From NCBI GenBank assembly GCA_937942145.1, contig CALDFV010000303.1, forward strand, positions 1 to 55,005: DNA of 55,005 nt, written 5' to 3'. This document shows positions 1-55,005 of the stretch, piece by piece. Source of the DNA: an uncultured Opitutaceae bacterium (GTDB lineage Bacteria > Verrucomicrobiota > Verrucomicrobiia > Opitutales > Opitutaceae). The notes beneath the pieces were generated by a model. That model made no database searches, had not been told where the DNA came from, and was given only the letters and a program-made list of their open reading frames with translations. The position numbers and the translations under genes are program-made. Within the stretch, counting starts at the first letter, position 1; the number at the start of each line of letters is the position of its first letter.

Positions 1-38
1 GGACCGGCGAGCACCTGTACTGTCTGAGCAAGTCGTAG
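1..38 (+). CDS. C-terminal fragment of a probable PQQ-like beta-propeller protein
   Basis: The third forward frame reads TGEHLYCLSKS and stops at TAG (36-38). A G-H-L-Y-C-L segment is typical of the last blade of PQQ-like beta-propeller proteins, and two full genes of that type follow on the same strand at 2396 and 3914. Only 11 residues are visible, so the assignment rests on this short motif and on context. The gene would converge on the TonB receptor gene, with REP elements between them. Confidence 0.35.
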   Translation, partial: TGEHLYCLSKS

Positions 39-160
39 TAGCTCCGGGCTTCAGCCTGAGCCCTTAAACGAGTCCATCCTGTAGGAGCGGCTTTAGGCCG
101 CGATTTCAACGAACATCCATGCGTTCACGAAATCTTTCGCGGGATTAACCCGCTCCTACA
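38..160. repeat. REP elements, including an inverted pair (REPIN-like)
   Basis: Positions 81-104 carry a REP-like palindrome starting GTAGGAGCGG with a matching CCGC arm. Positions 137-159 carry the same element inverted, ending CCGCTCCTAC. The pair therefore faces inward with about 32 bases between. A third, diverged palindrome starting GTAGCTCCGGGCTT lies at 38-61. A GTAG-start REP arranged as an inverted doublet is the arrangement mobilised by RAYT (TnpA-REP) transposases, and the position between two apparently convergent genes is typical. No RAYT gene is in the window. Confidence 0.75.
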
Positions 161-174
161 ATTTTCTACCAAAG

Positions 175-285
175 CTAGAATCTCGCGCTTAGCCGGACCC
201 CAAATGATTCGGGGTCTCCTGGAGTTGCCGCGAAAATTTGTGGATTAATAAACGTGTAATACTGTTCGTCCCCAAGGTTTTCGCC
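175..285 (-). pseudogene. Detached C-terminal end of the TonB-dependent receptor after an in-frame stop
   Basis: Reading through the TAA at 286-288 in the same frame gives 36 more codons, starting GENLGDEQYYTF and ending FGVRLSARF before TAG at 175-177. This is the canonical last two strands of a TonB-dependent receptor, with the terminal aromatic residue needed for BAM-dependent insertion. The stop falls where related receptors have Tyr or Trp before G-E-N-L, and TAA differs from the Tyr codons TAT and TAC by one base. It is therefore a recent nonsense change, a sequencing error, or a readthrough site. Confidence 0.85.
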
Positions 286-2229
286 TTATACCACCACTGA
301 ATACCGTTCCGTTCTAAACCCGATCTGAGCGTCGAAAACTTCATAACTCCCCTGGCGAAACATCGCGGTATTTCCTTCGTCAAAAAACGTTTCGCCAATA
401 CCGCGAAAAGTGGCCTGGAAGAAAATGCCATTGTCTAAGCTGTAACGAGCAGATCCACGAAAGGTGGTGCTAGGCGTGAAAGGAACTTCATTTCCATTCA
501 GATTCGCTCCGTTGAAAGGAACGATGTGCTCTTCGAAAGTGACGTCGTTACTCCCAATGCTTCCCTCTATAACGAAATTCGGAGTCGGCTGCCAAACAAC
601 TTCAGCCTCTACTCCGGAAGAAGAGACTTCGTCCGCTGTGATAACAATATAGTCTGTCGCATTGGGAACGGAACGTTCCAACTGGTAATTGTCTATGGAT
701 ACGTCGAAAACCGTTACCCGCGCTTTAAAGGTGGTATCCGTGGTCGTGAATGAGAATCCAATCTCGTTTGACCAGGACGACTCGTCATTGAAACCCGCTA
801 GATTCGGCAAATCCGTAAACGCGCTGTAGCCCGCTGGCTTGAACGCGGATGCGGATCGCCCGATAAAGGAGAAATGATCGCTCATGACCGCTTCGAAACC
901 GAAGTCGACAGAGGCATAAGTACCGTTCTTGTCAGCGCTTATAGGAGCGAGTCCGACGGGCGACGATTTTTCCCGATCAATAGAAGCATCCGCTTTCTGG
1001 ATACGGGCTCCGGTATCGAGGATGAATGTCTCTGTCACATCAAAGGAGACATGTCCAAACGCCGCTATGCTCTGTTCTTCGGTTTCGAAAACCGTACTCT
1101 CGGTAAAGACTGGGAAAAACGGCGGAGCCGGAAAGACACGCGTAGTGTCGCCTCCGGTTTCCTTATCTTGGAAAAAAAGGCCGGCTCGCCAGTCAAGGGG
1201 ACTTCCACTGTCGTTCGACTCGAAGCGGAACTCTTGCGTAAACAGGTTTTGATCCTGCTGTATCGCCGAGGTCGAAATCGGGTCCGGGCTCAAATCGAGA
1301 TCAACCGTCGAGGGATCCAACTCCCATTTCTGAAAAGCCGTGATGGACTTGAAAACACCCCATTCGAACTCTCGGTCGAGATGAACCGATATCTGATTTC
1401 GGTCAATCTGAGTTTCCCCTTCCAAGTTGGAACCCACAACAAATGGATCGGGGCTAAAGAGAGAGGATAATCGCTGGCTTCCATCATCGATCGACTCCGT
1501 GACCAATTTGACCCGAGCGTTCCAGTCATTTCCCGGAGAGAAAAACAGACTGTACTGCGCCCCTTGAGCCTCTCTCGTATCAGTGTGACGGTCCAGGGTC
1601 GCATTGTAGAGATACCCATCCCGCTCGTTGTGAAAAACTGTGAGACTGTGAGAAACACCAGAACCGGAAATGGGACCGGAAATATTCGCTCGAAACGCCC
1701 GCTTGCTGAAGGATCCGAATTCGGCCGCTAGATTGATGCGCTGCTCCTGCATTGGCTTCGGACTTTGGATTTCGATCACGCCCGCCGGCCCGTTCCTACC
1801 GAAGAAGGACCCCATTCCTCCGCGATGTACGGTCAATGAATTACCTGAGAGCAATTCAGACGAATAAGTGAACACATCACCTGAGGGAACGTCATCTATA
1901 TACTGGGCCACTCCCGCCGGGCTGAAGAACAGAGTGTTGCCCGTGCCTCGGATCGAAATCACATCTCCATATCCGCGCGTCTCGCTCGAAGCGACGAAGA
2001 GGTTCGGCACGAGTGCCGACGTTTCCTGGACGGACTGCATTTGGTACAGATCTACCGCCCCCGTCGTAAACCCGCTGGAAAGTCCTCCTCTGTCGATGAG
2101 GGAGTCTCCCGCGATCACTCGAATAGGTGACAACTCGAAGATCTCAGCACTAGGCTGACCGGAGGACTGTCCCAAGGCGCTCAAGCCGGATAGCAGCCCC
2201 AATAGAAATGTATAAACTTGTTTCATCAA
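286..2229 (-). CDS. TonB-dependent outer-membrane receptor, C-terminally truncated by in-frame TAA
   Basis: This encodes 647 residues of a TonB-dependent receptor for energy-coupled uptake across the outer membrane. A signal peptide covers about residues 1-25. The plug domain follows, with the typical SIRGTG segment and the G-x-F-G-R-N-x-x-A-G-V-I-E-I stretch near its end, and then a beta-barrel. The frame stops after RYSVVV, while the conserved last 36 codons continue in frame at 175-285, so the product lacks its final strands and terminal Phe. Without readthrough it should not assemble as a normal barrel. It is divergent from the beta-propeller gene at 2396 and convergent with whatever ends at position 38. 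The substrate cannot be told from sequence. Iron chelates and complex glycans or aromatics are the usual ligands of this class. Confidence 0.9.
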   Translation of the reverse strand: MMKQVYTFLLGLLSGLSALGQSSGQPSAEIFELSPIRVIAGDSLIDRGGLSSGFTTGAVDLYQMQSVQETSALVPNLFVASSETRGYGDVISIRGTGNTLFFSPAGVAQYIDDVPSGDVFTYSSELLSGNSLTVHRGGMGSFFGRNGPAGVIEIQSPKPMQEQRINLAAEFGSFSKRAFRANISGPISGSGVSHSLTVFHNERDGYLYNATLDRHTDTREAQGAQYSLFFSPGNDWNARVKLVTESIDDGSQRLSSLFSPDPFVVGSNLEGETQIDRNQISVHLDREFEWGVFKSITAFQKWELDPSTVDLDLSPDPISTSAIQQDQNLFTQEFRFESNDSGSPLDWRAGLFFQDKETGGDTTRVFPAPPFFPVFTESTVFETEEQSIAAFGHVSFDVTETFILDTGARIQKADASIDREKSSPVGLAPISADKNGTYASVDFGFEAVMSDHFSFIGRSASAFKPAGYSAFTDLPNLAGFNDESSWSNEIGFSFTTTDTTFKARVTVFDVSIDNYQLERSVPNATDYIVITADEVSSSGVEAEVVWQPTPNFVIEGSIGSNDVTFEEHIVPFNGANLNGNEVPFTPSTTFRGSARYSLDNGIFFQATFRGIGETFFDEGNTAMFRQGSYEVFDAQIGFRTERYSVVV

Positions 2230-2395
2230 TTTCAGTTAGTTGGTAGTTCGCGACTTAAAAGAACTAATTTTCCATACAAAACAATAAAAATGGACCTCAT
2301 TCTCCGATTATTGAGCAGCCCTCGTTTCCGAGTGACTCAGCGAATTTTTGCCTCTATTTTGTCCGAATTATGGAATTTGCAGCCAATTAAGAACA

Positions 2396-3832
2396 ATGCG
2401 CTATCATTTTATATTACCTCTCTCACTCACCCTGCTCGTGGCGAATTCAGCTACGTTTGCCGACATTCCGTCTTGGCGAACAAATCAAAATGGCGTCTAC
2501 GCAACCGACGTATCTCCCGTAAATTGGCGGGAGAAACTCCTGTTTGAAATCCCTTTGGAAACCAAGAGCAACGCAACTCCGATTCTGGTGGACGACAAAC
2601 TCATTTTTACCGCGGAACCCGCCTGGCTCATTTGTGCGGACAGCAAAACCGGAAAAGTAATCTGGAAGCGATCGAACGACCTGATGGAGCTGAACAATAT
2701 CAGCGATTCAAAACGGCAGGCTCTCGAGGCGCACAAAGCTAGAATCGAGACCGTCGAACAAGAGATTCGTAGATTGCGAAATGACGTCCGTCGACTCGAG
2801 CGGGCCTTAGAGAACGACAAGGAAAACGAGAAAGTAAAAGCGTCACTCAATCAAAAGTACGAGGAATCAAGCGCGTTGAACAAGGAAAGCGAAGCGCTGC
2901 AACGTGATCCAGAATTCAGCAACTTCGTCACGCCTCCCGCTCACAACACGAACGGATACAGCTCCTACACGCCCTACTTTGATGGTCAAAAAATCTACGC
3001 GGTATTCGGCCTCGGAGTCGTCGTCGCCTATGATCTGGACGGAAACCGCCTCTGGTCACGGTTTGTCGAACACCCGGACCACCGCTGGGGCGGGGCGACC
3101 ATGCCACAGATCGTCGATGGAAAGCTAATCGTTCGATTTGACGATTATGCGGCTTTGAATCCAGAAAATGGCGAAACGATTTGGACCACTCCTTCCGAGG
3201 TCGTATTCGGGACGCCGGCCCCTTTTGAAGTTGAAGGACAGTCATTCCTCTTCACCCCGCGTGGTGAGGTCATTCGGGTAAGCGACGGCAAAGTGATCCA
3301 AGAGGGCCTCGTTTTTCTGCACGCCACGCGCGACTGGTCCATTTTCAATACGCCAACGGTAGTCGGCGACATGATTTACACCGTAAGTGGTGTCGAGAAA
3401 GCCAACGGGGACGCCTACGCCTACAGAATTCCGAAAAGCGTGAAGGCCCTCGAAAAATCAGGTCTTAAGCGGATCTGGCATACGGAAGTCGAGAAAGACC
3501 GGTACTACTCATCTATTCTCGTCCACGAAGGCATCCTCTACATTGTTACACGCGATAACCTAATTACGGCCCTCGATGATGCCAACGGCGAGGTAATCTA
3601 CACCCATCAGATTAAGGGGGCAAAGGGCACCGCCTATCCCAGTATGGTGCTTGCCGGAGGAAAGATTTATCTAGGCATCGACGATGGCCATCTTGTGATT
3701 ATCAAGCCCGGCCGGGAATTCACCGAGCTCGCTCGCCACGAGGTAGGCCCCTATCGCAGCACCCCCATTTTCACCGATTCCACTGCATTTCTACGGACCT
3801 ACGAGTCGCTGCAAGCGGTCAGCAGCCTGTAG
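2396..3832 (+). CDS. Exported PQQ-like beta-propeller protein with a coiled-coil insertion
   Basis: This 478-residue protein starts at ATG 2396, which gives a clean signal peptide (MRYHFILPLSLTLL, cleaved near TFADIP); an upstream TTG at 2348 would bury it. Repeated blade motifs such as W-L-I-C-A-D-S-K-T-G-K-V-I-W, Y-D-L-D-G-N-R-L-W and L-N-P-E-N-G-E-T-I-W define a BamB/quinoprotein-like propeller. Between the first blades, about residues 100-165 form a charged heptad-rich coiled coil, unusual for the family. Propellers of this type in Planctomycetes and Verrucomicrobia are usually periplasmic proteins of unknown ligand, and I see no evidence that it binds PQQ. It is followed 81 bases later by a second propeller gene, so the two are probably cotranscribed. 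Confidence 0.85.
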   Translation: MRYHFILPLSLTLLVANSATFADIPSWRTNQNGVYATDVSPVNWREKLLFEIPLETKSNATPILVDDKLIFTAEPAWLICADSKTGKVIWKRSNDLMELNNISDSKRQALEAHKARIETVEQEIRRLRNDVRRLERALENDKENEKVKASLNQKYEESSALNKESEALQRDPEFSNFVTPPAHNTNGYSSYTPYFDGQKIYAVFGLGVVVAYDLDGNRLWSRFVEHPDHRWGGATMPQIVDGKLIVRFDDYAALNPENGETIWTTPSEVVFGTPAPFEVEGQSFLFTPRGEVIRVSDGKVIQEGLVFLHATRDWSIFNTPTVVGDMIYTVSGVEKANGDAYAYRIPKSVKALEKSGLKRIWHTEVEKDRYYSSILVHEGILYIVTRDNLITALDDANGEVIYTHQIKGAKGTAYPSMVLAGGKIYLGIDDGHLVIIKPGREFTELARHEVGPYRSTPIFTDSTAFLRTYESLQAVSSL

Positions 3833-3913
3833 GAAAGACCGGCGGAACAATTCTGCGCCATAAAACACTGATAGTCTTCGTAAGTTAGATCAGATTCCTA
3901 CCGAAGAATAAGT

Positions 3914-5149
3914 ATGCCCAAAGCCCTCAAAACAATCGTTCCCCTTCTCGCGCTGACCTGCCTCATCACAGCTGAATCCAGCGATTGGCCACGATTCTTG
4001 GGTCCCGATGGGAATGGAGTCGTTCTAGAAGATGACACTCTGAACACCGACTGGGCGGCCAACCCTCCAAAGATCTTGTGGACGCGGCAAATTGGATTGG
4101 GCTGCTCTTCATTCGCGGTTGCAGACGGCAAAGCGCTGTCACTGGGCAATACCAATAATCAGGATACCGTATGGTGCTTTGACACAAAAACCGGCGCTCT
4201 CATTTGGAAACATACGTATGACGAACCCAAAGGGGCAAAATACTATTCCGGTGGAACCTCCTCAACTCCGACGATTGATGGGGATCGCGTCTATACGGTA
4301 AGCAAACAAGGAAAACTATTCTGCCTAGAATTGGGTTCAGGCAAAGTCATTTGGGAACGCAACTACTCGGACGACTTCGATGGGCGCCGCCAATCATGGG
4401 GATGGGCCGCTTCACCTGTCGTCTACAAGAACCTGCTCCTCATCGATCCCGGCGCGAAGGACGGCGCCTTGGTCGCTCTCGACAAAAATACCGGCGAGAC
4501 TGTTTGGAAAATTGGTACGGAAGAACCCGGCTACTCGACTCCGGTCGTGTACCAAGACCGTGGCCGGGACCGCGTTTCCGTTTTCCATAAAAAGGCGCTG
4601 GTTGGATACGATTTGGAAAGCCCAGGAGATCCGCTCTTTCGATACTCCTGGAGAACCAGCTATGGAGCCAATGCTTCCAACCCTCACTTTCGTGACGGAA
4701 AATTCTATATCAGCTCAGGCTACGGATCAGGATATGCGGTAATTGATGTCACTAAACCGGAACCAGAACTGCTGCATCGCGATCGTGAGCTTATATTAAA
4801 AGTTCAAACGAGCATACTCGTCGGCGATCATGTCATCGCCCACTATGGAGGTGACGGCGACCCAAGAAACTTGGTCGCATTAAACTTCGACTCCGGAGAA
4901 ATCGCTTGGAAACAAGAAGTCCCTGGAGATCTCGGTAACGTCATCGCGATCGGCGACCACTTGATAGTATTCACGGACTCCGGACACGTCATTCTCGGCA
5001 AAGACCAAGGTGATCACTTCCAGGAACTCGGAAGAAAGCATGCTCTCCTAGGAACCTCGTGGGCTCCCCCTTCCTATTCCAACGGTCGCCTCTATCTGAG
5101 AAACAACCTCGGAAAAGCGATTTGCCTGGATGTTTCGAAAACGAACTAA
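3914..5149 (+). CDS. Exported PQQ-like beta-propeller protein
   Basis: This 411-residue protein has a signal peptide ending near ITAESS, followed by the DWPRFLGPDGNGV motif that opens many Verrucomicrobial and Planctomycetal PQQ-like propellers. Blade signatures include W-C-F-D-T-K-T-G-A-L-I-W, C-L-E-L-G-S-G-K-V-I-W and A-L-D-K-N-T-G-E-T-V-W. The length fits a full seven- or eight-bladed propeller with no extra domain. It sits downstream of another propeller gene on the same strand and converges on the SDR gene at 5178 with only 28 bases between. Its function is unknown; a scaffold or ligand-binding role in the periplasm is as likely as an enzymatic one. Confidence 0.87.
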   Translation: MPKALKTIVPLLALTCLITAESSDWPRFLGPDGNGVVLEDDTLNTDWAANPPKILWTRQIGLGCSSFAVADGKALSLGNTNNQDTVWCFDTKTGALIWKHTYDEPKGAKYYSGGTSSTPTIDGDRVYTVSKQGKLFCLELGSGKVIWERNYSDDFDGRRQSWGWAASPVVYKNLLLIDPGAKDGALVALDKNTGETVWKIGTEEPGYSTPVVYQDRGRDRVSVFHKKALVGYDLESPGDPLFRYSWRTSYGANASNPHFRDGKFYISSGYGSGYAVIDVTKPEPELLHRDRELILKVQTSILVGDHVIAHYGGDGDPRNLVALNFDSGEIAWKQEVPGDLGNVIAIGDHLIVFTDSGHVILGKDQGDHFQELGRKHALLGTSWAPPSYSNGRLYLRNNLGKAICLDVSKTN

Positions 5150-5177
5150 CCGCAACTCAACCCTAATCTCCAGCCTC

Positions 5178-5966
5178 TCAATCCAACCAGGATCCACCCG
5201 CTAGAAATCCGCCATCTATGGCGAATACCTGTCCAGTGGTGTAGGAAGAAGCGGGTGACGCTAATAAAAGGGCGGTGCCAATGAGCTCTTCCGGAGTTCC
5301 GCCGCGCTTCATCGGTATGCGGTGATCGAGAAACTTCACTTTCTTGGGATCGCTAAAGATTCCGGCTTCAGTCAATGGGGTACGAATAAACCCCGGAGCG
5401 ATGCAGTTTACTTGAATATTGTCCTTCGCCCATTCCAGGGCCAAGGTTTTAGTCAGCTGGCCAATAGCGGCTTTCGTCATTCCGTAGACGGGCATTCCCC
5501 CAATTCCCGTCAGAGTCGTCATGGAACCTGTATTCACTACTTTACCACACTCGGACTTGCACAAGTGGGGGTAGGCAGCCTGACAAAGCCAAAAAACGCT
5601 TTCCAAATTAATCGCCATAAGCGTTTTGTAGTCGTCTTCCGTTACGTCTATCGCCGGCTTGCGCCTATTGGTTCCAGCATTGTTTACCAGGATATCGATA
5701 CCTCCTAGCTTCGCGGCTGCTTCATCTACTAAAGTCTCCGATACTTCCTTCGTCCCCAAGTTCGCAACGAAAGGTACCGCAGAGCCTCCCTTCTCTTCAA
5801 TCTGTCGAATCGTCTCAGCGATCTTATGAGGCTGCGTTCCATGTACCCCTACAGTCGCTCCGGCTTCCGCATAGCAAACCGCGATCGAACGACCGATTCC
5901 ACTACTCGCGCCCGTTATCAAGGCCCGCTTTCCTTTTAGTGAAAAAAGTTGTTCGAATATACTCAT
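5178..5966 (-). CDS. SDR-family NAD(P)-dependent oxidoreductase
   Basis: This 262-residue protein is a classical short-chain dehydrogenase/reductase. It has the cofactor motif TGASSGIG (residues 18-25), NNAG at 95-98, catalytic Ser148 and the Y-x-x-x-K pair Tyr161/Lys165, then the P-G-F-I-R-T-P segment and a C-terminal AIDGGFLAGGSW tail. The overall sequence resembles gluconate 5-dehydrogenase and 2-deoxygluconate 3-dehydrogenase proteins, but substrates in this family cannot be read from motifs. The start codon lies four bases after the stop of the ABC permease gene, so it is the last gene of the long leftward run and may act on the same compound. Confidence 0.88.
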   Translation of the reverse strand: MSIFEQLFSLKGKRALITGASSGIGRSIAVCYAEAGATVGVHGTQPHKIAETIRQIEEKGGSAVPFVANLGTKEVSETLVDEAAAKLGGIDILVNNAGTNRRKPAIDVTEDDYKTLMAINLESVFWLCQAAYPHLCKSECGKVVNTGSMTTLTGIGGMPVYGMTKAAIGQLTKTLALEWAKDNIQVNCIAPGFIRTPLTEAGIFSDPKKVKFLDHRIPMKRGGTPEELIGTALLLASPASSYTTGQVFAIDGGFLAGGSWLD

Positions 5967-5970
5967 ATTA

Positions 5971-8900
5971 CTACGACTCGAAATCCCGTTGCAGGTCAGC
6001 TAGCGCGGGAACATTTCGCCTGTATCCAAGAAACGACCAAAAACCTGCGTTAATCAGAATGGCCACAACCAAGATAGAAACATTCAATACAGGGGCCGCC
6101 ACACCGAGATGACTCATAGAGGGAACGATGGATACAATCGCCGCGCAAATCCCAATTCCCATGCCCCAACCAATTAGCGATTTTAATTCGCTGAAGACCA
6201 CTTTCTTGCGCACGCGATTGGGTATGCCGATCGCATCCATAAGGGCGAATTCGTGACGACGCTCCGACAGGTTGCGAGCCACCACCACACCCAATCCAGC
6301 ACTTCCTAAAATAACGCCAAGACCTCCCAGAACATGGAAAATAGCGATGTAGGTGTTTTCAACTTCGTGAAAGGACTGCAGCCGATCAGAGGCAATCTCT
6401 ACTTGTCCCCCCCAAGCGCTAAGGACGGATTCAATTCGAGAACGGCTTTTCTCAATATCGCTGTCCCAGGAATCGAGCAGGAAAAGCTGGTACCCCTCAT
6501 GTTGGGGATATTTCTCCAAGAACACGCTTTCATCGAGAATCAGGCTCCCTTGGAAAACGGTATCGCTGATCGCTCCGATTAATTCGACCTCAAATGTATT
6601 TCCACCATTGTCCGTGTAGACTAGGCGATCTCCCAATTTCCGTTTCAGCGCCCACTGTAAAGTCGCACTGTCAACAAACGCGGGCACCACCGAATCGTCG
6701 GAGATTTCCTTTAAAAGATTCCAACCCTTACTGGAATCCAATCCTTCTCGAATCGAATGGAAGGTGAAGGCTCCTCTGGTTGCCAAGGTCGAGCTGTCTA
6801 AGGATAGCAATCGGGGATTCGCGGTTTGGTTCAGATTAAAGCAGCTGGCATCGTCGCCCTGACCAACGCGAATTGGGTTGATCGCGTTGTCACCATCCAG
6901 ACCAAATAGATTGTCAGGTCCGGAATAGTCGGCCGGGTCACTCAACGGAATCGAAGTCTCCGCCCAGTAGGTATACCCTCCATATCCATTTTTTGGATCA
7001 TCCCCACTGGTGTCTTTCTCCTTCCGAAAAGCCGCAACCGAAACCACAAGAAATACACCGCAGGCCAAGGTCCCCACAACGGTCAGACTCCGCATGGGTC
7101 GGCGGCCGTTATTGAGCCTACCCAATTTGGCCAGATCCAAAAGCTCTCCTCCAATCACTCTGGCAAAGTTAAGCCGGAACGCGCAAATTCCCAGGCCTCC
7201 CACCAGAAGGCAGAAACCCACTAGGAAATAGCCAATCTGCAGAGGAAGTTTCCCCAGCAAGGAAAGTCCAAACAAAGTCAATCCCCCTGCCAGGCCGGCA
7301 CTGCCAATCTTAAGGGACCAGCGTCCCTTGGTCCTACCCCCTACGCCACTCTCTTCCGACCCCTGCTGCAAGCGAAAGCTGGCTTGGGTCTTGCTTTGCT
7401 TTCTCAGAACAAACCAGATGGAGCCCATCGCTAGCCCAATGTTCGTCACGATTCCAATCGCAATCGTTGTGAGGCTACTTGAAACACCGAACATCGATCC
7501 CACAGAATTTTCACTCCAAATCGTTTCTAAAAACCGAAGTACCCCAAAGGTGTATCCATACGCCAATGGCACCGCCGCAAGAGAACCAACTACTACTATG
7601 AGTAACGCTCCCGCAAATCTCCAACGGTAGATTCGCTTATCGCTGATCCCTAACGACGACAAAAGCGCATTTTCACGATTAACTTGCTGTATCGAAAAGC
7701 TGAAAAGCATCCCAACGAGACTCAATGAAGCAATGATCAGGAAGAAGCTCATACCAATGAAGAGCCCCCCAATATCAACCGGTGAATTAGCCGACTCCAA
7801 TGCCGCATCCCGCAGCGAGACGGTTTGCATGCCCAACATCCTAGGGTCGAGAACGGCCCTAATCTCTTCTGTCAGCTCATCGGATCCTTGGAAGGACTTC
7901 GGCACTCTTAAACCCGTATACGCTCCCCACCGATTGGACCATTGAGCTTCGCCTGAGGCGAGGGAGATGAAGGCCTTAGGGGCACCCTTGAAATCATCCC
8001 AGTATTCTTCATCCTTATCCCGAATTCGATCGAGATCCAGAGGCATCCCTGCATCCCAATCACTCGAATCCTCAGCCCCTGCGACTCCAGGGAAATCCGG
8101 CATCCAAAGAGAGTCCGCCACCAGTCCGGAATGAGGAACAATCGATCGAATCGTGTAGGAGCTTGTCGCTTCAACGAGTAGACTCGACTGGTCGACTACA
8201 TAGTAACTGATATCCAAAGAATCTCCAACTGCCGCTTCCAAATCGTCTGCTAGCCATTGGGTGACAACCACTTCATCCGAACCTAACGCTTCGTCTAAGA
8301 AAGGCGCTGCTTCCGGATCAACCGCAGATACCATCGAGTAAGGCGTTTCGCGACTGTTGGTTTCCAAGGTATTGGCTAGATAAGTTATCACTGGCTCCGC
8401 CAAAGGTATACGTTTCTGGATCGCGGCCACCATTGCCTCATCCAGAAAAACACGCTCGCTACGAATTTCGGTCGCTTCTGCTAATGGAATATCTACGAGC
8501 GATAATCCGTAGTCCGCCAAGGTTAAAAGAGGATCCACAAGGGTGAACACGTCTTTCGAATCTTGCTTTTCTTTTTCATTCGATGAGTCCTTTAGCAAAA
8601 TCAAATTGGCTCTCCCAGGGTATTCGATCTGTTCTTGTATCCAGTTTATTGGGGCAAACAACGTAAAAGGAGATATCTGATTTGCCTCGAGGCCAAAACG
8701 CCCAAACTGGTCATCGGAAATTACCGCCGAAACCGTCACCCTAATCCCGATCACATTATCTTTGCTCCCGGACATCGGCGCGTCTCGTGAAAGCAAACCC
8801 GGTTTCTCTAGACGCATGACAAAGGATTCTCCTTCTTTCAATTGGAGACGCTCTGCTAAACGCTGATTTACGGCGACGGTGCTTCTAGCATCAAAATTCG

Positions 8901-9273
8901 GCGGGGTCGTCGGTGTGGGCGCGAATTTCCAAAATCGTTCATCGACACCCATCACCTGCATCTGAGGGGCCAAAAGGTTCATCTCCGATCGGGAAGCGCT
9001 TCCTCTCAGCATCAAAATGGGCGCAGAATCCATCCCTAAGCTCAACTCGATAGATTCGGCCAGCGATTCGCCTACGAATCGATCGCCCACAGTTAGAACG
9101 TATTCAGTTTTTCCCACTCGCAGTTCTGCGAGTCGCTTTAGAGCAGCGCCAACAGAATCGCCCGCCAGCAAAGCCCCAAGAAGCACCGTCGCTCCGACCA
9201 TGGTTCCGGCGACGACTCCCAGGTGGGACTTTCGGTAGTACCAAAGACTGCGTAGGAGGAACCTTAGCTGCAT
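5971..9273 (-). CDS. Large FtsX/MacB-type ABC transporter permease
   Basis: This 1100-residue inner-membrane protein has an N-terminal membrane segment (about residues 18-42) and a long extracytoplasmic region. A first FtsX-type core with hydrophobic helices lies around residues 510-690, then a second periplasmic segment, and a C-terminal FtsX core (about 990-1085). This is two permease modules in one chain. ABC systems of this type extrude or extract lipids, lipoproteins or small molecules, or act mechanically on the envelope. Its ATPase gene lies 20 bases upstream. No outer-membrane TolC-like or MacA-like partner is in the operon, which argues against a complete tripartite pump encoded here. 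Confidence 0.88.
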   Translation of the reverse strand: MQLRFLLRSLWYYRKSHLGVVAGTMVGATVLLGALLAGDSVGAALKRLAELRVGKTEYVLTVGDRFVGESLAESIELSLGMDSAPILMLRGSASRSEMNLLAPQMQVMGVDERFWKFAPTPTTPPNFDARSTVAVNQRLAERLQLKEGESFVMRLEKPGLLSRDAPMSGSKDNVIGIRVTVSAVISDDQFGRFGLEANQISPFTLFAPINWIQEQIEYPGRANLILLKDSSNEKEKQDSKDVFTLVDPLLTLADYGLSLVDIPLAEATEIRSERVFLDEAMVAAIQKRIPLAEPVITYLANTLETNSRETPYSMVSAVDPEAAPFLDEALGSDEVVVTQWLADDLEAAVGDSLDISYYVVDQSSLLVEATSSYTIRSIVPHSGLVADSLWMPDFPGVAGAEDSSDWDAGMPLDLDRIRDKDEEYWDDFKGAPKAFISLASGEAQWSNRWGAYTGLRVPKSFQGSDELTEEIRAVLDPRMLGMQTVSLRDAALESANSPVDIGGLFIGMSFFLIIASLSLVGMLFSFSIQQVNRENALLSSLGISDKRIYRWRFAGALLIVVVGSLAAVPLAYGYTFGVLRFLETIWSENSVGSMFGVSSSLTTIAIGIVTNIGLAMGSIWFVLRKQSKTQASFRLQQGSEESGVGGRTKGRWSLKIGSAGLAGGLTLFGLSLLGKLPLQIGYFLVGFCLLVGGLGICAFRLNFARVIGGELLDLAKLGRLNNGRRPMRSLTVVGTLACGVFLVVSVAAFRKEKDTSGDDPKNGYGGYTYWAETSIPLSDPADYSGPDNLFGLDGDNAINPIRVGQGDDASCFNLNQTANPRLLSLDSSTLATRGAFTFHSIREGLDSSKGWNLLKEISDDSVVPAFVDSATLQWALKRKLGDRLVYTDNGGNTFEVELIGAISDTVFQGSLILDESVFLEKYPQHEGYQLFLLDSWDSDIEKSRSRIESVLSAWGGQVEIASDRLQSFHEVENTYIAIFHVLGGLGVILGSAGLGVVVARNLSERRHEFALMDAIGIPNRVRKKVVFSELKSLIGWGMGIGICAAIVSIVPSMSHLGVAAPVLNVSILVVAILINAGFWSFLGYRRNVPALADLQRDFES

Positions 9274-9293
9274 GAGACTTAATGAAACAACAG

Positions 9294-9968
9294 CTACCCT
9301 TGCCGCAGCTTTCCATTCTCCAACGAGTAAACTCTACCCATTCGATTCGCTAGAGCCATATTGTGAGTGACAGTCACGAGGGTCACATCGTGCTGGTTAT
9401 TCAACTGAGCAAACAAGTCCGCTACTTGATCTCCCATCGAAGGGTCCAAAGAGCCGGTCGGCTCGTCAGCAAGAACGAGAGCGGGCTGATTTATCAACGC
9501 TCTCGCAACCGCCGCCCGGAGTCGTTCCCCGCCCGATAGTTGAAAAGGCATATGATCCAACCGGTGCTCCAAACCTAATTCCTGAATCAACTTCCTTGCC
9601 CGTTCTCTCGTCTCGTCTTCGCCCTCTTCCCAGTCACCTGCCAAGCGAGGGATTAAGACATTCTCCAAGACTGAGCATTGAGGCAGCAGGAAATGTTGCT
9701 GGAAAACAAACCCGAGTGTGTGATTCCGGAATCGGGCCCTTTCATCGGCGTCCATCCCTTCTAGGCTTTTACCAGAAATCGAAACGGATCCGCTCGATGG
9801 AATGTCCAAAGTCCCCAGGATATTTAGCAAAGTGGTCTTTCCACAACCCGAAGGTCCCACGATGGCAATGGAGTCACCTTTCAATACTTTGAGCTCAAGT
9901 TCATCTAGCACGGTAATATCACCCGCCGGTCCTGAATATCGCTTAACTAGATTTTGAATTTCAATCAT
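9294..9968 (-). CDS. ABC transporter ATP-binding protein (LolD/MacB type)
   Basis: This 224-residue ATPase subunit has Walker A GPSGCGKTT (residues 38-46), a Q-loop in the FVFQQHFLLPQ segment, the signature LSGGERLRAAVARAL, Walker B followed by DEPTGSLD, and the switch His in VTVTHN. The length and the FQQHFLLP segment match LolD/MacB/FtsE-type ATPases. It sits between the PaaK-like ligase and the large FtsX-type permease on the same strand with gaps of 19-20 bases, so it very probably pairs with that permease. Confidence 0.93.
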   Translation of the reverse strand: MIEIQNLVKRYSGPAGDITVLDELELKVLKGDSIAIVGPSGCGKTTLLNILGTLDIPSSGSVSISGKSLEGMDADERARFRNHTLGFVFQQHFLLPQCSVLENVLIPRLAGDWEEGEDETRERARKLIQELGLEHRLDHMPFQLSGGERLRAAVARALINQPALVLADEPTGSLDPSMGDQVADLFAQLNNQHDVTLVTVTHNMALANRMGRVYSLENGKLRQG

Positions 9969-9987
9969 CAGTCGACAAAAAATAGAA

Positions 9988-11244
9988 TTAATCGGACACG
10001 CTCCAACGCTTCGCCTTCATTTCAAACTGAGGAAGCGTTCCCAACTTCACAACATCTACGGGTATTCTCAAAGCAAATACTTCCCTCAACCGCTTCTGTA
10101 GTTTCATCCTCATGAGTTCGTCTTCGACATCCGAAATATTTTCCACCTGAATGCTAGCCTGAACCATAGAATCCTGCTTGCTAATACTCACCTGGTACTC
10201 CCCAATTCCTTCAAACGAACGAATGACCGCGTCCACTGCGCTAGGGTAGAGATTGATTCCACGAACCACTACCATGTCGTCAGCACGTCCGATGATTCCC
10301 CCTTCGAGCGCAAATGCTCGAGGGTCTTCCCCTTCAATCCGAACCGGTTTTACGAGATCTCCGGTCCGATATCGGAACAACGGGCTTCCATTCCGGCCCA
10401 AAGTCGTCAGCACCAGTTCTCCTATATTTCCAAAGTTAATGGATCGACCCGTTTCAGGTTCAACCACTTCTGCATAATAGGCCTCGTGGATTATCCTCAG
10501 AAGCTTCGGATTCTCTCTGTCGGAGTAAGTGACCGGTCCCACTTCAGTCATTCCATGATGATCGAATACTCGGGCCCCGCCCCACCCTTCTTCAATTCTA
10601 CTTCTAACTTCCGCTACACTCCCCCCCGGTTCGCCTCCTACGATGATGCTTCTTACCGAGCATTTCGTCAGATCAACGTTTTCCTTTTCTGCCACATTCA
10701 TCAAATGGAGGGCATAGGTTGGCGTGCAACAAAGCCACTGCGGCTCGTGTCGGAAAATCATCTGAAGTCGCTCAAGGCTTTGCTGTCCGCCAAGCGGGAT
10801 ACAGCGAAGACCCACTTTTGACGCCGCCTCAAATGCGGACCAAAATCCAATAAACGGACCAAACGAAAAAGGAAAGATCGCCGTCTCGCCCGCTTTTGCG
10901 CCACAAGCCCGCCAAATGTAAGCCCAGCTGTCGATGATCCAACTCCAACTTTCGGGCGTATCCAGCCAAGCCATAGGGCGACCCGTTGTTCCGCTCGTCT
11001 GGTGCAGTCTTGTGTAATCTTTTAAGCCATACGACAAGTTCGATCCATAGGGTGGATTCGCTCCATAATCCTCAGCAAGCTTCCGCTTAGTGGTAAAGGG
11101 CATTTTTTCAGAAAAGGCATCTAGACTATCAAAGCCCTTCGATCCTCCGCACTCAGCGATCTTGGACTGATAGAAAGCATTGCCCTTCACCGCGATGGCG
11201 ATCGCCGTGTTCAATGAGGCTAGCTGCTGTTCAGCTAGACCCAT
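9988..11244 (-). CDS. PaaK-like AMP-dependent ligase (phenylacetate-CoA ligase family)
   Basis: This 418-residue protein of the adenylate-forming superfamily has the P-loop HQTSGTTGRP, an acyl-binding core, a D-H-H-G-M-T-E-V-G-P segment, Y-R-T-G-D-L-V near the hinge and a C-terminal PaaK-type domain with R-G-I-N-L-Y-P-S-A. Members activate aryl or other carboxylic acids to acyl-AMP and usually to CoA thioesters. The length matches PaaK (about 430). Its start ATG directly follows the stop of the small membrane protein gene (TAAATG), so translation is coupled. It is the second adenylating enzyme of the cluster, the other being at 20941. The substrate is unknown; an aromatic acid is favoured by the family and by the nearby chorismate-lyase-like gene. 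Confidence 0.87.
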   Translation of the reverse strand: MGLAEQQLASLNTAIAIAVKGNAFYQSKIAECGGSKGFDSLDAFSEKMPFTTKRKLAEDYGANPPYGSNLSYGLKDYTRLHQTSGTTGRPMAWLDTPESWSWIIDSWAYIWRACGAKAGETAIFPFSFGPFIGFWSAFEAASKVGLRCIPLGGQQSLERLQMIFRHEPQWLCCTPTYALHLMNVAEKENVDLTKCSVRSIIVGGEPGGSVAEVRSRIEEGWGGARVFDHHGMTEVGPVTYSDRENPKLLRIIHEAYYAEVVEPETGRSINFGNIGELVLTTLGRNGSPLFRYRTGDLVKPVRIEGEDPRAFALEGGIIGRADDMVVVRGINLYPSAVDAVIRSFEGIGEYQVSISKQDSMVQASIQVENISDVEDELMRMKLQKRLREVFALRIPVDVVKLGTLPQFEMKAKRWSVSD

Positions 11245-11775
11245 TTACCCTTGTGTATCGCTTTCCGAAATCGCTGCCGGAGGAGGACTCTTCGCATGGG
11301 CAGGTGCAGGAGCTGGCTTGTAAACCGTAACGAGACATCCCCCGAGAGCCGCCAATACGATGCCTAGGAAAAACTGCCATGGAACGGCGGATACACCTCC
11401 CTGAGGGGGGTGAAGCTTCATGGATACGATAGCATTCACCACTGGCGCGCCCGCAAACACAATGGACATTACAGCCGCCGGAGTTCCTTTGGCCCCAAAG
11501 GCGAGTAGAATGCAAAATGCGCCCAGAGCTCCTAATAGGCCCGCTACAAACGAAAGGGAAATCCCTTTCATCGGAAACGTGAATGCGGCCCCTTGAAACT
11601 TAAGCAGGATAATCGGAACGATGATCGCGATTACGAGATAAGCCACTCCGACAAACAGAAATGCTTTGTACCGACCCCAAACAGGATCTTTCATCGCGAT
11701 TTGACCGGTGTGGAGGAAAATGCCGTATAGCCCGAAAAAGAGAGCCGTCATTAAAGAGTAGATAAGCCAATTCAT
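11245..11775 (-). CDS. Small DMT/EamA-like integral membrane protein
   Basis: This 176-residue protein has about five hydrophobic helices and a Pro/Ala-rich cytoplasmic-looking tail (PAPAPAHAKSPPPAA). The arrangement of glycine-rich helices (GLLGALGAFCILLAFG, then a P-x-x-N-A-I-V-S-M helix) resembles one half of a drug/metabolite transporter (EamA-like), which may act as a dimer. It lies between the hotdog thioesterase and the PaaK-like ligase and touches the latter's start codon. A role in moving the cluster's substrate or product is an inference. Confidence 0.65.
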   Translation of the reverse strand: MNWLIYSLMTALFFGLYGIFLHTGQIAMKDPVWGRYKAFLFVGVAYLVIAIIVPIILLKFQGAAFTFPMKGISLSFVAGLLGALGAFCILLAFGAKGTPAAVMSIVFAGAPVVNAIVSMKLHPPQGGVSAVPWQFFLGIVLAALGGCLVTVYKPAPAPAHAKSPPPAAISESDTQG

Positions 11776-11824
11776 AGAATTATAGAGGATATATTATATT
11801 ATTAAGGTGAATACAGAAAAATAG

Positions 11825-12289
11825 CTATAGATGCTGCGATTCTTGAGCGGCCTTGAGTTTCTCCTGCAACTCAGGCGGAATTTCAATCGACACGATCTCT
11901 CCAGTATCCCGATCAAGCCGGACACTGGCGGTAACGATACGACCTGAGGCAATCAGCACATCATCAGAATCGGTTTCTTTGAAGAAGTAGTAGAGGCAGC
12001 GCAACGATCTCCGACGAATTTCCTGGATCGTGAGCCGAATCTTTATTCGGTCTTCGAAGCGGATCGGCTTGAAAAAATCGCAAGACGCTTGAACCCGCGG
12101 CCAACCTACTGAGACATCGTCTATTCTTTCGTGCACTCCATGACCCAACGAACGGAAAAACGCGTGTTCAGTCACTTCCATATACCGGTAAAAATTCGAA
12201 AAATGGACGATTCCCGCCATATCTGTCTCTGCGAATTCCACTATACGCTCGTATTCAAAACAATATGGCTGTGGCTCTAGTCTACTCAT
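11825..12289 (-). CDS. Acyl-CoA thioesterase, 4-hydroxybenzoyl-CoA thioesterase (hotdog) family
   Basis: This 154-residue hotdog protein begins with the hallmark E-F-A-E-T-D-M-A-G-I-V-H-F-S-N-F-Y-R-Y segment, in which the Asp of the T-D-x-x-G-I-V-H-F motif is the family's catalytic residue (YbgC/4HBT group). It would hydrolyse an acyl- or aryl-CoA, or an acyl-carrier thioester. The start overlaps the glycosyltransferase stop by eight bases, which indicates coupling. In combination with two PaaK/LuxE-type ligases and a chorismate-lyase-like gene in the same run, a benzoyl-type thioester is an attractive but unproven substrate. Confidence 0.87.
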   Translation of the reverse strand: MSRLEPQPYCFEYERIVEFAETDMAGIVHFSNFYRYMEVTEHAFFRSLGHGVHERIDDVSVGWPRVQASCDFFKPIRFEDRIKIRLTIQEIRRRSLRCLYYFFKETDSDDVLIASGRIVTASVRLDRDTGEIVSIEIPPELQEKLKAAQESQHL

Positions 12290-13589
12290 TTTTAGATATT
12301 GATTGTACCAATGATTCCAAGACAGTGATAAACGAGTTCTTCATTGCCTCCATAGAATAATGCTGTTCCACCCCAAATCGACCCCGGTCTCCAAGTTCCA
12401 CCAGTCTTTCCGGTGTCTCCAATAAGTCGTGCCAGGCAGCAGCAAGTTTTTCAGGGCTATCCATATCGACGCATACGCCCCCTCCGCTTGACTCGATCAA
12501 TTCGGGAAACGCCGAGCGATTCGGCTGAACCACAGGCACCGAAGCGGCCATCGCCTCGATCACATACAACCCAAAAGCTTCCTCGTATTGAACTGGGACC
12601 GTAAAGATAGAGAGCCCACTCAGAAAATCCTGTTTTTCTTCGCGTGAAATATTGGGTCGCCACCCAACGGCATCGGTTAGGCCCGAATCAGACAGCTTCT
12701 TCTTCAGAGCCTCTACAAGAGGAACATCCCCTTGCGTCATTGCTCCAGCTATTTCAAGTCGGCAATTTTCATTGCCTAGCTGAACGCGTAGATGGATGAA
12801 CGCGTCCACTAAGAACGCGAGTCCCTTGACTTCACACATTCGAGCCAAGTATCCGATCGCGGGAACATTTAACGACTTTCTGCCGCGAAAGCCTTCGAGG
12901 TTTATCCCATTGTACTGGGTTTTTATCACCCCTTCATCCAAGCCCAGTCGTTTTTCCATCAGACGACCATAAAAATTGCTCGGCCCCAACAGCAGGTCGG
13001 CGTCTCGACAGCGCTCTGCCATTAAAGTCCAGCATGGTTCACGGAACTCGTCTGGAAGCGAATCTAAAAAGGAATCCTCACCCTGGAAACAGCAAACCAC
13101 TGGTATGTCCCACTGCTTCTTTATTTCCCTTGCTAATCCGGACTGCAGCGCCGTCGACAAACAAAGTACATCCGGCCGGCCATGATCATTGATCCATGAA
13201 TACAATTTGCGAAGTTCCTTTTCGAAGTCCGCACCATCCAGTCGCAGCATTTCGAAGGTCATTTCGCCATGATCACGTGCGGAAGTCATATGACTCCGCT
13301 TCGCCGCAGATCGTAAAAGCCCAGGTTTGTTTAGCAGTCGATCCATCCAATCCGGGGAATGCCGAAAGATCGAAAACTTCTGCTGCAGGTAAATATTGAT
13401 GCCTCCGAAAAATACCGGTGAATCCGAATCGAGCCCTTCAGATTCTTCGTCTAGCATCAAAGGCAGATACATAGGTAGCAGCTCCGCCTCATACCCCGAT
13501 TGAATTAACGCATTCGCAAGAGCATTGTCACGCATGCACGCGCCACAATAATAGCTTCCTGTCCCTGGCGTTAAAAAAGTGATCTTCAT
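12282..13589 (-). CDS. Glycosyltransferase family 4-like protein (GT-B)
   Basis: This 435-residue protein is a GT-B retaining glycosyltransferase. The N-terminal domain opens with FLTPGTGSYYCGACMRDNALA, including a small C-G-A-C pair typical of one GT4 subgroup. The C-terminal nucleotide-sugar domain has the G-Y-L-A-R-M-C-E-V-K-G loop and the E-x7-E signature in E-E-A-F-G-L-Y-V-I-E-A-M. It would transfer a sugar from a nucleotide donor to a cytoplasmic acceptor. No other polysaccharide genes are nearby, so it may glycosylate a small molecule made by the cluster (inference). It is coupled by overlap to the downstream thioesterase. Confidence 0.88.
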   Translation of the reverse strand: MKITFLTPGTGSYYCGACMRDNALANALIQSGYEAELLPMYLPLMLDEESEGLDSDSPVFFGGINIYLQQKFSIFRHSPDWMDRLLNKPGLLRSAAKRSHMTSARDHGEMTFEMLRLDGADFEKELRKLYSWINDHGRPDVLCLSTALQSGLAREIKKQWDIPVVCCFQGEDSFLDSLPDEFREPCWTLMAERCRDADLLLGPSNFYGRLMEKRLGLDEGVIKTQYNGINLEGFRGRKSLNVPAIGYLARMCEVKGLAFLVDAFIHLRVQLGNENCRLEIAGAMTQGDVPLVEALKKKLSDSGLTDAVGWRPNISREEKQDFLSGLSIFTVPVQYEEAFGLYVIEAMAASVPVVQPNRSAFPELIESSGGGVCVDMDSPEKLAAAWHDLLETPERLVELGDRGRFGVEQHYSMEAMKNSFITVLESLVQSISKNE

Positions 13590-13732
13590 CTAGAAATCAG
13601 GCAAAAAATCCTATCGACGCTCGAAGGCTAGCGCGACTGATGGAGACTTATGTAAAGTCCCGCCCGAACCAACACGATGCGGGTTTCCTCACCAAAAACC
13701 AGTGAAAAATTCAGCGGGCGCGCTGTCTGGGT

Positions 13733-14989
13733 TCAGGCACTAGACCGTATCAATGGCCCGCCGTGAGATAGAGGCTCAGGAAGTTCAGTTATTTCGCCGA
13801 TCGCTGCCATCAATGGGGCGAAATCCTTGTCAACCAAATCGCCGATCAAGCAATCCGTCAACGTACCTCTCAAGTCCGCATGGTTGCGAATCAACTTACC
13901 GAAACTGAAATCGTTGTCATAGAAGGCATACACTAGACTTCGCATCGTTTCAATCGCGCTGCAAAGTTGTTCTCCGTAAGCGCTAAAATGCGATGCGGAC
14001 GTGTCGCCCGCTTCGAGAGCGGCGTCGATCGCATCCGCTGCCATTTCACCACTCTTCAACGCGAGGAAAACTCCCGACGAGAAGACGGGGTCAAGGAAGG
14101 CGAAGGCATCTCCGACCAAAACGATTCCGTCATCCGCACAATGCTCGGCCCGGTAGGAATACTCTCCCGTCACCCAATATTCGCCAAACTGTTCACCACA
14201 TGAGAGATGGTCCTTAATCCAAACGTTATTCTCAATTTCCCGCTCGAATATGGCTTTCGGATCCCGTGTATCCTGATAGAGGTAGTCCCGTTCCGCTACG
14301 ATTCCCGAGCTCACAATGTCGTCCTGCATGGGAATGTTCCAAAACCAGCCGCGGTCCTCGAGGTAAGCCACCGTCGTGGCCCCTTCGTCCAGACCGGGAT
14401 CCCGCTTCGCTCCCTTGTAGAGGGTCCAGATCGCTATCTTGTTCAGCTTCGGATCCCGTTTTCTCCAGCGTTTTTTCGACTGGAATAGGCAGTCGCGACC
14501 CGAGGCGTCAACCGTCATGGAAGCTCGAAGCTCGAACCGACTGCCGCTCTTGTCCTCAGCAATCACGCCAACTACTTTTTCCTCCTCGTAGATAAAGTCG
14601 ACTACCTGAGTTTCCTCACGGACTTCGGCTCCCTTGCTCCGGGCGTTATCGAGCATAAGCTCATCGAACTCAGACCGCTTCACCTGCCAAGTAGTCGCTG
14701 CCGGATGATCCAAGTGCTGGAAAAAGTAAAACGGAGCCGACATCTTGCCATCGCTCGTAACGAACTGCACGCTGTGCTTTTTGGTGTAGGCCCGCTCGTT
14801 TAACTTCTCGACGATCCCCAAACGATCGAAAGTAAAATAGCAAAAGGGCATGAGCGACTCGCCCACGTGATAACGCGGGAACTTCGATTTTTCCAAAATG
14901 ACGACGTTTCTCCCCTTTTCTGCTAACAACGCCCCAACGGTTGAGCCCGCAGGTCCTCCGCCAATCACTATCGCATCGTATTTTTTCAT
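13733..14989 (-). CDS. FAD-dependent oxidoreductase of the flavin halogenase/hydroxylase family
   Basis: This 418-residue flavoprotein has an N-terminal dinucleotide motif GGGPAGST (residues 10-17), then K-F-P-R-Y-H-V-G-E-S-L (36-46), the segment typical of flavin-dependent halogenases and related hydroxylases. The halogenase-associated W-x-W-x-I-P motif is present as WFWNIP (215-220), as is the later GDAFAFLDPVFSSG segment that binds FAD. These motifs also occur in non-halogenating relatives, so I call the family only. No flavin reductase is encoded next door. It sits between the chorismate-lyase-like and glycosyltransferase genes, consistent with oxidation or halogenation of a phenolic intermediate. 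Confidence 0.85.
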   Translation of the reverse strand: MKKYDAIVIGGGPAGSTVGALLAEKGRNVVILEKSKFPRYHVGESLMPFCYFTFDRLGIVEKLNERAYTKKHSVQFVTSDGKMSAPFYFFQHLDHPAATTWQVKRSEFDELMLDNARSKGAEVREETQVVDFIYEEEKVVGVIAEDKSGSRFELRASMTVDASGRDCLFQSKKRWRKRDPKLNKIAIWTLYKGAKRDPGLDEGATTVAYLEDRGWFWNIPMQDDIVSSGIVAERDYLYQDTRDPKAIFEREIENNVWIKDHLSCGEQFGEYWVTGEYSYRAEHCADDGIVLVGDAFAFLDPVFSSGVFLALKSGEMAADAIDAALEAGDTSASHFSAYGEQLCSAIETMRSLVYAFYDNDFSFGKLIRNHADLRGTLTDCLIGDLVDKDFAPLMAAIGEITELPEPLSHGGPLIRSSA

Positions 14990-15028
14990 TTTAATTTACG
15001 CTTATGTTTTTCGGAATAGATTCGTCGA

Positions 15029-15133
15029 TTAAGCAAACTGACCATCGTCTGGACGCTTCCAGTCTTCAAGTATTCGCCGACCGTCAATCAGCTTCAATCC
15101 AGTCCAACAATGATTCAAATCTGCTTCATCCAT
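15029..15133 (-). CDS. Possible 34-residue small protein
   Basis: An ATG-initiated frame of 34 codons, beginning MDEADLNHCWTG and rich in Asp, Trp and Lys, fills part of the gap between the chorismate-lyase-like gene and the flavoprotein gene on the same strand. No good ribosome-binding site is visible. It may be a real small protein or chance; comparison with relatives would decide. Confidence 0.25.
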   Translation of the reverse strand: MDEADLNHCWTGLKLIDGRRILEDWKRPDDGQFA

Positions 15134-15165
15134 GGTAAATGCTATTTTCCGATCTCAATAAGGCT

Positions 15166-15696
15166 TCAGGCGAGCGGAAGAATCTCGATAATCGACGCGA
15201 GCTCGTTCTCCTCGCCATTAACCAACTGATTATATCTCCCGTAAAGTATGGAATCTTCGCTGCAGCCAAACCGTTTCTGGCAGACCAAGGGAGCTTGAAT
15301 GGAGAAAAAACCTTTCGGACGGCTAACATAGGTGTATTGCATCCGGTTCAGGATACTTCCCAGTGGCTCTTTGCCCTCCAAAATGGAGTTGCGCGCTTCC
15401 GGTCGAAAGTGGTCTAGCTGGATCCGAATCGCTCCATATTCAACCGGTTTCCCCGTAGACTCGGCAAAAAGAACGACTTCCCGCACGTACCCGCTTCCCT
15501 CATTCGTTTCCTTGAGAACCTCCAAGCCAATTCCAGAACCATGGAAGTCGGCCAGCGTGGAGGTCATGTCTTTCTTGTGCACGAGTAAATCTCGATAGGG
15601 ACGCGGCATTTCAGAGCCTTCGATCCAATGGAGAGATCCAGCGGACAAACTCGGCTCGTCTACGATCCGCTCTAAAAAATCAGGGAATTGATCCAC
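15166..15696 (-). CDS. Chorismate-lyase-like protein (UbiC/DUF98 fold)
   Basis: This 176-residue protein starts at GTG 15696, 33 bases after the radical SAM stop. Its length matches UbiC (165 residues). The segment Y-V-R-E-V-V-L-F (Arg72) aligns with the region of UbiC Arg76, followed by the P-V-E-Y-G-A-I-R-I strand, the PLGSIL motif and a C-terminal Y-G-R-Y-N-Q-L then I-I-E-I-L-P-L-A. The end resembles UbiC's W-G-R-R-S-R-L and T-E-A-F-L-P-A. The position of the catalytic Glu (UbiC Glu155) is only approximately aligned. If active it would convert chorismate to 4-hydroxybenzoate and pyruvate; it could instead be a non-catalytic relative. It is packed between radical SAM and flavoprotein genes. 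Confidence 0.6.
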   Translation of the reverse strand: MDQFPDFLERIVDEPSLSAGSLHWIEGSEMPRPYRDLLVHKKDMTSTLADFHGSGIGLEVLKETNEGSGYVREVVLFAESTGKPVEYGAIRIQLDHFRPEARNSILEGKEPLGSILNRMQYTYVSRPKGFFSIQAPLVCQKRFGCSEDSILYGRYNQLVNGEENELASIIEILPLA

Positions 15697-15729
15697 AGTA
15701 AACTTCTCTCTCGATCGGATCGGTGAAGT

Positions 15730-17061
15730 CTATACAAGACGCGAGGTCACATGCTTAGGAAGGAAGAACTTGAAAAGCAGGTTGTCGACGCAAAGCAGGC
15801 CACGGCGATGCAAGCGAATGTTTTCACTGTCGTATTCAAGAAGTCCCTCTTCTGCGAGCTCCTTGAGCTCATTCGCATACCGCTCTGACAAATCGACGCC
15901 GAACTTCGTTCTAAAGTAGTCGATCGAAACGTGACCCAATTTCATCTGGAGCAAGAACTCCCGAATCATTCGTTCCTCCACATTGGTCTTCAATGCGCGA
16001 TGCACTGGAAGTTCCCCTTTCTCGATCGCTTCCGCGTACTGAGTGATTTCGTTTACGTTTTGGTAATGCACACCCGCGATGTGAGAAATGGATGCGACCC
16101 CCAGACCGAGCAAGTCCGCTCCCGTCCAAAGCTCGTCACGGTAGATGAACTTTGTCTTATCCGGATTGAGGACAGCGGTGTATCCACTACTAATCGAGTA
16201 CCCCGCGCTCTCCAGAGCCTCGAAGGCCTCTTTAACCCAGCGACGTTTCACTTGCCAGTCAGCAACCGGAGCGGTCAACGATCCGCTTTCCTTCATCTCT
16301 TTGTAAATCGTCGTGTTGTACGGAATCTCCATCTGGTAGATGGTCACGCTATCGGGGCGAAGCTTCAGCGTCTCTTCGATATTGCGCTGCCAATTCGCCT
16401 CCGTCTCCTCGAGCATCCCGGCGATCAGATCGATGTTGATCTGATCAAAGCCCTCACTTTTGGCCGCCTCGTAAGCCTTGTAAACCTCGGGAGCCTTGTG
16501 GGCTCGCCCGTTGATTTCCAGAATGCGGCCATCAAAATTCTCGATTCCCAAACTCAGTCGCGTAACCCCGATATCCTTGATCGCTTTAACTTTCCGCGGA
16601 TTAAGTGTTCCCGGCTCCCCTTCAAACGCTACCTCTTCTGCCTCGTCCCAAGGCAGGATCGCCTTCATCCTATCGGTCAATTCCGTAAGCTGCGGCCCGG
16701 AAAGATAGGACGGTGTACCCCCGCCAAAATAGATAAACCGTGGCTTTCGCCCCGCTATTCGCGGCTTCTTGGCAAAATACTCAAGTTCGGTTATCGTTTT
16801 GTCCAAGTAGTCCTTTATCTCCGAGGCATTCTTGTCCGTGTAGACCCGGAAGTAGCAAAAGTGACAACGCTTGCGGCAAAACGGAATATGATGGTACACC
16901 CCTAAAGACGCTCCATCATCGTGCGGCTGCTCAAAGGCCGCCTCCACTTCCTTTATATTTTCTGGCGACCAGAACGAAAAGGGAGGGTAGTTAGAAATAA
17001 AATAGTTGCCCGCTTCCGTGGGCGTTTTCTTAGGCTCAACAGCCTCTGCGCTCGAACTCAT
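15730..17061 (-). CDS. HemN/HemW-like radical SAM protein
   Basis: This 443-residue protein starts at ATG 17061, ten bases after the upstream stop. It has the radical SAM cluster motif C-x3-C-x2-C at Cys62, Cys66 and Cys69 with the HemN-type H-I-P-F-C-R-K-R-C-H-F-C-Y-F surroundings, followed by FIYFGGGTPSYL, E-G-E-P-G-T-L-N, the R-L-S-L-G-I-E motif and a C-terminal HemN-type helical domain. Family members include oxygen-independent coproporphyrinogen dehydrogenase, the heme chaperone HemW and class C methylases or cyclopropanases. No heme gene is nearby. Its place in a metabolite cluster favours a class C-like tailoring role, but that is inference. Confidence 0.82.
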   Translation of the reverse strand: MSSSAEAVEPKKTPTEAGNYFISNYPPFSFWSPENIKEVEAAFEQPHDDGASLGVYHHIPFCRKRCHFCYFRVYTDKNASEIKDYLDKTITELEYFAKKPRIAGRKPRFIYFGGGTPSYLSGPQLTELTDRMKAILPWDEAEEVAFEGEPGTLNPRKVKAIKDIGVTRLSLGIENFDGRILEINGRAHKAPEVYKAYEAAKSEGFDQINIDLIAGMLEETEANWQRNIEETLKLRPDSVTIYQMEIPYNTTIYKEMKESGSLTAPVADWQVKRRWVKEAFEALESAGYSISSGYTAVLNPDKTKFIYRDELWTGADLLGLGVASISHIAGVHYQNVNEITQYAEAIEKGELPVHRALKTNVEERMIREFLLQMKLGHVSIDYFRTKFGVDLSERYANELKELAEEGLLEYDSENIRLHRRGLLCVDNLLFKFFLPKHVTSRLV

Positions 17062-17071
17062 AATATTTGCA

Positions 17072-18244
17072 CTATATTTTGGTTTCGCCCGATTCCAATG
17101 AGAAAAGGGTACCACCCTGACTTCCAATAATCAGCCTTCCGTTGGCAAAGACTGGCGAGGCGATCAATGACGCCCCTAATTCGATTTTCCAAAGTTCGGT
17201 CCCATCCGCTTGACTGACGGCATAAAGCCAGCCGTCCGTGGAACCCACCACAACGGCATCGCTGAAAGCCAGAGGAGAGCTGTCCACCCTACCTGAGGTC
17301 TGATAGGTCCAAGCGGCGACTCCCGTCTCCCGATCGATCGCGTGAAGCCGCTTATCCCGCGATCCAATGAAAACGTGAGTATCGTTCACCGCGGGCGAGC
17401 TGAAAAAGGGAAATTGGCGATCCGAATAAGTCCAAAGTTGCCCTCGATCACCTGGATCAAATGCCAGCACCTCATTCGCGTAATTACCGCTGTATCCAAT
17501 TCCATCGTACACTGCCACCGAGCATGGGATGTAGGCGTTCGTTTCGTACTGCTCGATTGACTCTCCGTTTTCCAGATTTACGATATGTAGAAAAGCATCG
17601 CAGCCTCCAAAGATGATTCGCTTTTCGTCGAGCATCGCCGGAGAGCCGTTTATGATATTATCCGTTTGGTACGACCAAACATCGGTGCCGTCTGATGCCT
17701 TTAAACAACGTAGGACTCCATCGTTACCCGCAATTAGTACCCAAGGTTCTCCATCGATTGGACTCTGGGCTAAATTAGCTCCTGCCGCTACTTTGTCATC
17801 GAATTGACGTCGCCATCGCTCCGCTCCGGTCAGTCGATCCAAAGCGTAAAACTGACCATCATTGGCACCGAAAAAAACGAGCTCGGAAGTAATCGCAGGT
17901 TCAGACTCAACTACATCCCCTGTTTCAAACCGCCACGACTCTTCTCCCGTCTCCAGATTGACCGCGAAAAACACCCCGTCATCGCTCCCAAAGTACACCT
18001 CTGTTCCATAGACTCCCGCATCTCCAGAAATGGGTGCCGCTGCATCAAAACTCCAAGCAATACGCGGAGAAGTGATCACCTGGTCGGGAATTGAACCGCT
18101 CATGAATGAGCTTCCTCTTGGTAACGCCCAACTCATGGTTTGGAACCTATCGGCTTCCGTATGAGAGGCATTCTCTTCTCCCGAATCCTGCGATTTACAG
18201 GATACCAGAAACAATAAAAGAGTCAGGAGATACGCAGCCTTCAT
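17072..18244 (-). CDS. Beta-propeller lipoprotein-like PQQ-repeat protein
   Basis: This 390-residue protein has a short lipoprotein signal (LLTLLLFLVSCKS, lipobox Cys). It is followed by BamB-like blades such as F-A-V-N-L-E-T-G-E-E-S-W, Y-A-L-D-R-L-T-G-A-E-R-W, C-L-K-A-S-D-G-T-D-V-W and H-A-I-D-R-E-T-G-V-A-A-W. The ATG at 18244 overlaps the alcohol dehydrogenase stop (TGATG), so translation is coupled. The radical SAM gene starts ten bases after its stop. It is probably a lipid-anchored periplasmic propeller. The family resembles BamB, but no BAM genes are nearby and the other neighbours are metabolic. Confidence 0.85.
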   Translation of the reverse strand: MKAAYLLTLLLFLVSCKSQDSGEENASHTEADRFQTMSWALPRGSSFMSGSIPDQVITSPRIAWSFDAAAPISGDAGVYGTEVYFGSDDGVFFAVNLETGEESWRFETGDVVESEPAITSELVFFGANDGQFYALDRLTGAERWRRQFDDKVAAGANLAQSPIDGEPWVLIAGNDGVLRCLKASDGTDVWSYQTDNIINGSPAMLDEKRIIFGGCDAFLHIVNLENGESIEQYETNAYIPCSVAVYDGIGYSGNYANEVLAFDPGDRGQLWTYSDRQFPFFSSPAVNDTHVFIGSRDKRLHAIDRETGVAAWTYQTSGRVDSSPLAFSDAVVVGSTDGWLYAVSQADGTELWKIELGASLIASPVFANGRLIIGSQGGTLFSLESGETKI

Positions 18245-19398
18245 CACACACTCCCAACCACGTCACTGATCGCGTTCGAATAAATGGCTTCAAAATCCGG
18301 TAGACCCACAGGACGAGGATTAAAGCGGCCCGTCCATTGCTGCGACGCTCCCGTGGCCAGCCGTTTAACATCCGCCACACCTATTCCCATTTCTGAAAGA
18401 CTCTTCAAACCTGCAGTCTCCTTTAAAGTATCTAACCAGTCCGCCATATCGATTTTCTCCGCACCACTAGAGGGGATAAACGATTCATAGGATCGATAGA
18501 TTTCATCTACTTCAGGATCCAAACGGTTAAATCGAATGACATGGGGCAGCATGAGCGATACCGCATGCCCATGAGTCACGTCAAAGAATGCGGTCAGTGG
18601 GTTGGCGCAGGCATGAGCCGCTCCGAGCATACTGTTCTCGATCGCCAGCCCTGCCAAGGCAGCCCCAAGCAGCATATTGCTTCGATCTTCCGGAAGGGCT
18701 GTCCCGGTGATGACTGAGTGTATCGAACGGGCGAGCAATCGAAAGGCTTCCAACGAGTGAATATTGGAAATCGGATTTCGTGGAATGCAGACCGCCGTTT
18801 CCACAGCGTGAGCAAGCGCATCCAAACCGGTTAGGCTCGCGACGAGCTTAGGCTGGGATGCTGTCAGTTCTGGATCTAAAAGCGCGACTTGCGCCAAGGC
18901 TTTCGCATCCCCACAGGCCATCTTTACATGCGTCTCGTCATCGCTAACGAGAGCGTAAGACTGGCATTCGCTTCCAGTACCTGAAGTGGTTGGGACCGCA
19001 ATAAAAGGCAACATGGGACGGGTCGCTTTTCCGTATCCATGATAGTCCTTCATCTCACCCCCATTAGTCAGGAGAAAATTGCAGCCCTTGGCCGTATCCA
19101 TGCTGCTACCGCCTCCGAGACCAATCAGGAAATCAACTCCCGCTTCACGGGCAAAGTCTCTACAGTTCGAAATGCAATGGTTGGTTGGGTTTTCTTGAAC
19201 ACCATCAAAAACCAATGCCTCGCAATTCGCTTTCTCCAATATGGACAGCGTCCGATCGGCATGCCCGGCGGCCCGGATTCCCTCATCGGTAACAATTAAT
19301 GTCTTCGAGCCCCCGATTTCTTTGATGAATTCCGGCAGTTTCTCAAGCATTCCGGGACCGAATGCGATCCTCGGACTGGGTCTCGTTACGAAATCCAC
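18244..19398 (-). CDS. Iron-containing (type III) alcohol dehydrogenase
   Basis: This 384-residue protein has the NAD(P)-binding motif GGGSSMDTAKG (residues 95-105), the P-T-T-S-G-T-G-S-E segment, and a complete metal site by alignment with FucO: Asp193, His197, His262 and His276 (in GLDALAHAVE and the later H-A-C-A-N-P/F-D-V-T-H-G-H-A-V segments). It interconverts an alcohol and an aldehyde. It starts two bases after the acyl reductase stop and overlaps the propeller gene, so ligase, reductase and alcohol dehydrogenase form one transcriptional block. In that setting it would reduce the aldehyde made by the neighbour, or run the reverse reaction in catabolism. Confidence 0.9.
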   Translation of the reverse strand: MDFVTRPSPRIAFGPGMLEKLPEFIKEIGGSKTLIVTDEGIRAAGHADRTLSILEKANCEALVFDGVQENPTNHCISNCRDFAREAGVDFLIGLGGGSSMDTAKGCNFLLTNGGEMKDYHGYGKATRPMLPFIAVPTTSGTGSECQSYALVSDDETHVKMACGDAKALAQVALLDPELTASQPKLVASLTGLDALAHAVETAVCIPRNPISNIHSLEAFRLLARSIHSVITGTALPEDRSNMLLGAALAGLAIENSMLGAAHACANPLTAFFDVTHGHAVSLMLPHVIRFNRLDPEVDEIYRSYESFIPSSGAEKIDMADWLDTLKETAGLKSLSEMGIGVADVKRLATGASQQWTGRFNPRPVGLPDFEAIYSNAISDVVGSV

Positions 19399-19400
19399 GG

Positions 19401-20852
19401 TTAAGCAATCTTTAAGGCTTTTGACTGGATAGCCCGTCGGCGATACAAGAATTCAAACAAATTTCCTTCATGCGGCTGCTCCCATTGTACCCAGTTAGTC
19501 GGCACAGATCCCAAATTCAGTCGATCAATGTCAGAACTAGCCATGAGATCCCTCATCCAATCCTCGTCTTCCGTCACCGCAGATACGACCAAGGTTGAAC
19601 CGATCGCATCAAGCATTTCCGACTGAGGTCGCTCTACGACGCTAACAAACGGGAACATGTATTCCGTATTCGCAAGAGGGTGATCGGGATCAGAGCACGC
19701 AATCAGCGTTGGACAAAGGAAAGTTTGCCCGTGCTTTTCGACCAATCGAGGGCCATTGCGGTACTTCGCTGTCAGATCCACAGCTCCAGGCGTCTTCAAG
19801 GCATCGTCAATAGCCTCATCCATTGCTTTGGCAAAATCTGCGTTGGCAAATCCGCAAAGCAAAGCATCTTTATCGTCCCTCGATTTTGGCTCAACTTCAG
19901 CAAGCTTTTTTGCCATTGCATTGGAAATCTCTTCAATATGGGAAGGAACCATGACCGAGGAAGCATTGATGCAGCTACGTCCTCCATTAGCGGATACAGA
20001 CTCAACCATTACATCCAGGTGCTTTTCCCATTCGTTCGCCATGTCCTCGCCTATCAGAACCTTGCTTCTGCCAGAACCGTGAACCTGTATATTACTGTAC
20101 TTGGCATACTTTTTAACCGTTGCGTCGCTTCCAAAAACAATGCCTCGTCCACAAGAAAGAAGTATGGCATCCCCTCCTTCATGTGTCGTAGGATAAAAGC
20201 CGAAGGCCTCTTTCGGAAAACCTGCTTGAATCATGGCTTGGATGATCCGGTAAGGAGTCAGGGGATCTTCACGTCCTGGCTTTAAAAATACAGGCGTTTT
20301 CATCACAAGAGCCGGCAGCCACAACGAATTCACGCCCGGGGAATTGCTCGGCAATGTAACTCCAAGGCTATCCGCCATTGGATAGAAGTTCATATCGATA
20401 TCACCAAGTCGAGCACATCCATTGTCAAAAAGTTCGGGTGGCAAGCCACGAGTCAAGCCCGCCAATACCGCACGGATATTTTGCAGGGCGGCGGCCACCT
20501 TAAACATGTTCGATCGGCAAAGCGAGTGAGGTAATCCAGTTAATTCCGAGAGCGCGTTTACATAGTCGGCAACCCCCTGAGTCTCACCATCTATTCCAAA
20601 GGGAAGCTCTCCGTCCAAGTAGATGTCAGCCGCCTTTTCAGCATAGCTCAGTAACGTATCAGCTGGAATGGCCCTTAAGGCATCCCGACCTTTTTCAATC
20701 AAAAGCTTGTCGCGGCGTATGATCCCGGCGTTTGCTACGCTGACTTCCAGTCGGGCGCCGGACTTCAAAACCTTGCCCAGATCATTTGTGTCTAAGCTCT
20801 TGTAGACTTCGCCAAACCTAAGAACCGGTAAATGTGATATTTTCTCTTCCAT
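19401..20852 (-). CDS. Aldehyde dehydrogenase-superfamily acyl reductase (LuxC-like)
   Basis: This protein has 483 residues from ATG 20852, chosen because AGGAG lies nine bases upstream; a longer frame to 20885 lacks this. The ALDH fold is recognisable by the cofactor-side segment P-S-N-S-P-G-V-N-S-L-W-L-P (169-180), VFLKPGREDPLTPY and the nucleophile motif NGGRSC with Cys294. The N-terminal half is unlike ordinary ALDHs and resembles acyl-CoA reductases of the LuxC type. It would link an activated acyl group to its aldehyde. Its partners are the LuxE/PaaK-like ligase upstream and the iron alcohol dehydrogenase two bases downstream. Confidence 0.8.
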   Translation of the reverse strand: MEEKISHLPVLRFGEVYKSLDTNDLGKVLKSGARLEVSVANAGIIRRDKLLIEKGRDALRAIPADTLLSYAEKAADIYLDGELPFGIDGETQGVADYVNALSELTGLPHSLCRSNMFKVAAALQNIRAVLAGLTRGLPPELFDNGCARLGDIDMNFYPMADSLGVTLPSNSPGVNSLWLPALVMKTPVFLKPGREDPLTPYRIIQAMIQAGFPKEAFGFYPTTHEGGDAILLSCGRGIVFGSDATVKKYAKYSNIQVHGSGRSKVLIGEDMANEWEKHLDVMVESVSANGGRSCINASSVMVPSHIEEISNAMAKKLAEVEPKSRDDKDALLCGFANADFAKAMDEAIDDALKTPGAVDLTAKYRNGPRLVEKHGQTFLCPTLIACSDPDHPLANTEYMFPFVSVVERPQSEMLDAIGSTLVVSAVTEDEDWMRDLMASSDIDRLNLGSVPTNWVQWEQPHEGNLFEFLYRRRAIQSKALKIA

Positions 20853-20940
20853 CAAATTTTGCTCCTGTTGTAAATGCGCTCTCACTTGCGATACCTCTCA
20901 AGAGAATCACAGAAGACCGGCATTACAGTTTACTTAACGA

Positions 20941-22026
20941 TTAATAGACGCCTTCGATTACCTTTTTCTTTGTCGATTCGAACGGACGTACGTCCCCGAC
21001 ACCATCCCAGGGGAACAGGTCGCATGGCCGTCGTCGAATAGCTTCGTCGCGCTCTAGAAATCTTGGCATGAAAAACTCCTTGGTCATGGTGGTCAGTTCC
21101 ACTCGACCGTAGGAATCGTATTCCACGCCTTTCGTCGAATCTTTGGGATCCACAATCCTCAATACAGCCCTTGGTTGCGGCGCATAATAGGTGAGACTGT
21201 AGTTATCTTCCGCAGACAGCGGCCGACTTATCGCCAGACCCATCAATGTGTTTCCATAGGTAGGAGCAAAATTCACTTTTCCCTCCAAAACTTCCTCCGT
21301 AAGGAACCTGACGTATTGAGGGGTCATAGTGGTGCCTCCAACGAAGACCCCTTTAATGCCCGCTTGAGGGATTGAGATCCGCTCAGCCAGAGCTTCCAGA
21401 ATTGTAGGAGTCGTAAACATACAACCGATATTACGTCCTTTTAAAATCGTGATTGCCTGCTCGACAACATGCTCCTTGTACTTACGAGCCATGTCATACT
21501 CGCCATCGCGAATCAGTCGTTTTACCCAGCGAGGATCCAGATCAATAAAATAACACGCGCCACCGCGAACGTTTGCCAAATGCTCAATCGCCAGTCGCAG
21601 TCGACGGGGTCCAGTCGGTCCAACCATTAACCAGTTCGCGCCCTTCGGAAAGAAATCGTCAGAGTAGAAATCACTAAATTCGGAGTAATCTACTTTGTAG
21701 TCTTCCCATCCAATCCGTTGCTTTGGCATCCCAGTGGTTCCACCAGTCTCGAATACGTTGTAAGGCTTATCCTTAAAGGCCGCTGGGATAAACTGAGCCG
21801 GATCGGTATCCCGAAGTACTTCGTCATCAAAATTCTCGAAACGCATCATGTCCTCAAACCCGGACACTTCGGTGAGCGGGTTCCAATCCGCTTCTTTCGC
21901 CCAGTCGAGCCAGTAAGGACAACCCGTTTCCGGCGAAAAATGCCACTGAACCATATCCTGAGTATACTGGTCCAACTTTTCTTTAGCGGCGTCCACCGCG
22001 TTAGTGATATCTTTTGTTTGAGTCAT
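20941..22026 (-). CDS. LuxE/PaaK-like acyl-activating (acyl-protein synthetase) enzyme
   Basis: This 361-residue adenylate-forming protein has the P-loop ETGGTTGMPK (residues 93-102), a G-P-T-G-P-R-R-L segment, a F-V-G-G-T-T-M-T-P loop and a terminal E-R-D-E-A-I-R-R segment. The length matches LuxE (about 370) rather than PaaK, because the full C-terminal PaaK domain is missing. LuxE-type enzymes activate a carboxylic acid with ATP and hand it to a reductase. Here the next gene is the LuxC-like reductase, so the pair could form a carboxylic-acid reductase. There is no luxAB, so light emission is not implied. Confidence 0.8.
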   Translation of the reverse strand: MTQTKDITNAVDAAKEKLDQYTQDMVQWHFSPETGCPYWLDWAKEADWNPLTEVSGFEDMMRFENFDDEVLRDTDPAQFIPAAFKDKPYNVFETGGTTGMPKQRIGWEDYKVDYSEFSDFYSDDFFPKGANWLMVGPTGPRRLRLAIEHLANVRGGACYFIDLDPRWVKRLIRDGEYDMARKYKEHVVEQAITILKGRNIGCMFTTPTILEALAERISIPQAGIKGVFVGGTTMTPQYVRFLTEEVLEGKVNFAPTYGNTLMGLAISRPLSAEDNYSLTYYAPQPRAVLRIVDPKDSTKGVEYDSYGRVELTTMTKEFFMPRFLERDEAIRRRPCDLFPWDGVGDVRPFESTKKKVIEGVY

Positions 22027-22123
22027 TTCGAAGGAGAGTTTTGCCCCGATTGTCGCTCCCTACTATAAAAAATAGAAAGCGAAGAACCTTTGAGCTGAGT
22101 TTCTTGAGAGTGTTAGTAGATAG

Positions 22124-23638
22124 CTAGGCCTTCTTTTTAAAGAACTTGTCCAACGTATCTTGGGACGGAGCTTGCGTGAAAAGGGAAACCACCACCATGC
22201 AGATCGCGCAGGTAACGAAAATCACGGCAACTGGCATCACGCCACCCACTAAGTACGAACCATTGGCCCCATAGTCAGACTCTCTGAAGAGAAGAAACCA
22301 TGATAGAGCGCTTCCAATAACAGCTGCATAGGCTCCCGCCTTGGTTGCTTTTCTCCAGTAGATTGCTGCGAAAACGAGCGGAAACAAACCTGCGAAACCG
22401 CTAAAGCACCATATCCCAAGAGAGAACACCGATCTCGGTTCTGCCAACGTAAACAGGTACGTTACGAAAACGATGGTGCATATAAATCCTCGGGCCAGCA
22501 GCACCTTTTGTTTTTCAGAAAATCGGTCGATTCCGAAAAAGTGGACTACAATATCCTTGGTAAACATCGTCCCAACCGCCACAAACTGAGAATCTAGAGA
22601 AGACATTATGGCGGCCATGATACCAGCGGTTACAAGTCCGCCTATAATCGGAGTCGCTAATTTCCCAACCATCATTCCGAGTACTGCATTTGGGCTAGTT
22701 CCCTCAGGGATGACTGGTGTCACTCCGTCTGGCATTACGGCACCCGTTGCCCAAAGCCCGATTAGGATACAAGGTATCCACGTTATCATGATTGCGATGG
22801 GATGTGCGACTAGAGTCAGTCGGAAGGATTTCGCAGACTTCGCGGTCAGGCAGTTTTGGAACAAGTGAGGAAACATTCCCACCGATAGCGGGATGAAACA
22901 ATAGGAAAGAAACTGCATCTCTGTCAGGTTTCCTGCACGGACCGCCTTGCCCGGATCCGCCATCGCTGACGCCGCCTGCATCCCTCCCAGCTTTGAGGAA
23001 ATGGTGACAAACGCTATGAATCCCATTACGATGAATACACAGGTTTGAAAGGTATTCGCCCAAGCGGCGCTTCTTACACCACCGGCAAAAATGTAGTAGA
23101 GAACCACGCAGGAAATGACGAGCATCGTCAACCACGGCGGGACCGCCCCTCCGGTACTCGTAAAAATCTCGGGGAACGCTCCTCGCGTTACGCCTTGCAT
23201 GACGCTTCCTGCACCCATCAAACCGACCAGCAGATAAGGAATAATGAGTCCGACAAGTATCGGGAACAAGAGGTATCCCAGCTTGCTGCTTTCAAATCGG
23301 GCCCGAAAGAACTCAATCTGAGTATGAAAACCATTGCGTTTTCCCAGAGCCCACAGTGGCAATCCGACGAGGAAAAAGCAGGCGGAATGAATGAGGGCAG
23401 AGGAAGAGGCTACTTTCCCATACGTCGCAATTCCTACCCTGTAGGATTCTCCGGTGCTACCCACCATAGCGAAGGCGGTCATCGTTGTGCCAAAAATCGA
23501 CATAAAGAGGACGAGAGGGCCAATCGAGCGACTCGCCACAAAATAGTCGTTTGAATTTCCTCTGAAAAGCCGGCTACTGAAATAGCCAAGAACTAGAAGA
23601 AGTATGAGATAAATAACTACAATTAATGTCTGGGTCAT
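22124..23638 (-). CDS. Sodium/solute symporter (SSS family)
   Basis: This 504-residue inner-membrane protein has about thirteen hydrophobic helices. The N-terminus shows the SSS features Y-F-S-S-R-L-F-R-G-N-S-N-D-Y-F-V-A-S-R-S-I and G-P-L-V-L-F-M-S-I-F-G-T-T-M-T-A-F, and the sodium-site region I-M-A-A-I-M-S-S-L-D-S-Q-F is intact. SSS carriers import sugars, organic acids, amino acids, choline or pantothenate with Na+. Its start overlaps the small membrane protein stop (ATGA). The position ahead of the acid-activating ligase suggests that it brings in a carboxylate or its precursor. The substrate is not determinable from sequence. Confidence 0.92.
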   Translation of the reverse strand: MTQTLIVVIYLILLLVLGYFSSRLFRGNSNDYFVASRSIGPLVLFMSIFGTTMTAFAMVGSTGESYRVGIATYGKVASSSALIHSACFFLVGLPLWALGKRNGFHTQIEFFRARFESSKLGYLLFPILVGLIIPYLLVGLMGAGSVMQGVTRGAFPEIFTSTGGAVPPWLTMLVISCVVLYYIFAGGVRSAAWANTFQTCVFIVMGFIAFVTISSKLGGMQAASAMADPGKAVRAGNLTEMQFLSYCFIPLSVGMFPHLFQNCLTAKSAKSFRLTLVAHPIAIMITWIPCILIGLWATGAVMPDGVTPVIPEGTSPNAVLGMMVGKLATPIIGGLVTAGIMAAIMSSLDSQFVAVGTMFTKDIVVHFFGIDRFSEKQKVLLARGFICTIVFVTYLFTLAEPRSVFSLGIWCFSGFAGLFPLVFAAIYWRKATKAGAYAAVIGSALSWFLLFRESDYGANGSYLVGGVMPVAVIFVTCAICMVVVSLFTQAPSQDTLDKFFKKKA

Positions 23639-23856
23639 TGCTCATTCCCTTCATTTTCCTCTTCCACCAAATACTTTGGCCAAGCAAACCTTACAATAAC
23701 CAGCCAAGCAATTGCAGCCACTGCGGTGAATGCCATATGGTAAGCCAGGCCGATGGGTAAGATACCCAGAACCAATGTAGCATCATCCCGGAACCAGAAG
23801 TCCTGGTGAAGCACGAACAAAACCAGCATGAAAGTGATGACGACTCCTTTACTCAT
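23635..23856 (-). CDS. Small DUF3311-like membrane protein, symporter partner
   Basis: This 73-residue protein has two hydrophobic helices and an acidic tail (EEENEGNEQ). Small proteins of this size and topology (DUF3311-like) are commonly encoded just upstream of SSS symporters. Here it overlaps both neighbours by four bases: ATGA with the propeller gene stop at 23853-23856 and ATGA with the symporter start at 23635-23638. The three genes are therefore translationally coupled. The function is not established; an accessory subunit of the carrier is likely. Confidence 0.75.
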   Translation of the reverse strand: MSKGVVITFMLVLFVLHQDFWFRDDATLVLGILPIGLAYHMAFTAVAAIAWLVIVRFAWPKYLVEEENEGNEQ

Positions 23857-25409
23857 TTTCCGCCCTTCTTCAATGCGTACAAGTGAGTTTGGGTCGCGAT
23901 ATAGAGAACATCTTTAGCCACCACTGGGCTACTGTAGATCGGAGTGAAAAACTCAACGGTAGCGAGCTCCTTCTTTTCCTTTGTCGCAGCGAGCACAACC
24001 AATTGGCCGTCCTCGTTTGGCAAATACACTTTACCATCTGCTACCAGTGTAGATCCCCAAATGCGGCTGTCAGTAGCGTGCACCCAATTTACTTTTCCCG
24101 TATCCACATCCAAACAATGGATATCTCCATCGTATTCCGCTACAAAAATCATGCCATTGTAGATACTGGGGGTAGAGACTGTTCTGCCAATGTCCTTATA
24201 GGTCCAAATGGCTTTTCCGGTGATATCGCCTTTCATGGACGCATCAATGGCGCTAAGCATTCCCACGCCATCACCGTGCTCGGGGTCCTGTCCAATCAAA
24301 GCGAATGCCTTATCGTCATGGACAACGACCGTACTGATAATTTCACTAGGGCCCGGATAGGTGGCGTACTTGATCGGTTTGCCCTCCTTCATTCGGTACT
24401 CAGGCGGATTGGCATCATAACGGAAAACTTCATTTAGAATCTCATATCCTTCGGATCCCACAACCGGCTTCGGTTCAAATCCGTAACAAATTCCATCACC
24501 CCCACCCCATATAATGAGGGGAGTCCCGTTGATATCTCCGTAAGCAGGTGAGCTCCAGCTCGCATGAAGCACTCGCTCAGAAACTTGAGAAGCCTCTTCA
24601 CCCACCAGTCCACCAGTCGTCTTGTTGAGAGCCACCAAAGCGGGTGAGAAAGGAGCAGGAATATTGTTGTGGGACCAGTCCACCCCATTGGAAGTGGACA
24701 CATACAGTAAATCGCCAACGACAAGCGGAGAACAACTGCTCACATTGTGAGGGAACACACCCAGCTCTTCTCGCATATCATAAATCCACAAAATATCCGC
24801 ATGTCCATTCGTCAATTCCACCGGGTTGCCGTCCGCAGACATGTAGTTTGCCTCGTCCTGAAAAGGACCGTCGTTTCCGTTGGCCAAACCATTGAGATCA
24901 AGGCAGACCGCCTCGCCTCGGTTGGTAACGACATAAACTTTGTCTCCTTCGACAGCAGGAGACGAACAGAGACCCACATATTCCCAGTCACTCACTTTGC
25001 CGGCTCCAAGCTTTGGGATCAAAAGCTGCCATTCGAATTCCCCAGTATCTTCGTTAAACGCCATCAGCACGCCTCGGTCACCCAACTGTTTAGGATCGCG
25101 GGGGGATTCATTATTCGTACCCGCAAATACCTTTCCACCAGCTACCGTCACGTTTCCGTATGCTTGTGATCCGAGCTTTGCCACCCAAAGCACATTTTCC
25201 GTAGTGGAAAGATCAATATCGTCGGTACCTGAAACGTAATCTCCGGGCTCGACATTTACCGGTAGGTTCTTTGCTTCGCCAATCATGTTGCGATCTGGGG
25301 TCCTACCCCACATTGGCCAATCAGAACCTTTGCTTTTATGGTGGTCGGCGAACGATGCGAATCCTATTGCGAGTGCGGCTAAACCTATACTTATTTTATA
25401 AATACTCAT
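23853..25409 (-). CDS. Exported PQQ-like beta-propeller protein coupled to the symporter
   Basis: This 518-residue protein has a signal peptide ending near FASFADHH, then DWPMWGRTPDRNM, a close variant of the motif that opens many PQQ-like propellers. Blade signatures such as M-A-F-N-E-D-T-G-E-F-E-W, I-H-C-L-D-V-D-T-G-K-V-N-W and V-L-A-A-T-K-E-K-K-E are spread through the chain. It is longer than a bare propeller because of loops rich in Asp and Asn. It is coupled by ATGA overlap to the DUF3311-like/SSS pair, which suggests that it handles the symporter's solute in the periplasm, as a binding protein or oxidoreductase. That link is an inference. Confidence 0.87.
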   Translation of the reverse strand: MSIYKISIGLAALAIGFASFADHHKSKGSDWPMWGRTPDRNMIGEAKNLPVNVEPGDYVSGTDDIDLSTTENVLWVAKLGSQAYGNVTVAGGKVFAGTNNESPRDPKQLGDRGVLMAFNEDTGEFEWQLLIPKLGAGKVSDWEYVGLCSSPAVEGDKVYVVTNRGEAVCLDLNGLANGNDGPFQDEANYMSADGNPVELTNGHADILWIYDMREELGVFPHNVSSCSPLVVGDLLYVSTSNGVDWSHNNIPAPFSPALVALNKTTGGLVGEEASQVSERVLHASWSSPAYGDINGTPLIIWGGGDGICYGFEPKPVVGSEGYEILNEVFRYDANPPEYRMKEGKPIKYATYPGPSEIISTVVVHDDKAFALIGQDPEHGDGVGMLSAIDASMKGDITGKAIWTYKDIGRTVSTPSIYNGMIFVAEYDGDIHCLDVDTGKVNWVHATDSRIWGSTLVADGKVYLPNEDGQLVVLAATKEKKELATVEFFTPIYSSPVVAKDVLYIATQTHLYALKKGGK

Positions 25410-25414
25410 GCTGC

Positions 25415-27709
25415 TTAGTTGTTGGGCGTGATTTCAAGATTGTCTAAATAAACACGTTTTTGGGCTTGGGGCGAAAGTGCGTAAATCGCGGGTGCCCCCT
25501 TTTTGTGAAGTTTGTCTACGGGAACTTCGATCGTCCAAGCATTCGGCTCGGGTTGATCTCTTTCCCATGCTTTGGCCAGGATTACTCCGGTTCCATCTCC
25601 ATTGTCTTTAATTGAGGTTTTAAGTCGATACCAAGTGTTGGCCTTCACGTTGAACGGAACTGACTCTTTAAGGCGGTCGTGATTGCTCGACACTTCGAGT
25701 ATCCTCCAATTGCCGACAAGGGCGATCAAGTATCTTTGATTGACCAGTCCAATGGAAGACATGATCCGGCGATTGCCATCTGTGAGCACATCTGCAGAAA
25801 ACGTATAGTTAGAGAGGTCGTGATGACCGACAAAATTCATCGTCCGCTGCTTGATGACGGAATCGAGAACATTGGTTATCACCTTTTCTCCTTCGCGCTC
25901 GATCACGCTCCACTTGACGCGGGCCCCGAGCCAGGTTGATGGCGGAAATGAAACCGATTCACCTAGATGGTTCTTGGCTGTGAGATCGAAGCTCTCAAAA
26001 TCTTCACTGTAGGAGGGTCCGGCGACAATGCGCCCTCGGGTCGTACCCGTGATGCCATTCGCGGTCGCCTTGACAACGCCCGCCGCATAAGCTGCGTCCT
26101 TTTTGACGTTCATTGTCTTCCCGGAAAAGCTGACTCCCAGCGAACCCGCGTCCCACTTTACGCTATCCAATTTTTTGATACGCTGCCCGACACTATTCAG
26201 GCCCCAAACCGTAAAGTCGACAGACTGGCCTTTCATTAGCGCAAACTCCGCTGGAACGACTTGGAGATCCACGATCTTCTTGTCCTTGATTTTTTCTTTG
26301 GCAGCTTTAACACCCACAAATTTGCCGCCGCTTTCTCCAAAACAATGCAAGGCCTCCTTGGTTTGAACATACACCTTGCCCGCGTAGGCAGAAGGAGCTG
26401 CTAGGCAAACGGCCCCCATATCCGCTTCATTCAGTATCTCGCCATGATCATCGTGGGGCTTAACCACATAGGCTTTTCCATCCGCCATCGGTACGTAGAG
26501 CTTTCCGTCCGCGTAAAGAGGAGACGCGTGTAGCTGGTCGGGAGCGAGTTTGAGTGACCAAATCGTCTTTCCCGTTTCCGCATCAACGCAGAGAAGGCTT
26601 CCGGTAGCGATCGTACTGTAGACCCGACCATTGTGTAAGACCGGGGAACTGCTAAACGAAACATGCTCGTCGTTTCGCCATACTTCATCCTTTTCCGTTA
26701 AAATAACCGGTTTGTCACCCGACGGGTACTGAGATGGAACTCGGTAGCAAACTAGCCGGCCTTTCGCGGTCGAGTCGATGTTCTCTTTGCCGTGGATGGC
26801 GATGAACTTATCGTCCCCGTAAGGCAGAACCGACGCATTAACCCCGCCTGTGGAAATCGTGACCCGCCAGACGGGCTCACCCGTTCGCGCATTCGAGCAA
26901 ATGATGCTGCCCGAGCCTGTTCCCGCTATGAAAACGCGTTGTCGATGCAGATCGGTAAACGTGGGCGACGAGTTGGAGCTGTCAACGGGTCTAATGTCCG
27001 GGGCGGATGACCAGGCAAGCTCTCCCGTACGTTTATCAAAGCCATAAAACCGGTCACCAGGAGGGCCACTGGGGCCCCAATTTGCCGTTATGCCACGAAA
27101 AATGACGAAATCGCCCTCTATGACAGGTCCGCCCGTTCTGCCATTCGGAAATGTCAGACGCCAGTATTCTTCTAGCATTGAGTGTTCCCAGAGCTTGTTA
27201 CCGTCCCGATCAAAAGCCAGAGCGAGTCCCGACGTCGGCATAAAGTAGACGTTGCCGGTTTCAGGATCGACGCAGGGCGAACCGATACCATAACGATTGT
27301 AAACATTGTCGCTCAGGAAGTCACGCGACCGATATTCCCAAATCTTCTTGCCCGAATTCGCATCGAGGCAAAGCAATGTTTCCTCGACTAGCTTTCCTTC
27401 ATTCTCTTCGTAATAGCCGAAAACATAGGCTCTTCCATCCGCTATAACCGGCGCGCCCCCTCCATTAACGGGATAGCTCCAAAGGTGACTTTCTCCATCT
27501 AGCTCCAAGGAGTCCGGAAGATTCTTTTCCAGGGAAACTCCCGTCTGCAAGGGACCCCGCCATGATAGCCAGCCATCAACGCTTTTCGCCGAAAGGACCG
27601 GCATAAGCGCCAGACTAGCTATTGCGAGCACTGCTAACAGCCCTGCCTTGTTTCTACGGGGGTGAGTATTCGTGGATGTAGACGAAACGCCTATTTTATT
27701 TCCATACAT
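25415..27709 (-). CDS. Exported PQQ-like beta-propeller with C-terminal jelly-roll domain
   Basis: This 764-residue protein starts at ATG 27709; an upstream start at 27805 would add a Leu-rich stretch before the signal peptide and is less likely. A long n-region and signal helix (LLAVLAIASLALMPVLSA) lead to W-L-S-W-R-G-P, then propeller blades (L-C-L-D-A-N-S-G-K-K-I-W, Y-G-F-D-K-R-T-G-E-L-A-W, C-V-D-A-E-T-G-K-T-I-W) to about residue 480. An Ig-like linker follows, and then a concanavalin/LamG-like domain beginning at E-D-F-E-S-F-D-L. It is the promoter-proximal gene of the MarR-linked cluster and ends five bases before the next propeller gene. The C-terminal domain suggests binding to a glycan or surface ligand. 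Confidence 0.86.
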   Translation of the reverse strand: MYGNKIGVSSTSTNTHPRRNKAGLLAVLAIASLALMPVLSAKSVDGWLSWRGPLQTGVSLEKNLPDSLELDGESHLWSYPVNGGGAPVIADGRAYVFGYYEENEGKLVEETLLCLDANSGKKIWEYRSRDFLSDNVYNRYGIGSPCVDPETGNVYFMPTSGLALAFDRDGNKLWEHSMLEEYWRLTFPNGRTGGPVIEGDFVIFRGITANWGPSGPPGDRFYGFDKRTGELAWSSAPDIRPVDSSNSSPTFTDLHRQRVFIAGTGSGSIICSNARTGEPVWRVTISTGGVNASVLPYGDDKFIAIHGKENIDSTAKGRLVCYRVPSQYPSGDKPVILTEKDEVWRNDEHVSFSSSPVLHNGRVYSTIATGSLLCVDAETGKTIWSLKLAPDQLHASPLYADGKLYVPMADGKAYVVKPHDDHGEILNEADMGAVCLAAPSAYAGKVYVQTKEALHCFGESGGKFVGVKAAKEKIKDKKIVDLQVVPAEFALMKGQSVDFTVWGLNSVGQRIKKLDSVKWDAGSLGVSFSGKTMNVKKDAAYAAGVVKATANGITGTTRGRIVAGPSYSEDFESFDLTAKNHLGESVSFPPSTWLGARVKWSVIEREGEKVITNVLDSVIKQRTMNFVGHHDLSNYTFSADVLTDGNRRIMSSIGLVNQRYLIALVGNWRILEVSSNHDRLKESVPFNVKANTWYRLKTSIKDNGDGTGVILAKAWERDQPEPNAWTIEVPVDKLHKKGAPAIYALSPQAQKRVYLDNLEITPNN

Positions 27710-28031
27710 AGCAATTAGGTGTTGAAAGACATAACGATTGGATTTCTTCCAAAGTTTCCCTTCTGGAAAACATAATAGTGACAGCAAGTGAAGCCAAACA
27801 AGCAACTCTTGCAGAAATTTGGGGGTGATGGGTACTTAAGGGATTCGGACGCATTAATAACGAAAGGCGACTATGAGAGGAAACTGATACGAACACGTAT
27901 TATAGTGTCAATCTGTTTATCACGCGTTTAATCATTTGGCTCCCTGTTATAGCGGTCAAACTTCAGATTTAATCAGTTCTCAGTAGACAAGGAGAGATGA
28001 TTTTACTACGCATGCCTATTAATAACCCGCA
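27710..28031. other. Divergent promoter region between the cluster and marR-like gene
   Basis: This 322-base stretch has no credible gene; the leftward frame entering it belongs to the propeller gene's unused upstream start. It is AT-rich relative to its neighbours and holds a perfect minus-strand TATAAT at 27899-27904 plus an inverted repeat overlapping it. The sequence AAGGAGAG near 27990 lies too far from ATG 28032 to be a normal ribosome-binding site for the regulator. Confidence 0.6.
27885..27904 (-). promoter_or_regulatory. Inverted repeat over a -10 box: candidate MarR operator
   Basis: The plus strand reads TGATACG-AACA-CGTATTA at 27885-27902, a 7-4-7 inverted repeat with six of seven pairs matching. 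On the minus strand it overlaps a consensus TATAAT at 27899-27904, so a bound regulator would block transcription of the cluster. Its size (18 bases) and position between divergent genes fit MarR operators. No good -35 box is visible for the minus-strand promoter. Binding by the adjacent regulator is inference. Confidence 0.5.
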
Positions 28032-28520
28032 ATGAACCCACCCTCACAAATACCCGAAAGCCCAGCTAACGCCTCGCAAAAACGCTTCCCTCTCTTGTTG
28101 CGTTCCGCTTGGTTTGGCCTGAATCAGAGTTTTCGCATTCGCATAAAGCCACTCGGGCTGACGCCTGACCAATTCACCGTGCTGCGCTGGCTACATGAAA
28201 AGAAAGGCGAGTGCATCCGCCAATCCGACTTGGCGCAATTAATGTCGAGCGATAACAATACCATAACCTCCATCATTAACCGCATGGAAACAAACGGTTG
28301 GGTCAAGCGCTCACCCCACATCCACGACCAACGCGCCAAGCAACTCATCATCGAGGAAGCCGGGGAAGCGCTGTATTTCAAAGGCCAGGCAGTCGCTCAA
28401 GCCCTTGAAGATGAAATCATGAATAGCCTAAGCGAAGCGGAACGCTTGATGTATTTGGAGTTCATGCATAAAGTGACACGAGCTTGCCTCGACTCCCGCG
28501 ACGCCAGCCGGAGAGCTTAG
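28032..28520 (+). CDS. MarR-family transcriptional regulator
   Basis: This 162-residue winged-helix protein shows the MarR architecture: an N-terminal dimerisation helix, the L-T-P-D-Q-F-T-V-L-R-W-L segment, recognition helices in S-D-L-A-Q-L-M-S-S-D-N-N-T-I-T-S-I-I-N-R-M-E and the wing I-H-D-Q-R-A-K-Q-L. MarR proteins usually repress a divergent operon and release DNA on binding a phenolic or CoA-thioester ligand, for example regulators of benzoate, hydroxycinnamate or phenylacetate genes. It is transcribed away from the 22-kb leftward cluster, making that cluster its natural target. Confidence 0.9.
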   Translation: MNPPSQIPESPANASQKRFPLLLRSAWFGLNQSFRIRIKPLGLTPDQFTVLRWLHEKKGECIRQSDLAQLMSSDNNTITSIINRMETNGWVKRSPHIHDQRAKQLIIEEAGEALYFKGQAVAQALEDEIMNSLSEAERLMYLEFMHKVTRACLDSRDASRRA

Positions 28521-29080
28521 AATCTACAGAGGAGGAAGAGGTCAATAGACTGACCCAACTCAAGCCCGGGCAAGTCGACGCTTTGCTTGCGGTACTCCAA
28601 AATCTACCGACCCCAAACCCAGCTTCAAGCGCACGTCCCACCACATGCTCCTGACGGTACCGCCGCCAATTACAGTCCCCGCTCTCCCACAGATAATCCA
28701 TAATGATAAAAACGCGCAAATACCGTTAAGGTTGGGAATTCGAGGAAGTCAAAGTACGATCTGATTTCCCATTATCACTTTCAAGCAGACCCGTTTCGAT
28801 AAGGCTGCCTCTCTATTGAAACCACTCTTGTCTGAAGTTTCTTTCTTCAACGGAAATCCTACAGTTCACAGTTAGCCAAGTGAACCGCCTCACGATACCC
28901 GAATGAGGTCGCAAAATCCCGACTACGACCCAAATCCTCCCTGGCGAAGTTCTTAAGGAGAGGGGTTTCCCCCAATGTTCTAAGTACGCAAAAAGACCCG
29001 CCCAATAAGACGGGTCTCTAATAAAAAACCCTAGCGACTTCACTTTCCAAGAAAGCGTCGCAGGGGACTGGCCTGTGCTA
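28521..29080. other. 560-base stretch without a convincing gene
   Basis: Between the MarR gene and the DinB-like gene I see no supported gene. Just after the MarR stop, another forward frame stays open to about 28653 and could encode an amphipathic helix (LKPGQVDALLAVLQNL), but it has no start codon of its own. It may be the remnant of a longer regulator tail. A terminator for the DinB-like gene lies at its right end. Confidence 0.5.
28990..29017 (-). terminator. Rho-independent terminator of the DinB-like gene
   Basis: The perfect seven-base arms AGACCCG (28994-29000) and CGGGTCT (29011-29017) enclose a ten-base loop. On the minus strand the hairpin is followed by TTTTTG. It lies about 65 bases past the stop of the leftward DinB-like gene. 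Confidence 0.75.
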
Positions 29081-29629
29081 CTACATGCTCCAAGGGGGGA
29101 CCACACCTGAAGAGCGGGCGTAGGCGATCAGCTGTCCCAGGTGCTCGTAGGCATGTCCGCCCAACACCAGCACCGCTCCCATCTTACTCGAATCGTTACC
29201 GAACAATTTTATGGATTCCGCAAGGCTGGCTTCGTCAAGACCTCCGACCGCTTCCTTAACAAACTGGATCGAATCTTTGAGGACCTTGATCGTGTCTTCT
29301 TTGCTTTTAATCGTCTTGTCGAACTGACGAGGATTAATTCCTTCAGGCATCTCTTTCCCAAGGAAACGCGCCCCGAGTCCATAGTTCGCTCCCGCAACAT
29401 GCAGTATCGCTTCGCGAACAGAACGAATACCTTCGGCGGGACGCCATTCCATCCCTTCGGCTGTGAACGCTTCCGCTAGGCTAACCATCTTGTCCGTTTC
29501 ACCTGCGTAGGTTGCTAGAAAAGTCTGTTGAAATAGCGATTGACCGCCTTTTTTATGATGATCCGCAAACGCCGATCCAAAAAGCCCCCCAACGAGGAGA
29601 GCCGCTAACAATAGTTTTGATGTTTTCAT
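29081..29629 (-). CDS. Exported DinB-fold protein
   Basis: This 182-residue protein has a signal peptide (cut after FGSAFA) followed by HHKKGG. The DinB/YfiT-like four-helix fold is indicated by an A-E-G-I-R-S-V-R-E-A-I-L-H-V helix with a metal-type His and by the C-terminal G-G-H-A-Y-E-H-L-G-Q-L-I-A-Y-A-R segment, which supplies further His ligands. Most DinB-fold proteins are cytosolic thiol-dependent S-transferases or of unknown role; secreted versions such as this are frequent in Planctomycetes, Verrucomicrobia and Acidobacteria. It is transcribed alone, with its own terminator, divergent from the FG-GAP gene. Confidence 0.82.
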   Translation of the reverse strand: MKTSKLLLAALLVGGLFGSAFADHHKKGGQSLFQQTFLATYAGETDKMVSLAEAFTAEGMEWRPAEGIRSVREAILHVAGANYGLGARFLGKEMPEGINPRQFDKTIKSKEDTIKVLKDSIQFVKEAVGGLDEASLAESIKLFGNDSSKMGAVLVLGGHAYEHLGQLIAYARSSGVVPPWSM

Positions 29630-29689
29630 AATGCGTGATTTTGAGAGTAACTAACTTACGTTTCGGAGAGATAGAATGCTGCACCGCTT

Positions 29690-29727
29690 TTCCTGTCAAT
29701 ATTGCCTCTTCCTGTCAATATTGCCTC
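29690..29727. repeat. 19-base perfect tandem duplication
   Basis: The unit TTCCTGTCAATATTGCCTC occurs twice in direct succession (29690-29708 and 29709-29727), in the divergent leader between the DinB-like and FG-GAP genes, 30 bases before the latter's start. It could be a slippage duplication or a doubled regulatory site. Confidence 0.9.
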
Positions 29728-29757
29728 GCTAATACCTCACCCGCCACAATTCCGCCC

Positions 29758-30990
29758 ATGTTTCGCCCATCAGTTACCTTGCTCGCTTTTTCCGTAGGCC
29801 TCGGCTTGGCCTATACAGACACTTTCTCTAACGACCTTCCTTGGACACGCCACGTCATAGACAACAGCTCTCGAGGAGCCGACGGAGTGAAACTGGGGCA
29901 TCTGAACAACGACGGGCTGATCGATCTCACCGTGGGATGGGAAGAAGGCGGCCTAACGCGAGTTTATCTTCATCCGGGAAAGGAGGCCGTCACCGAGATG
30001 TGGCCTGCGACTACAATTGGGGCAACCCGTTCCGCAGAAGACGCGACCTTCGTCGATCTCAATCGGGATAATATTCTAGACGTCGTTTCCAGTTGTGAAG
30101 GAAATGAGCAGGCACTCTATCTTCATTTTGCTCCCAATGAGAGCGATATCCTCAAGGGAGAAAAATGGACCCAACGGCCCCTTCCTGGCTCCGTAGGGAT
30201 GACTCGATGGATGTTCGCCACTCCAGCGGAAATCAACTTTGGCGGCCAATCCGAGCGTTTACTGATCGCCGGAAGCAAAGACCCGAATGGAGTCATAGGA
30301 TTCTGGAAAATTCCCAAATATCCTGAAGATCCCGCTGGCGACTGGAGCTGGCGCCCTCTGTCCAAAGCCGGGTGGATTATGTCCATTATCCCGAAGGATA
30401 TGGATGGCGACCAGGACATCGACATATTCTTTACTGACCGAAAGGGGGATACACGAGGAGCATATTGGATGGAGAATCCAGGTTCAATTGACCGTCAGTG
30501 GGACAAACACCTGATTGGAGGCAGTAACGAAGAGCTTCTGTTTTCAGACCTGAAAGACCTGAACTCTGACGGCCTCGAAGACCTCGTGGCCACCGCAAAA
30601 GACAATCGGCTTCTCTGGTGGCGACGACTCGATCGATCGGGAAAATCTTGGGAGCTTGAGGAAGTCGAGTATCCGAAATTTTCAGCACGAGCTAAAGCGG
30701 TAGCTATCGGAGATATCGATGGAGACGGCTTACCTGATCTAGTCGCAAACTGCGAAAGCGCGGATCCGCCCCTTCAGGGAGTTTTCTGGTTGCGTCAGAG
30801 CAAAAACAAACCGCCCAAGCAATGGAAAGCGACTGGGATCAGTGGTCCCGAAGGCGTTAAATTTGATCGAATCGAACTCGTCGACCTGGACCTTGATGGC
30901 GATTTAGATATTCTTACCTGCGAAGAGCATCACGTAGTTGGGCAAAAGCGGATGGGTTTAGGAGTAATTTGGTACGAGAATCCATTCTAA
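29758..30990 (+). CDS. Exported FG-GAP/VCBS repeat protein
   Basis: This protein has 410 residues from ATG 29758, the first start that exposes a signal peptide (MFRPSVTLLAFSVGLGLAYT); an open frame extends upstream to 29635 but would mask it. The chain carries at least six Asp-rich calcium-type loops of VCBS/FG-GAP beta-propellers: N-N-D-G-L-I-D-L, N-R-D-N-I-L-D-V, D-G-D-Q-D-I-D-I, N-S-D-G-L-E-D-L, D-G-D-G-L-P-D-L and D-L-D-G-D-L-D-I. It should be a secreted or periplasmic propeller binding calcium. The ligand is unknown. It is probably monocistronic. Confidence 0.87.
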   Translation: MFRPSVTLLAFSVGLGLAYTDTFSNDLPWTRHVIDNSSRGADGVKLGHLNNDGLIDLTVGWEEGGLTRVYLHPGKEAVTEMWPATTIGATRSAEDATFVDLNRDNILDVVSSCEGNEQALYLHFAPNESDILKGEKWTQRPLPGSVGMTRWMFATPAEINFGGQSERLLIAGSKDPNGVIGFWKIPKYPEDPAGDWSWRPLSKAGWIMSIIPKDMDGDQDIDIFFTDRKGDTRGAYWMENPGSIDRQWDKHLIGGSNEELLFSDLKDLNSDGLEDLVATAKDNRLLWWRRLDRSGKSWELEEVEYPKFSARAKAVAIGDIDGDGLPDLVANCESADPPLQGVFWLRQSKNKPPKQWKATGISGPEGVKFDRIELVDLDLDGDLDILTCEEHHVVGQKRMGLGVIWYENPF

Positions 30991-31116
30991 ACCTCAGTCC
31001 TTGGCCTAAGGGTGAGAGAAAAAACTGAAACCCTCGAACTCGAGCGACCGTTCAACCAAAGGATCCGTTTTTGCCACGAGACGATTCCAGAGAAAAATCT
31101 CAATTCCAAGACACCT

Positions 31117-31566
31117 ATGAAGAAACGTACAATTACTCTTTTATCGACGCTCCTAATTGCGGGAGGCGCCATAGCTATAGCCCAAGACGCGCCGCGCGAT
31201 CCGGGAGGACAAGGCGGCAACCGCGAACGCCCCGATTTCTTTGCATTGGCTGACAAAGACGAAAGCGGAACGGTAAGTCTCGACGAACTCGTAAAATCCA
31301 GAATCGAGATGATGAGTCGTCGCGGTGGACAGGGACAAAGGCCAGGACAGGCAGAAGGACGCCAGGGTAGAGGCGACCCAGCAGCAATGGCGACCCGCGT
31401 AAAGGAACAGCTCAGCGTCGCATTCAAAAAGGCCGACACGGACGAAAACGGAGAACTCTCCAAAGAGGAGTTTGCCAAAATGCCTCAAGGCCGAGGGCCT
31501 CGCGGTGGCGGACAACGAGGTGGACCCGGTGGCGGACAACGCGGCCCAAGAGCGGGCGGCGCCTAA
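31117..31566 (+). CDS. Exported EF-hand, Gly/Arg-rich protein
   Basis: This protein has 149 residues from ATG 31117, which starts a clean signal peptide (MKKRTITLLSTLLIAGG, cut near AIAQ). Two EF-hand loops are seen: D-K-D-E-S-G-T-V-S-L-D-E and D-T-D-E-N-G-E-L-S-K-E-E. They are separated by a Gln/Gly/Arg linker and followed by a Gly/Arg-rich tail of GGGQRGG-type repeats. Such small exported EF-hand proteins are common in Planctomycetes and Verrucomicrobia, with no settled role beyond Ca2+ binding. It converges on the repeat protein at 31629. Confidence 0.85.
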   Translation: MKKRTITLLSTLLIAGGAIAIAQDAPRDPGGQGGNRERPDFFALADKDESGTVSLDELVKSRIEMMSRRGGQGQRPGQAEGRQGRGDPAAMATRVKEQLSVAFKKADTDENGELSKEEFAKMPQGRGPRGGGQRGGPGGGQRGPRAGGA

Positions 31567-31628
31567 TCGGTAAAACCCTTTAGCTCAATCCATTCGATCG
31601 CTACATACCTTCGGGTTGCAGCGTCTCT

Positions 31629-34163
31629 TTAGAGCTTTTGCTCTTCCTCGAGGGCTTCAACCTCCTCTTTTTCCACCGCACGCACTTCTGTTTCTGCCTC
31701 GTAAGCCAGGATCGAGTCCATTAACATCGCTGCTTGGGGATGGTCCTTATCCCAAGCCAACGTATAGATGAACTCACTTTTAGCTGCGGTATAGTCCTGC
31801 TGAAAATAGTGGATGTATCCTAAAACAAAGTGCGCTTTGTAGTCCCTTGGATAATCGCTCACCCAGCGAGCAAGCGATTCGTAGTGCTCTTCGAACCAAT
31901 CTGGATTCGCGTACAACTCCGCGACACTGAATTCAACTTCCGTCCATTCTGGGACCAGCTCCATTCCGCGAATCAAGTCTTCATACGCAGTTCGGTAGTC
32001 AGCTATGGCTATATGGGCCTGCGCCCGGGCCAAATAAAGAACCCCATTTTCAGGATCCGCATCGATCGACTCGTTAAAGGCAATTACCGATTCGTAAAAG
32101 CTTCCTTTGGCAAAAGCCGCGTAAGCCCGACTCAGTGGAGATGAATCCTCATAAACATCCACTGGATCTTCCTCAATGTATACCGATTCTTCGTATACAT
32201 ATTCTGGCACATTTCGACGGCGAAAGTCTCCCAGATTCACAAAAAAGTAGAAATTGTTTTTCCTGCCTCGAGTGTAGTAGTTTCTCGGGTACACACTCCA
32301 AACTCCTCCATAGTAGTAATGCCCACAACCGGAACCATGCACATGTCCCACATGGCCGTGAGTGTACCAGCCTAAGCCATCGTACAGATGACCGCAAGTT
32401 GAGGAATGCCGATGAGAGAGTGGAAAATCGAACCAGACGCTACCCGATCTGTAGTGCCCGCAACCATCGAAATGAACATGGAACCTAGAATAGTTTCTCC
32501 AGATACCTCCCCAAAAGTAATGGCCGCATCCCACTCCGTGATGATGGACGCCCGAATGAGACAACCAAGATCCATGGTCATAGAAATGACCACAGCCAGG
32601 ACCATGTCGATGGCCAATGGAGAAAGAAACCCATGAGCCCCCATGGAAATGATGCCCACAACTAGGCCCGTGTCGATGGTGCCTAGAGTAGTCATACCAT
32701 CGGCCATTGTAGTTATGATGGCCACAGTTGGCACCATGTACGTGCTTATGGTCTATATCGAAATGGGCGATTTTCGCGACCTTTCTGGGTGCGCCATGCG
32801 AAGAATGCACATCTCTAGCTTGCGAGGCGGCTAGGTTAGATCTCCTCGGGGGGTCTCCTACCGACCTTGTGAGCCGGGAAACGGTAGCGTCTCGCTGCTG
32901 TTCGCGTAGTTGTTCCGAGCGATTTGCCACTTCTCTTCTCGAGCCGTTATAGGCCGTTCTAGATCCCTGTCGATCTTGAGAGTAAACCGCCGCTGCAGTT
33001 GAGAGGTCCCGCTCCAGAGGCACTCCCATTTCCCGTTCTCTCGCTCTCGAGGGCTGAATCAAAGTAGAGTTCCGAATTTCAGGTGGAGTCCCTGCGTTGG
33101 CGCGGGTTGAGTTCGCCGTCCTTGCTTGCTCACTACCCGAGCTCTGCCTTCTCAAGGGATTACCAGTAGTAGCGTTCGAATACGCGGCCACCGGGTTTCG
33201 CACCCCACTGCTGGACCGCCCATTAGAGGGTAAATCTCTCGAACTCGAACTGCTGTTCGAACGGAGCGTGATCCCCGTGGATCGGTTTTCAGATCGAATC
33301 ACTTCCGATCCATTGCGACCCAAGCGAGATGAGGAAGCCGAGTTCGATCGATTGACCGAGTTCCCAGAAATACGGGGGGCCGATGTTGCTTGCTCGGGTG
33401 ATCGGGTCGGACGGATCGTAGTAGATGAGGAAGAACGGTTGGCGTTCGTTGTGGAACTCGTTGAACGACTTGGCGCCGACGAGTAGGAAGGGGCAGCCCT
33501 TTCCGGTTCTCGAACGCTGCTTGTGGAAGACCTGCTAATCGGAGTACGCGAGACGGTCGGGCGCGAGCTGCTCGAAGAACTGCGGGAAGAAGTAATTGAA
33601 GGGGCCGCGCGTCGAGGCGCAGACATTTGCTGGCGAGGAGAGGCCTGAGGCCTGGGCTGCGAGACTCTAGAATTGGACGTTGGCGACCGCGAGGTCGTCG
33701 ATCTGCTTGAGCTTCGCGAATTTGAAAAAATCGATGGAGAAGACCGTGAGGGGGAACTTTGCTGTCTGGCTGAAGGAGACGATGTTGAACGGGATGCCGA
33801 TGGACTGGAACGGCTAGACTGAGCCGAGCGGGAAACCGAAGGGCTTCGAGGTGATGGGGAACTGGAACTGCGGCTAGAGCGAGAGGATACCGATGGTGTT
33901 GAGCGGCTCGAATGGGCCGCACTGCGTGAAGAGCTAGAACGAGATTGGCTCGAAACAGAGGTTGATCGTCGAGGAGCGGACGCAGTGGATGTGCTTTGCC
34001 TTGACGGCGTCTGAACAGTCGAGTTTGAACTCGACGACCTCGAGCGACTGTTGCTCTGACCAAAAACTGCAGGTTGGTGGAAAACCGAAAACGTCATTAA
34101 TGCAGTCGCCAGGCAAACGTCTAAACGTATCCGTTTTGTTAGGGCATTATTGGGTATTCTCAT
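31629..34163 (-). CDS. Exported Ser/Arg-rich protein with His/Cys/Trp repeats and TPRs
   Basis: This 844-residue protein is not a family I recognise as a whole. A signal peptide (about residues 1-36, ending VFGQ) is followed by about 400 residues of Ser/Arg/Pro/Thr low complexity. A block of seven tandem repeats at about residues 474-625 has the pattern H-x-H-G-x-x-C-G-H-x(3)-G-x-W. An acidic linker and about three TPR-like helices (A-Y-A-A-F-A-K-G-S-F-Y-E-S onward) lead to a Glu-rich end. AAGGAG lies ten bases before the ATG. The repeats look like metal-binding or disulfide-linked surface modules; the basic Ser/Arg region could bind polyanions such as cell-wall polymers or nucleic acid. The role is unknown. 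Confidence 0.85.
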   Translation of the reverse strand: MRIPNNALTKRIRLDVCLATALMTFSVFHQPAVFGQSNSRSRSSSSNSTVQTPSRQSTSTASAPRRSTSVSSQSRSSSSRSAAHSSRSTPSVSSRSSRSSSSPSPRSPSVSRSAQSSRSSPSASRSTSSPSARQQSSPSRSSPSIFSNSRSSSRSTTSRSPTSNSRVSQPRPQASPRQQMSAPRRAAPSITSSRSSSSSSRPTVSRTPISRSSTSSVREPERAAPSYSSAPSRSTSSTTNANRSSSSTTIRPTRSPEQATSAPRISGNSVNRSNSASSSRLGRNGSEVIRSENRSTGITLRSNSSSSSRDLPSNGRSSSGVRNPVAAYSNATTGNPLRRQSSGSEQARTANSTRANAGTPPEIRNSTLIQPSRAREREMGVPLERDLSTAAAVYSQDRQGSRTAYNGSRREVANRSEQLREQQRDATVSRLTRSVGDPPRRSNLAASQARDVHSSHGAPRKVAKIAHFDIDHKHVHGANCGHHNYNGRWYDYSRHHRHGPSCGHHFHGGSWVSFSIGHRHGPGCGHFYDHGSWLSHSGVHHHGVGCGHYFWGGIWRNYSRFHVHFDGCGHYRSGSVWFDFPLSHRHSSTCGHLYDGLGWYTHGHVGHVHGSGCGHYYYGGVWSVYPRNYYTRGRKNNFYFFVNLGDFRRRNVPEYVYEESVYIEEDPVDVYEDSSPLSRAYAAFAKGSFYESVIAFNESIDADPENGVLYLARAQAHIAIADYRTAYEDLIRGMELVPEWTEVEFSVAELYANPDWFEEHYESLARWVSDYPRDYKAHFVLGYIHYFQQDYTAAKSEFIYTLAWDKDHPQAAMLMDSILAYEAETEVRAVEKEEVEALEEEQKL
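32285..32744 (-). repeat. Seven tandem His/Cys/Trp protein repeats (about 22 residues each)
   Basis: This is the coding region for seven copies of a 21-24-residue unit with consensus H-x-H-G-x-x-C-G-H-x-x-x-G-x-W followed by six or so variable residues and the next His. Each copy has one Cys, three to five His and one Trp, and the copies differ in sequence, so the array is old rather than a recent slippage product. Confidence 0.88.
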
Positions 34164-34473
34164 CTTTGGGTCACTCCTTTCTGTCTGTATTGGGGATCAC
34201 ACAATTTAGCAGAATCCAACGGCTTACGCTACTCAGACAAGCGCTTTTTCACCTATTAGACGAAAGAAAAATGGCGTTTATTCATCAAAATCTGCCAAAC
34301 CGAAATGTGGATAAGTCACTCTACTCGTAGTCGTCTAATTTCACCTCGCGGTAGAATCATCCCATCAATTTTCCAATTAGAATCTCTAATGCCGAAAATC
34401 CCTCTAACGGCAATACCTTAGGTAGGCGACTCTACGAAAACCGCCTTACACCAATTTTTCTACCCGCCGTTTT
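34164..34473. other. 310-base intergenic stretch
   Basis: This holds the leader and ribosome-binding site (AAGGAG) of the leftward Ser/Arg-rich repeat protein at its left end. The rest is AT-rich with no supported gene, RNA or strong hairpin that I can see. Confidence 0.5.
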
Positions 34474-35595
34474 CTATATCTCTACTCGTTTGCCGCCAGT
34501 CGCGAGAGAACGATAGATCGCATCAATCACTTTCATATCCCTCAGTCCTTCTTCTCCCGAGACAATCGAAGGAATCCCTTCTCGAACGCTGCGAGCGAAG
34601 CCATCCATTTGCCGTTCCTGCTGATTGACCGTCTGAACCTCGAGCGTCCTGACAGGATTCTGTCCCTTGAAGACCTGTCCTTTAATCCCCGTGTACTTGG
34701 TAGCAGGCTCCAAAAGAGCCGCTCCTTGGGCATAACTTACATACAAGCGGTTGGCCCTTAGATTATAGGACGTCGTCGAATTGGAATAAGCGCCGCCTGG
34801 GAACTCCATTTGCCAAGTAACGGTCTCATCCACCTCCTTGAATTTTTCCCAGTCCGTCTTGGTCTCCTGAGCTCGAATCGCAATCGGTTCTTCGCCGGTT
34901 GCGTAACGGGCTGCCTGAATACAGTAGATTCCCATATCCATAACCGCACCACCACCAGCTAACTCGCGATTCAAGCGCCAAGCGTCGAGATTATTGCCCA
35001 TTGCGAACGCGGCTTCGGACTGCACGTATTTGATAGGGCCATACGGCTGCTCTTTGGCCAGTTTCATAATTTCAATCGTATTCGGATCGAAGTGGAGGCG
35101 ATAGCCAATTGACAACATCACTCCGTTTGCCTTGCAGGCGTCGATCATAGTCTGTCCCTCGGCTGCGTTTAGTGCCATCGGCTTTTCGCAGATCACGTGC
35201 TTCCCCGCTTTCGCCGCTCGAATGGTGTACTCCGCATGCATGGAATTCGGGAGCACGATATAAACAATATCAATATCATCATTCGAGGCGATTGAATCGA
35301 AATTCTCGTAGTTGTATATGCTCGCTTTCTTGATCCCGTATTTGGCTCTCCAAACGGACTCCTTCTCCTTCGTGCCCGTGACAATTCCCGACAAATAGCA
35401 ATCCGTTGCCGATTCGAGAGCGGGCGCTAATTGTTTGGTCGCATAGTTTCCCAATCCCACGAGGGCGATCCCGAGCTTGCGAGGCGTTTTCGGCGCCGCC
35501 GCGGCGGCTAGGTCTGGCAACGCGTTCGCAATTGAGAACGCGCCGAGTCCCATGGATAGGTCTTTAAGAAAGGAACGACGAGAATTTTGAGGCAT
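34474..35595 (-). CDS. Tat-exported Gfo/Idh/MocA-family oxidoreductase
   Basis: This 373-residue protein carries a twin-arginine signal, SRRSFLKD (residues 5-12) with a hydrophobic stretch and an A-A-A-A-A-P cleavage region. The Rossmann motif G-L-G-N-Y-A (47-52) and the family EKP motif (137-139) in V-I-C-E-K-P-M-A follow, then the C-terminal beta-sheet domain with G-G-G-A-V-M-D-M-G-I-Y-C. The layout matches exported glucose-fructose oxidoreductase-like enzymes, which keep a tightly bound NADP and act on sugars in the periplasm. The exact sugar is unknown. It is transcribed alone. Confidence 0.9.
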   Translation of the reverse strand: MPQNSRRSFLKDLSMGLGAFSIANALPDLAAAAAPKTPRKLGIALVGLGNYATKQLAPALESATDCYLSGIVTGTKEKESVWRAKYGIKKASIYNYENFDSIASNDDIDIVYIVLPNSMHAEYTIRAAKAGKHVICEKPMALNAAEGQTMIDACKANGVMLSIGYRLHFDPNTIEIMKLAKEQPYGPIKYVQSEAAFAMGNNLDAWRLNRELAGGGAVMDMGIYCIQAARYATGEEPIAIRAQETKTDWEKFKEVDETVTWQMEFPGGAYSNSTTSYNLRANRLYVSYAQGAALLEPATKYTGIKGQVFKGQNPVRTLEVQTVNQQERQMDGFARSVREGIPSIVSGEEGLRDMKVIDAIYRSLATGGKRVEI

Positions 35596-35871
35596 GTTGA
35601 ATATCTATTCTAGGGTTACAGAAACGCTTTTTTCTGAATGACACATTGGTGTGCAACAAAAGCTCTCTCACGACCTAATCGGAACAAAACAGGATCAGTT
35701 ATTCAAGAACCGTCTCAATCCTAACCCTCACTACATGCAATCCAACCGACTTGAGGGACGTTTTAATCACGAGGAGGCACTTAATTACACTCTTGCCAAT
35801 ATTGGGAGGCCAATCTAACCTGTCTGTCCTATTCGAGAATCATCGAACACCCTAAATCAAGGAGTTTGCAT

Positions 35872-36186
35872 ATGAAAAAGTTATTGATATTAATCGCGAG
35901 CATTGCGTTCTCGCTCCCGCTTCTAGCGGAGGATAAAGAAGTCACCCTAGAAGGCACAGGCCTTTGTGCCAAGTGTTCCTTGGGCGAAGCCGAAAAGTGC
36001 ACCAACGCGCTTCAGGTAAAAGGAAAAGACGGCAAGGTGAAGACCTACCTCCTGACTAAGAATTTAGAGCACGGCGCCTACTTCTGTCAGGGCAAAACCG
36101 AAAATTTGCTAGTGACAGGGGTCGTCAAAAAGGAAGACGGTAAACTCCTGATTGTTCCGACTGCGGTTAAGGAAAAAGAAAGCTGA
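35872..36186 (+). CDS. Small exported Cys-containing protein (DUF6370-like)
   Basis: This protein has 104 residues from ATG 35872, eight bases after AAGGAG; an in-frame TTG at 35866 is not needed. A signal peptide (MKKLLILIASIAFSLPLLA) precedes the mature part E-V-T-L-E-G-T-G-L-C-A-K-C, followed by further Cys in E-A-E-K-C-T-N-A and Y-F-C-Q-G. The C-x-x-C pair, two single Cys and a small beta-rich chain match a conserved family of exported proteins seen in Verrucomicrobia, which I recall as DUF6370. Metal binding or a thiol-redox role is possible. It is monocistronic with a strong terminator. Confidence 0.75.
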   Translation: MKKLLILIASIAFSLPLLAEDKEVTLEGTGLCAKCSLGEAEKCTNALQVKGKDGKVKTYLLTKNLEHGAYFCQGKTENLLVTGVVKKEDGKLLIVPTAVKEKES

Positions 36187-36210
36187 TTCGACTTCCAGCC
36201 TAATCATTTT

Positions 36211-36246
36211 GATCCCGTTCTTCCAAAGAAGAGCGGGATTTTTTTA
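36211..36246 (+). terminator. Rho-independent terminator after the small Cys protein gene
   Basis: The arms ATCCCG-TTCTTC and GAAGAG-CGGGAT form a twelve-base-pair stem (one G-T pair) with a CAAA loop, followed by seven T residues. It lies 25 bases past the stop codon at 36186. It may also serve transcription from the leftward sulfotransferase gene. Confidence 0.9.
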
Positions 36247-36264
36247 AATTTAGAGAACGTTCAA

Positions 36265-36999
36265 CTAGGAAATCGCCCAAGGTAGCAATTCATCATATAG
36301 CAATTGGCACTCATCGAGTAACGGCTTCAGTCGCTCAGGAAAAGGTTCTGATTTCGGTTGGTAGGGAGCGAAACCGGTAGACCGGTGGGCATTGTGATAC
36401 CAATGGGGTGCCCAGACACCGTCGTCCTTTTTGGGTCCGGCTTCCCATGAAAGCATCGAGGAACTGAAATCGATGCCCACCTTTCGACATAAATTTCTCA
36501 ATGCAGATTCGGGAGATTCCAGAAGGCGCTTCGAATCAATGACGATAGGGGCTTGTCCTGCGGCAATAATCCCATCGGCGATTCGCTTGAGCTTATCATA
36601 CCCTGTGTCTGCCAAGCCAAATTCTGGAATCGTCTTCGAGTAGGAGTGCAGCATGTCGCGAGGCTGGCGCGTTAGGAGCACATTCGTCAGTCTGTTCAGA
36701 AAACCCCAGTCGAGGTCCACCAAATGATGGGCCATGTTCTTATGAAAGAGAACCGGCTTTCCAAATTCCCCCAGCAAAACGTCTTCGACTACACGCTCTC
36801 CGTCGTTGTCTTGAGCACGCAGGATGTCTTCTTCTCCCGGATGGGGCGGTCGGTCCGCCTGGCTCGAAAGGTAGTGAGCGTACAAGGGCTCATCGAAAAC
36901 TCGCGTATCCGGTCTTTGGGCGAACGAGTACATCAAGGCCGTTGACACATTTCGAGGGCCCGACCAGATCGAAATCCGCTTCGTCTCGCTTGCCTTCAT
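36265..36999 (-). CDS. P-loop sulfotransferase-like protein
   Basis: This 244-residue protein has an N-terminal I-S-I-W-S-G-P-R-N-V-S-T-A-L motif, a variant of the PAPS-binding loop of sulfotransferases, and L-L-T-R-Q-P-R-D-M-L-H-S resembling the 3'-phosphate-binding segment. The start overlaps the aminotransferase stop by four bases (ATGA at 36996-36999), so the two are coupled. I recall plant proteins in which an aminotransferase class IV domain is fused to a similar P-loop domain, supporting a shared role. The substrate is unknown, and real sulfotransfer activity is not certain for this subgroup. Confidence 0.8.
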   Translation of the reverse strand: MKASETKRISIWSGPRNVSTALMYSFAQRPDTRVFDEPLYAHYLSSQADRPPHPGEEDILRAQDNDGERVVEDVLLGEFGKPVLFHKNMAHHLVDLDWGFLNRLTNVLLTRQPRDMLHSYSKTIPEFGLADTGYDKLKRIADGIIAAGQAPIVIDSKRLLESPESALRNLCRKVGIDFSSSMLSWEAGPKKDDGVWAPHWYHNAHRSTGFAPYQPKSEPFPERLKPLLDECQLLYDELLPWAIS

Positions 37000-37922
37000 T
37001 GCTTTGCTCGTTCTATGTAATCGTCGATTTCCTGATTGTATAACTCGCTCAATCTCGAGGTCATTTCTCCCGGGATCGCTTCGTATGGCAATCGCTGCCG
37101 ATCCACTTCAATCACTGGCGTCAAACCTCCAAACGTTCCGGTGACAAACGCTTCATCCGCACTATACACATCCACCAGTGAAAAGTCTTTTTGGCGAACC
37201 ACGATTCCCTTTTTCTCGCAAACGGAAATCACTTTGGAGCGAGTTACGCCATTCATGCAATAGCTACCCGTTGATGTCCAAACCTCGCCATTGCGAACGA
37301 TAAAGAAATTAGTAGCGTTGCATGTGGATACAAAACCATTGACGTCTAGCATCAATGCCTCATCCGCCCCCGCTCCAATCGCCTGGCTAAGGGCGATCAC
37401 CTCATGCAATTTGCTGTGGCAATTCAATCGTGGGTCCAAATAGTCTGGCGATCCTCTTCGTATGGCAGAGGTAAACAATCGTACCCCAGAACGTTTCGAT
37501 TCGGTGTTGGCAATCTTGTATTCAGGAATAATGACAATGTTAGGAGGTGTCACTGTCAGTCGAGGATCCTGCGAAGGGGTTTTTTTGTTTCCTCTCGTGA
37601 CCATTAAACGAAGATGCACACCATCTACCATGTCGTTCGAATCTACCGCTTTCTTGAGTTTCTCCTCTAAGGATTCAAGCGTCTCTCCCATATCCATGAA
37701 TATCATACGGGCACCTTCAAAAAGCCGATTAAGGTGGTCTTCTAAAAAAACGAATACGCCTTTATGAAGCCGTAGGCCTTCCCACACTCCATCTCCCACC
37801 AGATAACCACTATCAAAAACGGAAATCTTCGCCTCATTTCGCGGAACCATTTCCCCGTTTACGTATATCAGAATCGATTCATTCCGATCGTCTTCAATGC
37901 TGTCGTGCGTTCCTCGAGCCAT
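36996..37922 (-). CDS. Class IV PLP-dependent aminotransferase (IlvE/D-amino-acid type)
   Basis: This 308-residue protein has the fold-type IV pattern: F-D-S-G-Y-L-V-G-D-G-V-W-E near the start, the PLP Lys171 in R-L-N-C-H-S-K-L, the E-A-L-M-L-D-x-N-G-F-V segment and G-V-T-R-S-K-V near the phosphate site. It could be a branched-chain or D-amino acid transaminase, or an aminodeoxychorismate lyase-like enzyme. Coupling with a sulfotransferase-like gene makes a plain housekeeping IlvE less likely. The EamA transporter gene lies 23 bases upstream on the same strand. Confidence 0.85.
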   Translation of the reverse strand: MARGTHDSIEDDRNESILIYVNGEMVPRNEAKISVFDSGYLVGDGVWEGLRLHKGVFVFLEDHLNRLFEGARMIFMDMGETLESLEEKLKKAVDSNDMVDGVHLRLMVTRGNKKTPSQDPRLTVTPPNIVIIPEYKIANTESKRSGVRLFTSAIRRGSPDYLDPRLNCHSKLHEVIALSQAIGAGADEALMLDVNGFVSTCNATNFFIVRNGEVWTSTGSYCMNGVTRSKVISVCEKKGIVVRQKDFSLVDVYSADEAFVTGTFGGLTPVIEVDRQRLPYEAIPGEMTSRLSELYNQEIDDYIERAKQ

Positions 37923-37945
37923 ATCTTGAGCCAGATCAAATAGTT

Positions 37946-38851
37946 TCAGCCTCCTCTGTCAACAGAGCCCGTGGCGAAAGGCATTCTCTTCTTCTGAAAG
38001 TAGCCGTTGAGAAAAATCGTCAGGACAACAATCCCCGCCCCCAAATAAAATCCTTCCGACATGGTCTCACTCTCTGGCCAAATCAGCAGGGCCAGCAATA
38101 TTGCGTAAATCGGCTCCAAATTGACCGCCATCACAAACGAGTAGGGGGAAATTTTCTTAACTAATTGTACGCTGAGCACGAACGAGAATGCCGTACACAC
38201 AATACCCAAAATGAGGAGCCAGCCGAGGTCGGCAAAAGGAAGACTCAGCTCACGAACCTTAAGTTTATCGGTAAGCAGCATGAACAGGGAAAGTGCCCCT
38301 AGCGCTCCCAATAATTCGAAAAACGTAATCGTCCTAGCATCGTTGTCTCTTACCAGGAGCCCATTCAAGACCGTAAACCACGCTGCCAGGAAGGCTGAGA
38401 GAATACTCAACTGCATCCCAACAATATGCTTGAACTCCGCCCGAAATACAAAAGACAGACCGACAACAATGAACGCGCCCAGTACGGGTTCATGCCAAGC
38501 GACCTTTCGTTTATAGTATAAGGGCTCAATAAACGACACAAACAGCGTTGAGCTCGAGAAACATACCAAGCTTACGGAGACATTCGATTGCTTGATCGCT
38601 TCAAAAAACGAAACCCAATGAGCAGCTAGAATAATACCCACGGCGAGCATCTTTATCAATGAATCGCCTCTGGACCTAAATCGGTGTTGAACAACCAGCA
38701 AAAATAGCCCCAGCGCGATGACCGCGACAACCAGGCGATACCAAACCAAATGGTAGGCTCCTAGTGAAATCAGCTTCCCGAGAATTCCCGTCGTTCCAAA
38801 TATTAGAACAGCAAAATGAAGCCAAATCTGATTCTTGTATGCCTCACGCAT
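37946..38851 (-). CDS. EamA/DMT-family transporter
   Basis: This 301-residue inner-membrane protein has ten predicted helices in two EamA repeats. The first opens with F-G-T-T-G-I-L-G-K-L-I-S-L-G and W-Y-R-L-V-V-A, the second has A-V-N-L-E-P-I-Y-A-I-L-L-A-L-L-I-W-P-E, the characteristic Pro-Glu segment of the family. Members export amino acids or other small metabolites. It precedes the aminotransferase/sulfotransferase pair with a 23-base gap, so it may export their product (inference). Confidence 0.88.
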   Translation of the reverse strand: MREAYKNQIWLHFAVLIFGTTGILGKLISLGAYHLVWYRLVVAVIALGLFLLVVQHRFRSRGDSLIKMLAVGIILAAHWVSFFEAIKQSNVSVSLVCFSSSTLFVSFIEPLYYKRKVAWHEPVLGAFIVVGLSFVFRAEFKHIVGMQLSILSAFLAAWFTVLNGLLVRDNDARTITFFELLGALGALSLFMLLTDKLKVRELSLPFADLGWLLILGIVCTAFSFVLSVQLVKKISPYSFVMAVNLEPIYAILLALLIWPESETMSEGFYLGAGIVVLTIFLNGYFQKKRMPFATGSVDRGG

Positions 38852-38910
38852 CTACACAAAGCCGCTAGAGACTCTGAGTGAGCCTATCGAGGCTACACAT
38901 CTTCATCTAT

Positions 38911-41900
38911 TTAAGACTTATCTGCGATTGCCTCTGCCTCGAGAACCACCTCTTGTGGTTGATTCCATTGCCAGCGCCAATACACGCTGAAACCTCGCTT
39001 TATATCATCCAGAATAAGGGTATTTATGGGGACTAGAATCAACGTGATTACGGTTGCAAATACGACTCCCCAACCCAGCGAAATCGCCATGGGGATCATG
39101 AACTTGGAGCCTCTGCTCTGCTCGAACATCAATGGGAGCAAGCCGGCGAAGGTCGTCATCGATGTTAGGAGGATTGGACGAAACCGGCGAACGCCCGCCG
39201 ACCGAACGGCTTCTCCTAGCTTTACACCTTCCTTCACTCGGGCAGAGATGAAATGCACCATAATGAGGCTATCATTTACAACCACACCTGACAGCGCTAG
39301 AAACCCAAGCTGGGACATAATATTAACGGTCACACCGTCATCCCATATCGCACCTAGTATCCAATCCATGATTACATGCCCAAGAATCGCCCCGACAATG
39401 CCGAACGGGATCACCGCCATGACGACAAATGGTTTGACGTAGCTTTTGAACGGTATCGCCAATAAAACGTAAACGCCCAGGACAACTAGAATAGTATTGA
39501 ACCGAATATTACGAGCATCCTCTTCCTGTTGCCTAGCATTACCTGATTTGACGTAGTTCATCCCGGTGTACTGCTCAGCCAAACTTGGAAGAAAATCGCG
39601 CTCCAATTCCATAACGATTGAATCAACATCGATTTCATCCGACTCCGCTTCCGCGGAGACTGTAAGCTGGCGCATCCGATCGACTCGGTAGATAGCGGGA
39701 AGGCTCTTGCCGGGTTCAATCTCGGCCACGGTGTCAAACGGTACCTCCGTTCCGTTAGGCGTCCTGATCATCATTGAATCCAAGGTGGCCAGTGACTTTC
39801 TCTGAGCCTCGGGATAACGAACCATCACACGCACATCATTGCGACCTCTCTGAATTCGCTGGGCTTCGGTTCCAAAAAACGCTTGCCTTACCTGACGGGC
39901 CAGATTGCTGGCCGTGATTCCCAAATACTCCGCCTGCGGCTTAAGCTGCAGCTCGAATTCCGCCTTGGCGCTCTCGAAGGAATCGGTAATCTCCGACAGA
40001 CCTCTATATTCCACCAGCTTATCCTGCAACTGACTGGATGCCGCCTTTAGATCGTCGAAGCTTGGGCTCGTAAACCTCAAATAAACCCCCGAACCACCCC
40101 CTCGCAAGAAACCCAACGACAACCGTTCAGCATCGGGAATCGGCCCAATCGCTTGCCTGAGAAAAGCAGTTGCCTCTGAGCTGCCATAGTTCAAGCCGTG
40201 CAACTCAAATGGCGTGAGCTCGATAACCACTTCTCCTAGTTCCGCAACGCCCACTGCCCTAGATCCATAGCTCCGATACATCGGTTGACCTCCCGCCGTC
40301 GCGAACACGTTGCGAATCATCTCCGTCCCGTACTCCTCGTTGACCTTTTCTTTGTAGTCGAGAGCGATCTTCTCCATTCTGCGAATGTGCGAGTCTGTTG
40401 TCTCGAAAGGCGTTCCCGCGGGCATTTGCAAACGGATCGTTACCTGGTCACTGGGAATCCGCGGGTAAAAGCTAGACTGTATACGATTTGTCGCTACGAG
40501 ACTCCAAACAATCGCTAAGCCTCCTACGAAAACCGAGAATGTAACATACCGATTTCTCAAGCAAACTTCCAGCACAGGTCTGTAGAAGCGGTCTATTCCA
40601 CGCTCAAGACCGGTAGCGATTTTCCGTTGGAATCGAGACAAGAAATTAGCCTTCGATTCATTCCCACCCGTAGCCCCGATATTTTTACAGTGTTTAAGGT
40701 GGGCCGGGAGTATAAGTTTGGATTCTATCAATGAAAATAGAAGCACCGGAATCACTACATAAGAAATCTGTTTAAGATTGTTACCCATGAAACCCGTCAT
40801 CGCCTGAAGCGGGTAGAAGGCGACGATGGTTGTAAGGACGCCAAAAATAACCGGAACCGCGACTTCTTGCGTGCCTTTGACGGAGGCATCCAGGGACCCC
40901 TCTCCCTGCTGCATCCGCCGAAATACATTTTCACCCGTGATAATCGCATCGTCGACCACGATGCCAAGAACGAGGATGAAGGCAAACAGCGTACTCATGT
41001 TAAGGGAAACATCCCACAGGTAGAACATTATGAAGGCGCCCGAGAACGCGATGGGAATACCTAAGCTAACCCAGAATGCCAATGAGGGCCTCAAGAAAAG
41101 GGATAGCACGATGAGAACGAGAACGAACCCTGTTATCGCACTGCCCGCCAACGTGGAGAGGCGCTGTTTCACCCGTTCGGAATCGTCACTCCAATAGCTG
41201 AGATTGACACCTTCGGGCAAGGTAGGCTGCTTCTCTTCAAGGTAGGCTTTAACCTCGTCAGCCAAGACGATGAGATTCTGGTCGCCCGAGCGGTAGACGT
41301 CCAAAACGACACAACGCTGACCATTGTAGTTGGAAATCAATGGCGTTTCGTCAAAACCATCATTAACTTTGGCCACATCTTCCAAGGTCAAACGCGTCCC
41401 GTCATCTCGAGTGTAAACGACTATCTTTGAAAAATCCTCGTAGTTGTAGGCCTGGTTGGAGGTCCTGAGGAGAATATCGCCTGCATTGGTTCTCACGCTA
41501 CCCGCCGACAGATTGACAGAGGAATTCCGAACGGATTGAACAATTTGATCGAACGTGAGTCCGTGTCGCTTCAGCGACTCTTCCGAAACCTCGATGCCGA
41601 TTTCGTAAGGACGGGCCACTTTCATGGAAACGAGGGAAATGTTGGGAAGCGCAGTGAGATCGTCACGGACGATTTCCCCTAGCTGCATCAAATCCTTTTC
41701 TCCCAGATTTCCAGAGATTACCACGGCCATCAGGCGCTCGGTAAATGTATCCTGACTGACGCGTGGCCGTTCCGCTTCCACCGGGAAAGTGTTGATCGAA
41801 TCGACGCGATCCTTCACCTGATCCAGGATCTGGTTCATGTCGTAACCCTCTTCAATTTCCAGGGTGACCGACCCTGAACCTTCAGATGCCCGGCTTTGCA

Positions 41901-42144
41901 TTTCCTTGATGCCTGCGACATCGAACAGAGCTTCTTCCAAACGCATGACGATCGATTCCTCCACTTCGGTTGGTGTGGAGCCCCGGTAGACAACGCTTAC
42001 CTCGATCTCTCTTTGCAGATAGTCAGGCCATTCTCTGAGTACGACCTTGTTCAATCCCAAGTAGCCGCCGACCAGCACAATGGCGAACATCAGAATATTC
42101 GCCGCCACCCCATTATTCGTAAACCATTCAATTATCCTATTCAT
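38911..42144 (-). CDS. RND efflux transporter permease (AcrB/HAE1-like)
   Basis: This 1077-residue inner-membrane pump has the RND layout of twelve helices and two large periplasmic loops. The proton-relay pair Asp398/Asp399 is in G-I-V-V-D-D-A-I, and F-x-x-N-G-V-A-A-N stands near the N-terminus. The sequence is close to the acriflavin-resistance class, exporting drugs, lipophilic compounds or lipids by H+ antiport. Its adaptor gene lies 20 bases upstream; no outer-membrane TolC-like gene is in the window, so a channel must be supplied from elsewhere. Confidence 0.94.
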   Translation of the reverse strand: MNRIIEWFTNNGVAANILMFAIVLVGGYLGLNKVVLREWPDYLQREIEVSVVYRGSTPTEVEESIVMRLEEALFDVAGIKEMQSRASEGSGSVTLEIEEGYDMNQILDQVKDRVDSINTFPVEAERPRVSQDTFTERLMAVVISGNLGEKDLMQLGEIVRDDLTALPNISLVSMKVARPYEIGIEVSEESLKRHGLTFDQIVQSVRNSSVNLSAGSVRTNAGDILLRTSNQAYNYEDFSKIVVYTRDDGTRLTLEDVAKVNDGFDETPLISNYNGQRCVVLDVYRSGDQNLIVLADEVKAYLEEKQPTLPEGVNLSYWSDDSERVKQRLSTLAGSAITGFVLVLIVLSLFLRPSLAFWVSLGIPIAFSGAFIMFYLWDVSLNMSTLFAFILVLGIVVDDAIITGENVFRRMQQGEGSLDASVKGTQEVAVPVIFGVLTTIVAFYPLQAMTGFMGNNLKQISYVVIPVLLFSLIESKLILPAHLKHCKNIGATGGNESKANFLSRFQRKIATGLERGIDRFYRPVLEVCLRNRYVTFSVFVGGLAIVWSLVATNRIQSSFYPRIPSDQVTIRLQMPAGTPFETTDSHIRRMEKIALDYKEKVNEEYGTEMIRNVFATAGGQPMYRSYGSRAVGVAELGEVVIELTPFELHGLNYGSSEATAFLRQAIGPIPDAERLSLGFLRGGGSGVYLRFTSPSFDDLKAASSQLQDKLVEYRGLSEITDSFESAKAEFELQLKPQAEYLGITASNLARQVRQAFFGTEAQRIQRGRNDVRVMVRYPEAQRKSLATLDSMMIRTPNGTEVPFDTVAEIEPGKSLPAIYRVDRMRQLTVSAEAESDEIDVDSIVMELERDFLPSLAEQYTGMNYVKSGNARQQEEDARNIRFNTILVVLGVYVLLAIPFKSYVKPFVVMAVIPFGIVGAILGHVIMDWILGAIWDDGVTVNIMSQLGFLALSGVVVNDSLIMVHFISARVKEGVKLGEAVRSAGVRRFRPILLTSMTTFAGLLPLMFEQSRGSKFMIPMAISLGWGVVFATVITLILVPINTLILDDIKRGFSVYWRWQWNQPQEVVLEAEAIADKS

Positions 42145-42164
42145 CGCAGGCCTCCTCCAATCAA

Positions 42165-43418
42165 CTACTGAACGACCTGATCAGCGTCACCGCTTTCAGG
42201 TAGTGATCTTTTCGCTACATCTATTCCATCCTCAAAAACGACCGCTACCTTCATGCCCTCCGAAGGGAAACTCAAATGCGTCAAACACACGCGGTCGCCG
42301 GGACTCAACCCGCTACTCACAACAAGGCTTTCCTCGTCACTCCACTCGATTTCTATCGACTTTCTTCTCAATGTCCCATCTTCCTCTATTACGACGACGT
42401 ACTCGTTTTTTCGGTACATTTCCCTTGGGATGACAATCATATTTTCAAGAACCTTGCCTTCAATTTTGGCCTGCACAAAAGAACCGACTTTGAGAGGCGG
42501 TCTGCCGTCGCCCTGCTTTCGATAGGGGTCAACGACTTGGGCAACAAAGAACAATTGCCGGGACTGTACATCGAAGGCGCCTTCAGCCCGGACGATTTGG
42601 CCCGACCACTCAAGAGTCTCGTTGCCAATAGTCGTCGTCAGGGCAACTTTCGGCATCGAACGATCCAAATTCGAGTCGTCGCGGTAAAGCTCGGGAACAT
42701 CAATGAAACCAATCTCCCTTTCGCTTAAGGGCAGGCGTATTTCGGCATAGTCCACCGCATAGATCTCGGCTAGCACACTGCCCGAATTGACGAACTGGCC
42801 AATGTCGACGCGCTTTTCGAGGATGCGACCCGCATAGGGCGCAGTGATCGTTGTACGCTCCAAATTCAGCCGCGCATTTTCGACTCGAGCCTCAGCGGAG
42901 GCCACGTCCGCTCTCGCTTGAGCCAGTTGCGGATCACGGCTTACGAGCTCCGGAGGCTCAACCCCTGGATTGAGTCGACCCCAATCTTTCCTGGCTTGAG
43001 CCGCATTAGCTTCCTCCTCCGCCAAAGCGAGTCTCGCCCTAGCCGAAGTCGCTTCCGCGGAAATGACAGCGGTTTCGTAGTCTCGCTTATCTATCTCCAA
43101 CAACGTTTCTCCTTCTTCAAAGAATTCGCCGGCCCTAAAGGCGGGAGCCACATTTACCACTTTTCCCCTGACCTCGGATATCAGGGAACTTTCCGTTCGG
43201 GCCTGAACCGTACCTTGAGATTGGAGCCAAACCTGATAATCGACCGGCTCTAGACTGTAGACACTCACTTCCGGCAACGTTTCCGTCTGGGGAAACTTTC
43301 GCGGAGGCGGCTCAGACCAAAATATCCAATAGCAAATCCCTGCGGAAACCGCTAGGACAGCTAAGGGGGGAAGCATGCGAAGGAAAAACATAGTTACGAC
43401 AGATGAACGCGGGAACAC
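42165..43418 (-). CDS. RND efflux periplasmic adaptor subunit (membrane fusion protein)
   Basis: This protein has 417 residues from GTG 43418, or 408 from ATG 43391 (MFFLRMLPPLAV); neither has a clear ribosome-binding site. An N-terminal membrane anchor is followed by the lipoyl half motif (V-x-S-E-V-R-G-K-V), an alpha-hairpin rich in Ala, Glu and Arg, the second lipoyl half (T-T-I-T-A-P-Y-A-G-R-I), a beta-barrel and a membrane-proximal domain. It connects the RND pump at 38911 to an outer-membrane channel and is cotranscribed with it. Confidence 0.9.
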   Translation of the reverse strand: MFPRSSVVTMFFLRMLPPLAVLAVSAGICYWIFWSEPPPRKFPQTETLPEVSVYSLEPVDYQVWLQSQGTVQARTESSLISEVRGKVVNVAPAFRAGEFFEEGETLLEIDKRDYETAVISAEATSARARLALAEEEANAAQARKDWGRLNPGVEPPELVSRDPQLAQARADVASAEARVENARLNLERTTITAPYAGRILEKRVDIGQFVNSGSVLAEIYAVDYAEIRLPLSEREIGFIDVPELYRDDSNLDRSMPKVALTTTIGNETLEWSGQIVRAEGAFDVQSRQLFFVAQVVDPYRKQGDGRPPLKVGSFVQAKIEGKVLENMIVIPREMYRKNEYVVVIEEDGTLRRKSIEIEWSDEESLVVSSGLSPGDRVCLTHLSFPSEGMKVAVVFEDGIDVAKRSLPESGDADQVVQ

Positions 43419-43556
43419 TAGTTATTCATTCGTTTATCTGTCAATTGGACCCAAAAATCCAGAATGAGTGAAATTTGAATCTCCCCGAGGCGCCGAAACT
43501 ACCGTTTTGACAAGCGCTCCTCTGAAAAACACGGTTAACCCTACCACGATCATCAC

Positions 43557-43916
43557 ATGAGCAACCTGGTCCCAAACAACAACGACTATTCGGAAAACTA
43601 TAGTGAAGAAGGGCTTAAGGAAAAGATTGCCAAATTCGCCAAAACCGCTGGGCGCGAAGTCGTTGAAAAAGCTCTAATCCTTTTCTTTGCCGCTTCAGAT
43701 CCGGATACTCCCAAAAAGTCGAAAGCGATCATCTTTTCCGCTTTAGGATATTTCATTCTGCCGCTGGACGCGATCCCCGACATTACGCCGATTCTCGGAT
43801 TTACTGACGACCTAGGCGCTATCGCTCTAGCCCTAGCGACGGTAGCTGCCCATATCAAACCCGAACACAGAGAAAGGGCGAAACAGAAAGCGCTAAAATG
43901 GTTCGGTGAGGATTGA
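43557..43916 (+). CDS. YkvA/DUF1232-family membrane protein
   Basis: This 119-residue protein has the DUF1232 core: A-L-G-Y-F-I-L-P-L-D-A-I-P-D-I-T-P-I-L-G-F-T-D-D, with an invariant D-x-x-P-D and G-x-x-D-D. It is followed by an amphipathic helix and a basic C-terminus. The family is widespread with no settled function. It converges on the exonuclease III gene ten bases away. Confidence 0.9.
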   Translation: MSNLVPNNNDYSENYSEEGLKEKIAKFAKTAGREVVEKALILFFAASDPDTPKKSKAIIFSALGYFILPLDAIPDITPILGFTDDLGAIALALATVAAHIKPEHRERAKQKALKWFGED

Positions 43917-43926
43917 GCCGGCTATG

Positions 43927-44682
43927 TCACTTCCATTCCATCGTCACGGGACAATGGTCCGAGCCAAGAACCTCCGGGAGGATTTCTGCGGCTTTAAGTC
44001 GAGATCGTAGCAGCTGCGAGATGATGAAATAGTCTATACGCCACCCGACATTTCGGGCTCGAGAGTTGGCCCGAAAACTCCACCACGAATAGTGTCCCTT
44101 GCCCTGCTTAAACTCGCGAAAGGTATCAATGAAACCAGAGTCGACAATTGCATCGAAGTCCGCTCGCTCCTCCTTCGTGAATCCCGCGTTTTTCCGATTC
44201 GTCTTTGGGTTGGCCAGATCGTCTTCTGTATGCGCAACATTCAGGTCCCCGCAAAATACGACTGGCTTCAATTTCTCCAGCGACTTCATCCGAGCGAGAA
44301 AGGCTTCATTCCATTCCCTCCGGTAGGGCAAGCGCTTCAACTCGTTCTGCGAATTGGGCGTATACACATTGGTTAGAAAAAAATCATCGTACTCAAGAGT
44401 GACTACGCGACCCTCACTATCGTGTTCTTTGAGCCCAAGGCCATAGCTAACGGACAAGGGCTCGTGGGGAGTGATGATAGCCGTCCCCGAATACCCCTTC
44501 TTCTCCGCTTCATTCGCAAAAACATGTAGTCCGCTTCGCCAACCAATATTCTCTACAATTTCGCTCGTTGCCTTGGTCTCCTGCAGACAAATGAAGTCTG
44601 CCCCACAGGAGTCGAAAAACGTCATCGCCCCCTTTTTCACTGCCGCACGAACCCCATTCACGTTCCAGGATATAAATTTCAT
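43927..44682 (-). CDS. xth: Exodeoxyribonuclease III (AP endonuclease)
   Basis: This 251-residue EEP-family nuclease has M-K-F-I-S-W-N-V-N-G-V-R-A, the catalytic Glu in C-L-Q-E-T-K, the N-V-Y-T-P-N segment, the active-site G-D-L-N-V-A-H, W-R-I-D-Y and the C-terminal G-S-D-H-C-P-V catalytic Asp-His. It cleaves at abasic sites and removes 3'-blocking groups in base excision repair. The length matches bacterial ExoA/XthA. It is transcribed alone. Confidence 0.94.
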   Translation of the reverse strand: MKFISWNVNGVRAAVKKGAMTFFDSCGADFICLQETKATSEIVENIGWRSGLHVFANEAEKKGYSGTAIITPHEPLSVSYGLGLKEHDSEGRVVTLEYDDFFLTNVYTPNSQNELKRLPYRREWNEAFLARMKSLEKLKPVVFCGDLNVAHTEDDLANPKTNRKNAGFTKEERADFDAIVDSGFIDTFREFKQGKGHYSWWSFRANSRARNVGWRIDYFIISQLLRSRLKAAEILPEVLGSDHCPVTMEWK

Positions 44683-44805
44683 TCGGTCGGTGATAGGTTT
44701 GAATTGGTAGCAAGCAAACGTTTAGTTACGCTCTATTATCGGAAAGCATGACTCACTGAGTCCTCGACATGAGTCCCGGCCCTTCTACAGTCGCGCCCGA
44801 TTTAA

Positions 44806-46305
44806 ATGATTTCCGAAGAACAGATTCCACTAGGCAACCGTATCCCAGACAGACTCCATGCCGTGTCTGTTAGTCTGCCTACAATGGAAGAGGTGATTGG
44901 CTACGAGGAGCGCGACCCTTCGATACTCAGTCGTATGAACTCGGGATACCCACGCTTCGTGAAGCACGAATGCCTACGCCAAATCGAGATTTTCTGGCAG
45001 GAGTTTTTCGACAAGCCAAACGAGCCGATTTGGCTAACGGCATCCGAAGAAATCGCCCACCTACTAGAGTCCCATCTTAATTGCCCCGAATCCAAATTCC
45101 TCAAGCATCAAGGAGTATCAGGTGTCAGAATACCGAATGGCGAAGCGCTGAATCGCGAAGCCAAGCTCTTTCTTCAACATATTGGTGGCTACCTTTGTTC
45201 TAGAAAAGCGGAGGACTATCTCGTCGCCAATGAACTCCAAAAAAGTGCGCAACCGGAATCGCTCTTCGAAGGAGATGCTGAAGCGAAAATTATTAGCGTA
45301 CTTCAGCCGCTTTTAGGACGGGAAGCCTCAGAAGCGATCCTCCTCGCGAACTCTGGCATGAACGCGATTTACGCGACATTTCAAGCCGTCAACCAAATCC
45401 AAGCCCCCAAAGGTCGGCATTCCTGGATCAGGCTTGGCTGGCTATATGCCGATACGATGCACATCCTTGACAAGCTTTCGCACGGAGGCAGCTCCAACAA
45501 GGATTTGCACGACGTCTTCGATCTCGACCAGCTTGAAACGCTTCTCGCCAAGAACCCGGACTCCTTCGCCGGAATAATAACCGAAACGCCAACCAATCCT
45601 TTGATACAATCCATGGACATTGAGCGTATTCGAGAATTGGCCACAACCTATGGCGTCTATCTTGTATTGGACCCCACTGTACTTTCTCCCGCTAACGTCG
45701 ATGTTTCACCCTACGCGGATATCATCGTAAACAGCCTTACCAAGTACGCCGCCAACGAAGGAGATGTCATCATGGGAGCCGTATCCGTAATGAACCATTG
45801 CCCAGATAATAAGTCTATCTGCGATAGTGTTTCGAAGTTTGCAAACTACCCATATGAGCGAAATCAGCAACGCCTCGCTCAGCAGATTGACGGATATCTC
45901 CCTCACTTGGAACGGGTCAACGAGTCTACGATGCAAGTCGTCGAGTACTTGAACCGCCATCCAAAAGTCAGTCGGGTTCACTGGGCCAATGAGCCAAGGT
46001 CCCAATCGAATTTCCAGAAAATCGCTCGCAGCGAAAATTCAATCGGAGGAATGATTTCCTTTGATTTAGAATCAGATCTCAACCGCTTCTACGATCGCCT
46101 CACTATTTGCAAGGGTCCTAGCTTTGGCATGAAGCACTCCTTAGCATGTCCCTTTATGTACCTAGCGCACTACGAGCTTGTATCCACTAGAAAAGGTCGG
46201 GAACAACTCGCCCAAGCCGGAATCAATCCGGAGCTGATTCGATTTAGCGTAGGGGCAGAACCCGTTGCAGCCATTATCGACAGCCTCCGCTTTGCGCTTT
46301 CCTGA
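44806..46305 (+). CDS. Cys/Met-metabolism PLP-dependent enzyme with N-terminal extension
   Basis: This 499-residue protein is of the cystathionine gamma-synthase/gamma-lyase fold. The core shows E-T-P-T-N-P-L-I (the E-x-P-x-N-P signature), D-P-T-V-L-S-P-A and the PLP Lys313 in N-S-L-T-K-Y-A-A-N-E-G-D. The usual family length is about 390; here the N-terminal 130 residues are extra and do not match a known domain I recognise. It could make cystathionine, cleave a thioether or act as an O-acyl-homoserine sulfhydrylase; the extension leaves the reaction open. Confidence 0.82.
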   Translation: MISEEQIPLGNRIPDRLHAVSVSLPTMEEVIGYEERDPSILSRMNSGYPRFVKHECLRQIEIFWQEFFDKPNEPIWLTASEEIAHLLESHLNCPESKFLKHQGVSGVRIPNGEALNREAKLFLQHIGGYLCSRKAEDYLVANELQKSAQPESLFEGDAEAKIISVLQPLLGREASEAILLANSGMNAIYATFQAVNQIQAPKGRHSWIRLGWLYADTMHILDKLSHGGSSNKDLHDVFDLDQLETLLAKNPDSFAGIITETPTNPLIQSMDIERIRELATTYGVYLVLDPTVLSPANVDVSPYADIIVNSLTKYAANEGDVIMGAVSVMNHCPDNKSICDSVSKFANYPYERNQQRLAQQIDGYLPHLERVNESTMQVVEYLNRHPKVSRVHWANEPRSQSNFQKIARSENSIGGMISFDLESDLNRFYDRLTICKGPSFGMKHSLACPFMYLAHYELVSTRKGREQLAQAGINPELIRFSVGAEPVAAIIDSLRFALS

Positions 46306-46440
46306 ATCCGTTTTCAACTCACCCCGCGATTCGATTCAATCACTAGGATTTGTTCCCGTCCTCCTTTCTGAGTAGCGTGTGATGTTAGAGGATTCAATAT
46401 TGGGTTGTAATAAGACCACGCTTCACTACACCCAGCCAGC

Positions 46441-46890
46441 ATGTCCCGAAATGGCAGACCTGACACTGGCGAAATCCACTATGACCTACCGTCACCGTAC
46501 GTGCCTCACGCTTGCGGCCTGCTTCACCTGCCTCGATTTATCGCCAAAGCGAAACGTCACGTAAAAGACGAGCTCGGCAAATCCTACCAGCGAAACTATA
46601 AAAAGGGCTTCGATCGGTTTCTCTGCCTACATCTCGGTATCGACCCAGACACCGTTGAAGAAATCGTAAGAGAAAGCTCCAGCGACGAGGAAATCGACAA
46701 TCGTCTCGCCGAGATTTTTCCTTCGGATCTTCGCGTCGAGAAGTGGAATAGAGAGTTGGTCCAAAAAGGGATGAGCGAAATGGGTCGCGAGGCGCTTGAA
46801 AGCGCGAAGCGGAAAATGGGCATCGAAGATCGTACCGACCTGATCAGCTTCGCCGACATGATCGAATTTGACGAAGAGCGCATTCAGTGA
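46441..46890 (+). CDS. DUF5069 protein
   Basis: This 149-residue protein has the DUF5069 signature L-P-R-F-I-A-K-A-K-R-H near the start and F-D-R-F-L-C-L-H-L-G-I-D, and an acidic helical C-terminus. The family is typical of Verrucomicrobia and Planctomycetes and has no known function. It precedes the glycoside-hydrolase-like gene by 31 bases and probably belongs to the same transcript. Confidence 0.82.
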   Translation: MSRNGRPDTGEIHYDLPSPYVPHACGLLHLPRFIAKAKRHVKDELGKSYQRNYKKGFDRFLCLHLGIDPDTVEEIVRESSSDEEIDNRLAEIFPSDLRVEKWNRELVQKGMSEMGREALESAKRKMGIEDRTDLISFADMIEFDEERIQ

Positions 46891-46921
46891 ATAATCCAAG
46901 CCTTTCCCTTAAAAGCTTTCT

Positions 46922-48469
46922 ATGAGCGACTCTTCAAATCGAGATCCAATCATTTGCGCCAGCAACTCAGCTCAGCTTAGAGGATGCCATGAGATTTCGT
47001 TTCCTTCCAGCAGTCCCGACTGCCCCGACCTACCCTTAATCGTAGCCTATACTCTACCGAGCGGCGCTATCAAATCGACGCGAGGCTTTTTGACAGGCGA
47101 CGGCTTAATGAAAGCGCGTTGCTACATTAACGAAGAGGGGGTGTGGTCTTGGGAGGCAAAAAACGTAGAAGGCCGATGCCTTGAAACAGGGACTTTCCAC
47201 GCGAGTCCATCTGCACTGCCAGGGAAATTGACGATCTCCAAAAAAGACCCAAGACAGTTTCAATACGACAGTGGGAAGTGGTATTTAAACTTTTGCGACA
47301 ATGCCTTCCGGTTGTTTGCGAATGAGGAGAATCGCTGGAAACCCTATATTGATCAGGCCGCCCAAGCGGGTTTCAATCGAATTCGCTCGTGGCTCGCCCC
47401 ATCCCCAGATTCCCTTTTTCAGCCGGATCGAAAACGGCTCAACCTCAAAGTCTGGGACGAGATCGACGAACGGCTCAACTACGCGCTTCAGAGGCATCCG
47501 GAAATTCAATTTGAGATTATTCTCTACGGGCCAGAATTCGAGGAATTGAAACGACTCGAAGAGGGAGAACCCAGCGCCCATTCCGCCCTGCGATACGCGA
47601 TTGAGCGATTTGCGCCCCTACCGAACGTCCATTGGTCGATCGCACACGACCTAACTGAAGCAGGATCTGCTTCGGAGGACGCCCTCGTCATGGTCGGAGA
47701 AATCCTAGCAGGAAATGACCCGTGGTATTCCCTCATCACTTCGTGTGGGAAGAGGTTCGACCCACCAATCCTGACTTCCCAGAAATGGTTTTCCTTTCAG
47801 TCGATCTTCTCCCTCGGTCAAATAACAGGTGAAAAGTCCCTCGAAGCCAGGGCCACTGAAAGTAAACCAGTCGCGCTGGCTCAAGATCGCGGTGAACAGG
47901 AATACCCGCCCCGATTTCCTCGGTACTATTTTCGCCGGCTGTTTTGGGGAACGATCCTATCGGGCGCCCTGCCATCATACTCTGGCTTAATTTCCTCAGA
48001 GCCCTTCGACCGAAATCGGCGAGGCATAGAGGGGTATTACGATGCCTGCAATTCTGGTCGCCTTCGATTCGGAGCCCATGACATCCTTCAGATAAAGAAG
48101 TTTTTCAATGACACCAAAATCAGCCTGGAAAACTGGATTCCCAACGATGCGATCACCGGAAGCAACCCGCTGCTGGCGAAGTCCATCTTGTCCAGTGACC
48201 AGACCGAATGTATCGCCTACATCGCGAATCCAGAATCATTTGCGGGACACAATCCAGACGGCTATAACGGCATTCATTCAGACGAATCGACCGACTCCAG
48301 TGAAACCTTCACGACCGCAACCCTTGAACTACCCTTTTCCAGCGGAGTAATCAAATGGTACAACCCCACGACGGGCCTCTGGAAGGGAGAAGCAGAAATA
48401 ACGAAAAACTCTACGACGCTTCTAACTCCAGCACCGGGCGACTGGGTCGTCTGGGCCAAGCGGAGTTGA
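46922..48469 (+). CDS. Glycoside-hydrolase-like protein (DUF5060/DUF4038 type)
   Basis: This 515-residue protein has three regions. About residues 1-110 form a beta-sandwich like DUF5060, with the W-S-W-E-A-K segment. A TIM-barrel-like centre has G-F-N-R-I-R-S-W and a C-terminal beta domain with V-I-K-W-Y-N-P-T-T-G-L-W ends the chain. The layout matches apiosidase-type DUF4038 proteins. The usual acid pair at the end of strand 4 is not obvious: the segment reads W-S-I-A-H-D-L-T-E. No signal peptide is seen, so it is probably cytoplasmic and may have lost or changed activity. Confidence 0.7.
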   Translation: MSDSSNRDPIICASNSAQLRGCHEISFPSSSPDCPDLPLIVAYTLPSGAIKSTRGFLTGDGLMKARCYINEEGVWSWEAKNVEGRCLETGTFHASPSALPGKLTISKKDPRQFQYDSGKWYLNFCDNAFRLFANEENRWKPYIDQAAQAGFNRIRSWLAPSPDSLFQPDRKRLNLKVWDEIDERLNYALQRHPEIQFEIILYGPEFEELKRLEEGEPSAHSALRYAIERFAPLPNVHWSIAHDLTEAGSASEDALVMVGEILAGNDPWYSLITSCGKRFDPPILTSQKWFSFQSIFSLGQITGEKSLEARATESKPVALAQDRGEQEYPPRFPRYYFRRLFWGTILSGALPSYSGLISSEPFDRNRRGIEGYYDACNSGRLRFGAHDILQIKKFFNDTKISLENWIPNDAITGSNPLLAKSILSSDQTECIAYIANPESFAGHNPDGYNGIHSDESTDSSETFTTATLELPFSSGVIKWYNPTTGLWKGEAEITKNSTTLLTPAPGDWVVWAKRS

Positions 48470-48521
48470 AGGCTTGGACTCCGCTGCTTAGCGATCTCTA
48501 TCAGGATCTGGGTCATTCACT

Positions 48522-48989
48522 ATGGACAAGATTGAAATCCTGCAAGTGATCGCGCAACGACTGGAGTCCGATCTCGAGCAAGCTACCGATGCCGCCATCG
48601 AGTCGGCTGAATCCGCAACTCACGAAGAGTCGAGGGCGGAAGGAAAATATGATACTCGAGGATTGGAAACGTCCTACTTGGCAAGCGGTCAAGCGCGTCA
48701 TGCCGTCGAATTGCGGGAGAGCCTGGCCGCTGTAAAAAACTTTAGCCTACCCGACTTCACCCAATCCTCTCCTATTGCGCTCGGAGCCCTCGTAACTTTG
48801 CTCTCTTCGCAAGGCCGGGAAATCTACTTTCTCGCTCCTGGAATGGGAGGTATGGAAATTCCTTGTGATGACAATTCAACGATAACCGTCATTTCATCAC
48901 GGTCTCCCATTGGAAATGAGCTGTTAGGAAAAAGTGTTGGCGACCGCATTCAAGCAGGCGGCGGCAAAACCATCATCCGCATCTCTTGA
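48522..48989 (+). CDS. GreA/GreB-like elongation-factor-domain protein
   Basis: This 155-residue protein has an N-terminal helical hairpin with E-S-A-T-H-E-E-S-R-A-E and a C-terminal FKBP-like domain ending I-S-S-R-S-P-I-G-N-E-L-L-G-K-S-V-G-D, the hallmark of GreA/GreB. The N-terminal hairpin is shorter or differently spaced than in true GreA, and the acidic tip may be altered, so it could act on RNA polymerase as a competitor or regulator rather than a cleavage factor. The gene lies 52 bases after the hydrolase-like gene. Confidence 0.78.
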   Translation: MDKIEILQVIAQRLESDLEQATDAAIESAESATHEESRAEGKYDTRGLETSYLASGQARHAVELRESLAAVKNFSLPDFTQSSPIALGALVTLLSSQGREIYFLAPGMGGMEIPCDDNSTITVISSRSPIGNELLGKSVGDRIQAGGGKTIIRIS

Positions 48990-49005
48990 ATCGATGCACA
49001 AAAAA

Positions 49006-49764
49006 CTAGGGAATCACCAAGGACATACCCGGCTGCAATTGCCTTTCACTGGGCAAAACCGAGCTATTTGCCTCTAGAATCTCCATCCAGCGACCTCCAT
49101 TCCCATATACCTCGCTACTGATTTTATAAAGGCTGTCCCCTTCCTTCACAACGTAAGTCCGGGTACCCGCAACGGGCGGATTTCCCGGCCGGGCAGGTAG
49201 CTGGCGATTGGGTGCCACGGACTCGATGCGTTCGGGTTCCTGCCTAGTCTGCGGCATGTTAAGGGTGCTATTTCTCGTTTCGGCCAACCGGCTTTTTAGG
49301 GTCTCGTTTTCGCGCCGAAGCTGTTCTATCGTATCCAATAGTTTCAGACGGTAATTTTTCGCGTCTTCCGTAGTGAGCAGATCCTTTTTCGCCGTCTTAA
49401 TCAGGTCCTCTACCCGAGCCATTCCTGCGCTGCGTTCCGACGAGTCCGGATCGCGGCTCTTAATAACTAGATAATGCTTAAAATGATAGATGGCGGAATA
49501 CTGGTCATCCATGTGATCCAGATGAATCAATCCTGCCTCCAGATGGGACTCGGGGGCGTTGCCGGATCTCTTCGAGATGATCTTGGTAAATTGCGAGAGC
49601 GCCTCGTTGTAGAGGTTGCGGGAAAGGAGATCCTTCGCTCTACGATACACGGGATCCTCCGTCTCACTCAGGACATCGAGCGACATCCGGTCGGAACAGC
49701 CCGTAAACACGAACGTCCCAATAAGAGCGAAAATAAGTTTTGATGCGTAGGATCTTCTTATCAT
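49006..49764 (-). CDS. LysM-domain lipoprotein with tetratricopeptide-like and coiled-coil regions
   Basis: This 252-residue protein has a lipoprotein signal ending FTGCS (Cys23). A TPR-like helical part (about 38-120), a coiled coil around L-D-T-I-E-Q-L-R-R-E-N-E-T-L and a C-terminal LysM domain (Y-V-V-K-E-G-D-S-L-Y-K-I-S, about 207-250) follow. It should sit at the outer membrane and bind peptidoglycan. It converges on the GreA/B-like gene and is divergent from kdsD. Confidence 0.88.
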   Translation of the reverse strand: MIRRSYASKLIFALIGTFVFTGCSDRMSLDVLSETEDPVYRRAKDLLSRNLYNEALSQFTKIISKRSGNAPESHLEAGLIHLDHMDDQYSAIYHFKHYLVIKSRDPDSSERSAGMARVEDLIKTAKKDLLTTEDAKNYRLKLLDTIEQLRRENETLKSRLAETRNSTLNMPQTRQEPERIESVAPNRQLPARPGNPPVAGTRTYVVKEGDSLYKISSEVYGNGGRWMEILEANSSVLPSERQLQPGMSLVIP

Positions 49765-49851
49765 GATCAGAAATGAACGTACACTATGAGACCACCTCTT
49801 GTTGACTTTCCAAGTCTGAAATCAGCTAAACGCATTCTCTCTCCCTGATCA

Positions 49852-50832
49852 ATGGATACTGACGAAATAATTGCTAAAGGCCGGCGGTGCATTGATATTG
49901 AAGCCGAGGCTCTGGCGAAAACTAGCGCTCAGCTTGATTCAGCGTTCGCTCAAGTCGCGGCGACTGTGATCGATTCCCTTAATGATGGGCAAAAGCTCAT
50001 TTTTTCCGGAATCGGGAAGAGTGCCCATATTGCCCGAAAACTGGTCGGAACATTCAACAGCATTGGCGCCCCCTCCACATTTCTAGATCCTGTAAACGCT
50101 CTCCACGGCGATATGGGCTTGTGCCGCAAAGGGGACGCTCTTTTAGCGTTTAGCAACAGCGGCGAGACCGAAGAGCTCCTTCGACTCGTACCCATTCTCA
50201 AACGATTCGACGTCCGAACGGTTGCCGTGACTTCTATGCCGGACGCCTCCCTCTCGAAGCTTTGCGACCAGCGCTTGATCTACTGGGCAGACAAGGAAGC
50301 CTGTCCGCTGGATCTTGCTCCCACTGCGAGCTCAACCGCATCTATGGCTATCGGAGACGCCCTCGCCATGGTGGTTTTAGAATGGAGAGCCTTCAGTCGA
50401 GAGGATTTCGTGCAGTTTCATCCCGGGGGAAGCATCGGCAAATCTCTGGCCGCGAGCGTTGATTCAATCATGCGTCCGACTGGGCAATTCGCGATTTCAA
50501 GCGACGAGGCGACCTGCAAGGAATGTCTCCAGCATATGACAAATCCCAACAGCGGATGCATCGCTCTTACAGACGAGAACGGCAAGCTGAGTGGGATCTT
50601 CACCGACGGAGACATTCGAAGGCTCGTTCTCGAGGATGCCGACTTCCTGGGGAAATCAGTATCCAGTTTCATGACACAATCTCCGATTACTATCAACTCT
50701 GGTTCTCTGGCCGTTGAGGCCCTGCGGATCTTCGAAAATCGGAAGATTGACGACCTAATCGTCGTTGACGCAGATTTCAAACCCATCGGAGTCATCGACG
50801 GACAGGATTTGACAAAGGTAAAGATGGTCTGA
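49852..50832 (+). CDS. kdsD: D-arabinose-5-phosphate isomerase (KpsF/GutQ family)
   Basis: This 326-residue protein has an N-terminal SIS sugar-isomerase domain and two C-terminal CBS domains. The catalytic residues of E. coli KdsD (Lys59, Glu111, Glu152, His193) align with Lys56 (GIGKS), Glu105 (SNSGETEE), Glu149 (DKEACP) and His190 (FHPGGSIGK). It converts ribulose 5-phosphate to arabinose 5-phosphate, the first step of Kdo synthesis for lipopolysaccharide, so the cell is expected to make a Kdo-containing outer membrane. The neighbouring Kdo genes are not in the window. Confidence 0.93.
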   Translation: MDTDEIIAKGRRCIDIEAEALAKTSAQLDSAFAQVAATVIDSLNDGQKLIFSGIGKSAHIARKLVGTFNSIGAPSTFLDPVNALHGDMGLCRKGDALLAFSNSGETEELLRLVPILKRFDVRTVAVTSMPDASLSKLCDQRLIYWADKEACPLDLAPTASSTASMAIGDALAMVVLEWRAFSREDFVQFHPGGSIGKSLAASVDSIMRPTGQFAISSDEATCKECLQHMTNPNSGCIALTDENGKLSGIFTDGDIRRLVLEDADFLGKSVSSFMTQSPITINSGSLAVEALRIFENRKIDDLIVVDADFKPIGVIDGQDLTKVKMV

Positions 50833-51021
50833 AAGCAGACCTCAAAAGAGCCTAATTTTGCCGGATCTCTCCTTAAAGTGTTTAACCTCTGCGATATAAC
50901 GACTGAGGCTAAGCTTTGAACGAGGCGATTTTTGTTTCGGAATTTTTCAAAACGCAGTCATGGTAACCCTCGAGCCGTACCCTGACTGAGGTACGAAGAG
51001 AAACTGAAAACGACGATCGAC

Positions 51022-52059
51022 ATGAGCCAAGCTTCCCAAACGCCGATTCCAGGTGAGTCAAAGCTGCTTTCCGGGCTGTTTCAACTGCTCGAACCCCACT
51101 TGGCGACTCTCGACACGTTTCTCTTGCGGCAAGTCAGCAGTTTCGAGGAGGAAATTCGGGAATACGTAGAATATTGCATCGACACAGGTGGTAAACGCAT
51201 TCGGCCGTCCCTAATTTTCTTTAGCGGATGGCAAGGGGAAGGCGTTGTTGATCAGAAACTAGTGAAACTTGCTGCGGTTATTGAAACTATCCACCTTGCG
51301 ACCCTCGTCCACGACGATATTATGGATGAGGCTGACATTCGCCGCAGCCGTCTCACCGTTGCGAAAAAAGACGGAAACGCCACGGCTGTACTCCTCGGAG
51401 ATGCCCTTTTCTCGCACGCCGTATACCTTGCAACCCAATTTCCAACTTCAGAAGTCAGTGAGAAGGTGGCCATCGCCATGCGAAACGTCTGTACGGGGGA
51501 AATCCTCCAAACGATGCAAAGAGGCGATCCTGATATTGATCTAGCTACCTATCGAAGGGTCATAGATCTAAAAACCGCAGAACTCTTCAGCGTTGCCTGC
51601 TTTCTCGGAGCGCGCCTGGCCGAAAGAGATCAACCTTATGTCGAGGCTGCCGGGAATTTTGGACGGCACTTGGGAATCGCCTATCAGATGTACGATGACC
51701 TTACCGACCTGATAGGATCGGAAGAGAAAATCGGAAAAACGCTGGGCACTGATATCGCAACCGGCAAGGCGACACTTCCTGTCATCTTGCTCCGCGATCG
51801 CCTTCCGCCAGCAGAAGCCACCCTGCTGAGGGACACGCTGGCAGGTAAAAACGAGGCCGACATCTCAATGTGGCAATCCAAGCTAGCCGAATTGGGTGTA
51901 ATAGACACCGTTCGAGAGGCCATTTTCCAAGAAGTTCAACTCGCCCGGGGAGCCATTACTTCCTATGCCGGTAACGAAGATGCGGATCTTCTGTACACGA
52001 TTAGCGAACTTTTATGGAACCAGGTAGAAGCCCTCCAGTCAGATCGGACAAGATCCTAA
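51022..52059 (+). CDS. Polyprenyl (all-trans) diphosphate synthase
   Basis: This 345-residue protein has the first Asp-rich motif DDIMD (98-102) and the second DDLTD (225-229). G-G-K-R-I-R-P precedes the first motif, and K-T-L-G-T-D-I-A-T-G-K-A-T-L-P follows the second. The long chain and the sequence around the first motif fit a medium/long-chain synthase (octaprenyl/heptaprenyl type) that makes the side chain of a respiratory quinone rather than a farnesyl synthase. The exact chain length cannot be read off. It is probably in its own transcript. Confidence 0.9.
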   Translation: MSQASQTPIPGESKLLSGLFQLLEPHLATLDTFLLRQVSSFEEEIREYVEYCIDTGGKRIRPSLIFFSGWQGEGVVDQKLVKLAAVIETIHLATLVHDDIMDEADIRRSRLTVAKKDGNATAVLLGDALFSHAVYLATQFPTSEVSEKVAIAMRNVCTGEILQTMQRGDPDIDLATYRRVIDLKTAELFSVACFLGARLAERDQPYVEAAGNFGRHLGIAYQMYDDLTDLIGSEEKIGKTLGTDIATGKATLPVILLRDRLPPAEATLLRDTLAGKNEADISMWQSKLAELGVIDTVREAIFQEVQLARGAITSYAGNEDADLLYTISELLWNQVEALQSDRTRS

Positions 52060-52154
52060 TGTTAGGATGGAGATTTCGCCTATTTTCGCTATTTTCAACG
52101 AAGGGACCTAGACATTTGACCTACAATAGTTAGCTTATCTTCAAACTCACCCCA

Positions 52155-52784
52155 ATGAGTGTAATCAAAACCATCACTAAGCCGCTCGTTTCTTCGCCTG
52201 AGAGGCGATTGGAAGCAGATGAGGATCTCGTCATCGTACGAAAGATCCAGGCCGGTGATGTAGACGCATTCGACTCATTGATTCTCAAGTACAGAGAACG
52301 GGTTTACTCGGTGATCTACAATCTGACATCCAATCGGGAGGATGCCTCAGACCTGACCCAAGAGACTTTTATCAAAGCGTTTCAATCGATCAACCGCTTC
52401 AAGGGGAAATCTAGTTTTTTCACTTGGCTCTACCGAATCGCGTTAAACACTTCGCTCACCCACCTCCGAAAAAACAAGTTGCGACGCTTTTTCAGCTTCG
52501 AAAAAATGGTCGAGGAGGATCATACGGAAGGGTTCATTGAAAATTTGAAGACTGAGTCCGACTCGGACAAAGCGGCCTTGATGACCGAACTCCAGGAAAG
52601 GCTGAACGACGCTTTCCAAAAATTGTCGGTCAAACACAGAACCGTGATCACCCTTTTTGAGATTGACGGTCTGAGTCACAAGGAAATCGCTGACATCGTC
52701 GGGACGTCCATTGGCACTGTTAGATCCCGTCTCCACTACGCTAAACAATTCCTTCAAGGCGAGTTGAAGGACTACATTCGTTGA
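52155..52784 (+). CDS. ECF-type RNA polymerase sigma-70 factor (RpoE-like)
   Basis: This 209-residue sigma factor has region 2 (A-F-D-S-L-I-L-K-Y-R-E-R-V-Y through D-L-T-Q-E-T-F-I-K-A-F) and region 4 (A-F-Q-K-L-S-V-K-H-R-T-V-I-T-L through G-T-S-I-G-T-V-R-S-R-L-H-Y-A-K). There is no region 1.1 or 3, as in ECF sigmas. It is followed at once by a membrane protein gene, the usual position of an anti-sigma factor, so its activity is likely controlled by a signal from the envelope. Confidence 0.92.
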   Translation: MSVIKTITKPLVSSPERRLEADEDLVIVRKIQAGDVDAFDSLILKYRERVYSVIYNLTSNREDASDLTQETFIKAFQSINRFKGKSSFFTWLYRIALNTSLTHLRKNKLRRFFSFEKMVEEDHTEGFIENLKTESDSDKAALMTELQERLNDAFQKLSVKHRTVITLFEIDGLSHKEIADIVGTSIGTVRSRLHYAKQFLQGELKDYIR

Positions 52785-52801
52785 ATATCTCTAAGCCTAA
52801 G

Positions 52802-53380
52802 ATGCTCTTTAAAAAAACATTCTCCCCAAAAGACGACGAACGCCTTAGACATCTGGTACAGCTGAAACGCCAGGAGAAGCCTGATGAAGCGTTTTGGGAC
52901 AAGTTTGACGAGGAAATGCGAAGCAAGCAACTCGCCGCTCTTGTCCGCACGCAGTCATGGTATGAAAGGGTCGGAAAGCTTTCCATTCTAATTGCTCGGA
53001 AGTCCGCAGCAGCTACGGCTACGGCAAGCATATTGGCACTTGGTGTCTTTACTGTATCACAAACCGATTATTTCACAGGAGGACAAACCACGACCAGCCT
53101 CACCCAAACGGAGCCAATGCACCCCGCAGTGGACGACGCTTCCGCTATCGATCAGCCTATTTTTGTAGTCAATGATCTCCATCCACAAGCTGAGGCAAAC
53201 GAAGTTGATTTCTCATACGGGATCAATGCAACTCCCTCCTACGAGATCAACGCTCTGACGAAAAAGTCGATTCCTGTGAACTATCAGATTATCGCTGAAC
53301 CTAAACAGTTCACCGCTGGCCACATCAATTCCGGAACCGATTTGGGCGCCAAGGTCATCGGTACTTGGAGCCATTTTTAG
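52802..53380 (+). CDS. Probable membrane-bound anti-sigma factor (unrecognised family)
   Basis: This protein has 192 residues from ATG 52802, or 199 from TTG 52781, which overlaps the sigma stop codon. A charged cytoplasmic N-terminus (residues 1-60, rich in Arg, Lys, Glu) resembles the sigma-binding segment of other anti-sigmas but lacks a ZAS zinc motif. A single membrane helix with A-A-A-T-A-T-A-S-I-L-A-L (about 61-80) is followed by about 110 residues outside the membrane. Its position directly after the ECF sigma gene and before an HtrA-like gene suggests sigma-factor control. The anti-sigma role is inferred. Confidence 0.6.
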   Translation: MLFKKTFSPKDDERLRHLVQLKRQEKPDEAFWDKFDEEMRSKQLAALVRTQSWYERVGKLSILIARKSAAATATASILALGVFTVSQTDYFTGGQTTTSLTQTEPMHPAVDDASAIDQPIFVVNDLHPQAEANEVDFSYGINATPSYEINALTKKSIPVNYQIIAEPKQFTAGHINSGTDLGAKVIGTWSHF

Positions 53381-53383
53381 CCC

Positions 53384-54448
53384 ATGTTCATTCGGCTACT
53401 CAAACGTGCCCCTATCGCGGCACGAGCTTCAGTCGTAATTCTCGCCACCAGCCTGCTTTCAGGCTCTCAGGTCGCCTACGGTCAAAGCAGCGGTAGCGTG
53501 CTCGATCTGCAGAAGACGGTCCAGGGAATTTACCAGGATCGCAAAAACGCCGTCGTTCGAGTAAAGGTTGCCACCGAGACCCTTTCGGAGAACAACGAGC
53601 CAAAAGTCGTACTTAGAGTGTTTTCCGGTTTCTTTATCAGCGAGAAGGGACAAGTGCTGACAAGCTATCTTCCCACTGACAACGCTACCCGAGTTTGGAT
53701 TGAAAAGGGTGGCATATCATTTCTCGCGGATATTGTCGGATCAGACGCCCGTACGAATGTGGCTCTCCTGCAGGTAATTAATTTGCCCGACTCCTTCGAG
53801 TACATCAAACTGATCGAAGACAAGGGAAGCCTCGAAATCGGAGCTCTGGCGTTTTCCGTAACAAGCCCACTTGACTTCAGTCCTACTCCTAAATTCGGGC
53901 TCGTCACCGGTTACGAGAGCCACTTTGCTGAAGTAGTCTTTCCCCTGACCTATACACGCCTCAGCATTTCTATCGGACCTGCCGAAGGTGGATCGCCCGC
54001 TTTCGATGCTGATAACGAACTTATCGGTATTGTTATGGCCACTTTACCCGAAGTGGATTCATCATACATAATCCCAACCAAGGCTCTAGCGAGAATTGTC
54101 TCTAACCTTACACAGTATCAGAAAGTCAGATACGGCTTACTGCCTATCGAGTTTGAGGAGAAGCCAGACACCTACAATATCGGGAAACGCGTCCTGGTTA
54201 AGTCCATCGTTCCGGGAAGCCCTGCAGAACGAAGCGGTCTTCAGCCAGGAGATGAAATACTGAACCTCGAAGGATCGCAAATTGCGGATCTAAACGACTT
54301 GCGTGACAGTATTTTCTTCAAAGACCCGGGAGATTTCCTCCTTTTCAGAATCAAGCGAGACCAGAAGGAACTCGATTTTGCTATTTTGCTCGAGCCTGAA
54401 GAGGACCACATCGCAGAAGGCAATACAGTCGGTTCATCAAACAACTAG
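53384..54448 (+). CDS. HtrA/DegP-like exported protein with PDZ domain and no catalytic triad
   Basis: This 354-residue protein has an N-terminal signal or anchor (residues 1-34), a trypsin-like fold with S-G-F-F-I-S-E-K-G-Q-V-L-T (81-93) and a C-terminal PDZ domain (I-V-P-G-S-P-A-E-R-S-G-L-Q-P-G-D, 275-290). The HtrA triad is gone: the His site (normally T-N-N-H-V-V) reads T-S-Y-L-P-T (Leu96), the Asp site is Asn125 (R-T-N-V-A-L-L), and the G-N-S-G-G-P site reads A-E-G-G-S-P (200-205). It starts three bases after the anti-sigma candidate, so it is probably cotranscribed with the sigma factor and may work as a non-proteolytic sensor or chaperone. Confidence 0.85.
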   Translation: MFIRLLKRAPIAARASVVILATSLLSGSQVAYGQSSGSVLDLQKTVQGIYQDRKNAVVRVKVATETLSENNEPKVVLRVFSGFFISEKGQVLTSYLPTDNATRVWIEKGGISFLADIVGSDARTNVALLQVINLPDSFEYIKLIEDKGSLEIGALAFSVTSPLDFSPTPKFGLVTGYESHFAEVVFPLTYTRLSISIGPAEGGSPAFDADNELIGIVMATLPEVDSSYIIPTKALARIVSNLTQYQKVRYGLLPIEFEEKPDTYNIGKRVLVKSIVPGSPAERSGLQPGDEILNLEGSQIADLNDLRDSIFFKDPGDFLLFRIKRDQKELDFAILLEPEEDHIAEGNTVGSSNN

Positions 54449-54461
54449 TCTCTTCCCCAAA

Positions 54462-54881
54462 ATGAAGATCCAGCATACCGAGTTTCATATCGAAACCAAC
54501 GGCCAAGGAACTTACGAAATTTCCGACAAAGCAAGAAACGCTCTTAAATCATCCGGTCTGGAGAATGGCACCCTCAACGTCTTCTGTCGCCACACCAGCT
54601 GTAGCCTTGTCCTAATGGAGAATGCCGATCCTTCCGCCCGCCACGATCTTGAAAACTATCTAAACCGTCTTGTGCCCGACAACGACCCCCACTTTACTCA
54701 TACATACGAAGGGCCGGACGACATGCCCAGTCATATCAAAACCGCCCTCACCCGGAGTTCAGAGTCAATCCCCTTTGTTAACGGGAACCTCCTTTTAGGG
54801 ACCTGGCAAGGACTCTTTCTCTGGGAACACCGCATACAAACGCATACTCGCCATCTGGTCGTTTCCATTGTCGGCGAGTAG
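54462..54881 (+). CDS. YjbQ/UPF0047-family protein
   Basis: This protein has 139 residues from ATG 54462; a longer upstream frame overlaps the HtrA-like gene and is not needed. The family motifs are C-R-H-T-S-C-S-L, the D-L-E-N-Y-L region, P-S-H-I-K-T-A-L and G-T-W-Q-G-L-F-L-W-E-H-R, with conserved His that bind metal. E. coli YjbQ has been reported to have weak thiamine-phosphate synthase activity, but its physiological role is not settled. The gene lies 13 bases after the HtrA-like gene. Confidence 0.92.
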   Translation: MKIQHTEFHIETNGQGTYEISDKARNALKSSGLENGTLNVFCRHTSCSLVLMENADPSARHDLENYLNRLVPDNDPHFTHTYEGPDDMPSHIKTALTRSSESIPFVNGNLLLGTWQGLFLWEHRIQTHTRHLVVSIVGE

Positions 54882-54941
54882 CCATTGGGAATATAAGAAT
54901 CGCGGGCAGAACAATTGCCTCCCCTGTACCTGAAAATAAAA

Positions 54942-54976
54942 CGGGCCTTTTCTGGAAAGAAAAGACCCTGTAAAAA
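54942..54976. terminator. Probable hairpin terminator after the YjbQ gene
   Basis: The arms GGG-C-CTTTTCT (54943-54953) and AGAAAAG-A-CCC pair across a short GGAA-type loop with one mismatch. The plus-strand tail is only weakly T-rich, while the minus-strand side is followed by GTTTTATTTT, so it may mainly terminate a leftward gene outside the window, or act in both directions. Confidence 0.5.
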
Positions 54977-55005
54977 TTTACTTTATTGTGAATTACTGAT
55001 TACGC

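Follow-up and report, generated by a model that had tools for sequence, protein, structure and literature searches.

A co-inherited gene set around an EhpF-like protein that may produce a small exported aromatic compound

Reduction of an aromatic carboxylate by two separate proteins has been described for grixazone biosynthesis in Streptomyces griseus, in which GriC forms the acyl-AMP and GriD reduces it (PMC10179220). In the cited account of the bmp pathway for polybrominated phenols, chorismate is converted to 4-hydroxybenzoate by the chorismate lyase Bmp6 and then to a halogenated phenol by the halogenase Bmp5 (PMC7918430). A halogenated compound, 3,5-dibromo-p-anisic acid, is reported from the planctomycete strain 10988 (PMC12078418), and a redox cycle is described in fungi, where cell-made aryl aldehydes are turned into alcohols that aryl-alcohol oxidases re-oxidise (PMC8140971).

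Here, we analysed a stretch of 55,005 nucleotides from an uncultured Opitutaceae bacterium (the window). ORF calling at positions 5178-28520 gave 18 leftward genes and a divergent MarR gene, listed here together with a TonB-dependent receptor gene of the same window:

28032..28520, plus strand: MarR-type regulator, divergent (Pfam MarR, E 1.8e-13)
25415..27805, minus strand: PQQa, PQQ_2/BamB-like beta-propeller with a C-terminal extension (PF13360, E 7e-30)
23853..25409, minus strand: PQQb, beta-propeller protein (PF13360, E 1e-22)
23635..23856, minus strand: DUF3311 small membrane protein, 73 aa (ORF; PF11755, E 5.5e-8)
22124..23638, minus strand: SSS-family sodium:solute symporter (PF00474, E 2e-33)
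20941..22026, minus strand: EhpF/GriC-type aryl-acid adenylating protein, formerly "LuxE-like" (EhpF 3l2k/3hgu, E 1.6e-58)
19401..20885, minus strand: ALDH-fold reductase, partner of the EhpF-like protein (PF00171, E 1e-17)
18244..19398, minus strand: FeADH, iron-type alcohol dehydrogenase (PF00465, E 6e-50)
17072..18247, minus strand: PQQc, beta-propeller protein (PF13570, E 1.6e-53)
15730..17127, minus strand: rSAM, HemN-type radical SAM protein (PF04055, E 1.6e-21; HemN_C PF06969, E 3.5e-10)
15166..15696, minus strand: CL, chorismate-lyase-like protein (predicted model; Foldseek)
13733..14989, minus strand: Halo, flavin-dependent halogenase-like protein (PF04820, E 5e-29)
12282..13589, minus strand: GT4 glycosyltransferase (PF00534, E 5e-23)
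11825..12289, minus strand: 4HBT hotdog thioesterase (PF13279, E 3e-13)
11245..11775, minus strand: small multi-span membrane protein, DMT-like by sequence look (no Pfam over cut-off)
9988..11244, minus strand: PaaK-like aryl/acyl-CoA ligase (PF00501 and PF14535)
9294..9968, minus strand: LolD-type ABC ATPase (PF00005, E 9e-32)
5971..9273, minus strand: FtsX-type permease, 1100 aa (PF02687, two stretches)
5178..5966, minus strand: SDR (PF13561)
286..2229, minus strand: TonB-dependent receptor (Plug domain, E 1e-6)

An earlier, sequence-only reading of the window had counted seventeen leftward genes; these all lie where it had placed them, but the count missed the DUF3311 gene at 23635-23856, which overlaps the genes on either side of it. 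The short gaps, the overlaps and the divergent MarR gene that it described were borne out by ORF calling: intergenic gaps are mostly 0-100 bases, several genes overlap by 4-8 bases, and wider gaps separate GT4 from Halo (143 bases), Halo from CL (176) and PQQa from MarR (226). The last of these contains short palindromes, as seen in the window, and scans for promoters and terminators gave results near the chance level. If the listed TTG start is used, the radical SAM gene runs 56 bases into PQQc; the true start is likely a later ATG, near 17061. The functions named by that reading agree with the Pfam and NCBIfam matches, two corrections apart. One concerns the LuxE-like label, discussed below, and the other the ABC pair, which is indeed present, its permease being a single 1100-aa protein with two FtsX stretches. 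The LolD-type ATPase scores 249 bits with the NCBIfam LolD model, below the cut-off of 308.

As the same reading had held, models for ketosynthases or carrier proteins are absent among the matches listed (the best 25 for some proteins), and for this reason aryl polyene, flexirubin and dialkylresorcinol pathways were dropped as candidates; the FlxY model gave 113 bits against a cut-off of 520. NRPS adenylation models do give weak matches, far below cut-off, to the PaaK-like and the EhpF-like protein, since both belong to the same superfamily. A conserved 79-aa family considered as a carrier protein was rejected when it proved to be DUF3311. PADLOC gave no match for nine cluster proteins, and a role in anti-phage defence was therefore dropped.

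A genome scan for relatives of the EhpF-like protein gave at least 575 stretches encoding one; Luteolibacter marinus (L082) is among the positive species. The neighbourhood comparison proposed by the sequence-only reading shows an order conserved beyond chance: of 84 loci in which four or more core genes share the strand of EhpF, 82 keep the canonical order. This set includes the window itself, and L079 and G007 represent a single contig. In relatives of other families, seventeen of the 18 leftward genes are found again in unchanged order. The exception is the SDR: the sister genome G328 has it at the same position (98%), and it has no match in the stretches of G001, G018, G027, G032 and G097, all of which extend as far as the FtsX gene; its membership in the cluster, claimed earlier, thus does not hold beyond the sister genome in the families examined.

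Among testable loci, PQQa is followed by PQQb in 83/83, the symporter by the EhpF-like gene in 54/55, PQQc by rSAM in 41/47, the small membrane gene by the PaaK-like gene in 9/11 and the ABC gene by the FtsX gene in 6/7. ALDH lies at most 3 kb from the EhpF-like gene in 67 of 95 testable loci; within the order, 20 genomes are EhpF-positive, and in three of them (G007, G048, G089) ALDH is not beside the EhpF-like gene. Halo was not found within 3 kb after CL in 15 of 42 testable loci. The MarR gene sometimes accompanies the conserved row; of 71 testable PQQa loci, 27 have it in divergent orientation. Just upstream of PQQa, 17 of 55 testable loci have a member of the TonB receptor family. The DUF3311 gene, whose product is a probable partner of the symporter, is present in 32 of 80 named loci, and some loci have an MFS gene in the symporter's place. 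PQQc, rSAM and CL often travel together, and in many loci a core block PQQa-PQQb-SSS-EhpF-ALDH-FeADH stands apart from the remaining genes. In some relatives, inserted genes separate 4HBT from the small membrane gene; their kinds, judged by eye, vary from genome to genome, and because of this variation they were excluded as pathway members.

Seven families of the set were tested for co-occurrence over whole genomes. Of 288 Verrucomicrobiota genomes, an identical set of 12 was hit by each of EhpF-like, CL, ALDH and Halo; the 12 span five families and are not independent, as six come from one family; CL and EhpF occur together in 12/12 of these and in 0/276 others. In 5 of the 12 the four genes are spread over three or four contigs. 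The PaaK-like protein is found in 12/12 positives at 459-713 bits, against at most 228 bits in 57 negatives, while PQQb (12/12 positive, 2/57 negative genomes) and GT4 (12/12 and 5/57) have scores for which some negatives overlap the positives. CL is missing from 56 named EhpF-positive loci; a search of 50 of the genomes concerned placed it elsewhere in 41 and gave none in 9. In G328, the closest relative, the CL match is interrupted by two stop codons. Distances of the EhpF-like protein correlate with those of five partners (r 0.71-0.85, uncorrected for the species tree), and for each partner none of 200 permutations was as high.

The sequence-only reading had named relatives with these genes in unrelated places as its refutation. 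Literally this is what one family (f33) shows; yet the scattered genes co-occur perfectly, which is evidence for one pathway and removes the need for a single transcript. Since the same 12 genomes carry the genes even on separate contigs, we take them to belong to one pathway, and not to an accidental neighbourhood. At least a dozen families travel together in several phyla, even when scattered, and co-occurrence, rather than neighbourhood, offers a route to the remaining pathway genes.

The protein at 20941-22026 had been called LuxE-like. The profile match to EhpF (3l2k/3hgu, E 1.6e-58) covers residues 10-357 of 357 with the same GVY end, so it belongs to the EhpF-type ANL proteins; the match spans the full length, and the usual C-terminal domain is lacking. 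LuxE-type fatty-acid reduction was rejected, as EhpF is the clear relative and the Pfam families LuxE and LuxC are both absent from the matches. There are thus two adenylating enzymes, as claimed, and the EhpF/GriC assignment gives them different likely roles, aryl-carboxylate reduction for one and PaaK-like CoA ligation for the other. In the ALDH a Cys is invariant (79/79), and its profile finds the ALDHs adjoining EhpF-like genes in three other systems with E 2e-44 to 5e-54 (nine-protein set). One of these is a phenazine cluster, another is a pabB-containing cluster of Streptomyces, and the third is an SSS-EhpF-ALDH row from a haloarchaeon. The pair matches two-component aryl-carboxylate reductases (GriC/GriD, and EhpF with its neighbouring ALDH), of which it may represent a large new group. 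Asp/His/His/His of FeADH, which we take to be metal ligands, are conserved in 74, 73, 74 and 74 of 74.

For CL there was no Pfam match, a profile search of the PDB gave nothing significant, and searching the window's own genome with PF04345 (Chor_lyase) at E 0.001 found nothing, while the E. coli control matched. The predicted model (pLDDT 90.1) has the chorismate lyase/UTRA fold; Foldseek matched it to DUF98 2nwi at E 2e-8 and to the E. coli chorismate lyase 1g81 at E 6e-5, and UTRA-type domains, which begin at E 2e-5, match at least as well as the lyase; these are ligand-binding domains. Four positions presumably correspond to chorismate lyase ligand residues (UbiC numbering): Met (75/75), Arg (75/75), a position that is Leu or Phe, and Glu (73/74); the register of Met, Arg and Leu comes from a weak UbiC alignment (hhalign probability 1.6%, P 0.032), and Glu lies beyond the aligned part. 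Halo matches the halogenases 8zop, ChlB4, 3e1t, PltA and CmlS in the PDB and keeps the GxGxxG glycines (45/45) and WxWxIP with a Lys (46/46), which we take to be motifs of FADH2-dependent halogenases. At 202 bits against the NCBIfam CmlS cut-off of 900 it was rejected as CmlS, and other halogenase kinds remain candidates. The radical SAM protein has CxxxCxxC in 70/70 and a HemN_C domain, features of HemN-type/class C radical SAM methyltransferases, matches NocN 9p2u (E 1.6e-30), and falls below the NCBIfam hemN cut-off for coproporphyrinogen dehydrogenase (192 against 325 bits). By the look of their N-termini PQQa and PQQb appear to be exported and PQQc is a probable lipoprotein. PQQb matches propellers of both BamB and quinoprotein dehydrogenases, and the fold of its predicted model (pLDDT 75.9) stands between the two. 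PqqC had no match in 13 genomes, and the control likewise had none anywhere.

From the observed order, co-occurrence, family assignments and conservation of residues taken to be catalytic, we infer the reactions, their direction, the product, the role of the propellers and the biology. Our preferred reading, with a probability of about 0.55, is that the genes form a single co-inherited pathway making a small aromatic compound, which is exported and whose carboxyl is reduced to an alcohol. CL would convert chorismate to hydroxybenzoate, which the PaaK-like ligase and the hotdog thioesterase may load onto and off CoA; the radical SAM protein, probably by C-methylation, and the halogenase-like flavoprotein would alter the ring. 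The EhpF-like protein would then adenylate the carboxylate, ALDH would reduce it to the aldehyde and FeADH would yield the benzylic alcohol, to which GT4 may add a sugar before export by the LolD/FtsX pair. The symporter with DUF3311 (or the MFS gene), and in some genomes the TonB receptor, may take up aryl acid, with MarR as a putative sensor of it. Such a chain, from chorismate through aryl acid to aryl alcohol, is concrete and can be assayed.

A possible but clearly less probable explanation is that an aryl acid is taken up from the environment and either detoxified or used, CL being a UTRA-like binding protein or some other protein. The TonB receptor and the symporter would import the acid, the reductase pair and FeADH would reduce it, and the others would modify and expel it. 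The MarR regulators, the separate core block, the UTRA domains among the fold matches of CL and a Halalkalicoccus stretch that has SSS-EhpF-ALDH and, within its limits, none of the other genes are all consistent with this; however, the strict joint occurrence of CL with EhpF and the retained Met, Arg and Glu of CL, at positions that presumably match chorismate lyase ligands, argue against it. A bolder reading, which we regard as rather improbable, is an aryl-alcohol redox shuttle: a halogenated aryl alcohol would be made by the cell, exported and oxidised to the acid by periplasmic propeller dehydrogenases, re-imported by the symporter and re-reduced by EhpF/ALDH/ADH. If true, reducing power would be carried outside the cell, as white-rot fungi do with aryl alcohols.

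It is distinctly unlikely that the genes make a new redox cofactor for the three co-encoded propellers. The invariable PQQa-PQQb pairing, PQQb in every EhpF-positive genome and the frequent company of PQQc, rSAM and CL would suit it, but GT4, the export pair and a CoA ligase are unexpected for a cofactor kept in the cell, and PQQb is as BamB-like as quinoprotein-like. Separate housekeeping units adjacent by chance are very unlikely: some relatives do have scattered genes, but these are scattered within the same 12 of 288 genomes.

The earlier claim that no described system has this combination agrees with our literature searches, which found none, and the conserved multi-gene unit is real; likewise, we found no description of the pathway, which occurs in several phyla. 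Griseoluteic-acid type phenazine clusters contain the closest solved relative, EhpF (E 1.6e-58), and an annotated phenazine cluster has an EhpF-like gene (about 36% identity to that of the window) followed by ALDH, as here; unlike these clusters, the window's cluster proteins include no phenazine core genes. The bmp pathway differs in that no P450 coupling enzyme or ferredoxin domain is found among the window's cluster proteins, and in that the carboxyl seems to be reduced here and is lost there. The fungal aryl-alcohol oxidases are flavoenzymes of another superfamily, an analogy only. In grixazone the acid comes from GriI/GriH and not from a chorismate lyase, and the cited passages of its description do not name propellers, a halogenase-like protein or a radical SAM protein (PMC10179220). 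By that description GriC/GriD is nevertheless alike in pairing an adenylating protein with a separate aryl-carboxylate reductase (PMC10179220), and 'arylcarboxylate reductase' is the annotation carried by some EhpF relatives in Streptomyces. The compound reported from strain 10988, of a phylum also concerned here, is of the halogenated hydroxybenzoate type, the putative likeness being one of product type (PMC12078418).

ORF calling and Pfam/NCBIfam scans bear out the row of leftward genes and the divergent MarR gene of the sequence-only reading, but the gene list of that reading was incomplete, a DUF3311 gene having been overlooked:

27805 to 5178, leftward, gene row
28032-28520, divergent from the row, MarR gene
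23635-23856, leftward, DUF3311 gene, between PQQb and the SSS symporter gene

In the order of transcription, the row first encodes two beta-propeller proteins (PQQa and PQQb), DUF3311, the SSS symporter, an EhpF/GriC-type adenylating protein (EhpF-like), its partner ALDH, an iron-type alcohol dehydrogenase (ADH), a third propeller (PQQc) and a HemN-type radical SAM protein (rSAM). It then encodes a chorismate-lyase-like protein (CL), a halogenase-like protein (Halo), GT4, a 4HBT thioesterase, a small membrane protein, a PaaK-like ligase, a LolD-type ABC protein, an FtsX-type permease and an SDR. NRPS adenylation models gave weak matches to the PaaK-like and EhpF-like proteins. To the left of the row (286-5149) lie genes for a TonB-dependent receptor and two more PQQ_2 propellers, and the family of this receptor stands directly upstream of PQQa in 17/55 testable loci. 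A second leftward block at 36265-43418 encodes a sulfotransferase, a class IV aminotransferase, an EamA transporter, an AcrB-type pump and an HlyD protein.

The host assembly comprises 3.5 Mb in 320 contigs, at 88% completeness. The entire row is found in the sister genome of the same genus (G328) at 93-99% identity, with the exception of CL (79%). In that CL copy (G328:C1:57623-58087, locus L162) one TGA and one TAG lie inside the match; two stops together with the lower identity may reflect either decay or an assembly error. The closest named relative, an Opitutaceae record (L064), has an EhpF-like protein 94% identical, among the best 80 of at least 575 stretches encoding an EhpF-like relative that were found in a scan of GTDB genomes.

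Within the order, the EhpF-like protein occurs in 20 of 132 genomes, the window's own included, and the stretches around its gene show that families f1, f2, f8 and f18 share the row. The SDR at the end of the row is present in G328 and was not found at the corresponding place in the five best-covered stretches (G001, G018, G027, G032 and G097). We assessed gene order with per-gene profiles. The canonical order was kept in 82 of the 84 loci with at least 4 core genes on the EhpF strand, a set that takes in the window and in which L079 and G007 are the same contig. The exceptions are L108, where the 4HBT gene precedes PQQa, and G184E, where ALDH and the small membrane gene precede EhpF; a further locus, L135, has the second half of the row in inverted orientation. 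In seven loci (L095, L097, L098, L121, L127, L131 and L138) the position between PQQb and EhpF that the SSS symporter gene has elsewhere is taken by a major-facilitator gene. By record titles, metagenome records included, the loci are spread over Verrucomicrobia, Planctomycetota, Armatimonadetes (with Chthonomonadaceae), Vicinamibacteraceae, which we take to be Acidobacteriota, and one Actinomycetota MAG. A cultured relative, Luteolibacter marinus NBU1238 (L082), is among them.

Adjacency of neighbouring genes of the row, counted in testable loci only
PQQa-PQQb: 83/83
PQQb-SSS: 52/83
SSS-EhpF: 54/55
EhpF-ALDH: 67/95
ALDH-ADH: 62/66
ADH-PQQc: 47/63
PQQc-rSAM: 41/47
rSAM-CL: 42/44
CL-Halo: 27/42
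Halo-GT4: 13/14
GT4-4HBT: 11/13
4HBT-membrane gene: 9/12
membrane gene-PaaK: 9/11
PaaK-ABC: 7/7
ABC-FtsX: 6/7
MarR divergent from PQQa: 27/71

The genes also occur together when they are scattered. Among 288 Verrucomicrobiota genomes of at least 85% completeness, EhpF-like, CL, ALDH and Halo are each present in 12, and these are the identical 12 every time (three in family f1, six in f33, one each in f29, f51 and f56). Under simple chance the probability of such a coincidence is 2e-21, the real figure being weaker because the genomes are related. In f33 the cluster genes are dispersed: in G306 these four lie on four separate contigs, and in G297 EhpF-like and Halo are about 185 kb apart on contig C8, with ALDH on C10 and CL on C21. 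Smaller groups are nonetheless kept together in the six f33 genomes, namely PQQa-PQQb (6/6), rSAM-CL (6/6, with PQQc in two), ALDH-ADH (5/6) and 4HBT-membrane gene-PaaK (3/6, with ABC-FtsX nearby in two). PaaK, PQQb and GT4 were tested on the 12 positives and on 57 negatives of the same sample. PaaK scored 459-713 bits in the positives versus at most 228 bits in the negatives, 23 of which hold such lower-scoring paralogs; PQQb was found in 12/12 positives and 2/57 negatives, GT4 in 12/12 and 5/57, some of these PQQb- or GT4-bearing negatives scoring level with the weaker positives. As for CL, it lies inside the locus in 24 of the 80 named loci; of the 56 without it, 50 had their genomes searched and 41 carry it elsewhere, while in 9 it was not found, an absence that is soft because most of these genomes are metagenome assemblies. 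In four scattered genomes (L213, L215, L218 and, with one gene between, L217) Halo adjoins an ABC ATPase gene, and further genes, 254-272 and 350-356 aa in length, come after that one.

The EhpF-like profile matches EhpF (3l2k, 3hgu) over its full length with E 1.6e-58, and its remaining matches to E 0.01 are partial and to chlorobenzoate-CoA ligase only. According to the published description, GriC forms the acyl-AMP of an aminohydroxybenzoate, which GriD then reduces (PMC10179220); the likeness of the EhpF-like/ALDH pair to GriC/GriD is drawn from this description. EhpF relatives were found in 28 plasmid records, and the 15 listed include Streptomyces genes annotated as arylcarboxylate reductase. 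In these plasmid records, an EhpF relative has an adjoining ALDH gene in a phenazine cluster and is accompanied by ALDH, DAHP synthase and pabB in a Streptomyces cluster; one Streptomyces "arylcarboxylate reductase" gene adjoins a polyketide synthase gene, with no ALDH within the stretch covered. A haloarchaeal plasmid (L206, 6559-10617) carries the row SSS symporter, EhpF-like, ALDH. In a set of nine proteins, the cluster's ALDH profile matched the phenazine, Streptomyces and haloarchaeal ALDHs (E 2e-44 to 5e-54). The ALDH cysteine is kept in 79/79 sequences, and an equally invariant His (79/79) stands where solved ALDHs have the Glu of the LEAGGK stretch; in terms of ALDH chemistry, this substitution would be in keeping with acyl transfer rather than hydrolysis.

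CL gave no match in a Pfam scan of the protein, and PF04345 had none in the window's own genome. Its predicted model (pLDDT 90) is best matched by DUF98 (2nwi), with UTRA-type domains and the chorismate lyase of E. coli next. In a weak alignment with UbiC, DSMT lines up with DMT, REILL with REV and TPLG with EPLG; Met and Arg are conserved in 75/75 sequences and a C-terminal Glu in 73/74, Leu alternates with Phe, and these positions may correspond to ligand residues of UbiC. Halo is similar to the halogenases 8zop, ChlB4, 3e1t, PltA and CmlS, with the WxWxIP motif and Lys kept in 46/46. The radical SAM protein resembles HemN and the methyltransferase NocN (cluster motif in 70/70), and ADH has conserved residues that are presumably its metal ligands. 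PQQb is a propeller of ambiguous type: the highest-ranking matches of its model are to BamB, and the TM-scores of quinoprotein dehydrogenases are close to theirs.

The row is most economically read as a pathway which would start from chorismate, modify the ring of an aryl acid by halogenation and methylation, reduce its carboxyl and, probably, glycosylate and export the resulting aryl alcohol. Carboxyl reduction is the best supported of these steps and the chorismate step has fair support; the ring modifications are proposed from family resemblance, and the sequence of steps is a guess. Biosynthesis alone leaves the uptake genes and propellers unexplained; they suggest that the cell takes up an aryl acid as well. 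This acid may be a foreign substrate, and the haloarchaeal row suggests that aryl-acid uptake with reduction is an older module; less probably, the acid is a product made by the cell itself that returns in spent form, for which the fungal aryl-alcohol cycle, as outlined in PMC8140971, offers an analogy only.

This gene combination was not found described in the literature searched, mostly outside subscription papers. In kind, the row would belong with small aromatic natural-product pathways, and it is set apart by its unusual make-up, wide spread and scattered co-inheritance. A planctomycete is described as producing a brominated anisic acid (PMC12078418), and the bmp pathway pairs a chorismate lyase with a halogenase (PMC7918430).
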